From Trissonchulus latispiculum (lineage: Eukaryota > Nematoda > Enoplea > Enoplida > Ironidae): DNA of 64,000 nucleotides. Of this stretch, positions 1 to 64,000 are shown piece by piece. A program made the position numbers and the translations under genes. Positions within the stretch are counted from its first letter, which is position 1, and every line of letters begins with the position of its first letter. The notes beneath the pieces were generated by a model that did no database searches, was not told where the DNA came from, and worked only from the letters and a program-made list of their open reading frames with translations. The DNA lies in contig JASAND010022292.1 in assembly GCA_030248195.1 (NCBI GenBank), positions 19,078 to 83,077 of the forward strand, in the 5' to 3' direction.

Positions 1-1351
1 CAAATAATAGGGCCAATAGGGAGGAGCGCAAAAATACACACGACCGCACAGTTTGAAAGAAAACACTAGACTGAATAGATTTTGAAAAGTCTAAAGGAGA
101 ACTAGTTTTTGCCAGCGTGGAAGAATTTGATTGGTCCAATTTGAGACCCCCTTGACAGACTAGATGCTGGGAGAGGCATCTCACAAAAATAGACGTCTCA
201 ACAGAAACATAACAGAAAGAAGCTAGGTAAACTATAAGTTTTAGTTTAAAGTATAGGTTTTACTACTAGTTTAATTTACAGGCTCTACTAAGAACAAGTA
301 TGTGTATATTTAAGGTATTCTGCTAATGGTTAGAAAAATATTCAATTTTGAAAAGGGGGTTTCCCCTTCAATCAGCGCACTGGATGGGCCGGAGCAGTAT
401 GGCCTATATCATCGTGAAACGCAACACTTACTCTACATGTACATATAACACGTTTTGATTTAAGGTCTTTCCAGTAGTTTAGGGTGGCCTAAATATTGTG
501 AAATCTTGGCATCTGGAATGACCAAAACTTTCAAAAATTCCCAAAATTCAAAGTCCCAAAACATTTGCAAGGAAGTAGCAGGAGCTTAACCCACTAGGGT
601 AGTTTTGGATGCTCTTCAAATCCTATATGGCTCATACCGGTAGCCCACACAGGGAGTGAGTTTTTTGCGCGCATATGCGAGTGGTTTTTTCCGCTGGACT
701 ATACATAGAGACACAGTTACTGCTTTAGCCTAACTGCAGTAAGACAGACTAGTAATACTTCAAAGCTAACCGCTACCAATGCCAGTACGAAATATTTAGC
801 GATATTTTCCCTGATTATAACCAAAAATTGTCAAAATGTAATGCTACCTTCCTGAGCGGTAAATGCAAAACTCTCATTCCTTGTGAAAATCCAAGTTTCC
901 TTAGCTGATATTGAAAAATACTACTGTGACCGCATTTTTTCAGTAGTTCTGGAACATTTTTTCCTGCGGCCAGGTCGGGTTCTTACTCCAGTTCTCACAA
1001 CGTAATTGGTTGGGGGTAATAAATTTTCGGTTTCGCTCCGTGGCCACACGATTCCATCCTTGTCATTTGTTGCCTTCCTTGGTATATGGTTGTCTTGTCT
1101 ATCCGAAATTTAATATTTTTTCTACTTTGAAAGACGCTATATTAAAATTTGAATTTACTTGTCATTCCTTTGATACTACCTTATCTCTTTTGTATTTCCC
1201 TAAAATAAACTTGCGGTACCAATATAGATTGCCGTCACCTTTGTCAGTCCGTTAAGAGCAGGCGGAACTAGAATAATTGGACATGCATACACTCAGGAGT
1301 CTATAATCGTAGTCTTCAATTTATTGCTACAAGCATAAACTACTACAACTG
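1..1351. other. no recognisable gene
   Basis: AT-rich sequence with only short chance open frames (longest about 80 codons at 1010-1255, no recognisable motif). No repeat boundary, RNA gene or exon could be supported. It precedes the decayed Ty3/gypsy element. Confidence 0.4.
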
Positions 1352-2944
1352 ATGATCGATCCTTCAGGCGAGAAGTATGACCGACTAGCTCCTTACTTAT
1401 TATTTAAACGGTTACGCGACGAAGCTGTGCGACTATTTTGGGAATTACCTCCCAACCAACAATCACCAGAAGTTTCGGATAATCTTTTGCATCGACGGTT
1501 CAGTTCTAGATCTGATTTTTTTAATTTGGGGGTCGGCAGTCGGCGGGGAACGCTCCTCCCTAAATTTCACAAAATCTAACCCCTCCTTTTACTTCGAACA
1601 CCCCTTCCCCACCCCCAGGTGTTGGTTTTTCCCCCAACGGTGCAGGATTCTACTGGAACACACCACGTTCGAAACTCTGGCCGTCCCCAAATTTTTGAAC
1701 ACCCCACCCAGACATGTGCAGGAGGGGAAGTTCTGGGGGGTGAACTGGCGGCCGGAGGCCGCTGGAAAACAGGATTTTCCGGTTTTTTGCCTAAAAAACC
1801 AGACAAATCCGGATTCTGGAGGGGGGACCCCTCAGGGGGGGTGAGCTCCATGTCTAAGGGGGGTGTGAAAACACCCCAGGTCCATGTATGTCCCCACCCC
1901 CAAAATTCTGAATCCCCCACCCCCAAAATTGACCAACCACCACAATTGAATCAGATGCAGATGATACAATCTACAGCTCAAAATATCCCGACACATACGT
2001 ATGTTCCTCCAACGAACACCCACGCTCCGCAGTCACTACTCCGGAGGGTTTGTCATACTTTCTGCTCAGTATGGAAATTCTGTCCCGAATCGGGCCATGG
2101 CCCCCTCCCATATGTCTATGCACCGAATCCCAGTTTGTAAAGCGGTAGCTTTACCTCTGTCCAAAAAGTTTACCACACGCGGCCACCCTCAGCCCCGCCT
2201 TTACATGTGCCACCCTAGCACTCAAAATCCACCTTTGGCGTCCCCGCGTCGGGCCGCTCACCATAGTTTCGTGAATCACCAAGGTCCAGGTTCACTCTCG
2301 CTCATATGGCAAACATTTGCATGAAGACGTCCAAATTCAGCCCAGGAACAGCATCTTCCTCAACAGCTTCATCAGCTTCGCTACAAACCTCCAAATGAAC
2401 AATTCCCTGAAGGACAATATTTTATGCGCGCGCCACCAAATTTTCAATACTACAAACCTGAACAGCAAATTTATTAAAATCCAGTGATTTTTGAATTTGA
2501 TAAGCATAGCTTGAGGAAACGTTCTCAATAAAACCTTCTCTCCCTCCAGGTACCTCCATACGTACCCCAGAATGCCCAAACAATTCTTACCACCTGGCTG
2601 GCATGGTAGCTTCGCATGCTTATGTACCCGATTACGTGGCTCAAAACTGTCCAGCAAGACCGGGTGAGGCTCCGCGGTCGAGGGGGCACGACGCGCCTGT
2701 ATCCAGTATCGGGGAGGGCAAGGGCTCGGCGCTGTCCAACACTGGTCATGATCTTCCTTAAGGAGACCAATTGCCAGGACAGAATGCTGTGGTTGCGGAT
2801 TCTTCCGCGGTTGCTGGCCCTCAGCAACAACAGTAGTACGTTCAACAGGCACCACCCTTGCAACCCCCCAGGACCTCCATCCACGCCTTCATTCTTTCAA
2901 ACATCGATTTCTCATTCAGTTAATAACATGGGGGAAAAACCAGA

Positions 2945-3836
2945 ATGCCGAACATTTTTCGTCACCCAACCCGGGACACTATGCAACCTAGTGATATTTC
3001 GGTTACAAAATTTGATACCGGTATTTTTCGTTATTATCTCGGCGTTTTAAGAGATGTCCCGCGTTATTACCCAAAATATGCTTATTTTGAAAATTGGTAT
3101 CCGCAATTCGAATCGGCCGTGGCGCTTCATACAGTTGCGGAGGACCAACGGGGGCGCCTCCTCTGGCATAAACTTTCTGGTAACGCCCAAATGTTTGGCT
3201 CCCGTTGTGGCCCGAGTCTTACCAAGGTTTACATGAGATAATTAAATCACAATTTCCAAAACCGCAACTTCCTCTGCGAGAACAACATTCAGCTTTTGTA
3301 CATCGGAAATAGCTTCATAACGAATCTGTCCAACATTTTGTCTCGGAATTACAGACAATGGCCCTCGACCTGTAGGACACTCAGGAAGCGAGCGAACAAG
3401 AATGTATCCAACAATTGGTTACTGGAGTTCACGTTAAATTAGCTCTGCTGTGGCCTCGCTTTTTTTGCATGAACGTCTGACCATGCAAGATGAGCCCGTC
3501 TTATCGACCGTAGGGAGCCACCGGAAGCGCGGGCACCGGAAAGCGACACCCTTTTGTATGATTTACGGATTTATTATGTTGAAGAGGAGGTTCTTACAAA
3601 AATGTCAGAATCAGAAAAACACCGAAAACCCTTCACAATCAAATCTGAAGGTCGCCGCTTCTCGTTTGGGTTTCAGTGAAATGAAAGACTGGTTCGAGCA
3701 GCATATTCATGATGCATTAACAACGTGGGATGAAGAAAAAAGTAAGAAATTTTCGGCTACGTGTAGGTATTGTAAAAAACGGGGTCATCCTTTTGAAAAA
3801 TGCTGGTATAGATATCCATCAAACGGCACATCCTGA
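2945..3836 (+). pseudogene. gag-like region with CCHC zinc knuckle
   Basis: Open pieces at 2945-3236 and 3450-3836 encode a gag-like stretch with aromatic and charged residues (FRYYLGVLRDVPRYYP near the start). It ends in the zinc knuckle CRYCKKRGHPFEKC, a perfect CX2CX4HX4C nucleic-acid-binding motif. Frames change between the pieces and a stop separates them, so no intact capsid protein can be made. Assignment rests on the knuckle and on the pol fragments downstream. Confidence 0.6.
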
Positions 3837-4859
3837 TTACAACAATCGCCCTCCCCCGGAAAGAATTGATCAAGTTTCCCATTCTCAGACATCTTATCCC
3901 CCCCAATATCAAGGGCAGATTGGACAACAGCAGTGTTATCAACCTATAAATCCACACCAACCAAATATATAAATCAACCGCTCCTTTTTCCATGCAATAT
4001 CCTCGCGTCCAAGCTAAGTCACTTCCTGTACAATTTTCTGCTCCACCTCCAGTACCTCAGTCTTTGCTTGGTGTTAGGGAGCCGGTTATTCTTACTCCCG
4101 AGCAATATTTTAAACCCTGCTCAGACTACACCCTCTGTGCCAACTCCTACTCATATCAATAAACATTGTCTAGGTCAAATGCCGGAATACGTGACACAAA
4201 ATTTTTTGCATGCTTCGGATTCGGAAATGGCACCCCATGGTCCACTTTTAACTCCCTCCTCCTGATAGGTCCTTTTTTAACACAAACTGGAGTCACGTTA
4301 CAGCAAGCTAACCAAATTTTGAGTCAATTTCTAGTTGCTATGGTGCCAGCCCGGCGCGTAAACTGTTCTTTCGCGGGGGAGGAACCCCTGTAGTCCAGCC
4401 CGGATGCTTTGTTAGTTACTGACGAGCTAAATCCTCGACAGCTCGATTTATCAATGCCAGAAGCTCAATTATCTAGCGTTATTTTCCAAAGTAGTGCATA
4501 ATCTTACCCACTTGCGGGCAATTCACCGCGATACGTACGATTTTATGCAAGTATATCACCACACTCTTTCTAACCAAATGCGCGAAATGGCCCTTCCATT
4601 AAAACGCTTGTGTCCGAACCAAGCGGAATACGATTTTATTATGGTTCTTGGAGGACCAATCTCCTTCATCCTGGACTGCAGGCTTTTCTCCGGTTCTCGG
4701 GGGGATGCCCCCCTACCAGCCATCTCGAGTACAGAATGTTTTGGTCGCTACCGAAACAAAACAACTTGCGACCAATAGCAACACTCAAAACAAGGAAACC
4801 AAACAGTTGACACCTGTTGCAATGACTCCGTGGGCCTCCGCTGGTATCGAATCCGAACA

Positions 4860-6830
4860 GGTACTTGCTGCGGCAGACAATATACCAGCTATTTTCTTTA
4901 CTTCAAGGACAACAAAAATTCTGGCAATCATAGAATCTGGGGCCTCAATTTCTATTATTAGCGTCCGAACACTTCAGAGAATTTTAGCCGGAGGTCGGAC
5001 ATACGTTTTGACCATCCCGGCCCCATCACTGCAACGCCCGCTTGAAATTTTCAGCAAAAGTTTTGCTTTTGCTGTTTGTTTTCGGCAAAGAAAATGGGTT
5101 GACATTTCATATGGTCCCACAATTTTACCGTGATATGTTGATAGTTCAAGATTTCATGAAAACATTCCAGTAGCGTCTGTTATTTTCATCAAACGAAATT
5201 AGTATGCAGGATATTCGCTGTCCTTTGCTTTCTGCAGTCGAAAGATGGGGATTGGAGGTTGTGTGGTGACTACCGTAAACTAACCGTTATAATGAAAAAG
5301 AATTGGTATCCCCCTACATTCATGGACTTTTCGAATCGATTTGAGACAATCTATTTTTATCAAAATTAGATTTAGCTTCTGGGTTTCATCAAATCCCTTC
5401 TTATCCCCTGGACCGCGAAAAAACTGCTTTCAGTACACATTCTGGGCTGTATGAGTTCAAAATCATGCCTTTTGGACTTTGTTATGCCCCCTAAAAATTT
5501 CAACGTATTATGGATAAAATCATGAAAGGGTTTACAGCATACATTGACGACATTTTGATCTCAAGAGCGTCCCAAATTGACCATTTAGACAAACTTTTAG
5601 AGATGTTTTTGCGTTGTTCTAGAGAGTGCGTCATCCTGAAACTTTCAAAATGCGAATTTTCAAAAACCTCAATACCCTCTTTGTGTCATGTACTGTCCGC
5701 ATCTGGAATCTCCACGGACCCGGAAAAAATTCGACTATTCAAAGAATTTCCAATACCCCAAACTGCAAAAGGTGTTCAGAGTTTCTTGGGCTTAGCCGGC
5801 TATTACAGACATTTCGTCTCTGATTTTTATAAAATCGCACCTCCCTTCGATTCATTGCTTAAAAAGGATGCGGAATTCGTTTGGAGCGATGCATGCAAGC
5901 GGCGTTCGAAACTCTTAAAGAAAAATTTATTACGGCTCCGGTGTTGGTATATCCAGATTTTTCAAAACGTTTAACTCTGGCTGCGGTTGCGAGTTTCCAG
6001 GGGATCGCGGCCGTCCTGCAGCAAGCGGATGACCACGGTAAATTTCATCTAATTGCATACGCTTTTTTGGCGCTGACCACTGCAGAAAAAATTATCGTGT
6101 TACCGAATTGGAAGCTTTAGCCGTCTTCTTTGAAATTTCTTATTTCCAACCTTATCTCATCCTGTATGAATTTGACGTTATAACAGATTATAAAGCTCTT
6201 TAATACATGCTATAAACATGCGAGGCGACCAACTAGTGCCAAAAACGGCCCTTGGTCAAATAACTCGTTGGAAATCCTTTTTTCAGTTTCGAGTTATTCA
6301 GCGCCTCGGTATCACGAACCGTGCTCATGCCTTGACTCGTTACCCGCCTGCTGTGGTCTTTCGCAGACGACCCTAACATTCCAGAATTTCTTTTTGCAAT
6401 TACTAATTTGGAAGAAGAATTTGACGGTTCGGAAAACCTTTGGTGTTAAAATTTGGAAACGATCATTGCAATCGGATCCTTTTACAGCGAACATGTTAAA
6501 TGTCCTACAAAATAAAGGTCTTCCCCGGGGACCGGTAGAGGCAAATAATATACGCAAGACCTTTTCTAATTATTATGTCGAGAATGGAATACTACACTGA
6601 ATGAATTTATACGTCGAGTCCCGCTTAAGCTAATAGTAGTTCCAAAAGATTGTCGTAAATGTGTGTTTGATGAATGTCACAACACCTTATTTGGGGGTTG
6701 CCATAGCGTGAGGAACCGTCACCGTACCCAGGGAATGATACAAGATAAATACTTTTATGAGAACTTGGCATAGGACGTAGATCAGTTTCTAGAGTTGTGC
6801 CAAGTATGTGCCAAAATTTGAAAAAGGAAA
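4860..6830 (+). pseudogene. Ty3/gypsy pol remnant (PR-RT-RNH-IN)
   Basis: Protease: a hydrophobic strand then ESGASISI near 4920-4960, where the usual D[ST]G is altered. [13 protein letters not shown] near 5370, MPFGLCYAP near 5467, YIDDILIS near 5537, then the gypsy-type thumb signature FLGLAGYYRHFVSDF near 5785. RNase H: APVLVYPDFSKRLTLA near 5938 after a frameshift at about 5880. Integrase: an H-H...CX2C finger at 6640-6820 (CHNTLFGGCHSVRNRH then CQVCAK) with an in-frame stop. Several stops interrupt RT. The integrase catalytic core is missing or unrecognisable. Confidence 0.75.
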
Positions 6831-7595
6831 GCTATGAAAACAAAAAATACGAAAGTCCAAATAAAGGTCGCTTATATTTTTCCTTCAGTAAAACAATACT
6901 TGTTCCTGGTTTTTGAAGTAAGTTATGATTCAGAAGGAATAATGTCACAAATGTTGCTTCAGATAACAATTCAAAATTTGTCTGAATACCAGGCCTCAGC
7001 TTCAGCGAAAGCTGAAGCATGTCTCAGTCTTCGGAAAATGGAAAGCGGGAAGTTTACCTCACCCTCCGAGGGAGCTAAAGCAGTTCCATCTTAAGCGATA
7101 GATCGTTTAGGTTCCGTTTCAGTTCCTGTGACTGTAGCTTCCTTCATTTTCAGTTTTAGTTTAATCTCATAATGATTATCAGTTTCTTTTCCATATTTCC
7201 CTTTCAGGCCTAATTTTGTTCAGTGCCAGCTAAAACTAATTTTTTTAGTTTCAACCAACAACAAAGCTATGGTATGCGTAGCGTGTTTTAAAACGTAGAG
7301 TTCATGCGTAGCTGCTAATACGCTAGGTTTTTGCTTTAGTTTTTGTGTAAGTAAACTTTTTGCTTTTATTGTAAACTTCCAAATCACAAAGGAAAGCTAA
7401 AACTATCAGTGGAGTTCAGGCTTAAAAAGACGGACCTTGATGACAAAATTGCAGCTCAAAAACGTTCCAAAACGTAGCGCATAGAATAGACCCATAAGTA
7501 GCTGCTTTTGAGAAATGGATGGGGTTCCTAAGTCAAGAAAATTAGGTAAACGCAGGCTAGCAGGCGGATCCACGAAGGATACAAGCATTAATCTT
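6831..7595. other. intergenic, no feature recognised
   Basis: AT-rich sequence between the retrotransposon remnant and the small inverted repeat at 7596. A short open frame (6834-7094) may be the diverged tail of the element. Nothing else is supportable. Confidence 0.3.
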
Positions 7596-7716
7596 AAAGA
7601 AATAATGGCAAACGCCTGCCTGCAGTCACTAAGGCAAAGAATTAGACCGAAGCAGGAGAGAGCCAATGGACGGGCCCTTAGTGACCTCAGGCAGGTGTTT
7701 TTTTCATTATTTCTTT
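7596..7716. repeat. short foldback / MITE-like inverted repeat
   Basis: Arms of about 40 bp at 7596-7635 and 7674-7716 are inverted copies with few mismatches (core CCTGCCTG...GTCACTAAGG), separated by about 38 bp. Both arms carry an AAATAATG block at the outer edge. The layout is that of a tiny non-autonomous DNA transposon or a stable hairpin. It overlaps the region immediately 5' of the candidate first exon of gene A. Confidence 0.55.
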
Positions 7717-7737
7717 ATGACAGATTTTAGCTATAAT

Positions 7738-7849
7738 ATGTCACCACGGGGAGTTTCAGTGAGATATCGTTCTGGTTTCTGTACTTTGAATGCGCACGTT
7801 CCAAGCGATATTAAAAAATTTCATGAGTCGATGGCTCACTTTGTGCAGG
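7738..7849 (+). CDS. candidate N-terminal cytosolic exon of channel gene A
   Basis: An ATG at 7738 opens a frame containing IKKFHESMAHFVQG. This resembles the DEG/ENaC pre-TM1 element F-x-E-S-x-A-H-G, which governs gating. The conserved Gly after His is Phe here. A phase 1 donor (G|GTGTGG) after 7849 could join the phase 1 acceptor before the TM1 exon (AG at 8987-8988). Gene B has a comparable exon with F-x5-H-G at 55128-55268. The similarity is short and the exact donor is a choice among several, so this exon is tentative. Confidence 0.35.
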
Positions 7850-7896
7850 GTGTGGTTTACAACCGTTCCCATAAAGTTCCCCATCTTAGTTGTTAG

Positions 7897-8456
7897 TCCG
7901 CAAAAAGACTCCACTGGTGATAACTGTACTAAACCTCGACTTGCGATGTCAGTTCATTTAGGTTAAATTTTTAAGCAGTAAAATTAAAATATGAATATGT
8001 TTCTGTTGGCCGTAAGTTCACTTTCGCATAATGACATTTTATGATATGATAAAGCCGCTTTTTCCAGATGTGCATCAGAAAGCATATACGATCACATCTG
8101 AATTCCTATATAATTAGGTATTATCAGTTGTGGATGCTTTCATAGGTAACAAAGGAAGCTCAGGAATAAAACTTGCATGCAAAAGGATCACAAGAGGTAT
8201 TGGAGTCTTACAGGTCTATTTTCAGAGCGCAGGAATAATAGGGTTTCTTACTCTACTTCTTATCTTCCCTCGATAAAATTATCACACTTCAACTCATAGT
8301 ACACACGTACTAGTACACAGTAAACAGTACACGTACTCATTACAAAATACAGCGTACTCATAGTAAGCTTGTGCTGCGACACAGTCGAGCACCCTGCAGC
8401 ACTTCGAGTCGAGCAATTAGTTAAATAAGTAAAGGGCCTAGGAGAAAAATGTACAC
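7897..8456. other. no gene recognised
   Basis: AT-rich spacer. Contains a short patch of ACACGTACT-like repeats around 8300-8345, with no coding signal. Confidence 0.3.
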
Positions 8457-8459
8457 TAA

Positions 8460-8868
8460 AGGCCTATTTCTTTAAAGATTAAAACGGTCGGATTAAACGG
8501 ACTAATAATCAGTTGGATTAAAATGTTAACGGCTGTTTCTTTAATGCAGGATTAAACGGATTTAACAGATTAAAATTAACTCGTTTAATCCGACCATTTT
8601 TAATCCTCGGATTAAACGAGTTAATTTTAAATAAGGAAACAGCGACTAAAAATTCTAATCCACCAACTTTTAATCCGTTTAATCCGCTTTGCAGCACCAG
8701 GTTAAAAAACAAGTTGAAAATGCAGGAGACGGATTAAAGGGATTAAAATTAATCTTTAAAGGTTAATCCGTTTAACTCCCTGGATTAAATTTTAATCCGT
8801 TTAATCCAAGGTGCTATTTCTTTAATGCGAATTAGTCTAATCCGTTTAATCTTTAAAGAAATAGGGCC
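8460..8868. mobile_element. PIF/Harbinger-like MITE with internal GGATTAAACGG repeats
   Basis: Ends are inverted repeats (left AGGCCTATTTCTTTAAAG, right CTTTAAAGAAATAGGGCC) flanked on both sides by TAA (8457-8459 and 8869-8871). A 3-bp TAA/TTA duplication with GGGCC-type termini is the PIF/Harbinger signature. The interior is filled with direct and inverted copies of GGATTAAACGG and GGATTAA. No transposase is present (409 bp). A second element of the same design but with other repeat words lies at 38065-38230. Confidence 0.75.
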
Positions 8869-8988
8869 TAAGCTAAACAGTCGCGGGAACTAGGAGGTGC
8901 AAGCCTACACACTCTGATAGATCAACTATATACTCCATTTATTATACAACCAAATTATTAACTACAATTTTTCATGTTATTCGGTTAG

Positions 8989-9114
8989 TTTTGTTATGTA
9001 TTTTACCATTCATGTATTCTTTCCGTTTACTGCTTTCGCTGATAGTTGGAGTTGTGTTTTGGTTGAGTTTTTGGTACTGGGTCATGTATAGTGTTTTTGC
9101 TGTCAGAGATCACG
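8989..9114 (+). CDS. channel gene A exon: first transmembrane segment (TM1)
   Basis: The frame encodes SFRLLLSLIVGVVFWLSF and continues WYWVMYSVFAVRDH, a tryptophan-rich hydrophobic helix of TM1 type entering the ectodomain. The first in-frame Met is at 9012; the acceptor AG at 8987-8988 would allow reading from an upstream exon. The donor G|GTAATA after 9114 leaves phase 1, matching the phase 1 acceptor of the EGF-like exon at 12050. No homology search was possible. The call rests on hydrophobicity, splice phase and position. Confidence 0.5.
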
Positions 9115-9422
9115 GTAATAATGCTCCTCATAGAGCTGAACATCCATTATTCTTAAAAAAAACCCCGTTCTGATATCAGGTTACTGTAGCAAGTTTCAAT
9201 GAATTTTAACCACAAGTACGAAATTATATGAAGCCGAGCCAGCGCCTTCAAAAATACTTAAAAATATTGACGTAAGGAAGATTTGAATTGTGATATGTCA
9301 TAACAGTATTAAAATTTTAATCATTCACAGTAACCAAGCGTTGAAATGGCAACTTCGTTTTCCGAATTCGTACCCAAGAACTGTTTGAAAACGTGGAACA
9401 AGTAACTGTTGCAACTGCTTAA

Positions 9423-10398
9423 GGTGGTGATTCCCTTTGGTCACATAACGTTTGCACCACTATTAATCATTCATTACTTGGAGTTAAGAAGCCACTTTTA
9501 TATCAAAATGCAGCTTGACATTTTCTCTTATTAATGCATACCATGAAACTAATGTTATCCTTCTAAAATATTTTTAACACATTCTAGAAGAAGTATAATT
9601 TTTCAGATTTTTTGCAGACTCAAGTAAATTTTTTCGCGAGACATCGGTTACATCTCTCGATACCTCCATCAAATGGCTGGGGGCGATTTTTTATTTATTG
9701 TGAAATCGCGCTTCGTTATGGGGAAATAAGCTGAAATGTGTGCGTAACCTGTATTTTGCCTACTTTTTCCAAATTTGTCAAGCGATTACTTTAGGTAGAA
9801 AGCAGTAATCGGGGCAACTAAAAATGTCCCTGGGTATATTTGTGCAGAACACATCTGTTAGGTAGCAGCCTTCCAGCTTGCATGGTAAATGCTCTACAAT
9901 CTTTGGAAAAAATTGGTCGTGTTTTTTGCAAAAACTACATATTTCATGATAGCAGCAGGATAGGTGTTGGATGACGATCATGCGTCGGATAATTTGCCCC
10001 TATGAGACCTTCAGATCGACGCCCTTAGTTTGATTTTACGGCTTGTATAGTTCACGAAATTATGGATTATTTGATTTCTGCGAAAATCACAAGTTTTCGA
10101 CGACAAAACAAGAAAATCGGCTATATCTCACGGTAGTGAAAAGCTAGAACGTTTCTTTAAAAAGCAAACATATGAAGCTCAACGAGAGCTTTCGAATGAG
10201 TATAGTCATAACTGTATAGCTGCTGCCAAACTTTCAAAAATTGGGAAAAACCGCCCTGACCGGGAACCTTAAATTTTTGATTCGGGATTGCTCGGAGGGT
10301 GTTAGAACGCCAAAAGAACATATTTCGGAAAGTTTCGTCAAATTTCATCTTGATTTACGCCGCCAACCAACAATATGTGCCCAAAAGGAATCACCACC
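9423..10398. mobile_element. TTAA-flanked non-autonomous DNA transposon
   Basis: Inverted termini GGTGGTGATTCC (left) and GGAATCACCACC (right), extending with mismatches to about 28 bp, are bounded by TTAA on both sides (9419-9422 and 10399-10402). TTAA duplication is typical of piggyBac-like elements, but these termini do not start with the usual CCC, so the superfamily is left open. No transposase frame is visible. Very similar ends (GGAATCACTACC then TTAA; GGATTCACTACC then TTAA) occur at 14841 and 20862. The element sits in gene A's intron after the TM1 exon. Confidence 0.7.
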
Positions 10399-10402
10399 TT
10401 AA

Positions 10403-11403
10403 AGTAACGTTTCTTATGTGCCGAATAGACATTAATCTAGCCACCTGACTCTTTACTATGGCATTTTGTGTGTTGTCATAGGCAGCGAACAGAAGGTCCA
10501 GTAAATCAACCTGAGGATCATGAATCTTGCATCAGCCAGTTTCACAAAAGGGCTGGTAACACCTGTTCCGTAACTACTGCCTGAATAGATTCTTGGAGTA
10601 CTTCTGCTACACTGCGGAACTTATGAAAAATTTAGCCGCATCAGGCTAAGCTACACCACTTAGTCTGAGGCTGAATTTAGCTTTGTCTTAACGTTGCACT
10701 CGGAAAAACGTTTTCTTTAGAGGATATTCCTAATCAGTGGTTAGCAAGTTTACTCATTTATAGACAACAGCAGCAACCTTGCTGAATTCTGGAAAACGAC
10801 AAATATTTTGCTTATTTCTAAAAGTAGGCAAAGGCCTTTCCGAATTCTAGAAATGAGCAAAAGTTTCATGATATTCTGCAAAAGTTTAGATTGCCCAATT
10901 GTAGGAATTGGAAAGCAAATTTTTACCAAAACAGAAATATGTACCTTTCTAATAGCTGTTTCAAAAATACCGACCCTGTTGCACCAGCTTTAATCAGGAA
11001 TCAGTGATCAGTAAATTATTTTCCGTTGCACCAGATGACTCATTGCTGATTACATAAGAAATACTCATTCCATAGGAACATATTTACTGATTACAGATTA
11101 CACGAAAAATGCACATTTACTGATTATATACTGACTGATTGTCCCGGAATGTGAAATGGTGCTGGAGCTCATTATTTGCAAGTCTAGACTTGACATGCCC
11201 CCCCCCCCCACTTACACCGCAGTAAGAAACCACCGATATCAGAAGTTCTATGTTTGTATTTCAGAACGCCATGTGCCAGAAAAAACGCTGTTAATATTTG
11301 ACTATCGGAGCAGATACCTAACGAACTTCATGATATGCTGGCTGTATTGCTAGCTGGATCTCTCTTGGCCTCAAGTAATCAGTTGTACAGCTACTGTCAT
11401 ATT
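10403..11403. other. intron A (TM1 to EGF-like), no gene
   Basis: AT-rich intronic sequence with short repeated words related to CTGATTA (about 10985-11150) and a homopolymer C run near 11200. No exon or RNA gene recognised. Confidence 0.35.
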
Positions 11404-11450
11404 TCAGTGGAAAGAAAGATTCTTTCTTTCTTTTCTTTCTTTCTTTTCCT

Positions 11451-11481
<31 letters not shown>

Positions 11482-11495
11482 TTTCCTTCTTTCAA
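11404..11495. repeat. TTTC microsatellite with inverted GAAA tail
   Basis: A run of TTTC units with TTTTC variants. It starts and ends with GAAAGAAAG words, so short hairpins are possible. Intronic. Confidence 0.85.
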
Positions 11496-11737
11496 GAAAG
11501 AAAGGAAGAAAAGAGGGGGCAAGAATCAAAGTTTCTTGATATAAAGGTCAGTCCAAGCACTTGATTGACATTTGTTTTGGAAACCTTGGGCTTAATAGAC
11601 AGGGTCTGTCCGTGCATATATGCGTGCGTAGTGTAGGAGAAGAAGCCAAGTTTACATCAAAGTGAGTGTTAAGCAAAAGGTACAGATCAAATATCACAAC
11701 ATTGAGGGCCAGACCAGGGTAAATTCAAATTATTGGA

Positions 11738-11738
<1 letters not shown>

Positions 11739-11780
<42 letters not shown>

Positions 11781-11823
11781 TTTCTTTTCTTTTCTTTCTT
11801 TCTTTCTTTCTTTAAAATTTCTT
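11739..11823. repeat. second TTTC microsatellite
   Basis: Nearly pure TTTC repeats with a TTTTC block, about 250 bp after the first tract. Intronic, upstream of the EGF-like exon. Confidence 0.85.
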
Positions 11824-12049
11824 TTTCTTTGCACTCAAATATGACAGTAGCTGTATTTGCACAAAATTGTTAGCTTTTCAACGCTGCGCATTTCCTGTGG
11901 TCGTATACTGAAATTGAAACAAATTGCTAATCAGTAACTGCTAACATGTGTGTAAAGTTTAATTTAAGACGATGAGTAGAGTAAGTAAAAAACTTTTGTT
12001 TAAACTGGGAATATTATGGATATTTAAACTTGTACCGCTGTAATTACAG

Positions 12050-12379
12050 GCAGCTTAGTCTGGCAAACCGATGCCTTCTCCCTACACAATGATGGTTACT
12101 ACTACGGCTTTACAGCCTATGGGCAAGACTGCACTTCCTTTTGCATCTCAAACCTTATGGCATGCATCAGTGATCGATGCTACAACTCAACCCGTATTAG
12201 CAACATCCTGCTTCAGGAACGTTCAAACGAAGGCCTCGTTTGTGATCATGCCATTGATACACTGCCGTTCCTAGGATATATGGATGGCACTATTTGTGAC
12301 AGTTCAACATGCAAATCTGACATATCTCAGGCCTGCACATATGTCCAACCTAATCTTATGATGTTCTGCAGATGTCAAG
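12050..12379 (+). CDS. channel gene A exon: cysteine-rich EGF-like module
   Basis: Acceptor TTACAG before 12050 and donor CAAG|GTTTGT after 12379 bound a 330-nt exon with phase 1 on both sides. It encodes about 110 residues: DGYYYGFTAYGQDC, then CISNLMACISDRC, VCDHAIDTLPFLG, and the closing CTYVQPNLMMFCRCQ. About ten cysteines and the terminal C-x-C-x are EGF-like, though spacing is not canonical. Gene B has a matching exon at 57609-57924 that also starts with NGYYY and ends with FLCRCV. Nematode EGAS channels (EGF plus ASC) are a known precedent for this pairing. Its role is probably extracellular binding or tethering (inference). Confidence 0.75.
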
Positions 12380-13018
12380 GTTTGTCCTAAATTTCATCTA
12401 CTCGTTGAACACGGCTTCGGCAGTTAGGTCCCCTCAAGCATGCACGCTTACTAGGTCACATTGATTATGTATGTACATATCCGCAATCCGGATGCGCACT
12501 GGAGTCTTAACTGTTTAGCTATAAAAGTTTAATTTAAATGCCAGATCCTTAGTGTTGACCCTATTCACACTGAAGTCTTTAGTCCTTGCCATGAAGTCTA
12601 AAGTCTTATTAGATCAATTTATTTTAGATGCAATTGTGAAAGTATATACATAAACTTTCGCAAACTACAGAACTTAGGATTTTTACTTAAAACTCCAGTG
12701 TATATACATAAACCGAGATTTAATTCTGCGAGAATTTAAGACTTATTTAATACTTTGCGATTTAATCTGTAAAAAGCCGACAACCAAACGCATGATCAGT
12801 ATTTCGCAGGCTTCCTGCACTGAAGCACTAAAGTCTGACCAAAAATTCTTGGAACCGAAATGTGAGCGGCTGTCCTGAGTTATCATTTGACTGACTTTGA
12901 CTAATTATATATATATATATTGATGATATATATATATATATATCAAAGTCGTGCTAGCCCAACCAAACCAGCCGAAAGTTCTGTCCAAGAAAGAAAACGT
13001 GGGTTTTTCCCACTTGGC
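12380..13018. other. intron A start; AT palindrome
   Basis: Intronic. Only clear structure: two TA-dinucleotide runs at 12905-12944 flanked by inverted GACTTTGA/TCAAAGTC, which makes a short hairpin. The remainder shows no gene. Confidence 0.4.
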
Positions 13019-13305
13019 TATACCCATAGGTGAAAGGTGTGCGGTTGCCCCCCAGCCATTTTCTCAGCCCCCCCCCAGAACTTTTGGGAGAGGACGTCCC
13101 CCCAACTGGGGAGTGGGGGTAGTCGCGCCGAAGGCCCAAAAACGGCCAGAAATTTGGTATTTTTAGGGTATTTTCAAAGTTATTCAGTTATTTCAAAAAT
13201 GTCCACATTGTTGGGTCCCGGGTTTAAGGTGTTTATCATTGCGAGAAATACACATTTTTAACTGGATTTATGGCTTTCTGACTCATTATTGACATTATTA
13301 TGGAC
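13019..13305. repeat. C/G-homopolymer-rich repeat segment
   Basis: Starts with CCCATAGGTG and is full of C runs. The inverted word CACCTATG recurs at about 13659, 14258 and 14281, which suggests ends of one or more short repetitive elements. Open frames here are low-complexity artefacts. Similar C-rich text is at 1600-1940. Confidence 0.35.
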
Positions 13306-13475
13306 TTGGAAACATGTGGGCAATCAAGTTTTCTAGTTTAAAAACAATGTCTAGTGTCAAAATTGATTCATAGTTGAAGGTTCATCGGCATTGGAAACAT
13401 GTGGGCAATCAAGTTTTCTAGTTTAAAAACAATGTCAAGTGTCAAAATTGATTCATAGTTGAAGGTTCATCGGCA
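13306..13475. repeat. 85-bp tandem duplication
   Basis: Two consecutive 85-bp units (13306-13390 and 13391-13475) differ at about one base (GTCTAGTG against GTCAAGTG). A few bases of a third unit follow. Near identity implies recent duplication or replication slippage. Confidence 0.9.
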
Positions 13476-14836
13476 TTGGAAACGGCTTAAAATGCGATTT
13501 TTGGAATAAAAATAGAAAATATTTTTGGGGAGGGTTGGGGCGGGGTCCTGGGGGTCTCCAGAGGGCCCCCCAAAAACGTTGGGAAGGAGCGGGAGCCCCC
13601 CCCCCATAAAAATGTTGGAGGGAGCGGGAGCTCCCCACCCCAAATCTCCGTTACACCTATGACTATACCCCCCAAAACTTCAGACCATCTTCAATTTTTG
13701 AGGAGTAGGAATTGACTTCCCCCCTGAATTTTTGACTTTCCTACCCTCCCCCAACTCCCTCCCAACCCCCCAGCCTTTTTGGAGCCAAACACTCAGCTAA
13801 ATTTTGCAAAAATGGTCATTTTTAAAAAATTTTTCAAATTTTGACTTACAATAGAAATAAAAAACTAAACTAAAATCCACGCTACAGTTTGTCCCCTGTG
13901 AGACCCCCCAAGAGAAGGCCAGACCACCCCCCTTACCCGACCTTGACTACTGCCCCCTCAAGGCGAGCTGAGACCCCCTCCCCCTACAGTGGGGTCCGAA
14001 CAAAAGAAAAAATGTGATTTTTTTGCAAAAGTTTACAATTTTTTAAACATTTTTTGAAAAAATTGGATAGAAGTAGGTTTTAAAACCCAATAAGAGTGAT
14101 TTTTTTATTAGATTTATGTTTTAGGCCATTTTTAGCTAAAAACATTTGGGTACAGTTTTTTGAAAATCTCCGATTTTTGAGGCCCCCCAAGCCAGACTTG
14201 GATTTTTTACCCGCCCACCCCCCCAACCCAATGCACCCCCTCCCCCTGGTGAAACTATAACACCTATGCCCCCACCCCATCACACCTATGACCAAACAAA
14301 AGTGCCAATGGTATTTTTAAACGTCAATACTCATATAGTCCCAAAGTCAAGCCACAGCTTAGCTAGCTCAGCTTGCGTTGATTGTTTGCAAAAACTGAAT
14401 CAAAAACCTTTTCAATTGAAACTGTGAATTACTGCCAATTTGTTGATTTTATATTTTCCAGCAGCAGAAAGGACTTTCGATTTGCCAGGGACCCTTTTTT
14501 GTTTACTAAAATATATGGATTTATAAACGCATAGTAAGGACTCAAAAATTGAAATTTCAGGCTGATTTCGGTTTTTGCGAAAATTCTCGAGAACTCTGCC
14601 ATAAAATTTTCCAGCTATTGATTTGAGGTTTGTAACAATGCATAAATAAATTCTTCAAAATGCACGATTCTTCTGAAATCGTTTGTTCTTATGTACATAC
14701 AGACGTTGCATAATTTCATTCAAACTTCAAACATTCATTCATTCAAACAAATGTACTTTATTTTACAACGTTCACGTATGCATTGAGCAGATTTCTTCTT
14801 AGCAAGCTTCAATATGTCATAATGGCCTATGTCTCT
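13476..14836. other. C-rich repetitive intron sequence
   Basis: Blocks of C runs and GGAGCGGGAG words (13530-14290) alternate with AT-rich DNA. CACCTATG words suggest element edges. No transposase or host exon found. Confidence 0.3.
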
Positions 14837-15070
14837 AAAAGGAATCACTACCTTAAACGACTTCTAGTGAGCGCCAGGTCAATGTTGTGGCAAGATCACA
14901 AAACCCATTAACAGCCATTAACTTGAATTTGGTGCATTTGCGGACCATAGCCCAAGAAAAAATGTTCTCCGCTTTAAGAGCTTTAGATTGATGTCAAATT
15001 TGTCATGTTTAGAGAAATTTGAAAAAATCGACACTTTTGCCATATGGGTGCTAGACCGACTGATTCGGAT
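14837..15070. repeat. 234-bp direct repeat, left copy
   Basis: Starts with AAAAGGAATCACTACC and TTAA, ends with GACTGATTCGGAT. Nearly identical (a handful of differences) to 20858-21090 in the same orientation. The two copies bracket the BEL/Pao element. They do not begin TG or end CA and no primer-binding site adjoins them, so they do not look like its LTRs. Confidence 0.85.
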
Positions 15071-15077
15071 CACTTCT

Positions 15078-15121
15078 TCAGATCAGATCAGATCAGATCA
15101 GATCATCAGATCTTCGGATCT
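15078..15121. repeat. GATCA short tandem repeat
   Basis: Four to five AGATC/GATCA units followed by a degenerate continuation, between the left direct repeat and the BEL/Pao 3' region. Confidence 0.8.
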
Positions 15122-15193
15122 TAGGGCGAATGTCACTCAGGTGGCGAGGTGTCCCTCCGACCTCTAACGTTTGGTCGGATATAGTGTTCGTTA

Positions 15194-15490
15194 CTATTTG
15201 GGGGACCCAGTGAGTGGTGCAACGGAGCAGTAACCGTTTGGAAAGACCACTTTCACAAAACGAATTGTCCCGTCCTCGGATGGTAAAAGTTCAACAATCC
15301 GTACCAGATTCCACGTTACCCTAGGGGAAGGTTCCTTCAACATAACAACCTCTCCAACCACCGGTGCCCGGCCAACTTCCCCTTTTAGGGCCCGGAAATG
15401 ACTTTTGTGAGCCTCCCTGAGCTCATGTAGGTATGGTCCTTGCCAGACTTTCCAGAACTGATCAAGCTTTCTTTCTTTTTCTTTGTACAT
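15194..15490 (-). pseudogene. BEL/Pao integrase C-terminal domain
   Basis: Encodes RKLDQFWKVWQGPYLHELRE, then VGEVVMLKE and a basic tail, as in the region after the catalytic core of Pao integrases. The preceding part (YVPPELTRSTIKKM) continues upstream in this frame, so a single frameshift near 15520-15540 separates it from the catalytic core. Confidence 0.8.
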
Positions 15491-15510
15491 TTTCTTTATC
15501 GTGCTCCTCG

Positions 15511-18500
15511 TCAGTTCAGGAGGAACGTAATCGAGTCGTCGGCAAGCTCTTTATCTTCAGGTGGTAGGGACAGAAAGGAATAGGGGGCTATGAAGTTAGC
15601 TGGAGTGATCATTTGACCATACTCGAAGTCAGCTTCTGGTGCTATCAGCGGTCTTGAATTGAGGGTGCCTTCGATCTCTGTGATGAGAGTAACGAAAGCC
15701 TCACTTGTCATGGTAGTTCTCCAAAGGCATTTCTTTAGGGCTCTTTTTACCAGACCTACCAAGCGTTCGTAGAACCCTCCAACCCACGGGGACCTTTCTG
15801 GAATGGTTTGCCAAATGATTTCATGCTCAGCAAATAGTTTAGTCAGCCGAGCATTCAGATCCTTGCTATCCATGCTGTCTTCCCAGATACTGTTGAATAT
15901 CTTTGATGCCTTCGAAAACTAGGTAGCATTATCGCTAAGTATGTACCGTGGTACACCTCTACGGGCGATAAATCTTTGAATAGCATGAACTGCAGACTCT
16001 GCACTGCAGTCTTTCACTACTTCTAGATGGATTGCTCTCGTAGAGAAGCAGGTGAACAAGGCAATCCAAACTTTTGAAGAGTCTCCCGAACGTTCTTTCA
16101 CATAAAGACGACCCATATAGTCCATTCCTGTATTTGTGAAGGCAGCTTGTTTGGAGAGCATTTCTTCAGGAATTTGCCCCATTTTAGGAGGACGGAAAGT
16201 TGACCCCTCCGATTTTCTGCAAATTCGGCAACTTCTAACGACATTCTTTACCCGTGAAAGACCCTGGGGTATCCAATAGCGTTTTCTGACTTCCACCAAG
16301 GTGTGTCTTCCGCCAAAATGTTTGACAGCTTTGTGAGCCTCTTCAATTACCAGACTTGTGAACTTATGCAATCTTGGGAGAAGTACTGGAAACTTCGTCT
16401 CTACAGCAACCGGGGCATTTGCGAGACGTCCACCACAACGAAGAATCCCGTCGTCCAGAAATAAATCCAGTTGTCTAGCGAGCTTGGTCGGTTTCTTTCC
16501 TTCTCTGAAGACTTGAATTTCGTTGTGGAAGGCAGTCATTTGAATACTGATCACCCACAGCTTGCTTGCTGCCTTCATCTCGTTTCCTCCAGGAACAAGC
16601 GAAGACGGAACCTTCTGACCTTTCAATCCTTGGATGAATCTTGTACAGTAAGCCGTTACTCGAAGAAGCTTTTTGATAGTCGAGAATACATGAATATCAA
16701 TTCCGTAAGGTGGGGTTTCCGAGACATCCACATCTACACTGAGTTCATGAGCAACTTCGGTAACTATTGGCGGAGACGGATCGGAAGTATCGTCCTTGGG
16801 ATTGGGCCAGTACGCCCAGGACGAGGGATCCGTGCCAATAAAGGATGGCCCATGAAACCAGTGTGATGATAACAGCATTTCGCCTGATGTACCTCTTGAG
16901 GCGAGATCAGCAGGGTTTTCCTTGGACTCTATATAGCCAAACTTGATGTCGCCTTCTCCTTTTATCTCTGACACTCTTCGTTGTACGTATGGGCCAAGAC
17001 CTTTTGTTGAATGAATCCAATGCAAAACAATTTGAGAATCAGTCCAGAGAGACAATCCGTGAACTGGCATGCGGATATGCTTGGCTGTAAAGCGTAGTAA
17101 CCGTGCGCCAGTTAAGGCACCAAGCAATTCTAAGCGAGGTATTGTCATCTGTGGACGGATAAGGGAAAGCCTTGCTTTTCCAAAGACGATGTGACACTGC
17201 TCACCATGAACCAAGTAGACAACGCAGGCATATGCCACGTTGCTGGCGTCACTACAACACACCAGATAAATTGGAGCCTTGACTTTGCCATCTAACAGAT
17301 ATCTCGGCATCTGAATCTTTGCACTTTCCATCATGTCGGCCTCTATTTTTCGCCACTCGTCAACTTTTCGACTGGATAATTCGTCATCCCAATCAAAGCC
17401 TTCCTTCCATAATTGTTGCAGCATGATTTTTCCTTTAACAGTGATTGGTGCTAGAAATCCCAAAGGGTCAAAGACCTTGGCGACTTGATGTAGTATGGTT
17501 CTCTTTGTGACCAAACTTCCCATCGTGGTCGGCTTATACTTCAGTTGTATCATGTCCGTTGTTGTATTCCACTGGATTCCCAAGACCTTGACGCATTCAT
17601 CTTTCACCACATCAGATCTGGAAAATTGTTCTGACAATGGCTTGTTGTTGGTTGACCATTCGCGTAGATTCAATGACGCCTTTCTGAATTTATTCTTCGC
17701 TTGTCTGTAAAGTTTCACTGCTTCTTCGGCATCCGCAGCGCCAATGAATACATTGTCCATGTATATATTTCCTTTGATTTTCTCCGCAACGTCGCAGGGA
17801 TTGAGATCAAAATGAAAGTCAATAGTGGCACCCAACAGAAACGGAGACGCCACTATTCTTGTGGACCGGTAATGCTGGATGTTTTCATGGGCCGTTCGCT
17901 TATCAGGCTCCTTAAGCCACAGAAACCGGGTGCTTTCTCGATCTCTCTTCTGCAACCCAACTTGTAGAAAAGCCTTTTCGATGTCTGAAGTCATCGCGAT
18001 AGGATGTAAGCGAAATCGTAGTAGTAGGCCACCCAGATCCTCTAGATAGTTCGCGCCAGTGTGAATGAGGTCGTTCAGGCAGTTTCCACCCCTGGTTTTC
18101 GCCGAAGCATCGTAGACAATTCTTACTTTCGTGGTGGTTCTGTCTTTCTTGATGTGTGGGAAGTGAGCGATGTAGTGAACCAACCCTGCTGGCATAGCCT
18201 TGTCATCGATAGGTTTAATTACATTTTTGGCCAGTTGATCCATGATGATTCCATTGTAAGTGTCGAAATTGCCCAGTTCATCAGGATTAGCCAACAGTGT
18301 GTCCAGTGTTCTCTGAAGACGGAATTTAGTCATGCGGTAGTTAGTGCCGATTTCAGGATTAGCCACCTTCCAAGGCATTTGAACGAAGTATCTATCTTCT
18401 TCGATGACAGTGGTTTCCCTGAAATTCTTGATGAGTTGATTGCCCAAGGATTCCTTGTTCTCCGTACTTTCACCTTCTTTAATTCCTAGTGTATCAAGCT

Positions 18501-18819
18501 TCCATAAGTCGGCAATATCTACACTAGTGCTGCACAAAAGTTTGGTAACAGTCGTAGGCACCGGAGGCTTCTGCGTCATTGTATTGCCCGCCAATATTGA
18601 TCCCAATGGACTTTGATGCAGAACCAACGCGCCTTCCAACTGAATTGAATTGGATATCTTTGGACCCAAGATCATGTTCCAATGATCCATGCCTAACAGT
18701 ATGTCGATTTTCATGTGCTGAACCTTCTTTGGAGGGGCATTTTTCGGCTTAAACTTCTTCACTGTTTGCCAGGATTGAGAATTCAGTCGAATTGGATAAA
18801 TTGGCAATGGAGGAGCCAT
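15511..18819 (-). pseudogene. BEL/Pao pol: protease end, RT, RNase H, integrase
   Basis: Protease end: DILLGMDHWNMILG. RT: VRIVYDASAKTRGG, MTSDIEKAFLQVGL, and NIYMDNVFIG where most RTs have YxDD, so one catalytic Asp is Asn. RNase H: VCCSDASNVAYACV, TIPRLELLGALTGARL and LWTDSQIVLHWIHS. Integrase: HKAVKHFGGRH...CRICRK finger, GMDYMGRLYV (first D), LSDNAT (second D), then a TAG stop at 15919-15921, and in the same frame SPWVGGFYERLV (E). The altered RT site and the stop make it non-functional. The 966-codon uninterrupted part suggests moderately recent decay. Confidence 0.88.
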
Positions 18820-20692
18820 CCCTGGAACAGCGTATGCCTTGATTTTGAGTTGAAATTGGTTTCTCCATGTTCCACCAACTCTACCAGTTGTGCTTTCACT
18901 TTTTCCACCGCACAGGCATTGAAGCGAGCTGTGTTAAGGATCACATCCCTTATTGGAACCAAGCCAAGATTTTCGGCTGAAGACTTGTCTATGCACGTAT
19001 ATCTTGCTCCAGCATCGAAGTATATATTCTGTAGCTTACTTCTTTGGGTTGCTGGATTACTAACCTTTGTGGCACAAGTCGCCATGATAATACCATCTGC
19101 CTGGGCATTACCAGCCAGGAAAGTTTGGAATTGCCCCATATCTTCATCCTGAGTTGTTGGTGATTCCGTGCACGACAAGTGTTGCTGAGTACCAACTGAC
19201 GGTGGCTTCTTCGTATTGCATAGACTGGCATGATGCCCATGTTTCTTGCAATGGTAGCATTTCTTATTCTTCCGACAATCTTTCGACAGGTGTTGAGTAC
19301 TGAGGCAAATGAAGCACCGACCTTCAGTCTTCAACATGTTCCGGCGTTGGCTGATATCCTCAACGACTTTGCAGTCGTCGCTGTAGTGTTGACAACCACC
19401 ACAAAAACACACTTCCTACTGGTACGAGCCCCTTCTTTCGTTTGAGATTGGAAAAGAGAGGCCGCAGTTGGAAGACAACCAACTCTATCCTTCTCTTTTA
19501 CCTCTCTATCTTTTTTGGTTTGAGTGACGTAGAGAGCCCGGATCTCTGACAAAATTTCTATGAAGTCTTGTATCTCCCAAGTTTTTCTGTTGGTGCCTCT
19601 TATAGCCCTGATTCGCTTGATTTCACTCTGCAGTGAGCTAAGCAGCTTGGCCATCATTGAATATACTTGAAAATCTAACGCCGCTTTTGGCACTTCCATT
19701 TTAGTCAGAGTTGCAGTTGTGGCCCTAACCTCGTCTACGAATTGCTCAAGGTTAGCACAATTTTCTTTGACCGGCGGCATTGCCTGGAACGCCTTTAGCC
19801 TAGCTTTCGGGTCGACCATACTCTTCTTGAAGGATTTTTATAGCCTCTGCGTAGCTGTTGCCTTCAACAGACAAACCTTTCACCTTATCTCTGGCTTGAC
19901 CCTTGAGAACTTGAAACAAATAGTCAAGCTTTTGTTTGTCCTGAAGTTGTGGTTCGGAATCAACGTACGTTTATATGGAAAGACTCCCAAAAGCTTAGCC
20001 ATTCTAATTTGTCACCAGAAAAGTGTGGAAGTTCAACCTTTGGCAACTTAGCTACTCCAACAGAACGTCTACTCTCACCGTTTGAATCCTCTTCTGGTGA
20101 TCTCTCTGTGGAAACTGACGAATTTGCAACCAACCTGGTCAGAACCGCCATTTGTTCTCTTTGAGCTTCCATGAATTCCCTTCGTTGAGTTTCCGATCTT
20201 TCCAAATCCTCGGCCCTCATTCTTTCGATTGCTTCCAAGTCCTGTTTTCGCTCTCTTTCTTGTCTTTCGATGAGCTTTATCATGACTTGGACCATGCCGT
20301 CGTCGCTCTTGGCCTTTGTAGCCACAGGGTCACCAAGGGTAACGGTGGAAAGGCTAGGACTTGGGTTGGGGATGGGGTTAGGAATGGGGTGAGGGTTCAT
20401 GGGCCGCCTTCCCACCTTTGCTGGGTCACAATTAAGGTTTTCCAATTCCTTCCAGGAAGCACCGCAGCAGTTGCATCTGAAGGGGGACGTCGGAACACCT
20501 ATCACATTCCCAGGGAAATTCTTTCAAATCCACCAATGCCCAATATAGAGAGTCCGTCAAAGATCCATTATCCTCCTCGTTAATACAGTCCTGACAAATC
20601 CAGTTCCCGCAAGAGTCACACTTTAGTCCATTGGCACTATCCCTGCCGCGCCGAAACCAAGGATCCGTTGAAATTTGAGATTTTGATTCCAT
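18783..20692 (-). pseudogene. BEL/Pao gag with PHD-like finger and CCHC knuckles
   Basis: First segment (20692-20432) carries a CX2C-rich finger (CDSCGNWICQDC...CDRC) of PHD/RING type, known at the gag start of some Pao elements. Next (20505-19960) is a coiled, Glu/Arg-rich stretch and VELPHFSGDKLEWLSFW, the hallmark of Pao gag. Then 19819-19331 gives the rest of gag, and 19412-18783 has the knuckles CFICLSTQHLSKDC and CYHCKKHGHHASLC followed by the protease site YFDAGARYTCID. Frameshifts separate the segments. Confidence 0.85.
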
Positions 20693-20857
20693 TTTCTGCT
20701 ACCATGTAAAGCAGAACGCGCAGTAGTAGTTGACTATATTGAAACAGGTGATAATATAATGTGGTAGAACAAAACTCAATGTCCAACTTAAGATAAGATA
20801 TTTTGTATATTTAAAATATTAGTTTCAAGTAGTCAGTTGTTTCTTCATTTCTTTACA

Positions 20858-21090
20858 AAAAGGATTCACTACCTTAAACGACTTCTAGTGAGCGCGAGGT
20901 CAATGTTGTGGCAAGATCATAAAATCCATTAACAGCCATTAACTTGAATTTGGTGCATTTGCGGACCATAGCCCAAGAAAAATGTTCTCCGCTTTAAGAG
21001 CTTTAGATTGATGTCAAATTTGTCATGTTTAGCGAAATTTGAAAAAATCGACACTTTTGCCATATGGGTGCTAGACCGACTGATTCGGAT
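20858..21090. repeat. 234-bp direct repeat, right copy
   Basis: Same orientation as 14837-15070, from AAAAGGATTCACTACCTTAA to GACTGATTCGGAT. Beyond each copy the sequences are unrelated. The first ~16 bp resemble the right terminus of the TTAA-flanked transposon at 9423-10398. Confidence 0.85.
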
Positions 21091-21860
21091 GCAGCGACCA
21101 CGTTGGGCTCCACCAAATCACAGTATATAAATAGACGTTTCTAATGATACCAAATTATGCTGATCATCTTTGCCCAGTTTCGAGTTTTTTGACACTAGTC
21201 AAAAAATTGAAACTTTTCCAGTTTCCTATGTTTAACACATGATATCTCAACTTTGAAGTGAAGTTACTCGTTAACCGTAAAAGATCCTACTTTAATTTCA
21301 AAAACTCGTTAAAGTATACTAACTGGAGAACAAAATATGTGAAAATGAGCAAAGTAGACCGCTTAAGTTTGAATTCGTTCCCAAACTTGAGTTGCTGTCA
21401 CAGGTGTTAACGTTTAACCAGAAAATCCGTATTTTCGATTTCCGCTTTATATGGCAAAGCAAAAATAATGCCAGAATTTAGCTGGAAACCATTAAAATTT
21501 TTGTGTCACAAAAATCTTGAAAATTGTGAAAGTAACTATGATCATTTGTTGTTGTTTGCTGCATTAGACGTCACAATGTGATGATCATCCCCCGAAGGTG
21601 CATAGTGTTAGCCACGAAACTGGCCACGTAAGGTTGGTCTATAACAATTCAACTAAGTTTGCAGAAGGAGTCTCAAAGCTTGGTCGACATCACGACTTCG
21701 CAGAACCGTCACAGCTGAAAACTATTTACCGACGTGTGCATTACACTCCATGATAGGAAAGCCGTGATTTCCCTTATTGACGATAATTCCTTTTGAACCA
21801 CTAATTCTCAGTCGTTTCGAAAGTTTTACTCGTTGCTGATAATTCAAAATCTGGAAGCAA
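21091..21860. other. intron A, no gene
   Basis: AT-rich intronic sequence, possibly the body of the repetitive element whose end is the 234-bp repeat. No coding signal. Confidence 0.3.
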
Positions 21861-22038
21861 CGCATTTCCAAATGTTAGAAATGAAATGGTTGCTTCAGCA
21901 TCTGAGGCCAGTGTTTCCGGCCTTCTGGTGGCATTCGAACACACGACTTCCGGATTCACGCTCTGATGACCTGCCAACTAAGCTACAGAGGCTACAGTCT
22001 CACTAAAGCTAGAAAGTTCTTATCTAAAATGAAGTGGC
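21861..22038 (-). mobile_element. tRNA-derived SINE, copy 1
   Basis: On the - strand: a leader ending TTTCTAGCTTTAGTGAGACT, a tRNA-like head (GCCTCTGTAGCTTAGTTGG, box B-like GTGTTCGAATGCC), then a tail ending TGCTGAAGCAACCATTTC and ATTTCTAACATTT. The leader, head and tail all recur at 38975-39124, 49231-49412 and 49617-49790, so the unit extends well beyond a tRNA and is a SINE family rather than a tRNA gene. Confidence 0.65.
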
Positions 22039-22532
22039 AACATAGAAAGTACTATCCTCAATTAGAGTATTTTTGTCTAATTATTACTATATACGTAATT
22101 TTTGCAAAACGCAAAACCAAGCCATTGCACCAGCACTCAATACGAACCGTTCCGTAGTACAAGAGATAGCTTCCTAACAGATCTAGTCTCTGTAACAGGT
22201 GAACCTTTCACAACAGAGCTAGCTTAAACAGTAAACCCTAGCTTTGCAAAAATATACGTCTCCCATAACAAAGCCTTCTACAATAAATCCTTTGTTTAGT
22301 CAGTGTGTGCGTGCAGTATTTTAGTAATATAACTGTTCACGGTGAATATGTGCGAGGTATGCTAAGTTTCCACTAAAGTGTTTTCAGTGGCAAAAACCTT
22401 GACCAATGGAGAATAGCGAAATGATACAAAGACTGTGTACTAATAAATCGCATGGCTGAACAAATATAACTATTGGCCGCCTTTATTAAATAAAATAATA
22501 GCAGAAATAAATATAAACTTATAATAATTCAG
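22039..22532. other. 3' end of intron A before the mucin exon
   Basis: AT-rich, no gene. It ends in the weak acceptor AATTCAG (22526-22532). Confidence 0.5.
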
Positions 22533-25500
22533 ATAATTACACATCCACAACGTCAACTTTTACAACCACAACAACCACAAGCACAGCCACTACGACCACG
22601 TCAACCAGTACTACAACCCAAACAACAACAAGCACAACCACTACGACAACGTCAACCAGTACTACAACCCAAACAACCACAAGCACAACTACTGCGACCA
22701 CGTCAACCAGTACTACAACCCAAACAACAACAAGCACAATCACTACGACCACGTCAACCAACACTACAACCCAAACAACAACAAGCACAACCACTACGAC
22801 AACGTCAACCAGTACTACAACCCAAACAACCATAAGCACAACTACTGCGACCAGGTCAACCCAAACAACCACAAGCACAACCACAACCACTACGACCACG
22901 CCAATCAGTACTACAACCCAAACAAGCACAAGCACAACCACTACGATCACGTCAACCAGTACTACAACCCAAACAACAACAAGCACAACCACTACGACAA
23001 CGTCAACCAGTACTACAACCCAAACAACAACAAGCACAACCACTACGACAACGTCAAACAGTACTACAGGAAAAACAACCACAAGCACAACCACTACGAC
23101 CACGTCAACCAGTACAACAACTCTAACAACCACAAGCACAACCACAACCACTACGACCACGTCAACCAGTACTACAACCCAAACAACCACAAGCACAACC
23201 ACAACGACCACGTCAACCAGTACTACAACTCTAACAACCACAAGCACAACCACAACCACTACGACCACGTCAAACAGTACTACAACGCAAACAACCACAA
23301 GCACAACTACTGCGACCACGTCAACCAGTACTACAACCCAAACAACCACAAGCACAACCACTACGACAACATCAACCACTACTACAAGAAAAACCACCAC
23401 AAGCACAACTACTGCGACCACGTCAACCAGTACTACAACCCAAACAACCACAAGCACAACCACTACGACAACATCAACCACTACTACAAGAAAAACCACC
23501 ACAAGCACAACTACTGCGACCACGTCAACCAGTACTACAGGAAAAACAACCACAATCACAACCACTAAGACCACGTCAACCAGTACTACAACTCTAACAA
23601 CCACAAGCACAGCCACAACCACTACGACCACGTCAACCAGTACGACAGCCCAAACAGCCACAAGCACAACCACTTCGACCACGTCAATCAGTACTACAAC
23701 CCAAACAACCACAAGCACAACTACTACTGAGACCATGTCATTCAGTACTTCAAGCCAAACTACAAGCACTATCACTGAGACCACGTCAACAAGTACTACA
23801 AACCAAGCAACTGCAAGCGCAACCACTAAGACCACGTCACCCAGTACTTCAACCCAAACAACAAGCACAACTACTGCGACCACGTCAACCAGTATTACAA
23901 CCCAAACAACCACAAGCAGAATCACTTCGACCACGTCAATCAGTACTACAACCCAAACAACCACAAGCACAACCACTACGACCACGTCAACCAGTACTAC
24001 GACCCAAGCAACCACAAGCACAACTACTGCGACCACGTCAACCCAAACAACCACAAGCACAACCACAACCACTACGACCACGCCAATCAGTACTACAACC
24101 CAAACAAGCACAAGCACAACCACTTCGACCACGTCAATCAGTACATCAACCCAAACAGCCACAAGCACAACTACTATTGAGACCACGTCAACAAGTACTA
24201 CAACCCAAGCAACTGCAAGCGCAACCACTAAGACCACGTCACCCAGTACTTCAACCCAAACAACAAGCACTATCGCTGCGACCACGTCAATAAGTACTAT
24301 AACCCAAACAACTACGATCACTACCACTTTGATGACCCAAACCACTGACACCGCGACCACAACAACAACAACTACCGCTTTCCAAAGTACTTCCGCCGCT
24401 CCCGCAACAACAGCAACAACAACAAGCACTACGAAAAAAACCACATTACCCAGCACTTCAACCGAAATAACAACCACTACCAGTGAGACCACGTCAACAA
24501 GTACTACAACCCAAACAACTATGAGCACTACCACTAAGACCACGTTAACTAATACTGCAACCCAAACAATCACTGTCACTGCGACCACAACAACAACAAC
24601 AACCGCTGTGGCTGTCCAAAGTACTTCTGCCGCTCCCGCAACAACCACAACGACCATCAGCACTTCCACGTCATTCATTACTACAACCCAGGCAACTACA
24701 AGCTTTAATGCTGAGACCATGTCGACAAGTACGACAACCCAAGCAGCTACAACTACTACCATTAAGACCACATCACCCAGTACTTCAAGCCAAACAACAA
24801 ACACCATCGCTGAGAACGTGCCGCCCATTACTTCAACCCATAGAACAAGCACTACCGCTGAAACCACGTCAACAAGTACTACAGCACAAGCAACTACAAG
24901 CACTACCACTAAAACCACATCAATCATTACTACAACTCAAGCAACTACAAGAACTGCTAGTAAGACCACATCACCCAGTACTTCAAGCCAAACATCAAGC
25001 ACTATCGCTGAGACCACGTCACCCAGTACTTCAACACAAACAACAAGCACTATCGCTGAGAACATGCCACCCATTACTTCAACCCAAACACCAAGCACTA
25101 CCGCTGAAACCACGTCACCCAGTACTTCAACTCAAATAACAGGTACTATCACTGAGAACATGCCACCCATTACTTCAACTCAAACAACAAGCACTACCGC
25201 TGAGACCACGTCGACAAGTACTACAACCCAGACAACTAAAAGTACTACCATTAAGAACACGTCACCCAGTACTTCCAGCCAAACAACAAGCACTATCGCT
25301 GAGAACATGCCACCCATTACTTCAACCCAAACACCAAGCAGTACCGCTGAAACCACGTCACCCAGTACTTCAACTCAAATAACAAGCACTATCACTGAGA
25401 ACATGCCACCCATTACTTCAACTCAAACAACAAGCACTACCGCTGAGACCACGTCAACAAGTACCGCAACCCAAGCAACTACAAGCACTACCACTAAGAC

Positions 25501-27845
25501 TACGTCACCCAGTACTACAACCCAAGCAACTACAAGTACTACCACTAAGACCACGTCACCCAGTATTTCAAGCCAAACAACCACTGTCGCCGCGACTACA
25601 ACAACAACAACGACAACTATCGCTGTTCAAAGTACTTCTGCAGTCCCTGCAACAACCACAACACCCACTACCACAAAGACTTCGTCAAGCAGTATTTCTA
25701 CCCAGTTAAATAGGGCTATCACAACCACAACAGCAGCTGTAGCTGTCAAAACTACTTCCGCAATACCTGCAATATTTAGAACAATCATAAGCAGTACCAC
25801 TAAGACCATGTCAACCAGTGCTACAACACAAATGACCTCTGTCAGGACGCCCACAACCACATCTGCCGATGTCCAAAGCAGTTCCACAGCAACCACAACA
25901 GCCACAAACACTACCGCTAGGACCATGTCAACCACTGCTTCAGCCCAGGTAACCAGTGTTGCCAGAACAACAACAACAACAACGACCGCTGTCCAAATTT
26001 CTTCCACAGTCCCCGCAACAACACTCATCACTTCAAAAATAACTTTTAAAGCAACCATCACCACTACTACAGCTACACCAACAGTCCGTATGATAAGGAC
26101 ACCTACCACCACTGCCACTTCAAAGACTTCCACATTCACAACCAAGGCGGCCACAAGCCCTACCTCTATAACCACGTCAATCAGAGCAATAGCCACAGCC
26201 ACAAAAATAACATCTACCACAGTCATCGTCTCCATTACCTCGACAGCCGCGATCCCTACAATAACAATGACGGACACTATCACTTCTATTGTGTTCACGT
26301 TTACAGCGGAGACTGCGTCAACCACTACTTCAGTGCGAACAATCCCAGTATCCATGACAACAACAACAAAAACAAAAATCGCTGTCCAAAGTAGTTCCGC
26401 TATCCCTAAAACAACCACAACAGCAAGCGCTACCGCTAATACCACGTCAAGCAATCCTGCAACACAAACAACTACAAGCACTACCCCTAATACCATGTCA
26501 GCCAGTACTCCAACCCAGACAACTGCAAGTACTACTGCTAAGACCACATCAAACAGTACTGAAAACCAAGCAGCCACGTTTGCCACGACCACAACAACAA
26601 CAACTACCGTTGCCCTGAGTACTATCACCGCTTCTGCAACACCCACAATGACTACAACCACTTCCAAGGCATCAACCTTCACCATCGACACACCTACTAT
26701 TGCGAAGACCACGCTAACCACTAGTGCAACAAGAGTAACCACTGCAAGGACTTCGACGACCACATTCGCCAGGAAATTAACTATTGAAATCAAATCCATA
26801 ACTACCGTCACAGCCAACACCAATACTGTAGATTCAGACCAGACAAGCAAGCCCGCTGCTGCTGCAATTACACACAATCCCAATACTTCCGTCATAATCG
26901 CGTCAATGACTAGTACCGTGAAAACAACAGATACCAGAGTTCTCATCATCACTACAAGAACAACAGCCACTGCAGCCACTATGCCTGCTACAGCTGTAGG
27001 CAAAGCCATGAAAACAGGAACCTCTCTAGTAATCAGCTCGTCATCTCCATTAAAATTTGCAGCCACAACGATTTCGACGCTATGGAGAGCAAATGCTGCA
27101 ACTGTAATTTCATCAAAAACAACCAGAATCTCGATATCTAACGTGATCACATCAGTTAAACGTAGCACACCTACAACATTGCCTATGCTTAAAACTTCTG
27201 CAGTGTCTGTTACAACTACAACTGTTACCCTAAAACTGACTGCTATGTTAGAAGCTATAATGAATGCTCCTGTATACAAAGTATTAACAGAGACAGTCAT
27301 ATTGACTCCAGTAACCTCAATGCAAGCTACGATCTTCAAAACGTCTTTGTTCCCAACAAAATCTACAACAATAATGACAGATTCCACTAGCTCAGACACT
27401 AACAGAACATCTACCACCAAATCAATAACATTAGTTTCGTACTGGGCAGCAACAAAAATGATGCCTGTTGGAACTAAAATGCTTACTGAAACTAACACAC
27501 AAATATTAACAGAGAAATCAAGAACAATCGAAGTAGTTAATGCTTTAACAGAATCGTTAAAGGCAGCAATTGCCGGACAAGAATTGATAACGATGTTCAA
27601 GTCATCCCAATTATTTCCACTAACACCGACATTTCAGTCGAAAATGAAGCCCCTGTCTTCGCCAATGATGCCACTATCATTTTCAATATCACTTCCGCCC
27701 TTCCTTGCCTCTCCGCTATCATTAACAGCACATAATAGAGAAACTATCTTTTCTGCAGCAGATACCAGTAGTCACAATGAGTATGACCTAGATAACTCAC
27801 CTGAAATGATATATTCATTATGGAAATATCTTACTCAACCCAATG
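22533..27845 (+). CDS. channel gene A exon: giant Thr/Ser mucin-like domain
   Basis: Acceptor TTCAG before 22533 and donor AATG|GTAAGT after 27845; phase 1 on both sides. The frame is open throughout (checked codon by codon from 22535 to 23735) and encodes about 1771 residues dominated by Thr, with Ser, Ala and Gln. The first kilobase is 17-residue units of type TTTSTTTTTTSTSTTTQ. Later units are 16 residues with IAENMPPITSTQ. The last ~350 residues are less repetitive, ending EMIYSLWKYLTQPN. Such Thr/Ser tracts are expected to be densely O-glycosylated, giving a stiff extended stalk. Gene B has a Ser-rich counterpart ending with a similar AMSNTT sequence. Long reverse-strand frames here are low-complexity shadows. 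Confidence 0.8.
22541..23760. repeat. 51-bp coding tandem repeat
   Basis: Units of 51 bp (17 codons) based on ACAACCACAAGCACAACCAC and CGTCAACCAGTACTACAACC repeat with point changes and in-frame deletions. All unit lengths are multiples of three, so the reading frame is preserved. Less regular 48- to 60-bp units continue to about 25600. This is a likely length-polymorphic coding minisatellite. Confidence 0.85.
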
Positions 27846-27954
27846 GTAAGTCTCCTTCAAGTAAGTATTTTGATGAACTATTGTTGCACTATTGTATCTG
27901 CACTGTGCAAACAACGGTATTATATATTGTAACAATTATATCCGATAATTTCAG

Positions 27955-28129
27955 GTTGGATGGAAGGGGCATCACAAGAAAATCAACTCTCCGTTTCTGC
28001 GGTTACAAAGGAACTGATTTCTCTTTTGTCTGGGACATTGTCAATGGCAGAATTAATACAAATGGGATATCAGCGTGACGACATGTTTATTCAATGCTCA
28101 TTTGATCGCCATTTGCACGGCTGCTACCA
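27955..28129 (+). CDS. channel gene A exon: start of ENaC extracellular core
   Basis: Acceptor TTTCAG before 27955, donor CA|GTAAGA after 28129; starts phase 1, ends phase 2. Encodes WMEGASQENQLSV, then ELIQMGYQRDDMFIQCSFD and RHLHGCYQ. The pattern G-x-x-x-x-D-M-x-x-x-C-x-F is the first palm/finger cysteine region of the ASC family. Gene B's equivalent (61003-61159) reads ALIQLGYQPDDILIKCSFD. Confidence 0.9.
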
Positions 28130-28373
28130 GTAAGATTCAGAATTCACAAAAACTAAGCAAAAATAGACACGCGAACATTAGTTCAAAAATTAATTGTCTT
28201 TCTAGCTCTCGCGGACCGAAAAACATTGTGCTTTAGTTGGGATTTGAAGACTTCCGGATGAACGCTCTCATCACAGTGGCAGGTGACAATAAGCATTATT
28301 ATGTACGTACACAGTGAAGTGAAACATGCCGTAGCCTGTTTTGCTGCATAAGCTTTCTTAATTGCTGTTTCAG

Positions 28374-28480
28374 AGTGTTTAAGAACCTATTTCACGACAG
28401 CACATACGGAAATTGTTTCACAACGCATAATTCGAGCGATTGGACTACTCTCGTTTCATCCACTTCAGGGGCTGATGCAG
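28374..28480 (+). CDS. channel gene A exon: ENaC YGNC region
   Basis: 107 nt, phase 2 to phase 1, after acceptor TGTTTCAG and before donor GCAG|GTAGTA. Encodes VFKNLFHDSTYGNCFTTHNS and SDWTTLVSSTSGADA. YGNC[FY] with following Asn/Ser is a diagnostic ASC motif. Gene B has an exon of the same length reading LFHDSLSGNCFSTHNSSDW. Confidence 0.92.
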
Positions 28481-28792
28481 GTAGTAACATGACTGTTTAT
28501 GTGCTATTTCATTGCCCGTAACGCTACACTAATATTTTTAACGTGATTCAATTGATTACAACACAGCAAGTACATTGCATTGCAAGCAGCAAACATGCCT
28601 TAAATATAGCAAATAGATATTATTCTGTTATTCTGTAGAAATTTGCAAGGAAAATCGTCCATGTGATTTAGATTAAATTAAATAATAAATAGAAACAGCT
28701 ACCGTCCAGAGCGAAACTATAGTCCAGCTTAACGTAGGCGCTGGTGCAGGTAAGTAATCTATTTCTACTTATTCTATATATATATATATATC

Positions 28793-28844
<52 letters not shown>

Positions 28845-28924
28845 TATATATATATATATATATCGTGACTTACTGCTGTATGAGGTCCTAATTCCGAGAT
28901 AGACTGCTCTGTGGGGCCCGAAGT
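28481..28924. other. intron A; TA microsatellites
   Basis: Intronic. A TA-dinucleotide tract with interspersed CG (about 28772-28863) is the only structure noted. Confidence 0.6.
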
Positions 28925-29071
28925 TGTCGTAGCAAGATTGGCAAGATAGTTATCTTGCTAAGACTTTGTCAAGATTGTTGGTAAGATAGTAATCTTACTA
29001 GAATTTAGCAAGACCGTCATCTTACCAGTTTCAGTATGAAAGGTTCTTCAATTTGGAAACAAAGACAGTCA

Positions 29072-29145
<74 letters not shown>

Positions 29146-29730
29146 TTATGCAGTTCAGTGAGTTTAATGCAAGGGGGACTTTCGCAAAAACTGTTAAAAT
29201 AATATTTGTAATGGAACATGCTAAAGTTAGAAATTGAATGGGAAATTAATAAGAATATATTTCAAAGTTAACTGTGAAGAAAATACAATAATTGATAATT
29301 ATTTTCCGACAAGACCAAATCTCATAAATTAGTTTTATATACCCATATATTTAATTTTTCGATCAAATAAGGACGCTTTCAGTTTCATTTCTATAGTCAG
29401 TAATTTTCATAACCATGACGTATATAATATTTGTTACTTAGTTACATTCGCATCGCAATAATGTAATTTCTATGCATTTCTATTAACAATATTATTTCAG
29501 AAATACGCAGCACAAAAGTCAGTTTTAAATTTTTTTGAAAGTTCCTCTTGCATTATACCCAGCAACGAGGTACACTAATGACTTTCTTTGTTTCCAAATT
29601 GAAAACACCTGTCATACCGAAACTGGTAAGATGACTATCTTGCTAGATTACTATCTTGCCAACAATTTTGGTAAGATAGTAATCTTGCTAAATTTTTAGC
29701 AAGATAACTATCTTGCCTATCTTGCTACCT
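28925..29730. mobile_element. foldback element with ~150-bp inverted repeats made of GCAAGATAG units
   Basis: The segment 28927-29070 and the reverse complement of 29577-29730 are the same, with moderate divergence. Each arm contains several short palindromic units such as GCAAGATAGTTATCTTGC, then CCAGTTTC and an AATTTGGAAACAAAGA block. A long TA run (29078-29141) and AT-rich DNA lie between. No transposase frame. The arms read TAGCAAGAT outward at both ends. Class undetermined. Confidence 0.75.
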
Positions 29731-29744
29731 ATATTTAAATGTTC

Positions 29745-30983
29745 ACAGATACAACGGACAACCGTGAAAAATCGATTTGCCTCCTTGTTTGTCAGTAAAA
29801 CCTGCAAATATTTTGCTTATTTTGATGAGCGGCTGCTGACTAAAGGCCATTTTTGTAATTTTGCCATGCCATCTAAATTTCGAATTTTGCTTCTTGACTT
29901 TGTTCCACTTCAGTGATGGGGTACAGACGTGGTACTGTGCTACGTAAGTTCCTACAATTGTTCATAGAGCTCTACAATGTGTATGCAAAAGGCGAAATTG
30001 TGTTTTATTGTCACTGAGCCAATCAGACTGAGGGAAGCGCGAAGTAAGTTTTTTCGTGCTGGAGACCTTATTACTGCGAAGCGGGACGCAATTTTTAAAT
30101 ATGGCATTTTTAGGATCATAATCTAAAGAAGAAGAAGAAGCAGAAGAGGAATCCGCGTCCGGTTGGAGATCTCCTTCTTGCTGTGGTCGATGCTGTTGGA
30201 CGATTATTCTTCCACGTGCTCCCTGGGGCGTTGACCAGCGTGCCAAAAAGATTCTATTTCCCTGGGGCACCAGCTACACAAGAGGAACTGGTGTCGATCT
30301 TTGTCGCTCAGTTCACGATGTGGCCATGTAGTCATCCTTAATTTGCCCCCGAGCGAAGGGCAGCCATCTGTAGAATCAGCTGGTCAATTCTTGGATCAGA
30401 TGGCGTGGCCTTAGATCCGCCTCAATTCGCTAAGACTGGTGCTGGATTATCTGTGACTACATCAGGGTTCCGAAGATCAGCTCATCTGGCTCTGACCGTG
30501 CTCCAGGAATCTGAAGAAGAAGAAGAAGAAGGATCATAATAAACCTGCTTGCCAAAAATGAGGAAAATCCCAGACCCAGTTCAGAGATACGGCCATGCAA
30601 AGTTTGAAAGATCGTCGATCTTATGCCGAAACAGCGATTAAGTCAAATTTGGACCGCCATAACCAACGAATCGGAAAAGATATTGAGCTGATAGCAAACA
30701 TAGACTAGATACCATTGACATCGTGTTGGCTGTATTTCTTCGATTTCTGTGGTTTTTTTTTCGATTTTTCAACCTCAGCCAAGAGTTTTTATATGTTAAC
30801 CTAGTTTATGTGTGCAAAATATTAGCTCAATATCTTTTCCATTGGTCGGTTGTGACTGTCCCAAATTAGCATAATCGCCGTCTTGGCAAAGTCGACGATT
30901 TTTCAAACTTTGAATGCCATATCTCAGAACTGTGTCTGGGATTTTGCTCATTCTTGGCAAGCACGTCTATTATGATCCTAAAA

Positions 30984-31018
<35 letters not shown>

Positions 31019-31410
31019 GTATATATATATATATTAAAAAATTGCGTCCCGCTTCGCAGTAGTAAGCTCTCTAGCACGAATAAACTTACATCGCATTTCT
31101 TTCGACCTGATGGGCTCAGTGACGATAAAACTACAATTTTTAAAAAATTACATGACAGCTAAGGAGAACGCCCTTTTGCATACACATAGTAGATCTCTAT
31201 GAACAATTTGAGGAACAAAAGTAGCACAGTACCACGTCTATATCTAAAATCGAAAGTCAAGAAGCAAAACTTGCCATTTGGCTGGCATGGCAAAATCTCA
31301 TTAATGGATCTTATTCACCACCAGCGCATCAAAACAAGCTGATATTTGCAAGTTTTACTGTGTCCAGTAAACCAATCAAGTGACAAAAATGAAGCAAATC
31401 TATTTTTCAA
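29745..31410. repeat. large inverted repeat (two divergent copies of one dispersed element)
   Basis: The left arm (29745-30735) and the reverse complement of the right arm (30740-31410) match over their length. Shared words include AATCCCAGAC, GATATTGAGCT, GAAGCGGGACGCAATTTTT, and GACGTGGTACTGTGCTAC near the edges. The left arm is interrupted at about 30122-30535 by a GAAGAAG-bounded insertion. The right arm carries a TA run (30987-31034). A third, more diverged copy lies at 60190-60920 in gene B. No coding capacity seen. Confidence 0.8.
30122..30535. mobile_element. insertion bounded by GAA repeats, possible SINE
   Basis: About 414 bp absent from the right arm of the inverted repeat, delimited on both sides by runs of GAA (AAGAAGAAGAAG) and with higher GC than its surroundings. 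Size and simple-repeat borders suggest a short retroposon; no tRNA-like head was recognised. Confidence 0.4.
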
Positions 31411-31458
31411 GGTTGTCCGCTAAAACGAGGCAATGTTCGAACTACCCAGAAATTGACT

Positions 31459-31492
31459 TATATATATACATACATATATATATATATAAATA

Positions 31493-31551
<59 letters not shown>

Positions 31552-31556
31552 TATAT
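31459..31556. repeat. TA dinucleotide microsatellite
   Basis: Long TA/CATA run within gene A intron 28481-36463. The open frames across it are Tyr/Ile artefacts. Confidence 0.9.
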
Positions 31557-31740
31557 AAATTGCTAATGCGCAATTTGCTATAAAAGGGCAAGGCTCTGTT
31601 TCCTGTCTTACCAACGCAAAGTCTTTGTGGCAGGAATTTGTAGGTGCACAATGTTTTTCTATCCCCAGTTTTTGGGCAGAATAAAATTATTAATAGAAAC
31701 CCACATAGCATGATTAATGTTGCGATATGTCAAATAGCAA

Positions 31741-32128
31741 AATGTTCCTGGTAAAAGGTAAAGGTAAAGTGATCCCTGGAGAGAACTCCAACCTACCGAA
31801 GGTTATAGGGTGCCGGTGCTTATCTCCGGATTCACAGCCCGAAGCCAGGAGCGACAACTCTAATGTTGACTACATCTGTGGAAGGGGGGCCAGCCCTTCA
31901 GCAGGCATTACACCAGAACACAGACTCCTGTTACCTTCCCACCGCAGTGGTACCCATTTACCGACCAGTTAAGGATAGACAGCTGGGTTGGCTGGAGCCC
32001 ACCGCGAACCGATATGTGCTTAGTCCCTTGCTCAAGGGGATTTGAAGCCTTGTGGCAGCGGGGGTTCGAACCTAGGACCGTAAGATCTTTAGTCGAACAC
32101 CTTACCACCACTCGGCCATTGCGGCACT
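31741..32128 (-). mobile_element. tRNA-derived SINE, second family
   Basis: Reverse strand begins AGTGCCGCAATGGCCGAGTGG, a Ser/Leu-tRNA-like box A, followed about 40 bp later by the box B-like GGTTCGAACCCCC. Then comes a body with CCCCTTGAGCAAGGGAC, a word familiar from invertebrate tRNA-derived SINEs. The other end is uncertain (about 31741, GGTAAAGGTAAAG). The anticodon arm does not pair well, so this is not a functional tRNA. Confidence 0.6.
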
Positions 32129-32439
32129 GGATAATTTATACATGCAAAAGCTTCAAAATGTTTAACTGGGAGAATTCCTAAATATTATAAGCCTCTTCTT
32201 ACGGTGTGCATGTAGCGAGTAAAATGATGTGTGTTTTCGAATCCGAAATTCAATTCCAAATTTTTCGAGTTGGCTTTAATCTGTGTTTGCGGAATCTATT
32301 CTCCAATTCTTTCTTTGTGGCGTGGTCTGCGTCCATTTGTTACTGGTTTCGTCTTGATAGAATAGACGGAAACCAAATATTTTCCCTCATGATTGATTTG
32401 GTGTGCTCAAAGTCGTTGCTTGGCATTGGCACAATAAAT

Positions 32440-33342
32440 CTTACGACAACTTCAAGTACGATTACGATTACGATTTATTATGCCAGCCAACAAACCAACA
32501 GGAAAAAACAAATCTATATTAATTGGCATTTGACAGTTATCAAAGTTAAAGTATAAACAATTAACTATATACTAAATGGGCCGGTAGGGGTCGGGTTGGG
32601 CCGAAGGTTGACTGCTGTTACCCGACCCCCAGGGCAAGCCTGAAACCTTATATTTGCGATACGGTTTTTAAACACATGTAGGGATAACATCATCAGTCAA
32701 ACTATTCCAGTATTTAATGACTCTTTGTGAGAAGAAATGCTTTCTTATCTCCAAACGACTTTGATTCATAAGAGCTTTAACGAGTTGCCTCTCGTCGAAG
32801 AAGTTACGTTTACAGTGAAAAAATCTTCAAAATTTAAGTCAACTAAGCCATGTACTATTTTATAAACCATCACAAGATCACGACGCAACCTTCTTACTTC
32901 CAGTGTTTCTAAATTTAGTAGTTCTAAGTGCTCTGAATAAGTTAAATTTTTAAAACCGAACAAACGTTTGGTAAATCTTCTTTGAACTTTTTTAATTATT
33001 TGATTATCCTTGATCAAATAAGGATTCCAAACTTCACTAGCGCACTCTAATTTTGAGCGAATATAAGTTTCGTATAACTTTACGAAAAAAGGAACAGATT
33101 CAGAGCGACAATTTCTAAAAAACCAGATTAACCGTTTGAAAAGTCGCTTTAGCAATTTTAAGACAATGCGCTAAAGGTTTCATGTTCGACATAACTACAA
33201 TTGCAAGGTCTTTCATCTCAGTCACAGTTTCAATAACATTATTACCAAAATAATACACACTATGCGGATTATTATAACTCAGTTGCATTATACAGGATTT
33301 CTGAAAAGCGATGCCCAATTGATTATTAGCAGCCCATGACAC
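32440..33342 (-). pseudogene. CR1/jockey-like non-LTR retrotransposon, 3' RT fragment
   Basis: Two reverse-strand frames (33342-33115 and 33155-32766), offset by a frameshift, encode the C-terminal RT part: WAANNQLGIAFQKSCIM, VTEMKDLAIVVMSNMKP, LYETYIRSKLECASEVWNPY and IIKKVQRRFTKRLFGF. These follow the usual order of thumb motifs in CR1/jockey-type ORF2. It is 5'-truncated where the next element starts. A repeated GATTACGATTACGATT tail near 32458 marks the 3' end. Confidence 0.8.
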
Positions 33343-33344
33343 AG

Positions 33345-34271
33345 ATATACTTTATACCACGCCTCTGCGTGCATTCAGAGATATATACGCACGCCGTGCG
33401 GGAAGCTCCGAGTGTGTGGCACGAGTGCGCGAAGCGCACGATCTGCACCCCAATCTGTACCATCCGTTGGCTGAGGCAGTTCCTGGCAGACCGGAGGGCT
33501 TGTGCTAAAATCAACTCCTCCAAAAGCAAGCTGAAACCGCTTCAGCTTGGAGTGCCCCAAGGAAGCTGCCTGTCCCCACTGCTCTTTCTAATCTTCATCA
33601 ACGATATTCTGGAAGGCATGCCCAATGGAATACAAGCCTCCCTGTTTGCTGACGACTTGGCCCTGTGGGCGCAGGACACCAGCACAGCAACTGCCGAGTC
33701 CAATCTACAGTCAGCTCTCAACTCACTTCACCAGTGGTCCCAGAAATGGCACATCAACGTGAACGTAGGCAAATGTGAGAGCATGATCTTTACCACCCAC
33801 AACGCCGAAGCCAACCGGAAGCTGAATCTGCGATATGGCAATGACCCTATCCCTTGCAAGAACTCTGTCACCTTCCTGGGAGTCACATTCGATCGGCTGC
33901 TCAACTTTGGACCCCATGTCGCGCAACTGAAGTCAAAATCAATGGCTAGAACCAAGATCCTGTCTGCTCTGGCTGGGAAGAACTGGGGCCTGTCCAAGGA
34001 AGACCTCAGGTCAGTCTACATCACTTTCATCAGATCTGCATTGGAATACTGTGCTGGTGTCTGGGGGCCCATGGCAGCTCCAACCCACCTGTACACGGCA
34101 GAGAAAGTCCAAAATCGGGCTTGCAGGATTATAACTGGCTGCTACAACTCGTCTCCTGTAGAGGCACTTCAGATGGAAGCTGGAGTAATGCCGCTGAAAT
34201 CCCGTGTCCAGTTCTTATCCGCCAAGGCCTACGAAAAAAGCCTACGATCTGAGGTACTGTGCTGTAGCTGA
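33345..34271 (+). pseudogene. non-LTR reverse transcriptase (C-terminal two-thirds)
   Basis: Encodes LGVPQGSCLSPLLFLIFIND (RT domain 4), ASLFADDLALWAQD with the catalytic FADD, KCESMIFTTHN, VTFLGVTFDRLLNFGPHV and ALEYCAGVWGPMA. These motifs are in proper order and spacing. The endonuclease and first RT blocks are missing because of 5' truncation. The frame stops at 34271, whereas the RNase H part reads in another frame, so a frameshift lies near 34204-34270. Confidence 0.88.
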
Positions 34272-35370
34272 ACAGCCGGGGGTCAGACTTAGAACCCTCA
34301 AAAGCCAACCAAACTGGAGAACCGAAGTCAGTAAAACCGTCAATGAAACCTGCCTCCAGCAGTGCGTCCGAGAGCCTCTCTGCCTGCTACCTCCAACTCC
34401 CCCTTGGGAACTGAGACCGGTGGTGGAGACAGACTCCACGTTAGCGAAGAACTGCCAGAAATCACTGCCGCCGGACACAAGAAGAAACATGTGCGCAGAA
34501 GCTATCTCCAGGCTGCCCAGAGCCGATCTGGACATCTGGACGGATGGCTCAGCGGAGTCTGGAACTAGCAAAGGCGGAAGCGGGGTACTCATCGTCGACA
34601 ACCGAAGAGGCAAACGGAACCATCTGGCTTTTGCAGCTGGAAAAGTGTGCTCCAGCTACAGGGCGGAGGTAAATGCCGTGCACCAAGGGCTCAGATGGCT
34701 CCAACGGAACTACATCACTGCTGACTGCAGTCTGATCAGGATCTACACTGACTCACTGTCCCTAGTTGAACGCCTCTCCAATGGGCTTCGCCTCCCAGCC
34801 ACTGACCTGGAGCAGAAACTTTGGCAGCAGCTGCAGCTGTTCGCTCAGGCTGAGATACAGGTCCAGATAATGTGGGTCCCCAGCCACTGTGGCGTGAGAG
34901 GTAATGAGAAAGCCGACAGGATGGCCAGAAATGGTAGCAGAATGGCGCAGGACCTGGTCCCAATCGATCTCCCAACAGCTACTGCTGTCCTGAGGAGGGA
35001 AACGACGTTGGCGTGGCATACTGGACTGAGCCACGACAGATCCAGGACATTATTTAGGGACCGCGGGCCGGTCCCAGCTAACCGCGAAATGGGCATCCCC
35101 AAGGCCCACCGAACTCTACTGTCACAGCTGCGAACTGGTAAATCCCTCCTCCTAGCCCAATACAGGCATACTATTGATCCAGCTGGCTGTCCCTCCCCCC
35201 TTTGCCCTGACTGCCTACAGGAAAAAGAAACGCTCGAGCAGTTGATCTTGAGCTGCCCCAGGAAATCAATAACCCGGCGTACCCACCTCGACTGCTCCCA
35301 AGGCCTGGCCGTCCTGTGGTATGACCCTCCCGGGGTGTTGGACTTCCTCCGGGGTACCGGGCGCCTTTAG
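34204..35370 (+). pseudogene. non-LTR RNase H domain and terminal zinc finger
   Basis: Encodes DIWTDGSAESG (first Asp), SSYRAEVNAVHQGLRWL (Glu), RIYTDSLSLVERL (Asp), MWVPSHCGVRGNEKADRMAR (His and Asp), and then CPSPLCPDCLQEKETLEQLI with LSCPRK as terminal finger. All four RNase H acidic residues are visible. The stop TAG at 35368 precedes a short 3' UTR and the ATG-repeat tail. Confidence 0.88.
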
Positions 35371-35417
35371 CCCGGCTATATGGTCTCACCGATTGGCCCC
35401 AGATATGATGATGATGA

Positions 35418-36463
35418 GGGCTTCCCGTGCGAAAATGCATACATCCTTAAATGCAAGCAATGTCGTGTTGCAAAGTACCTATACAACGAAACAAGCTACA
35501 AATGAAGCTTTCCACTAAACTAATAAAACTTGATTCAGTGATGCTGCAGCTGAGACACAAGTTTAAGCAACCTTCCAGGTCATCTGGCAGCAAATTTGCC
35601 GCGGCTGGGAGGCCTTTGTTTGGTGTGCAGCTGAGCTGTCATGGTTGGCAGCTCAACTGAACACACTGTTGCGCTATGCAGGTAACTGTATGGCGCAGCA
35701 AAATTGTAGGTCCTGGCCGCCCAATTAAATTATCCGCACGGTGCACGATACAGAAGAGCAACAAAGTTCTCTGTAGCGTGCAGTCAGCTATATATACGCA
35801 CGCAATTAACATAGGAAAAGAGAGAGTGGGTTGTATAACACTGTTTATATCAGATTGCACATTGTGACAATATGCTTGCAACGCATAAGGCAAATAGAAT
35901 TTTGTGCCGTCAGCAAAAATTTGGGCAGACATTTTCAATATCATTTATAAAAATTTAAAATAACCGCGGCCCTATAATACTGCCTTCAGAAAAGTACTAC
36001 TAAAGAAAAATACTGCCTTAAGTACAGAGGATTTGTAAAATCAAAATACCTGTCGCTTACTGTTAGACATTTAAACGCGCCATGCAAGAACACTGTATGC
36101 TACCTGAATACACTGAGTTCTCTGAGCATGTAAATGCGTCGCTGCTGGTTTGAATTTGATTTCGAAATCAATGAAGATACCGCATGAATCCAATACGTCG
36201 GAACCGACAGAACTGTAAGCTACATAAATTGTCTTGGAATATGAGTTATCAGTGCTTATAACTGAGCCCTTAACACTGTCACATAAAATGTACAATGGCG
36301 GGTATACTTCCACCCAATTAGCAATGTAACTGGTATTGGTAGTGATACTGGTACTAATAGCATTAAAGTAGGCGCCAAAATTATCCGGCAAACGATCCAC
36401 AGGAAAATTGGACTAGAAAAGTTGGGATTTTGTTGGCAAATTACTGCCCTACTATCATTGCAG
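35418..36463. other. intron A, no gene recognised
   Basis: Mixed AT-rich sequence with short open frames on both strands (such as 36071-36400, - strand, about 109 codons) that carry no recognisable motif. Confidence 0.4.
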
Positions 36464-36627
36464 GATTAAACGTTGTTTTACGTCTGAGCTCCGAAGATTA
36501 TCTGAGTAATTCTGAAAGTGTTGGTGCTAAGTTAGTCATTCATCAGCCTTCGTCTCATGTTCATGTCGACTTATCAGATTCTATCGATGTTCTTCCAGGA
36601 TTCCATACAAAAATTGCGCTAAGAGGT
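36464..36627 (+). CDS. channel gene A exon: ENaC G-L-x-x-V-L core
   Basis: 164 nt after acceptor CATTGCAG; phase 1 to phase 0 with donor GGT|GTAAGT. Encodes LNVVLRLSSEDYLSNSESVG, AKLVIHQP, DSIDVLPGFHTKIALRG. This is the ASC signature (GL.LVL....DY......GAK..IH......V.PG..T.IAL). Together with YGNC it identifies the family beyond reasonable doubt. Confidence 0.95.
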
Positions 36628-36770
36628 GTAAGTCCGTCAGCTGTTGGTTTTAACTATAGGCTAAAGAAATCGTAAATTACAATTGGACTGATAAAAAGTT
36701 GTAGTCATCAATTATTTGTTTGATGCTTTTCTATAATAACAAATTGTGTGTGTATAGCTAATGTTGTCAG

Positions 36771-37466
36771 CACTCTTAGAAATGTTCCAGTAGAAACTAC
36801 AGGAATCACTTTTGTAGATGATAAATACAAAAGGTTTTTGTAGAAAATACAGGTTAAGTCTTGTAATTTCTACAGGACATCGTTGGTAGCTTTTACCGGA
36901 CATTGGTAGAATTCGTTACAAGTTAGACCAGTATTCAATACAAGTGAAACCTGAAGTTTTCACTGGTTTACAGATTTACTCTTCAGGAAAGTGCTCGATA
37001 CGCTGATAACGCAAACTGAGTATATAAGGGCGACAGTGATCATAATTTTTGAAGACTGAAATTTTTGAATTTTTTCAAATTTTCAGTCTTTCAACACCCC
37101 GTGGGTGAATTTTTGTAACGGCCGCTCTCTGCCGAAATTATTTTGGGAGCTGCCGCCCCCCGCACCTGTCTCCCCTTTTTGAAATGACAGGTTGCTCCAG
37201 TAAAATTTACAGGTTTTGTCTTGTAAAAACTACGGGTTTGGTATCTGATTTAGGATTGTCAAAAAAGGTCGAACAAAACTATATGTTTCTTTAGTATTTC
37301 CTCCAGGAAACTCCTGTAATTTTTTCTATTCGAGATGCCGGTGAAAATACAAAAGGTACTTTTGTGGAAAATACAGGAACCTCCGCTAGTGACTAACCGC
37401 ACAGGATCACTTTTGTAGAAAACTACAGGAATTCTTGTAATTTCTACAGGAGTCTTTTTAAGAGTG
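36771..37466. mobile_element. MITE with CACTCTTA termini and TACAGG internal repeats
   Basis: Left end CACTCTTAGAAA and right end TTTTTAAGAGTG are inverted. Inside, words such as TTTTGTAGAAAA and CTACAGGAATTC recur in both orientations near both ends. No target duplication could be fixed and no frame is coding. It lies wholly inside the intron between two gene A exons. Confidence 0.6.
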
Positions 37467-37656
37467 AGAATTAGCCATTTGAAGGAAACAGGGAATGCAT
37501 CAACTAGAAAAACCCGAAAGCATACGCACATTCGCTGATGCAAAGCTACTTCATTGGTAGACAACTACTGAGAAATTTGAGTTCTGCAAAATTTTCGTGC
37601 TCTGCTACATCAGCGATCCTAAATCTGATTGGTTGCAGTCTATTGTTTTATTATAG

Positions 37657-37752
37657 ACTCAACATAATGTTGTATCTGATGATAGTCGCAGGTGCATCCA
37701 CTCTACCGAAGAAATTAGTCCGTACTACTATGCATCAGATTATCAAATCGCA
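37657..37752 (+). CDS. channel gene A exon: ENaC knuckle/finger segment
   Basis: 96 nt, phase 0 on both sides, after acceptor ATTATAG and before donor GCA|GTATGT. Encodes TQHNVVSDDSRRCIHSTEEI and SPYYYASDYQIA. Gene B has an exon of exactly 96 nt (63161-63256) with RCIHSVEEVDPYFYSSDYKI. The conserved Cys and following aromatic stretch match the PYG-x-C...Y region of the family. Confidence 0.88.
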
Positions 37753-38064
37753 GTATGTGGATTGTTAAAGATCAATAAGTGCAGATAAAAATCGCAATAG
37801 CTCACCGCTCATCACGGTGGTGATTTCATGGAATTTCTTATTTTTAATTTTAATTTTTCTTTTCATTCACACTCTTGCCTGCTGGCACTTTCTTCTTGTA
37901 TAACAGAAGCCAACACGTCTCATTTGCTGTGCTAAATTCAGACAAGCACCCTTAATTACAACAGTTTGCTCACTCCACACAATTAATTTACCTAAAATGC
38001 AATGGGATAAGTCCAAACCACGAAAATAGAAAGTTCCATAGTTCTGTAGGAACATCAACTCTAA

Positions 38065-38230
38065 GGGCCTTTTCGCGCGCGAGTTAAAAGAGTAGAGTTA
38101 ATTTTTTTAACTCGTTTAACCCTGCAGACGAGTTAAAATGAACTGTTTAACTCTATTAACACTGTGCGCGAAAAGGATTGAGTTAATTTTAACTCTTTTA
38201 ACCTGTTTAACTCGCTGCGCGAAAAGGCCC
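38065..38230. mobile_element. PIF/Harbinger-like MITE with GAGTTAAA repeats
   Basis: Perfect terminal inverted repeats GGGCCTTTTCGCGC with TAA on both sides (38062-38064 and 38231-38233). The interior consists of GAGTTAAA/TTTAACTC words in both orientations. Same construction as the 8460-8868 element but with different repeat words. Confidence 0.8.
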
Positions 38231-38272
38231 TAAGACTTTAGTATCATTCGTGGGTGTCCAACTTTCTCCGAT

Positions 38273-38727
38273 AGAGATGAGCATTTCGGGCTGTCAGCGC
38301 GGCCCGGCCCGCGGGCCGGGCCGGGCCCACCTCCATTGGTCAGCGGGCCGGGCAGGGAAATTTTTTAACTGCGGGCGGGAGCGGGGCCGAAACGGGCCGG
38401 ATCAAATCTGGAAAATGTTGTAAAATCACTAAAACTAGCTACACATTTACTTTGGCTGGTTTTTTGGTTTTTATGGCAAAATTTAACATTTCGTAGCATA
38501 ATTTAGCCTCTCCATCTTGAATTGAAGCCATTGAAATTATATTGTTAGTTAAATTTTGGAATTTGGAATTTTTCTATTGGCGGGCCGGGTCTGGCCGAAT
38601 TTTGGAAGGGGAGGGGCCGGGCCCGGATGAAACTTTTGCCAGCAGGCCGGGCCGGGCCGTCCGAGCAAAGTTTTAGAGCGGGACGGGCCGGGCCGGGCCG
38701 AAAAGATTCTTCCCGTGCTCATCTCTA
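38273..38727. mobile_element. hAT-like GC-rich MITE
   Basis: Termini AGAGATGAGCA and TGCTCATCTCTA are inverted. Flanks TCTCCGAT (38265-38272) and ACTCCGAT (38728-38735) match at seven of eight bases, as expected for an 8-bp hAT target duplication. The interior is an irregular array of GGGCCGGGCC words in a very AT-rich genome. No transposase. Confidence 0.75.
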
Positions 38728-38974
38728 ACTCCGATATCCATCCAAGTTCCCGGTAAATAAGGGTGTCGAATATATGCTGCGTTATATTCGATTTCAGATT
38801 ACGGTCGACTGCAATATCAAATATTACGCCAAAACTTAGGATAACAGGCGCTAGAACCGAATAATTAGGATGACGACTAGCCGCAATAATCCATCCGACA
38901 ATTACAAAGGCAATTATTAAAGTGACAGATTATTTTAAATACAACAGAAGAACTGAATTAAAGATATTTAGTTG

Positions 38975-39124
38975 ACTCCGGCACCTGTGACCCGAAACTT
39001 TCTCGTTTCCGGTAGGACTCCCACGTACAACTACCGGATAAGCGCTCCGAAGCTCTGTCAACTGAGTTGCCGAGGCTATAGTCGCACTGAGCTGGAAGGA
39101 TTTCGTGTCCAAACTGAAGTAACG
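38975..39124 (-). mobile_element. tRNA-derived SINE, copy 2
   Basis: Reverse strand: TTACTTCAGTTTGGACACGA leader, CCTTCCAGCT, then the tRNA-like head GCCTCGGCAACTCAGTTG, box B-like GTGGGAGTCC, and the tail TTTCGGGTCACAGGTGC. Leader, head and tail correspond to those of the copies at 21861, 49231 and 49617. Confidence 0.65.
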
Positions 39125-39265
39125 AAAGCAAGAGTGCATTAAAACTTATCTAATGTTTGTGCCTATTTCTTTGCAGGATATCGTTTTACTACCTATAAAT
39201 AATAATATGAATACGTTTTCGTTACAAATCAAGTTCTAGGGCTCCCATATATTTTTATGTTTCAG

Positions 39266-39374
39266 TCTTGTATGGTAAGTGCAGCCCAAGAGATGTACGT
39301 CGAGATATGTGGATGCGCTAATCCCAAGTTTCTGTTTACTACGAAGCTTCCTTGGTGCAAGACTATAGAAGAGA
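39266..39374 (+). CDS. channel gene A exon: ENaC CGC motif
   Basis: 109 nt, phase 0 to phase 1, acceptor TTTCAG, donor GA|GTATGT. Encodes SCMVSAAQEMYVEICGCANP, KFLFTTKLPWCKTIEE. The C-x-x-x...V-x-x-x-C-G-C block is the post-finger signature of DEG/ENaC. Gene B's exon (63734-63842) is also 109 nt with MYVDSCGCANPKF. Confidence 0.93.
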
Positions 39375-40906
39375 GTATGTTATATTTTTCTTTTTAATTT
39401 CACCGTTTAGGTTTAATATTTAAGATTGGAAAAGTTAAAGTTTCCAAGATAAGTTTGTAGCAGGGTTTTAATGCATTGACATGTGTCAGTTCACTGCTTC
39501 GCAATTTTCGAAAGCGCAACACAAGTGAACGAAGTAATGAGTGAATTAGAGATGCTTGAATGCAACGTCGTGATACAAAGTACTGTGCTGTTAATAAGTT
39601 CCTAACGCCCATATGACTTTTTCTCAAGTCATCCTACAAATTTCTGTGGTACGACGCACGTCGGAGCGTGAGCGAACGTATATGTAGAACGACTACAAAA
39701 CATCGTGCTGCTAACAACTCGCAGATATGATCGTTTATAGTATATATCTCATATACTCTCATCTCTCATATAAGTCTCATATCGTCTCATATAAGTTAAT
39801 AGAAATAATAATTGAAAGTAAAGTTTCTTTCATTCTTTCACAAAATTTCTTTCAATCTGTTTTCAAAACCGACACATTAAAGGAAAGGTCAATGTTTGAT
39901 TGACGTCTAACGCATTTAAGCAAAAGCTTTATGTGCAACAGACGCACTCTGGCAATGAAGCCAGGATTATATTACACCTGACCATTTACGTTACGCGTAT
40001 AAATCCCTGAATGCACTCAAAGTTGTTATATAATATTTCCAAAACTAGACCTCTGCAAATTTATAGAAAGAACGACCCAAATCCGTTATCCGGCAGGTGC
40101 ACAAATCGTCATGCAGGGAGACTGCACAACTTCTAAATTTGTGCAGAATTTAATTTACAACTAAAATTTACTTTGGAACTCATGCTGCAGGCCTGAATCC
40201 ATGTGGGTGCTGTTACTTATTTCAGCCTAAATACCTTAATCCAAAATCCGGCAGGTTGTTGATTTACTATTATACAATCATCCCACTTCATTCATCATTA
40301 TAAATTCATCATTCCCGAAGGGCCTTATGCATTGGTTAACATCAGGTGTTGTCAGGGTATTTCCGTTGAGAGCAAAGTCAAAAATCTCAGTCGGACAGCT
40401 AAACGAGTTTCTGTTGTGCTGGATGTGCTCTGCATGGAATACTTCATTCCCGAAGGGACTTGTGTTATTAAAGTCTTAGCAGGTAAACATGTTCAAGTGT
40501 TGGTGGAAGAATTTAAAATTTTGTTGTCTAAGGCCCTTCGAAAATGAAACATTATAGGGTTCTAGTGATCTCCTCAACATAGCAATTTAGACATTTAACT
40601 AATGACAATAAGCTAAGCTATCTTGTTTAAGTTGTGATACAGGTACATTTATATAAGATACGTTTACATGTTATAAGTTTTCTTTAATAGGGGACCAAAC
40701 AAAAATTAACTACCAACCACGTTTTCTGCATAAGTTTGAATAACATAAAGTAAAACGAGAAACCACAAGAGTATCCATAGTCTTAACCGCAAAGTAGCAA
40801 AAGTACGATAGCCTACAAGTACCTTGAAAAAGAAAACAAACAAATACTCGGCAACAAGAATAAAGCATAGGCAACAAATAGCAACAACAACGAAAATAAA
40901 GCATGT

Positions 40907-42217
40907 TCACGCTTTTGCATCTTTCAAGATAGGCCATATCCAAGTTAATGCATTAAGCTTAAGACCTTTAGGATAGTTGTATCGAAAGCAAAACTCGTCC
41001 AACAGGGCTCCTCTAGAATGCTTTTGGACGCCATGAGCTGCAGGAATGAACTGCTTCAAAACGCCCCAGACTCCTTCAATAGCCTGAGTATGCGTTCCGT
41101 CCTCAGCGACGAATTCCTCATTATGATTACAAGTTGAATGCTTGCAACCACAACGATTCAGGTTGATATAGCTGCGAAACTGGTCAGAATGAATAGTTGC
41201 ACCCGGTGGAACATGGGAAGTTATGTACTTCAACAAAGTTTTCTCAGTCCGGTTAGCGACAGAATAGATCGCCAGCAGATGGGAGGAAGATTGAAACATC
41301 CCAAAAAGCCAGTATCGCTCAAATAGTTTTCCTTTATTACATTTCTGAACTTTCCCAGCTGAATTATGATGATGGGAGGAAGATTGAAACATCCCAAAAA
41401 GCCAGTATCGCTCAAATAGTTTTCCTTTATTACATTTCTGAACTTTCTGAACAGCCAAACGATTTCTGTAACGATGATCAGTCTCTTGTAATGTCGGTTC
41501 TTCTGGGGCCTCTTCTTCCAGATTGGGTTCAAAAGCTTCAGCATGGACGTCTTCAGGCACATGGAAAACCATCGGGTTTCGGCTAACGCAGTTGCTGATG
41601 CAACAACGGATCTGGGCAACCCTGTAAAGCAAAAAGGACAAAATATTCACTAAATACAACAAGATTATTGATAGAAGTCAATTTACAACTTTAAACTTCA
41701 TAGAATACGGACCGCCACATTCAGTACAAGATTCGCTGAGATGCAGTTAAAAATTAGCAAATGAAATTACTTTGTGTTAGTCCTGCAAATCAAGATATCT
41801 TACCATGAAAAAATGGTTTTCTCATCCACCTGGGGTACACACTGTGTGATTGTAGTCACATGCATACCAATAGCGAAGCAGTAGATGGTTTGCAAGAAAT
41901 AGCTCATTTCTTGTTTGACTCCTTGAAAAAAGGAACCATGCAGTTCCGACTTGCTCGTGTTGCACCTACAACAATAAAATTTCCAACCACATTTCCTGCT
42001 GTTGTCAGCGCTTGGTCATTTCTGTTCCGCATTTGTCACAGGATGGCACACAGAGCATTCCTTGATGCTTCAAGAACGCTTTTGTGCTCTCCTCAGATCG
42101 AGTGATATCAGCCAATTCAGAAAAGGATAAAATGGGACAGGAATGCAACTTAGCTGATATATCTTCCGACAATAATTTCCTCTGCTGATATTTTCGGATC
42201 AAATGCTTCAAAACCAA
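40907..42217 (-). pseudogene. Merlin-type (IS1595/ISXO2 DDE) transposase, damaged
   Basis: On the - strand: SEESTKAFLKHQGML followed by a zinc ribbon CDKCGTEM...KCGWKFYCCRC, with a frameshift near 42020. Then GSFFQGVKQEMSYFLQTIYC and a possible donor ATG|GTAAGA at 41807. Next, downstream of acceptor TTTACAG (41623), comes the DDE part: KCNKGKLFERYWLFGMFQ, SVANRTEKTLLKYI, ATIHSDQFRSYINL (Asp), CNHNEEFVAEDGTHTQAIEG and VWGVLKQ (Glu). A 93-bp in-frame duplication repeats the KGKLFERYWLF block. The first catalytic Asp expected before it is not evident in any one frame. Probably inactive. Confidence 0.8.
41279..41446. repeat. 93-bp tandem duplication inside the transposase gene
   Basis: The block GGGAGGAAGATTGAAAC...CTGAACTTTC occurs at 41279-41353 and, identically, at 41372-41446 (period 93 bp, spacer included). 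It adds 31 codons in frame. The two copies look identical, so the event is recent. Confidence 0.9.
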
Positions 42218-42389
42218 TTCTCTGTCGGGAAATGAAAAAGCAGGATTTAGTAGCTAATCCGTCCGTTGGACAGTTTCTTCATTCAATGCCGATGAGCCAG
42301 CGTCAGGAGGCTTTTGAACCTAAAACATAATAATATTTTATTTCCAAGCACAGGCTTCGTAAATGGTCAAATATTACATTACATTACAT

Positions 42390-42680
42390 GTAAAACCTGC
42401 CGGATATTCCATACATGGAATAACCGGCAGGCTTTACACGCTGAATATAGGCGAAAATGGCGAAAACCTGCCGGGTCTGGCAGGTAAGTAAACTAAATAG
42501 AATCACTTTTAAATAATCATAAATTCAGCAAGAACAGTATTCCTAAAACGTTATAAACATTTTTCGCTGCTTACTTGCTAAAATTGTTCTTGCCAGACCC
42601 GGCAGGTTTTCGACATTTTCGCCAATGTTGTACATGTAAAACCTGCCGGTTATTCCACATATGGGATATCCGGCAGGTGC
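42390..42680. repeat. palindrome rich in CCTGCCGG inside the Merlin-like element
   Basis: Arms of roughly 90 bp at 42390-42487 and 42592-42680 are inverted copies (AACCTGCCGG, TTCCA-ACATGG, GGCGAAAAT, AAACCTGCCGGGTCTGGCA), with an 80- to 100-bp AT-rich spacer. The repeated CCTGCCGG words match those in the element's terminal repeats. Confidence 0.8.
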
Positions 42681-42839
42681 ACTATTAGGAAGATTGCTTC
42701 AGAAATAAAACGCAACTGAATGCAGAACAACGATAAATAGATTTGGCAACCTCTTAACACAGTTCAATAAGAAAATTAAGACCGATTTTACTTATCCTCC
42801 TTCCACTCCTCTCTGCAAAGTATGCGTCTCACTTCTGTT

Positions 42840-43405
42840 TCAAACGCCGTTCCAATTTAGGCGCACGAGCAGCTTCAAGATGATCGTAAAACTCATTTGC
42901 ATAATCCAAACAGATCTATCAATGATTTGCCGTTCAAAAACAATGTTGTCTTCCAGACGGACTTTTTCAGTTTGAAGTCTGAAACCCAGTTTTTTCTCAA
43001 TAACCTCAGTCAAAGTTAAATAGGGCTCCTCGGATGGATTTATCTCGTCCACAGTTGGCATCGGCGGAAGAAAAATATTAGGTAAGTTAACAAATCTCAT
43101 TATTTCATTTCCAGTTTCGTGAATTGGAGTGTTTGGTTCTGTTGTTTGAGGAAACAAATTTCTGGAAACGTTTATACTGCGAGAGCTTTGCGCTGAAAGT
43201 CTAAGTCTGGAGTTTCAGCAACTGCAGTCGTAGAGCTAGGAGAATCTGCAGTTTCTGGAGCCAAAATATCTGGAGTTCCAGGAGCTAAGATAATACCTTG
43301 ATCACGTTCTGGTGAATCAGTATCAACGACACCCTCCTTCATGGACCTAATAAATGCTGCGAAACGGTTTTCCTCTTCATCTGAAGACATGGTGACACTG
43401 CGCAC
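42840..43405 (-). CDS. accessory ORF(s) of the Merlin-like element, unknown function
   Basis: Two consecutive - strand frames: 43405-43172 (MSSDEEENRFAAFIRSMKEG, then acidic/Pro-Ser text ending DFQRKALAV) and 43157-42840 (NIFLPPMPTVDEINPSEEPY, EVIEKKLGFRLQTEKVRLED). A frame change near 42900 would extend into a charged end, YANEFYDHLEAARAPKLERR. The character is acidic, with no membrane segment and no domain recognised. It could be an accessory transposition protein or a captured host fragment. Orientation matches the transposase. Confidence 0.45.
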
Positions 43406-43484
43406 TTGCTTTTTAGACCCAAATGTATAGCACCAGTAGCGAGCTTTGCAGCTGTGTCAACTTATTTGGTGGGGTTAGTCGCTT

Positions 43485-43821
43485 ATGTGTTTTTGTATTA
43501 ATTTTTCACAGATGAATCCGTGGCTTCAACTGCAGGATATGATTGGAAGTGCTTCTCAATGGCCGAAGCCTTTCAGAAAGCTTTTTTGGACAAAAGAGTT
43601 TCTGTACAAGGACAGATTCACTCTTACTTTGTTCTGCTGGTCCAACGGCTGCCCATTGCACATTTTCCTTAGCACTTATTTTTTGTGGTTGTCGGATTAC
43701 AGAAGAGCGGGAGAAATTCATCAGAGATCTTTACAATTGTTTGTCCCATGATGCCAACTTCAGAAAGCGATATCGCACATACTGTATGGTCCGAAGACGC
43801 TGGGTCAACTTAGAAAACTGA
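43485..43821 (+). CDS. second accessory ORF of the Merlin-like element (frameshifted)
   Basis: The + strand frame from 43485 (ATG also at 43511 after a possible acceptor TTTTCACAG) gives MNPWLQLQDMIGSASQWPKP, FRKLFWTKEFLYKDRFTLTL and LWLSDYR. Then the frame of 43543-43821 continues as EEREKFIRDLYNCLSHDANF, RKRYRTYCMVRRRW. Joined they would make about 100 residues with an aromatic-basic pattern, so one frameshift lies near 43700. An AATAAA follows at 43876. Function unknown. Confidence 0.4.
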
Positions 43822-44468
43822 GTTATTGTTAATTTTGCTGGGTGATTGTTATCTTGTTTTGTTAAATTGACACTAAATAAAAATGACTTTCTGACGACTA
43901 GTTGCTATGTTCCGCCTAGATTCTCGATGCAGTCATTAGTATACAAGCGGTAAGCAAAATAGTCATTGCTTACCATCAAAATTTACTAGGTACACAAGGC
44001 CCTTCGGGAATGAAGAATTTCGTGAAGTGGGCCGACAATATAATAGTAAATCAGCAACCTGCCGGATTTTGGATTAAGGTATTTAGGCTAAATAAAGTAA
44101 CAGCTCGCACGTGGGTTTATGCCTGCAGCATGAGTTCCAAAGTATCAGATTTTAGTTGTAAATTAAATTCTGCACAAATTTAGAATTTGTGAAAGCGCTC
44201 TGCACGAGGATTCGTGCACCTGCCGGATAGCGGATTTGTTCTTTCAACTACCTGTTTTTGTTGATGGTCATATGTGTAAACTTTATATATACTGAGGTTA
44301 CTAATTGATGTAATTAAGTTTACAAATATTAATCTGAATACAGTCCGCAGTAACAATGAAAACGCAAATATCAACATTAAAGGCTATAAAATGTGATATA
44401 GTTAGAGGTCGGAAATGCTAGCGTAGTAACAGTACAAACTCACTACCATGTGTGCATTTCAATTTCAG

Positions 44469-44544
44469 TTACTTGCCTGATTCAGCACACAGCGCAGATT
44501 AGCAACTCCCTGGAGGATCTACGACATTGTCAAGAACCTTGTCG
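44469..44544 (+). CDS. channel gene A exon: ENaC C...CxxPC segment
   Basis: 76 nt, phase 1 to phase 2, acceptor TTTCAG, donor CG|GTAATA. Encodes TCLIQHTAQISNSLEDLRHC followed by QEPC. C...L...C-x-x-P-C is the cysteine pair that closes the ASC thumb. Phases match the exons on either side (39266-39374 and 46682-46739). It begins about 230 bp beyond the Merlin-like element. Confidence 0.85.
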
Positions 44545-46681
44545 GTAATATTAATTGTGTGCAAGTTGTACATTTTACAGAGAAGAAACAAAAATGTTGA
44601 GCAGCCAGTATTCTTACTTAGTATGCGTTTTTTCTTAAATCCTACATCGTTTTTACGCGAAATAAAGCGGATTTTAGTTCAGTCCTTAATAGAAGAAGAA
44701 CTAAGTTAAAGTCTAGATATTCTGCGATCTGTATGGTTTAGCCGAGTGTGCCTAATTGCACTATATATAAGAAGAAGTGTAAGCCATTTGAGGGCTTCTC
44801 TTCACTGCATTGCGTAATGGTGCTCCGCCCACAATACACGAATATTCCCCCGTTCCGGGTTGGATCGCACTGTTCAAATATGCACCCCTCCCCGTTTAGG
44901 TGGGGTCCCCGGTTGAGAGGCTGCATCAGCAGCCAGTCAGATTGCAGAAACCCCCCTCTGTTTGGGGGTGGGGTGTCTTGCAACGGATTACGGTAGTACC
45001 AGCTTATTACAAAACAGGGTCCCCGTTGGTGTGCATCGTTTCTCCCACATTTTACCGTTGGAATTTAGGAGAATTATTAATCACCTGCCACTTAACTCAG
45101 CAGGATTTCTGTCCAATCAATTCTCCTTTTCTAACACTTTTACCGTATACCTCTTCATACGTTCCTTGTGAAAGTACTGTAATTTGTTTAGTGATTATAC
45201 TTTAATTTTGTGTGTACAAAATTTCAGAATTTATATAAAGTTTGCAAGTTACAGTTTATAAAGTTTTTAAAATAAATTCTTTGTGAATTTGTGATAGTTT
45301 GATTTACTTTGAGAAACTGTGACATTTGATATTATTTTATAAAACAATATAGACACTGTTTACGATTCACAAAATCGACATGAATTGATTAATATCATAC
45401 TTTAATAATAAAAATGGGTCTTATCTCGATTACCCCCCCCCACCACTCAAAATCCTTAGAACTTGACCAAATGAGCTAAAATTTGGTGTGGGCATGTTTT
45501 CGACCACGCTCAGTTCAAATATCGCAAAATTTTTCGATTTCGCAAAATTCGAGTTTTTTTCGATTTCTAAGGGAGGACCAAGGGAAACCGAAAACTTTTT
45601 TGCCTTCGATTTTGCTGAAAATATGTATATTGGTGTTTTCGGGGTCGCAGAACACGAATCTGAAGTCCGTTTTTTCGATTCAGCTTTTCGTTAGCTCAGT
45701 ATAAGCTAAAGATTTAAGCTTAAGATGTAAGCTCGTACTGAGCTAACGAAAAGCTGAATCGAAAAATGAATTTAAGATTTGATTACTATTTTCACTATTT
45801 TAAAGATAGTAAATACCAATATAATTTGAAACTGGCTTTAATTTGTTTTGCTTAAGCTTTAAAATCTTAGGCCGATCATATTTGAGAATATATGCCTTTT
45901 ATATATCACTGTGACCTTTAACTTCCTTATTTTGATTCGCCTTAAGTGTCATTTAAGATAAATCAGAGATGTCAACGGTACTCTTTCGTTAAAGAAACGA
46001 CACACAATCGTCGTCAGCAGCCAATTTTAGTCTACTTGGGCGGCTCCGCCAAAACAGGGATCCTTTTAAGAGTCCGCCCGCAAACGAGACCACGTTTGGC
46101 TCGCGCCTCCCTGCCCACAACGGGGAGGGAGTATGTCTGTCGACTCCCATATTCGCGTGTTGGGATCAGAGCACCGTTATGCAATGCCAAGAAGTGAAGC
46201 CCTGTAGCGACCTAACCTTCTTTTGAAATATAACAGAGTTATGAACTCTTGTTTTTACTAAACTATTTTAGCCTAAACCATGAGCGCGAAGAAAACACTT
46301 CATTGTAGTTGGCTCGTTCGGAGCTGTATTTATTATTATTTCGTAAGGGCTTGCCCAAGCAACTTAAAAAAACCACCTTTTTGGTATAAACAAGGACAAG
46401 GTTAAATAATATTAACCTTTGTTTGATACGCGGACTGGAATTTTAGTTACGCTTAAGACTGCTGACTAGGGTTGTTTTGGTAAACATGAGTGCAAGAGAA
46501 TGGGGGGCTTTGGGCTGGTAACAAAATGTCCTCTTGCTAATTTACGCCTCAGCGAAATTCTGTAGCAGCAATTTTTTTACTTGAACTAGGTGTTCTACAA
46601 GAATTCTAAAAAGGTGCAATACAACCTCACATTTGAAAGGGTGACGAATACAATAATAATATGCAAATGCTGTATTTTCAG
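44545..46681. other. intron A: perfect hairpin and GC-rich patches
   Basis: Contains a C-rich patch (44820-44980), a perfect 31-bp inverted repeat at 45671-45766 and a GC-rich patch (46040-46200) of unknown nature. No exon recognised. Confidence 0.4.
45671..45766. repeat. perfect 31-bp inverted repeat (hairpin)
   Basis: Arms 45671-45701 and 45736-45766 are exact reverse complements (TTTTTCGATTCAGCTTTTCG at the outer side), with a 34-bp loop containing TTTAAGCTTAA. Perfect pairing implies a recent or maintained structure. Confidence 0.9.
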
Positions 46682-46739
46682 GCAAATGACTTTCGATATG
46701 ACAATAAGTCTGGCCAGATATCCACAAACGCATTTTGTT
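46682..46739 (+). CDS. channel gene A exon: ENaC post-Cys Y/F-D-x-S strand
   Basis: 58 nt, phase 2 to phase 0, acceptor ATTTTCAG, donor GTT|GTAAGA. Encodes QMTFDMTISLARYPQTHFV, matching the ASC pattern Y-x-V-S-x-S-x-x-x-W/Y-P that follows the C-x-x-P-C pair. Confidence 0.85.
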
Positions 46740-46883
46740 GTAAGAAGCTCAACATGTTACCATAATGTGATTGAAAAAGATACTAGAAATTTTAGCAGAT
46801 CTTCGATTATAATTTTAATGTCCTATTCTTTCACCTTCAGACTGCTTCTGACATTTTGTTATATCATCTTATTCGTCTTTTAG

Positions 46884-46921
46884 TGCCCATTTTGTACAAC
46901 GAACAATAACGAATCTCAAAC
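46884..46921 (+). CDS. channel gene A microexon (38 nt)
   Basis: Bounded by a strong acceptor (CGTCTTTTAG) and a consensus donor (AAAC|GTAAGT). Encodes CPFCTTNNNESQ and leaves phase 2. It is the piece that reconciles the phase 0 donor of the previous exon with the phase 2 acceptor of the next, which strongly supports it despite its size. Confidence 0.75.
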
Positions 46922-47361
46922 GTAAGTTGGTGTCTTTTACACAAAACACAATGTTTGGTTATGACATAACTGACTGGTATTCGTTTCTGTACCCTGCAGC
47001 AACAGTTTGCATTTATGTCCATGTTAACTAGTTGTAAGTAGTTCTTATCATTGCTGTCTAAAGCTGTTGCTCGACCGGTTTTGCAGCTCAGCCGCCCGGC
47101 TAGGCGGGCGGATGGTGCAAACCAGCTGGCCGTTCGGTTATGTACAATATACCGCCTGGTCGTGCATTTCAAATAATGTCAAGTATTGTCACTGGTTCAC
47201 GTGACCAGCCAGCCGGCCGGCCGGTTGCTTGTAGTCCGTCCGGCCGGGCCGGCCGGATGGCCTCTACCCTTGGCCTATTGGCCGCCGGTGGCCAGCCGGT
47301 TTGAAACCGGACGGCAACAACTCCATATGCTGTCTTGTACCACCCGAAATATTAATTCTAG
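46922..47361. other. intron A with CCGG-rich island
   Basis: 47080-47310 holds clustered CCGGCCGG and CCGGTTTGAAACCGG words in otherwise AT-rich DNA; possibly another GC-rich MITE, but ends were not defined. Confidence 0.4.
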
Positions 47362-47434
47362 AGTGTACAGCAACCTTGAAATATACTACGAAACTTCAAG
47401 AACAAAAACATATCAAGAAGTTTACAAAGAAACG
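47362..47434 (+). CDS. channel gene A exon: ENaC pre-TM2 L-x-I-Y-Y motif
   Basis: 73 nt, phase 2 to phase 0, acceptor AATTCTAG, donor ACG|GTAAGG. Encodes VYSNLEIYYETSRTKTYQEV, YKET. This corresponds to the ASC strand N-L-x-x-L-x-I-Y-Y-x-x-L that leads to TM2. Confidence 0.88.
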
Positions 47435-48024
47435 GTAAGGCTGGCGTTTTGTTCACACCTCTGTTTTTATATTTTTTTGTGTAAATAGCTAAACTTTTGC
47501 ATCATATGAATACCTGATTTAACAGAAAGTGCCATTACACCCTTTTTCTTTTAAAGCAAAGTGAGTCATTTGTTCCTTAACGAAGGTAATAGAATTGCAA
47601 AGCCGAAGGTCACTAGAATTATTAGCAATACATACCATTGAAATATTAAACTTAAAACAACTATTCAAAAACTACTGCAATATTAAAAACTGCAACAAGA
47701 GCCAAAATTTAAACGTTTTTATAAAAGTAACTGATTTCTTGGGAATCTTCACTAATATTTTGACAAAAAATTCATGTTTGTTACACGTTAAATGTACATG
47801 CCAAATGTTAAACATTTGACCATCCTACGGCGGAGATACTTTTTCGTGGTTTATGGTTTTCTAAGTTTAAAATCTGAATTCTCATAGTTTTGCAGAACCA
47901 CAGATGTGGCATATTTTTTTAAACCTAAGCTAACTTTCAATGCATGGATGGCAATCAAATTCATGTGGCGGATCTCTGTCGTCACCGACTGCAGGAGAAA
48001 CAAGATGGCTTTGGTTAATTTCAG
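47435..48024. other. intron A, no gene
   Basis: AT-rich last intron. The 3' end has the acceptor TTAATTTCAG. Confidence 0.6.
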
Positions 48025-48156
48025 TTTTGTAATACGATCAGCGATGTGGGAAACTATCTTAGCATTACAATGGGACTGTCCGTCATCGGTATAATTGAAA
48101 TAATGGCTTCCTTGGGATACTTTGTGATAAATAGAATAATGTCTTTGCCAAAATAA
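48025..48156 (+). CDS. channel gene A terminal exon: TM2 with G-x-S filter
   Basis: Phase 0 acceptor, 43 codons and stop TAA at 48154-48156. Encodes FCNTISDVGNYLSITMGLSV, IGIIEIMASLGYFVINRIMS, LPK. It aligns with the family consensus D-I-G-G-x-L-G-L-W-L-G-A-S-x-L-x-x-x-E. The ion-selectivity G-x-S is GLS and the Glu at the inner part of TM2 is kept. The intracellular C-terminus is very short, about a dozen residues. Confidence 0.93.
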   Translation, partial: FCNTISDVGNYLSITMGLSVIGIIEIMASLGYFVINRIMSLPK

Positions 48157-48186
48157 TGTGTACCTTGTGCTCAATGTAAATTCCAC

Positions 48187-48208
48187 AATAAACTAAAACA
48201 TAATAAAT
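48187..48208 (+). terminator. polyadenylation signals of gene A
   Basis: AATAAA occurs about 30 nt after the stop codon (48187-48192) and again about 16 nt further on, a normal place for the 3' end of a short 3' UTR. Confidence 0.65.
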
Positions 48209-49230
48209 GACTAAGTAACTAATAAATGAATAAGTAACTAATGACTAAATAAAGCTAAGATATTGTCGTTGTGTTGGTTTCGTAAGGTAGTGTCAAATGA
48301 GGTTGTGTGTGTGCGCAGATCCAAACTGCATCGTCCAAATACCCTGACAGACTAATAAAACAGAAAGGCGAAAAATATTGTTATGTTAACGTTAATGTTA
48401 ACTGAAATATGGGAGGGTACAGAACTAAAAATTGACCAACTTCGCAAAAGAAGACAGACACCAGAACCTGAGAATTTAGCTACAGACTATAACTTCGTCA
48501 GTTAAAATTATCAATTAATGAAATAGTAGTGCAAAATCGAATCCGATGATTCAAATGTGGAAATCCACGGCACAAGTTTGAGGAGCTTGGAAATGTGTAA
48601 TTATATACCAACCGACTAAACTCAATCGCCGCACACCTAATACCAAGAGTACATAATAACTAAGAGTGTGACAAGCGTCACACTCTTAGTTGTGAAATAG
48701 CTTAGTTCAAATTTGCTGTGCTGTAACCCCCGTGCCTCTCCATCCAAGTTGTGAAGCACGATGTGCACCGTGCTTCATAACTGCATTTGTGAAGCACGCT
48801 GTACCGTGTGACACAAGTATAGGTTGTTGCACAACATAGAGTGCACTAGCTGATTTACAGGCACGCTAAGCGAAACTGCGAGGGGTTGTGATGCACGAGC
48901 GAAGCGAGTGCATTACAAACCCGAGTGTTTCGTGAAAGCTTGCACGAGAATTTTTTTGTGGTACGAGGGCGGAGCGAAGCGGAGCCCGAGTACCACAAAA
49001 GAATTCGAGTGCTAAGCTTTCGGAAACACTCGGGTTTCACAACCCCTTGGAGTATTGCTTGGCGTGTCCGTAAATTAGATGGTGCGCGAGAAATTGTGCA
49101 ACAACTTAGTTGTGAAATAGCTTAGTTCAAATTTAAAATACCGGAAATTTGAATTAGACTTGGCAGGCATCACACCAGAGTGTTCCTCGCCCTGGGTCAT
49201 GTGTTTGTCGTTGTACGTAAAGCACATTAT

Positions 49231-49412
49231 TCATTTATTACTTCAGTTTTGATACAAACTCCTTCTAGCTTTGTATGTCTGAAGCCTCGATAGCTCAGTT
49301 GGGAGAGCATCGGACTGATAAACAGAAAGTCATGGGTTCGAATCCCAGTCGAGGACAGAATTTTTCGGGTCTCTGGTGCTGAAGTGACAATTTCATTTCT
49401 TACATTCCAACT
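49231..49412 (+). mobile_element. tRNA-derived SINE, copy 3 (in palindrome)
   Basis: tRNA-like part 49284-49355: GCCTCGATAGCTCAGTTGGG (box A), loop CTGATAA as for an Ile (GAT) anticodon, GGGTTCGAATCCC (box B), with acceptor stem nearly complete. The anticodon stem has mismatches, so a functional tRNA is doubtful. The leader from CTTCAGTTT and the tail TTTTCGGGTCTCTGGTGC, TGAAGTGACAATTTC are shared with other copies. Confidence 0.65.
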
Positions 49413-49616
49413 CCACATAGTGCATCTGCTTCAGCGTGCTTCACAACTATAGTTGTGAAGCACGGTACAGCGTGCTTCACAAATGCAGTTGTGAAACACA
49501 GTGCACATCGTGCTTCACAACTTGGATGGAGGCACGGGGGTTACAGCACAGCAAATTTGAACTAAGCTATTTCACAACTAGTTGTGAAGCACGCTGAAGC
49601 AGATGCGCGCTGTGGA

Positions 49617-49790
49617 GTTGGAATGTAAGAAATGAAATTGTCACTTCAGCACCAGAGACCCGAAAAATTCTGTCCTCGACCTGGATCCGAACCCACGACT
49701 TTCGGTTTATCAGTCCGATGCTCTCCCAACTGAGCTATCGAGGCTTAAGACATACAAAGCTAGAAGGCGTTTGTTTCCAAACTGAAGTAA
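49617..49790 (-). mobile_element. tRNA-derived SINE, copy 4 (in palindrome)
   Basis: Inverted partner of copy 3; tRNA-like part 49673-49744. Its anticodon stem pairs better than that of copy 3 (TCGGA with ACCGA, one mismatch), but its T-arm is worse. The two copies differ at several places, so the palindrome is not brand new. Confidence 0.65.
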
Positions 49791-50611
49791 TAAATGAATA
49801 ATGTGCTTTACGTATAACGCGGACAAACACATGACCCAGGGCGAGGAACACTCTGGTGTGCTGGTGCCAACTGCCAGTTTCCGGTATTTTAAATTTTAAC
49901 TAAGCTATTTCACAACTAAGTTGTTGCACAATTTCTCGCGCACCATCTAATTTACGGACACGCCAAGCAAAACTGCAAGGGGTTGTGAAACCCGAGTGTT
50001 TCGGGAACACTCGGGTTTCACAACCCCTTGGAGTATTGCTTGGCGTGTCCGTAAATTAGATGGTGCGCGAGAAATTGTGCAACAACTTAGTTGTGAAATA
50101 GCTTAGTTCAAATTTAAAATACCGGAAATTTGAATTTGAATTATTATAATTTGCATTTGTATAAGCTTAGCACTCGAATTTTTTGTGGTACTCGGGCTCC
50201 GCATTCTCGTGCAAGCTTTCACGAAACACTCGGGTTTGCAATGCACTCGCTTCGCTCGTGCATCACAACCCCTCGCAGTTTCGCTTAGCGTGCCTGTAAA
50301 TCAGCTAGTGCACTCTATGTTGTGCAACAACCTATACTTATCAAGCAGAAAACATCATCTGCACAATAACGGCTGACCCCCCCCCACAACTGAGTATGTG
50401 CACTTCAAAGAAATTATGCCTACGTTATAAAGCTCAAAAACACAACTAGTCAGTTGGTTCAGTGTGCGTCTGCTTAGAGCTTTATAACGTAGGCATAGCG
50501 TGCAAATTTCTTTGAAGTGCACATAGTCAGTTGTGGGGGGGTCAGCCGTTATTGTGCAGATGATGTTTTCTGCTTGAGTGTGACTAAGAGTGTGACGCTT
50601 GTCACACTCTC

Positions 50612-51539
50612 AGTTATTATCTAATACTAACTAATACACAAAATTACAAATATACTTTGAACGTTTGTTAAGATCAGATAAGTGTTAACAAGCTCATTTG
50701 GAATAATTTAAAGAAGGAGTCTCAAAAAATCCTATAAAAATGGTACCGAAAATTTCTTTCCTTCTGATTAGGTAGCTCAACTCAAAACCCTCTTTTCAGT
50801 GATATTATTGCTTGTGGTTTCATAATTATGTTGCATTCACAATTACACAAATAAATCAATGTCATTTGCTGTGTACGAAAAGTTATGTTAGTTAATGCTT
50901 TCAGAATCGTAATAATGCTTAATAATAATAAAGAATTAATGCTTTAAAAATCGTTTGCCTCTTTATTTTAATGTAAACATTAATGACATGGCTGAATATA
51001 TTTACATTGCTAACTTCTAAAATACAACTAAACTTGATCACCGACACAGCAAATTGGCCTCCAAAATATGAGCTTTCAGTGATTGGCCGGTACTCGTCGG
51101 GTGGGCCGACGCGCTTCCGTAGTTGTGTGTATTCCTGCATATGTGCGCCACGATAGTTGATAGTGAGCCTATCAAAAGATATAGAGTACACTATTATAGC
51201 GAGATTCCGCGGAACCAACGTAGCGGAGACTAAGCACAAAATCATACCACGGAAACGAGCTGACCTGGTTGGAATTTTGCTGTCCAGGTGGTGAAAAATT
51301 CCGGGAAAAGAAGCTGCTTTAATGGGAAACTAGTCAGCACAGAATTAAGGCTAATATAGTGGTTGATTACATAAGTGCTCTCTTGAATATTTGAAGGTTT
51401 CTATTCCGAATTTATCTAAAATTGGTGTTACCTTGACAAACGTTCAACGTAAGTTGCCTTTTGCGTACGTTCCAATGCCGAAGTTATCTAATAATTCAAA
51501 TAGACAAGTTTTGGAGCCCAAATACATAAGTTGAGTTAC
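50612..51539. other. intergenic, no gene
   Basis: AT-rich spacer between the palindrome and a non-LTR remnant. A short - strand frame at 50919-51245 has no recognisable motif. Confidence 0.35.
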
Positions 51540-52750
51540 TGGTTGCATTGTGAGATCAGAAACGTGCCACCTCCTACCTGAGGTCAACGACTTTACCTCA
51601 CAGCAACCGCAGACGTCAGGTGGTTGTTGGTACCAAAGACAGCGCCTAAAGTCCATTACGTCCTGGAGAGAAGCAGCTGAAAAACGGGACACTGTCCAAG
51701 AGGTCAAAGAGTATCCTTTGAAAACCGTCAATCAAGGTCTCAGGCCGCCATAGAAAATCTGAAACAGGCTGTTGATACTAAATGATGAATCAGTTCTGGC
51801 AAAATCGCTAAAACCGGATCAACTGGTGGAGTATTTCCAGACCTGCCCACCGACCCTCCAGTGGAAGCGAAACGTGCATATCTGGACAAAGGACTCAGCA
51901 GATTGTGGAACCGACAATGGAGGTGCTGGAATTAAAATTCAGACGGACTTTGGACTCAGTGCTAATATGTTCAAAGCTGCTTGAAGATAATGTTCAAGCT
52001 GCAGGGCTGAACTTGATGCAATCCGAAAAGCACTCTAGGGGTATAAGCGGCACTTTGACTGGCTGCCTAATGCTTCTAAAATTCTTCTCATGACTGACAG
52101 TCTGTCAGCATGCCACAGACTATAGTCTTACTCAGCAGCACCTCAGAACCTATCGTCAGTGAAGATTTAGCGCTAATTGATGAAATTAGCTGTCCAATTG
52201 CCATCCGCTGGGTATCGCACCACACCGGTATTCCTGGCAACGAGGAAGCAGATAGCCTTGTCAAGATTGGTAGAAGTCTCCCTCAGTCCAAAGTTCCGCT
52301 GGACCAGTCCACGGTTAGAAGTCTAATCTTCCGCCGGAGTAAGAAATCCTGGCAACGGAGGATAGCCCTGCTGTAATCCAAATAAATCCAACTAGAAAAC
52401 CAGTTCCTGCCCGGTTTGAAAGTTACCTAACTCGCCGGGAGTACTCTCTCAGCTGAAAGCTGCCCCTTCTGAGGTCCTATTGGCACAGAATTGGCGCCGA
52501 CAGCAGCCCTATTTGCCTCAGTTGTCAGGAAAAGCCAGACGACCTGATCCATCTACTCATCGAGTGTCCTGTCTTAGTCCCGGCCAGATCCAGAACTCTG
52601 GGCTTCGGCACTGACCTTTCCTTCCTGTCCAGAGAATCCAATAGAGTGATCCAGTTCCTGAGGAAGGAACTCCGTCCCCCAGTCTATGCCCAGCGACGAC
52701 TCCTGAACGGAGAGAGAAAGACCCATAGAGAACGATACGAAAATTTTCAA
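51540..52750 (+). pseudogene. degenerate non-LTR retrotransposon (RNase H end)
   Basis: Fragments in shifting frames match the layout of the 33345-35417 element: VHIWTKDSADCGTDNGGAG (RNase H first motif), AIRWVSHHTGIPGNEEADSL (His/Asp motif), ICLSCQEKPDDLIHLLIECP (terminal finger). Many stops and frameshifts. It is an older relative of the same class, also on the + strand. Confidence 0.7.
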
Positions 52751-53033
52751 GCATTGTGCACTATTACATTTCACATAGTTGTAATCTTGAACACGCACAC
52801 TCATAGTTCATCCTATCACTGAGTGTAAGCTTCTTGCTATAACATGAAATAATCTATTGTTCAGGAAATGACTGTTGACCAAACAATCTTCCAGCGTTGT
52901 GCACTCTAACATTCACGTAGGATGTAAGTTTGATCACGCCCACTCACGGTTCACAATATCACACGGAGTGTAAGCCTTTTGTTATAACATGAAATTAACT
53001 ATTGTTCAGGAAATGGCTGCTGATCAAATAATA
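52751..53033. repeat. 143-bp tandem repeat, two copies
   Basis: Copies start at 52751 (GCATTGTGCACT) and 52894 (GCGTTGTGCACT) and share TGTAAGCTTCTTGCTATAAC-like and ATTGTTCAGGAAATG blocks with moderate divergence. It directly follows the retroposon remnant and may be its 3' UTR. Confidence 0.75.
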
Positions 53034-55127
53034 GTAACTATACGCATTGGTAAATTTATCTTCTCCTTAAGATCCTTAACTGTATCCGTGTTTAATAATT
53101 CAAGTAAATGTGTGGTGCACTCTTCCAAGAATAAGCAGTACTTCATGAAGTATTACGCACTCCTGCTCGTTTTTAGCCTATTCAAAACTGTGTACTGATT
53201 CCAACTTTTCCACCAAAAGCTATTATTACTTTCGCTGAAGCCAAGGATCTGCTTTCAGGCTAAATACTTCTGCTTAAGCATTAAGTATCAATAATTACAC
53301 GATTTTTAAGCTTTAACACGACAACAAGTTACATAGAATTTAATTTCTCTAATATAGTTAAAGGAAGGTTAAGTCTAACTGTAGACTGCATATAGTAAGG
53401 AAATTTGCTAGAAGGCAAGTGCAATTTTGTAACCTTTGTAAAGTTTTCAATATTAGGAGCTCCTGTCTCCTAGAATCAACCTTGAAAATCCTTCATTACA
53501 CCCAACTGCTAACCCTTTTGACTGGAACTCCTGGGGTCTGTTATCAACGTCTAAACCCGGGTTTAGTCACTAATTCGGGTTAACCTGGCTGTCTTTAACA
53601 CATTATTTCAATCCGGATTAGCGATTTTACCTGTATTTGGCTTAGATAAAATTGGCTCCTGGATTCCCAGAATCATATTTTCTAAAAGAACTAAAGTTAC
53701 GGGTACGGCTCATTTATTAGAAAGAAGTACAGCCTCTAACCACTTGCTGGCCACGTCCCCAAAGCTTAGCAAATAACAACTTGAATACTGACTTTCTGGC
53801 ATGCAATTAGGTCGACTTCGACATGATTCAGACAGATTTTGCTGCTACCGGTTACAGCGCTAACTTGGCATTATCAAAACTAACAAATATGAAGCATTAT
53901 AAAATGTCTTTAAAAGTTTAAATTTTTAACTACTGCTTAGTTGTTGTTAGTATCGTGTGGTGTACCAGTTATCTCTAAGTGAGGACAGGATAAAACCATA
54001 AAGACGTTCGGCCGTTTGGCAACGAAGACAGAATTGGACAATTTTCGCAACGTCGTCCAGTATCTTTTTCACTAATATTCTATTTTCGCAACTTCATAGG
54101 CTCGATCTCTTTCAAGGTTAACAAGATTTTCGGTTATTACGTCGAGGCACACAATTTTGATTTGACTTGCAATAAAGCTTTCTTGGAAATAAAAGCACAA
54201 AATATGTATACCCATGGCAGACCATACCATACCATACCAAGCCCTTCTCCGACCGGATAAGGTAAGGACTTAACCACCAAGGGCAGCGCGGACAGAGGGA
54301 GTAACAAATTGATCATGTTGCTGAACAACAATTACCTGAAAAATACAGGTTTTTACACCATAAGTTCAATTTTAAACTAACTTAAACTAATTTAGCTTAA
54401 CTAGAATAGAATTTCGACGGAATGTGTTAGTGCTAATTTGTAATTTTCATTAAAAAGCATTTTTTTGCTGCAAATTTTTTGATAAAATTCTTACTGTTTT
54501 TAGTATTAACGGTAATCTTTTCTAAGTCATGTTAATTTAATAATTAAGTTAAGAGAAATATCCAAAATTTTGGATTTTTGCTGAAACATGAAACTTTTAA
54601 AAATTTGCATATACGTTGCTGTTAACGTAAAGTTCCCCCACTTTTCTGGATGATACCTCACTCATGAATGTATTCACATAAAGAAGGTATGAAATATACA
54701 CGTAAAAATGGAAGAAGTGCCAGAACTTAGAACAGAGACAGTGATTGAATCAATAAGATCACAGTAAAGTACAAGGAATCCGGGTTGGCAGCAAATTAAT
54801 AGTAATATAATTTAGCAAAACAAATCTAATAAGTTTGATACCGGCGTTCACCGCTTATCTGGTCTTTGCAAACCAAAGTAAATCCAATCCAATATAGAGC
54901 CCACGGCGTCATACTATTCTTTTTGACTTTTGATGCATCGAATAGAATCGAATCGGTAGTGCAAAAAAATCGAACTGCATCAAATCTTCTGCTACTTTTT
55001 ATTCCTGCTGGAGCAGGAATGTATAAAAAGGAAAATAGTATGCTTAGTGCATGGTGAGTCATTTCTCCATTTAGAAGCCCTATCTCCAACACAGGGCTAG
55101 CTTAGGTAATTTTTTTGCATTCAGATT
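53034..55127. other. intergenic, no gene recognised
   Basis: AT-rich. Noted: the palindrome TAAACCCGGGTTTA near 53552, a CCATA pentanucleotide run near 54222-54238, and a TCCTGCTGGAGCAGGA hairpin near 55003. None defines a gene. Confidence 0.35.
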
Positions 55128-55268
55128 ATGCAAATTAGGCTAAGATCCTATTTAAACAGCGCAAGTGAGAAACTTCCCGCAGTCTTCGACTGTCAGCAAT
55201 CTAAACGGTTGCAGATTTTTGGGCACCAGTTTAACTTGGGAGTTACACATGGTGCGTTAGGTGATAAG
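55128..55268 (+). CDS. candidate N-terminal exon of channel gene B (HG motif)
   Basis: An ATG at 55128 opens a 47-codon frame ending FNLGVTHGALGDK at a good donor (AAG|GTAATA, phase 0). F-x5-H-G matches the gating HG motif before TM1 in DEG/ENaC channels and is spaced as the F-x5-H in gene A's candidate (7738-7849). The next exon (TM1 of gene B) was not found and the phase differs from gene A's candidate, so support is modest. Confidence 0.35.
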
Positions 55269-56231
55269 GTAATAACTTACGCTGAACATCAAAAGTTCAG
55301 CCCAACTATGGCATGGCAAGTATAGGCCTACTCTTCCTGATCTTTATGTAGATCAGTAAGAAAGAATAGGGAATGGATATCAAAAGAAACAAAGGGAAGT
55401 CAAATGAAATTGTAACGTAAGCCTGAAGCTTCTACACGAGCTTCCAACAATGACAATATTTGTAATTGATTAAATAACAGGTCCACAAAGGAATACTGCC
55501 CCTTTTGGGGCCAACTTGTTTCGTATGAAAATCGAACTGCATCAAATCGAAAATATTTTTGTTGAATCGTTATGATTTATTCATTTGATTCACACTTCGA
55601 TTCAGGAAAAATGGGTACAAATTAAAAGGAGAAGCATGGAGAAATGTGTGAGCGTGTATGTGTGCATATTTGGTGCCTGCATCTTTTCTGTGTGATTGTA
55701 AGACCTGCTATAGAATATTTCGAACCAGCAATCATATTTTCCTTGCCCCTACATTAAGTGCATGCATGGAACATAATTTTATGTTTTGAGCGATTATCCA
55801 GCAATACAATCCTAACGTCCACAGGTAAAAAGACATTACTTCATTGTGTGTCTTTAAGGAAATAAAAAATTGCATTTGTTCTTATCCCGCCAAACATTTT
55901 AGTGTTCTGCTAATCCTTATGCACATTATACCAAAGAATGGGGGCAACATTCTTATAAGCCTAGTTTTCTTGTAATTGCAATTTTGCTGGCTTAATTTTA
56001 TTAATATTAGTCCACATTAATTTTTCCTTTTGTTTGTGGTTCTTTAGTTATCTCTGGTATTTACATTTTTCAGCTTCTTCATTAGTCAATTATATATTGC
56101 GAAAATCTTGACCGTTCAAATCTGCATGCGGAATGCTATATTTACTGAAAACTAGCTTTTGCATAGCGATAGGTAACGTTAACGAATCATGATTGTCTTC
56201 ATGCTAATGCAAGCATATTGATCCCGTTTAT
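55269..56231. other. intron or intergenic, no exon fixed
   Basis: AT-rich. A hydrophobic frame near 56052-56130 (SLVFTFFSFFISQLYIAKIL) resembles a TM1 but has no usable donor in frame. The TM1 exon of gene B therefore remains unassigned. Confidence 0.3.
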
Positions 56232-57250
56232 AATGTGGGTGATAGCGACTGCGCTATCACCCCTTTCCAATATTTATATTTTGTCCCTTTCCCATTTGTC
56301 TCTCAAACTTCCCTAAAAGTCTCTAAAAATTCCCCTTATGTAATTATTGTAATTTATTTGTCATGTCTGGAAAGATGGGTCATGCGCGTCAGCAGACGCT
56401 GACAAACACTGGTTTTTCCATTATGTTTTCTTTTGATGCTGACTCAGACTTGTCTATAGTCTTAGGAGGGAGTTTTGTTTTCCCCGCGAACGGTCGGTCA
56501 CAAATTTTGGGGGCCCCTCCTTGAGTTGTCTCTACGCCTAAAAGTCTTCGTCTGTTTTCCTTTGTTAATACTACATTCTTACTGAACTTTCATCTTAATC
56601 CCAATCTGATTTTAACTATTTTAATCCTAAATTAATTCAACTTCTAACTTATCCGCTTCCCTCACTCGTTCTTATCAGTGGGGCTGTCCCCATTTTTGGC
56701 CTTCTTCCATTCTTCGGCGAGCCATTTCCCCATTTATCTGGTTGGTCCTGCCCTCACCTTTATTTGCAGGTTATCCCCTATTCTTGTGCCCTAAGTCCTG
56801 AGTTTTATTGTTGTTTGTGTTCTACTTGTCGGCGAGTAGCCCGCGTTACTTGTACTGCGCCACGTAGGGTAGCCCGAGTGACAGAAGTTAGTGTTATAAA
56901 CTCCGCCTGCACTTCCGAAATAGATCGCCTGGTTGTCTCCACTGTTATTAGGTATTTTCTATTACTTTTACTGTGGGGTTCGTTATCATTGGGGAAGCTA
57001 GGTAGATTCTGGGATTAGTCCGGAATATCCCGTTTCGCTGAGTAAGTAATTTTCGTGTGAGTTTTTCCAAAATTTCACTAGGCGCACCGTCGGCGTCCCC
57101 AAAAGTTATTCCTTCCCCCGTGGCGAGGTTGGTCGGATTGTGTGAGCCGCCTGGACTAAAGATCTCCACCCGCAGTTGAAGGTTTGCGTTCATTGCGCCA
57201 GTCCTAATTAGTGGAGTTGAGTCAGTGGTTTAAGTCCCTAGCTCAACTCA
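56232..57250 (+). mobile_element. possible LTR and leader of a truncated retroelement
   Basis: 56232-56503 starts TGGGTGATAGCG (with a GTGATAGCG/CGCTATCAC hairpin) and ends GGTCGGTCACA. It is followed a few bases later by TTGGGGGCCCCTCC, reminiscent of a tRNA-Pro-type primer-binding site. Sequence to about 57250 differs in composition from its surroundings and ends near a GAGTTGA...TCAACTC hairpin. No gag or pol motif and no second LTR were seen. Confidence 0.3.
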
Positions 57251-57608
57251 TTACAAGTTTGCTTAAAGCTCGTGCCCCTTACGAATCTAACGTAGTAACT
57301 TCACCTACTTTTAACAATATTGAAAATACAGTTATGCTAGTCCGTAATAATGTAGTACGAACATAAACGAACTGATTGTCATTAGTAACAACTGAATAAA
57401 AACAAAAATTTGTTGACTATGACTATAATTGTGTTTAAATATCTCTTTCGGTTTTCAAGCATTTAATAGTAAATTTCTTTGCATTCCAAGAGTACATAAC
57501 ACATAAGAGTATGACAGCATGTACTTTTGCTAAAATGATTAGTAAGGGACAAGTAGGATTATAAACGCGTTTCAAATCTGAGCACTATTGTCCTGTTACT
57601 TGGTACAG

Positions 57609-57924
57609 GTCTACTGCAGCACGCTGATGCATTACAACTTTATGACAATGGTTACTACTACAGATGGACCTCTCCACCACTTCTGAACAATTGTGGTGGT
57701 GCCTGTGGTGCGCATAGCCTAGTGTGTGGCTTCGGTCCTTGTACAGACAGGTATTTCTTGAAAAAGAAGACAGAGAAGACATCCCTGTGCTACTGTCGAC
57801 TTTGGTGGTACTGACGCACTTGCTTTCCAAGATGATACTTCGTGCTACATCAATATGTGTCAATCCGAACAACAAGACCCCTGTTCCGGTGATAATAATG
57901 GAAACTTTCTATGCAGATGTGTCG
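57609..57924 (+). CDS. channel gene B exon: EGF-like module, frame-broken
   Basis: Acceptor TGGTACAG before 57609 and donor GTCG|GTGCGC after 57924, phase 1 at both ends, as in gene A. The first frame encodes LQHADALQLYDNGYYYRW, then CGGACGAHSLVCGFGPCTDR and runs to TGA at 57812. The second, open from 57762, encodes CATVDFGGTDALAFQDDTSC, INMCQSEQQDPC and NGNFLCRCV. Both halves align with gene A's exon, so a single frameshift lies between 57762 and 57811. It may be a real mutation or a base-calling error in an AAAAAGAAG stretch. Confidence 0.7.
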
Positions 57925-58856
57925 GTGCGCAATTTCAACTTTTTACTAACCATTCCTTGTATCCAAATGAGGAGCCTGCCTTTTTCGCCAAAGTTGGCAC
58001 AGGGGAGCCTCCAACACCCTCATATCTCTAATACACCCATGCTGAATTTCACTATGTCTCAGGGGTTTGTGAAAGACTGCAATTTAAATTTTTTTTGAAG
58101 TTTTGTAAAAGCAAATTTTGAAAGTCTTGAATTTTCTCAATTTTTGGGACTACAACTCTAATTTTTATATTAATTTAAAGCATAGAATGTACTAATCAAC
58201 TAAGTAAGAGTACAACTGTCTAAATTTAATTGTTCGACATGGACATGCTGTAACAATTATGATCAGGGATTTCTGGAAAGCAAAAGAAACGCGAGCATTT
58301 CAGCATTTTAGAAGAAACTTCTTTTTCTGATCTTTTTTACCTTTTTTTAAAAAACATACAAGCTCAATCGTTTGAGAAAAATGTAAATTTTGTCTGACTT
58401 TGTCACAATTTTCAAGTTTGGGCGCCTATTTCTCCCAAACAGAAAGACAAAGAAGTCCTCGGCAATCGTTCCAAAAATGCGTGCGTAAAGCAGCTTCTGA
58501 GTTGCTTGCATGAGCTCGGAGAAATCCGTGTTCAGAACAATCTGGTTGCGAGCTATTCTTAAAATTTCACGCTTTCATTGTTGTGCTAATAGAAAAGTAG
58601 ACACACTTAGACTCATAACATCCTAAAGATTACAAATACCGACGGAGCAGTGCTCTTGAAGCTATCCAAATTTGAGCGGGCTGCACCCTTTGAATTTCAT
58701 TTGAATTGAATCATACCCGGTATGAAAACGAATTTAAGGAATAGGAATATTTATTAGCACCTGTCTGCAAACTACAATTGCTCAATTGCCCAATTGCAAA
58801 TACTCAATTGTTTACAAATGCGTACTGCATTGCATTGCACTGCACGTTATCTTTAG
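57925..58856. other. intron B, no gene
   Basis: AT-rich intron between the EGF-like and Ser-rich exons of gene B; about 0.9 kb against about 10 kb for the same intron in gene A, which has accumulated transposons. Confidence 0.6.
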
Positions 58857-59047
58857 ACACCCTAAAATCCACAAAACTGTTAACAGCAGCCGCTGAAACT
58901 ACTATGCTAAGTACAGTATCTACCACCCCAGAGCACAGTTCCGTTTCTACTTTGATATCCAGTGTATTTTCATCTACACTTTCATCATCATCATCATCAT
59001 CGTCATCATCATCATCGTCATCATCATCATCATCATCATCACCATCG

Positions 59048-59091
<44 letters not shown>

Positions 59092-59548
59092 GTCTTCATC
59101 CTCATCATTAACATCATCACCACCACCATCGTCGACGTCTTCAGTGGCATCATCATCATCATCATCATCATTGGCAGCATCAACATCAACAACATCAACA
59201 ACATCAACATTTTTAGAGCAGCTTCCTGCAATGACATCTCCGTCAGTTTCCTTAGTGTCACCATTCTTTACTACAATACAATCCTCATCGTCTCAGTTGA
59301 CACTGTCCTCCGTACCAGCAACAACGTTATCATCACTACATCTATCGTTGCCGCCTATGTCAACCCAACAATAGCTAACTCTCCAGGACCATTTTTTAAA
59401 ACTAAATCCACATCTGTACAGGCAACTGCAAACAAATCACATGTAACGATGCCTACATTTGCTTTGCTAGCGGACGACGAAAACTTTGGCAATGTTCAAC
59501 ATATGCATACAGTTTATTCCTTACTGCATGCAATGAGTAATACGACGG
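58857..59548 (+). CDS. channel gene B exon: Ser-rich mucin-like domain, frame-broken
   Basis: Acceptor ATCTTTAG before 58857 and donor ACGG|GTACGT after 59548, phase 1 on both sides as in gene A. Encodes TLKSTKLLTAAAETTMLSTV, then long runs of Ser from TCA repeats (about 58981-59172) and LSLPPMSTQQ, where the frame hits TAG (59372-59374). The end of the exon reads in another frame: MPTFALLADDENFGNVQHMH, LLHAMSNTT, similar to gene A's ALWKYLTQPN-type end. A frameshift is therefore needed, most likely in or after the TCA repeat. The domain is about 230 residues, much shorter than in gene A. Confidence 0.65.
58981..59172. repeat. TCA trinucleotide repeat (poly-Ser)
   Basis: TCA units with a few TCG, CCA and TCT variants encode a serine homopolymer in gene B. 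Reverse-strand poly-Met frames are shadows. Confidence 0.9.
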
Positions 59549-60189
59549 GTACGTGCATGTGTCAATCAATAAACAACAACACAAATTTAATTGTATGTCG
59601 AAGGGACATTGTTGGTACTTATTTATCGATAAACTATATTTTCGTTTTCTCCTGCGCTTTCCCCTGCTGCGAGTCAGAACAACAGACCGTATAAGCTTGC
59701 TCGACCAGAACTCCAGCACGAGTTTTTTCTGTTAAACGTGTATTTCAGCGTGCGCAATACTGTAAGAGTCCTATAATTTCAGGGTAACTTCCTTAATGAA
59801 GTTATTTCGTTGGCCGAACTTTCAGCAAACGTAGGTAACGTAATCCATTGTTTTGGCACAAATTTCTTGCTTTGGAAGCAGACAATACTTGTGCAAAATA
59901 AAATCGATAAACACAACTCGTTCACAACAATTTTTCACAACAGACTTCAGGAACATTCTTTAGGCCAAGAAACATCGATCTGATGTTGTCACCCATAGCT
60001 GTTCATATCTGTATTTACTTTGCTGACTTTAGTAAAAAGCAGTTGCGGATTACCAAGACAAGAACCGTAGTGCACAAAGGATGTTGTCAGTTTGATCCAC
60101 TGTATGATGTTCATGTTTTTGAATTAAGAAGAAAAACAAATACTTAACTTGAACGTTCAGAAAATTTATATTTTGAAAACAACTGAATT
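59549..60189. other. intron B, no gene
   Basis: AT-rich intronic sequence; nothing recognised. Confidence 0.5.
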
Positions 60190-60920
60190 TGTTATTAAAG
60201 CTTGGAAGTTTCCGTCTTATTCTACTCGTTGCAGCACTATTTTGTAGAAGTTTCGAAATTTAAATTTAAATCGAAAATAGTAGTGTTATCCCCTACGGTA
60301 TGCAGAATCGAGGGAAAGGACAGGGAAAGCGCAAGACGTGTAAATGAGTCGATTTCCGAGATAGATTTCCTAGGTGTTACGTCCTATCTACAACTATTTT
60401 CTTTGTATACTTAAAACCTGCAAATAACAGCTTGTTTTAATGAGCGGTTCGTGCGTAAGGACCGTTTTTGTGACTTTCCCATGTTCGCTGAATAGCAGGA
60501 TTGTTCCGTTGTACTGAACGATACAGACGTGCTATAATGCTACGTTTAGCATCTCTATTTATTCAAACAGTCCTCCCATGTACACGAAAAATGCATTCTC
60601 TAAGCTGTCTTGCAGTTTTCAAAAACTGTAGTTTTGGGACTGACTGACCCCATCCGTCAAATACCGTGAAGTAAGTTTATTCGACCTGCACAACGGGTTA
60701 CTGGCGGGTCCGCAATTTCTTTATATACTATGTTTAGGATCATAATAAACCTGATTGACAAAATCCCTGACCCCATTCTGAGATATTCGCCCTTTATATT
60801 TTGAAAAATCGTTGATTTGAGCCAAAACAGAGATTAAATCAACTTTAAGCCGCCACAGCCGACTAATGCTAAACGACATTGAGCTAATATTCTGTACATA
60901 TAAACAAGGTAACGTAGCAT
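60190..60920 (+). repeat. dispersed repeat, third copy of the 29745-31410 family
   Basis: Shares, in order, AAAACCTGCAAATA, GCTTGTTTTAATGAGCGG, ACAGACGTG, AAGTAAGTTTATTCG, GCAATTT...TTTAGGATCATAATAAACC, AATCCCTGACCC and GACATTGAGCTAATAT with the arms at 29745-31410. More diverged. It lies in an intron of gene B, as the other two lie in an intron of gene A. Confidence 0.75.
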
Positions 60921-61002
60921 TGTTTATATATTCTGCCAAATCTAAGGAATTTAATTTTTTCCACTTTTCGGCCGTACTTTGGAGCTTCAAATATACTTTT
61001 AG

Positions 61003-61159
61003 AGAAAACGAATGAATTGTCAGTTGCAGCAGGAGCAAAAGAGCTAATTTCCATTTCTTCCGGAAATTTGTCCGAAAAAGCATTGATCCAATTGGGATAT
61101 CAGCCTGATGACATCCTCATTAAATGTTCATTTGATCGCCAGCTATTTCAATGCAAGCA
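61003..61159 (+). CDS. channel gene B exon: start of ENaC core
   Basis: Encodes KTNELSVAAGAKELISISSG, NLSEKALIQLGYQPDDILIK and CSFDRQLFQC, ending at donor CA|GTGAGT in phase 2. It is residue-by-residue similar to gene A's exon 27955-28129. The acceptor could be ACTTTTAG at 61002 (used here) or GGAG a little upstream; both are phase 1. Confidence 0.85.
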
Positions 61160-61590
61160 GTGAGTAAATTTCAAAGGAAACCACTAATGCTTTGTACAGT
61201 TTTACCTTTGGTTCATTAAATAATACAGTGCTTTGCTTTAATTACATAAAATGTGAAACTTGCAACAGAAATTGAAGCAATCGCTTGAAGCTTGATGCTA
61301 AGATATGTATGTACATGTAGTAGCTACCATGCAATAGCTGCACTAACACGCTAATTCAAAGAGAGCTGCTATGTTAACCTCATTCCACATTGTCCATGAA
61401 GGTAGTAAGACTCAGCTGTGTCTGATCATCAACTAAACAAAAGATTTCGTTATAGGACTAGATGATTTGACTCGAGTATTCTGTCTAGATACTTAAAGCT
61501 TTTCAAGAAAGAGAGTAGGCGCGTGCAGCTCAGTAGTTATACGAAATATTACAATTTATTATTGTAATTTAAAATTAGATGCTGTTTTAG

Positions 61591-61697
61591 CCTTTTCAAA
61601 CATCTGTTTCACGACAGCTTAAGTGGAAATTGTTTCTCGACGCATAACTCAAGCGACTGGAGCAATCTAGTGTCATCGAGTTCAGGGGTTGAAGCAG
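61591..61697 (+). CDS. channel gene B exon: ENaC GNC region
   Basis: 107 nt, the same as gene A's exon; phase 2 to phase 1, acceptor GTTTTAG, donor GCAG|GTGCAT. Encodes LFKHLFHDSLSGNCFSTHNS, SDWSNLVSSSSGVEA. Tyr of YGNC is Ser here; Cys and the following pattern are retained. Confidence 0.9.
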
Positions 61698-62358
61698 GTG
61701 CATATGCAATAATACTTAACTTTGCCTCTATTAGTAGAAGTGGTCATTGGCAATTCAAAGTAGAAATTTAATTATGGTCTGAAAATGGTTGAATGAAAAG
61801 TAGATGTAATGCTGCTAGCGACAACGAAAATTGAACGTTCTAAGGCTACAGATTTGTCCGTTGTGGTAATTTTCTTGAAAACTTCTAACTGGCACCTTCT
61901 ATAAGAACGAAGTTTACATCATTGTATTTCGAAGTGCCAACTGATTGATTAATTTCAATGTCTCAATGATGATGACGACACTAAGGATTCTGTTTCAAAT
62001 TTCAAATTTTTTACAATAACTTCGGATGGCAATTATTAATGACTATTAGCATAGTCAAAAAATTATGTTATCCAATTAAAGGGCATGACAGAAGAATTCA
62101 TTGAAGTTGGAAGTACTGGACTAGTCCTTGGACTAGTTGCTTTAACTGAGCATCTGCTCCAATTTCATGAAAGGAGTGCATCAACTTCGATGCAGTCTAC
62201 AGCGCAGTGGGAGACATGATTGTGTGTGATTCGAAAGCATAATTGCGACCAATGACCCTGATATAAAGCACAACTTTCGAAATGTAACATCGGGTTTGAA
62301 CTACTTTTTCAACTACACGGTTTACTTGCTTGTTACTATTTATCTTTGACTATTGAAG
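61698..62358. other. intron B, no gene
   Basis: About 0.66 kb, AT-rich, no repeats recognised. The equivalent intron in gene A is about 8 kb and packed with transposons. Confidence 0.6.
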
Positions 62359-62522
62359 GGCTGAAGACAGTGCTGCGAATTAGCACGGAGGATTACTTGT
62401 CAGTTTCTGAAAGTGCCGGTGCCAAACTGCTGATTAATTGGCCTGCTCCTTACGTCCACATTCAATTAGAAGACCCTGTTGATATTCTCCCTGGGATGCA
62501 TACTAAAATTGCACTGACCGCA
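62359..62522 (+). CDS. channel gene B exon: ENaC G-L-x-x-V-L core
   Basis: 164 nt, identical in length and phase to gene A's exon 36464-36627; donor GCA|GTAAGT. Encodes LKTVLRISTEDYLSVSESAG, AKLLINWPAPYVHIQLEDPV, DILPGMHTKIALTA. Frames continuing past the donor are intronic read-through. Confidence 0.95.
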
Positions 62523-63160
62523 GTAAGTAAAGAGATGGTTCCGCCATTTCTTTTTGTTCTTTTCTTTTTCGTCTATACAATCGATTTGACACTGAACTAT
62601 ATTCGAGCACATACATCTAGAGTTATTCTTAGGCCACACGGCCCAACCATTTTCAGGCCCGTGTGCCCCAAGGTTGCTGTCACAACTGTTTCAAATGCGT
62701 CAACGGAAGCTATATTACCGATTTACTATTGCCAGCACACGTTGAAGAGTCCTTGCGACATGTTTATATAGTGCAGGGACTTTTTCTTAAGTTGAAAGAT
62801 GATCACTTCATTCTTTATATTTTATGATCCAATATATGTAAGCGTACTATTGACCTACAACGTACGCTTTTCATTTAAATTTGATTACTAATTAGATTTG
62901 AGCCTTCTAATTTGTATGTTATTTCTAATATTAATTTGTGTCAAGAAAATGAAGTAATATGATAAATATACTTAGGCTCAGCCTTAGTGACTGCAGGCAT
63001 GCCTTTTTCATTACTTGTTTATAATACCAATTTGGTATTATACTTGTCTCTGAAGTCCTGTGAAATAGCAAAAAACTGGTGAAAACAGATATCCACAATT
63101 AATTAAAATTACAAAAGTATCATGGTTTGAATAAGTTGCAAAAGTGAAGAAATATTATAG
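62523..63160. other. intron B, no gene
   Basis: AT-rich; no repeat or gene recognised. Confidence 0.6.
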
Positions 63161-63256
63161 ACACGATACATTGCGCTGTCTAACAATGGTGGTAGATGTA
63201 TCCATTCGGTGGAGGAGGTTGACCCATACTTCTATTCGTCAGATTATAAAATCTCT
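63161..63256 (+). CDS. channel gene B exon: ENaC knuckle/finger segment
   Basis: 96 nt, phase 0 to phase 0, acceptor ATTATAG, donor TCT|GTAAGC. Encodes TRYIALSNNGGRCIHSVEEV, DPYFYSSDYKIS, aligning without gaps to gene A's exon 37657-37752. Confidence 0.9.
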
Positions 63257-63733
63257 GTAAGCTTAAACAGAATAACTTACCATATTTCTGTAGATGGTAA
63301 AACAGTTTAATCTTTCTTATTTGTTACTGCTTCTTGCTCTTTTACTAGAACTTGTATGTAATGCAAGTACTGCAATGTATCTGCACTAATAAAGTATTTT
63401 TCTTTCTTTTGTTGAACTCAAATGAAATTAAACACTAACAAAAAGGAACAACAATGTAAGGATTTGGTAACCAATGCTACTAAAAGCTTGATACAAAAAA
63501 TTAAATGAATGGAACAAGTATGTTTCATGCCAGACAATCGCTATTGCATCCTGTCATAATTTTTGATATTGTTTTTGCTGACCAATTTCCACATATATTA
63601 TTTTATTTGAAACAAGATTTAGGTTCAATCAGATAGGAATCAGGTACTAAATTTATACAAAATTAAAAATCAAATTAAAATTCAAAATCAATCAATTTTT
63701 TATTTATTGTGCTATTGTATTGCTGTGTTCTAG
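63257..63733. other. intron B, no gene
   Basis: AT-rich; ends with acceptor TTCTAG. Confidence 0.6.
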
Positions 63734-63842
63734 TCGTGTGTGGTGAGTGCTGCTCAGAAGATGTATGTGGATAGCTGTGGTTGCGCTAATCCTAAATTTA
63801 TGCGAGTACAGCATTTACCGCTATGCACATCTGTTGAGGAAA
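63734..63842 (+). CDS. channel gene B exon: ENaC CGC motif
   Basis: 109 nt, phase 0 to phase 1, donor AA|GTACGT. Encodes SCVVSAAQKMYVDSCGCANP, KFMRVQHLPLCTSVEE. It is the last securely assigned exon; the rest of gene B (closing cysteines, TM2) lies beyond the window. Confidence 0.93.
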
Positions 63843-64000
63843 GTACGTAAAATAATTTTTTGCTTACTCCACTTTTGCCTGCAGTACGTACTCCTAACCG
63901 TTTTAATGCTCAAATTCCTAGTTACGCCTGAAGAAGAAGAAGAACGCAGCAACATCTACAACGCTGATTTGTCTACAGCTCTAAACATTAATTTGAAGGT

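Follow-up and report, generated by a model that had tools for sequence, protein, structure and literature searches.

The locus described here, from the nematode Trissonchulus latispiculum, raises the question of whether a very long mucin-like exon truly belongs to a DEG/ENaC-like gene and, if so, what kind of protein such a gene encodes. The window is the whole stretch of DNA that was analysed, 64,000 nucleotides of contig JASAND010022292.1. Gene 1 of this window is read as a member of a multi-exon family of mucin-stalked, DEG/ENaC-derived surface proteins that keep a pore and are coupled to the glycocalyx or matrix, a reading given a probability of about 0.5. That a very long mucin-like exon belongs to an ENaC-like gene has good support from splice phase, from selection, and from relatives.

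Gene 1 is composed of 12 exons from 12050 to 48156, with in-frame joins, GT-AG introns, matching phases, and one terminal stop. A Cys-rich exon is followed by a 1,771-residue Thr/Ser exon, the DEG/ENaC (ASC) core, and a TM2 with G-L-S. The exons are numbered 2 to 13:

12050 to 12379, + strand: exon 2, Cys-rich domain with 10 Cys, phase 1 in and out as modelled (alignment)
22533 to 27845, + strand: exon 3, mucin-like Thr/Ser exon, 1,771 aa (repeats, composition, open frame against shuffles, copy)
27955 to 28129, + strand: exon 4, start of the ASC core, ..GYQRDDMFIQCSFD (splice model, Pfam, paralogue comparison)
28374 to 28480, + strand: exon 5, YGNC motif of the ASC core (splice model, paralogue comparison)
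36464 to 36627, + strand: exon 6, G-L-x-x-V-L of the ASC core (splice model, paralogue comparison)
37657 to 37752, + strand: exon 7, ASC core (splice model, paralogue comparison)
39266 to 39374, + strand: exon 8, CGC motif of the ASC core (splice model, paralogue comparison)
44469 to 44544, + strand: exon 9, C-x-x-P-C motif, start revised (splice model, ASC score)
46682 to 46739, + strand: exon 10, ..TFDMTISLARYPQ (splice model)
46884 to 46921, + strand: exon 11, CPFCTTNNNESQ, newly added (counterpart CPFCSSSLNESH in gene 0, an upstream paralogue)
47362 to 47434, + strand: exon 12, ..LEIYYETS (splice model)
48025 to 48156, + strand: exon 13, TM2 with G-L-S filter and stop codon (splice model, Pfam)

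The preliminary description had also proposed twelve exons. Its in-frame, phase-matched joins from 12050 to 48156 stand, while its exon 9 was wrong, an exon 11 was missed, and its exon at 9012-9114 is excluded. Two alternatives considered in the present analysis were also rejected: an exon 9 start at 44493, in favour of 44469 in the revised splice model, and an exon 11 at 46841-46893, once gene 0 pointed to 46884-46921 as the likely true exon. With the revised exon 9 and the added exon 11 together, the ASC score is 153.9 bits, up from 147.2. The gene lies in sequence rich in transposons and has long introns.

The mucin-like exon is coding. It contains 46% Thr, 15.6% Ser, and no Cys, with Thr, Ser, and Pro making up 65% of its 1,771 residues. 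An array of 51-bp (17-aa) repeats at 22561-25584 is followed by a non-repeat tail; long Ser/Thr-rich tandem repeats of this kind are a feature of membrane mucins. The frame has no stop in 1,771 codons, compared with a mean of 64.4 stops per forward frame in 300 dinucleotide shuffles, none of which left a forward frame open. A second copy of the locus (C14750) keeps a similar open frame although its repeats have turned over, and over 1,686 aligned codons pN/pS is 0.60 (95% interval 0.56-0.64). O-glycosylation of the exon is predicted from its composition. Proline is low (3.6%), which was counted against the reading as a glycosylated rod. The last part of the exon is evolving almost freely (pN/pS 0.80, 0.66-0.99, against the copy), and the corresponding exons of C639 and C7815 are poorer in Thr/Ser (T+S+P about 0.35 and 0.34); both observations were counted against the preferred explanation.

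Long introns, transposon-rich surroundings, and a gene model drawn from DNA alone could also arise if two neighbouring genes, a secreted mucin and an ENaC, had been misjoined, or if the open frame were a chance product of low complexity. This is very improbable, given the 0 of 300 shuffles and the constraint on the frame in the copy. Against it also stands the junction itself: in nine of the ten family copies or loci read, a mucin-type exon ends in a phase-1 donor straight after the mucin tail and leads into core exon 4. The earlier claim that the Thr-repeat exon is spliced to ENaC exons is well supported by a phase-matched GT-AG join, the open frame, its retention in the copy, and the shared junction in relatives.

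The mucin-type exon ranges from about 90 to 1,770 aa across the family, and a Cys-rich exon precedes it in six of the ten copies or loci. At the tenth locus, C7078, the sequence preceding exon 4 could not be shown to hold a mucin or Cys-rich exon, and this was counted against the preferred explanation. One family member is gene 2, a tandem paralogue in the same window:

57609 to 57924, + strand: gene 2 Cys-rich exon, frame broken here, borders by eye
58857 to 59548, + strand: gene 2 Ser-rich mucin-like exon, frame broken here, borders by eye
61003 to 63842, + strand: gene 2 ASC core exons 4-8, by similarity to gene 1 exons, borders by eye (61003-61159, 61591-61697, 62359-62522, 63161-63256, 63734-63842)

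The remainder of gene 2 lies beyond the contig end. Its Cys-rich and mucin-like exons are open throughout in the C14750 copy. Two of its core frames, each scanned alone, gave no Pfam match. Across core exons 4-8, genes 1 and 2 share 127 of 206 residues, with pN 0.221 and pS 0.771.

The core of gene 1 matches Pfam ASC (PF00858) with an E-value of 9.2e-45 and 153.9 bits (curated cut-off 23.6), from profile position 140 to 453 of 455. The motifs named in the preliminary description (YGNC, G-L-x-x-V-L, CGC, C-x-x-P-C, and a GLS-containing TM2) were all found in the spliced core exons, including the cysteine motifs of thumb and palm. Its "full ASC core" is confirmed as an ASC domain but is not full: the match begins at profile position 140, so the part covering the N-terminus, TM1, and beta1 is unmatched. 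The best PDB match of an earlier model of the core was the ENaC gamma subunit (2.6e-18), and the core resumes at its residue 242, which we take to lie in the finger region. The core is under purifying selection, with pN/pS of 0.17 (0.08-0.32) against the copy over 199 codons from five of the ten core exons, exon 5 being taken from gene 3. All four TM2 exons read carry the G-x-S filter (GLS in gene 1, GMS in gene 0 and C7078, GIS in gene 3) and a conserved Glu. Of the 1,395 candidates from a protein database search with the core, not one reached E <= 0.001; the result is little informative because the database is suspected to hold few animal proteins.

The missing N-terminal part was sought in several ways. 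The preliminary description had placed a TM1-like segment in the following exon, with the mucin domain inserted between TM1 and the channel core:

9012 to 9114, + strand: rejected "TM1 exon", within a dispersed repeat, excluded from the gene on present evidence

The surrounding DNA (query 8940-9130) recurs at five other places with 74-81% identity, nearly whole at three and partial at two, on contigs absent among the core's listed matches. The segment is flanked by inverted-repeat elements, and nothing like it lies within 15.8 kb upstream in the sister copy. Recurrence, absence from the sister copy, and the lack of a TM1 profile match led to its rejection. The placement of the mucin domain after a TM1 is therefore not supported, the loci read having yielded no TM1/beta1 module.

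A profile of the N-terminus, TM1, and beta1 was built from twelve of the genome's own ASC proteins, four of them cut before beta1. Its control scored 2.9e-36, and on the contig of gene 1 and nine other family regions it gave no match (best E 0.31), reaching 5.8-21.7 kb before the Cys-rich exon, depending on the region. No cytoplasmic HG region, TM1, or beta1 was found in the ten family regions read, an absence that weakens the case for channel function. When five of these upstream regions were scanned for a hydrophobic segment in a possible first exon, no candidate was common to the loci. At position -6663 in window coordinates, a candidate signal-peptide exon (MRNFIFSIFCVSV, with a perfect donor) is left unclaimed because no counterpart was found in the copy or gene 2. 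Two TM1 exon candidates for gene 2 (donors 56740 and 57001) fall outside the blocks aligned with the copy, nor was a conserved TM1 exon found for gene 2.

Exon 2 of gene 1 opens with ..WQTDA/FS, which by eye resembles the end of a signal peptide. The same holds by eye for the gene 1 copy, gene 2, gene 3, and C4427; at C8197 the likeness to a cleavage site is weaker. This start, the ASC match from position 140, the empty profile search against its strong control, and the position of 9012-9114 within a repeat would fit a type I surface mucin descended from a DEG/ENaC protein whose N-terminus, TM1, and beta1 gave way to a cleaved signal peptide. The ASC part would be its ectodomain and the former TM2 its anchor. 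Such a protein may act as a receptor or glycocalyx component, or form part of a pore only when assembled with other subunits. We consider this possible though somewhat doubtful, because G-x-S and the conserved Glu are kept in all four TM2s, the signal peptide is judged by eye and is weaker at C8197, and, with no first exon located, a TM1 exon could sit still farther upstream or have diverged too much. In its widest form, offered tentatively, an animal lineage would have turned a DEG/ENaC channel into a surface-mucin family. The cytoplasmic N-terminus, TM1, and first palm strand would have given way to a newly acquired ten-cysteine domain behind a signal peptide, followed by a mucin rod that changes length freely, with finger, thumb, and TM2 with its ion filter remaining under purifying selection. 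The product would be a one-helix ENaC subunit with a built-in tether of several hundred nanometres, a length we assume from general mucin geometry.

ENaC has a protease-released finger segment, and a mucin insert would be its giant counterpart if gene 1 encoded an ordinary channel with two membrane passes and a finger-domain insert. The N-terminus, TM1, and beta1 would then lie far upstream, and the mucin would shield the channel or be clipped to gate it. The resumption of the core at ASC position 140 and at ENaC gamma residue 242, together with a mucin exon that varies in length as widely as a peripheral insertion would, fits this account. It is nevertheless unlikely, since the profile search, across 5.8-21.7 kb before the Cys-rich exon, gave no such exon, the five upstream scans gave no candidate shared between loci, and the resemblance of the opening of exon 2 to a signal peptide speaks against preceding sequence.

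The Cys-rich exon is under selection, with 93 of 109 residues identical between gene 1 and the C14750 copy and a pN/pS of 0.35. It had been described as an EGF-like module. No Pfam match, to EGF or otherwise, was obtained for exon 2 up to E 5 or for three relatives up to E 10; HMMER filters discard most matches above about 0.1, which limits these negatives at high E. Ten Cys are invariant across four aligned members, whereas EGF has six, and the EGF reading gives way to a ten-cysteine domain. PDB searches found nothing with one sequence (E up to 1) or a four-sequence profile (E up to 10), and a single-sequence fold, with a mean pLDDT of 43.2, was set aside.

Under the preferred reading, one protein would combine a start like a signal-peptide end, an extracellular domain with ten cysteines, the product of one mucin exon, and an ASC core spanning finger region to TM2, the mucin part turning over freely in length among members. 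The Thr/Ser exon would be O-glycosylated into a stiff rod, raising the Cys-rich domain off the membrane. With G-x-S preserved in TM2, the product may retain a pore. Rod and tip could link the ASC ectodomain to glycocalyx or matrix, and pull or surface contact might gate or position the protein. The family products are probably glycocalyx-coupled channel subunits and possibly TM1-less single-pass mucins. A built-in extracellular tether is a reasonable inference, made plausible by experiments on ENaC glycans as tethers (PMC7958617).

The abstract of that paper describes knowledge of the tethers as scarce, and DEG/ENaC-matrix coupling is an open question. With stalks ranging from about 90 up to about 1,770 residues, the family is a natural series that would make stalk length itself a testable variable in force or surface sensing. 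Should the TM1-less reading be true, the question becomes whether a one-helix ASC protein can work, or what such a protein becomes. No account of ENaC, a degenerin, or any ion channel carrying a mucin domain was found in literature titles and abstract openings, a search with few subscription journals covered.

Compared with known systems, gene 1 resembles DEG/ENaC/ASIC proteins (Pfam ASC, PF00858) in profile positions 140-453, YGNC, CGC, C-x-x-P-C, and the G-x-S of TM2, and the closest solved relatives of its core are ENaC subunits. It differs in that no TM1, beta1, or HG region was found in the regions read of its family, and in carrying a Cys-rich domain and mucin exon before the core. Fractalkine (CX3CL1) likewise holds a small Cys-containing domain above a single membrane helix by means of a mucin-like stalk, but it is a chemokine, is no channel relative, and has a much shorter stalk. 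The EMR-group EGF-mucin adhesion GPCRs place Cys-rich modules on a mucin-like stalk before the membrane signalling part, which is a seven-helix receptor without an ASC domain. Nematode EGAS proteins (EGF plus ASC; name from PMC10424705) likewise add a Cys-rich extracellular module to an ASC protein; compared by description, they differ in that the gene 1 module has ten Cys and no EGF match. In the main text of that paper, the word "mucin" does not occur. ENaC ectodomain glycans couple the channel to the matrix for the shear response, according to PMC7958617; those tethers are single N-glycans, whereas gene 1 is predicted to carry a whole O-glycan rod.

Gene 1, an ENaC-like gene on the + strand, is complete from exon 2 onward in the window (bases 19078-83077 of contig C15106, assembly 733.8 Mb, whose gene content is that of an animal). 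It is made up of 12 predicted exons in 12050-48156, with GT-AG borders, matching phases, a single frame, and a stop at the end; the spliced models tested also carried a proposed exon at 9012-9114 (13 exons in all). The exons of the preliminary description do join in frame over 12050-48156, but the start of exon 9 had to be moved to 44469, and exon 11 (46884-46921) was missing. Exon 11 has a clear counterpart (CPFCTTNNNESQ vs CPFCSSSLNESH) in gene 0, a paralogue whose final exons sit upstream of the window on C15106. Jointly, the two revisions raise the score against the ASC channel profile (PF00858) from 147.2 to 153.9 bits. In an earlier core model, the gene 1 core aligned to ENaC gamma residues 242-551, reaching TM2. 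The core had been called full, but the profile match begins only at ASC position 140. Gene 2, a tandem paralogue, lies downstream on the + strand and is cut by the contig end.

The mucin exon (exon 3, 22533-27845) very probably belongs to the ENaC-like gene, as had been proposed. At 9 of the 10 copies or loci examined, which lie on 8 contigs, a mucin-type exon ends in a phase-1 donor and core exon 4 comes next. This sample counts the copies on contig C14750 and excludes window gene 2 for its broken frames. Further loci were picked from the listed matches of a core search, which fall on 41 contigs and take in ordinary ASC genes. At the tenth locus, C7078, exon 4 is present, and no mucin or Cys-rich exon was established in the fetched stretch before it (open frames of at least 100 aa).

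Mucin open frames up to the donor. All lengths except that of C7815 are upper bounds because the frame may begin within the intron.
Gene 1: 1776 residues
Gene 1 copy (C14750): 1766 residues (1,747 counted from the best-scored acceptor)
Gene 2 copy (C14750): 268 residues
Gene 3, a further family member: 901 residues
C4427: 894 residues
C17040: 1179 residues
C639: 452 residues, T+S+P near 0.35
C8197: 92 residues
C7815: at least 168 residues, frame cut by the contig end, T+S+P near 0.35

With that composition, C639 and C7815 are weak cases of putative mucin-type exons. A Cys-rich exon lies upstream at six of the ten (gene 1, its copy, the gene 2 copy, gene 3, C4427, and C8197). None was found in the fetched stretches of C639, C17040, and C7078, and C7815 breaks off at the edge of its contig. 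Gene 2 has the same order as gene 1, with a Cys-rich exon and then a Ser-rich exon ahead of the ASC core. The frames of these two exons are broken in the window (57609-57924 and 58857-59548) but uninterrupted on C14750, so either the copies truly differ or the assembly is wrong here.

The mucin exon of gene 1 has no stops in 1,771 codons. In 300 dinucleotide shuffles the mean was 64.4 stops over the + frames, and none left a + frame open. The 2,261 bases after the repeat array are likewise open, a state reached in 0/300 shuffles. Contig C14750, located by the core search and examined over 20 kb, carries the locus a second time, which may be an allele or a duplicate. Upstream of gene 2, blocks shared by C14750 and the window have about 80-96% identity. 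The mucin repeats have turned over between the copies (901/1,686 aligned residues identical), with pN/pS of 0.60 (0.56-0.64) and 519/500/816 mismatches at codon positions 1/2/3. By part, pN/pS is 0.51, 0.67, and, in the last stretch, 0.80 (0.66-0.99), which suggests evolution close to neutral there.

Across core exons 4-8, genes 1 and 2 share 127/206 residues (pN 0.221, pS 0.771; pN/pS bootstrap 0.23-0.36). Gene 1 and its copy share 186/199 core residues, with pN/pS of 0.17 (0.08-0.32), over exons 4, 6, 8, and 10 plus exon 5 drawn from gene 3, a filter having removed identical exons and those lacking a match (7, 9, 11, 12, and 13). The G-x-S filter is kept in TM2 by gene 0, gene 1, gene 3, and C7078; together with the gene 1 copy, these are the family members whose TM2 exon was examined.

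Exon 2 (12050-12379) had been described as EGF-like. This identity is not supported, given its ten-Cys pattern and the lack of Pfam matches (searched to E 5 for gene 1 and to E 10 for three relatives) or PDB matches. All ten Cys are invariant across four aligned members, an alignment made before C4427 and C8197 were found; by eye, the C4427 exon (within C4427:34001-43673) lacks the fourth Cys and has one extra. The C14750 exon is identical to gene 1 at 93/109 residues, with pN/pS of 0.35 (bootstrap 0.16-0.68). After a phase-1 intron, exon 2 starts with residues such as WQTDA/FS, QHADA/LQ, HQVDT/FA, and NTDA/FA. Read by eye, these may form the C-terminal end of a signal peptide; the residues at C8197 fit less closely.

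The proposed TM1 exon, 9012-9114, lies in dispersed repeat DNA. It is flanked by inverted-repeat elements (8463-8865 and 9419-10402), and a 191-base query has five further genome matches, 74-81% identical (three near full length, two partial), on contigs outside the listed core matches. The sister copy has nothing resembling it in 15.8 kb of upstream sequence. On these observations it was rejected as an exon of gene 1. From 12 ASC proteins of the same genome (13 tried, one dropped; 4/12 cut before beta1), a profile was built to cover the N-terminus, TM1, and beta1. It gave no match in the ten regions of the family that were scanned, the best E being 0.31; the control, at 2.9e-36, is lenient because it is almost identical to one of the training sequences.

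Mobile elements and neighbours of gene 1:
8463-8865, 9419-10402, and 11386-11855: MITE-like stretches with terminal inverted repeats; the 9419-10402 type recurs upstream of gene 3, 76% identical
15922-20523, - strand, intron 2: Pao-type LTR retrotransposon open frames (peptidase A17 and integrase domain in 15922-18933, more frames up to 20523)
33330-35367, + strand, intron 5: LINE-like reverse transcriptase and RNase H frames
40910-41677, - strand, intron 8: ISXO2/IS1595-type transposase frame with a 93-bp tandem duplication
49284-49356 (+) and 49672-49744 (-): tRNA-family matches in opposite orientation with similar flanks, perhaps tRNA-derived SINEs
Within C15106:10001-20000, + strand, between gene 0 and gene 1: 343-aa open frame, seven-helix receptor-like by eye
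Within C15106:1-10000, - strand: open frame like Polinton-type DNA polymerase B, by eye

The same genome has at least 95 ASC profile matches, many of them running for several hundred aa in one uninterrupted frame and covering most of the profile. This points to a large intron-poor DEG/ENaC expansion alongside the intron-rich mucin family.

The gene 1 product could be a one-helix mucin that has lost TM1, a reading we consider less likely. A channel subunit coupled to the glycocalyx or matrix, a predicted function, is favoured because the filter and core are conserved. If exon 2 starts with the end of a signal peptide, the mature N-terminus of the protein would be extracellular. The Cys-rich domain would then cap the mucin rod outside the cell, and the rod would attach to the ASC ectodomain at the finger, which we take to be its outer part. 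The novelty of this mucin-stalked family was judged against open-access literature only. In one ENaC study, extra N-glycosylation motifs gave a larger shear response, a gain that needed an intact matrix in the construct tested (PMC7958617).
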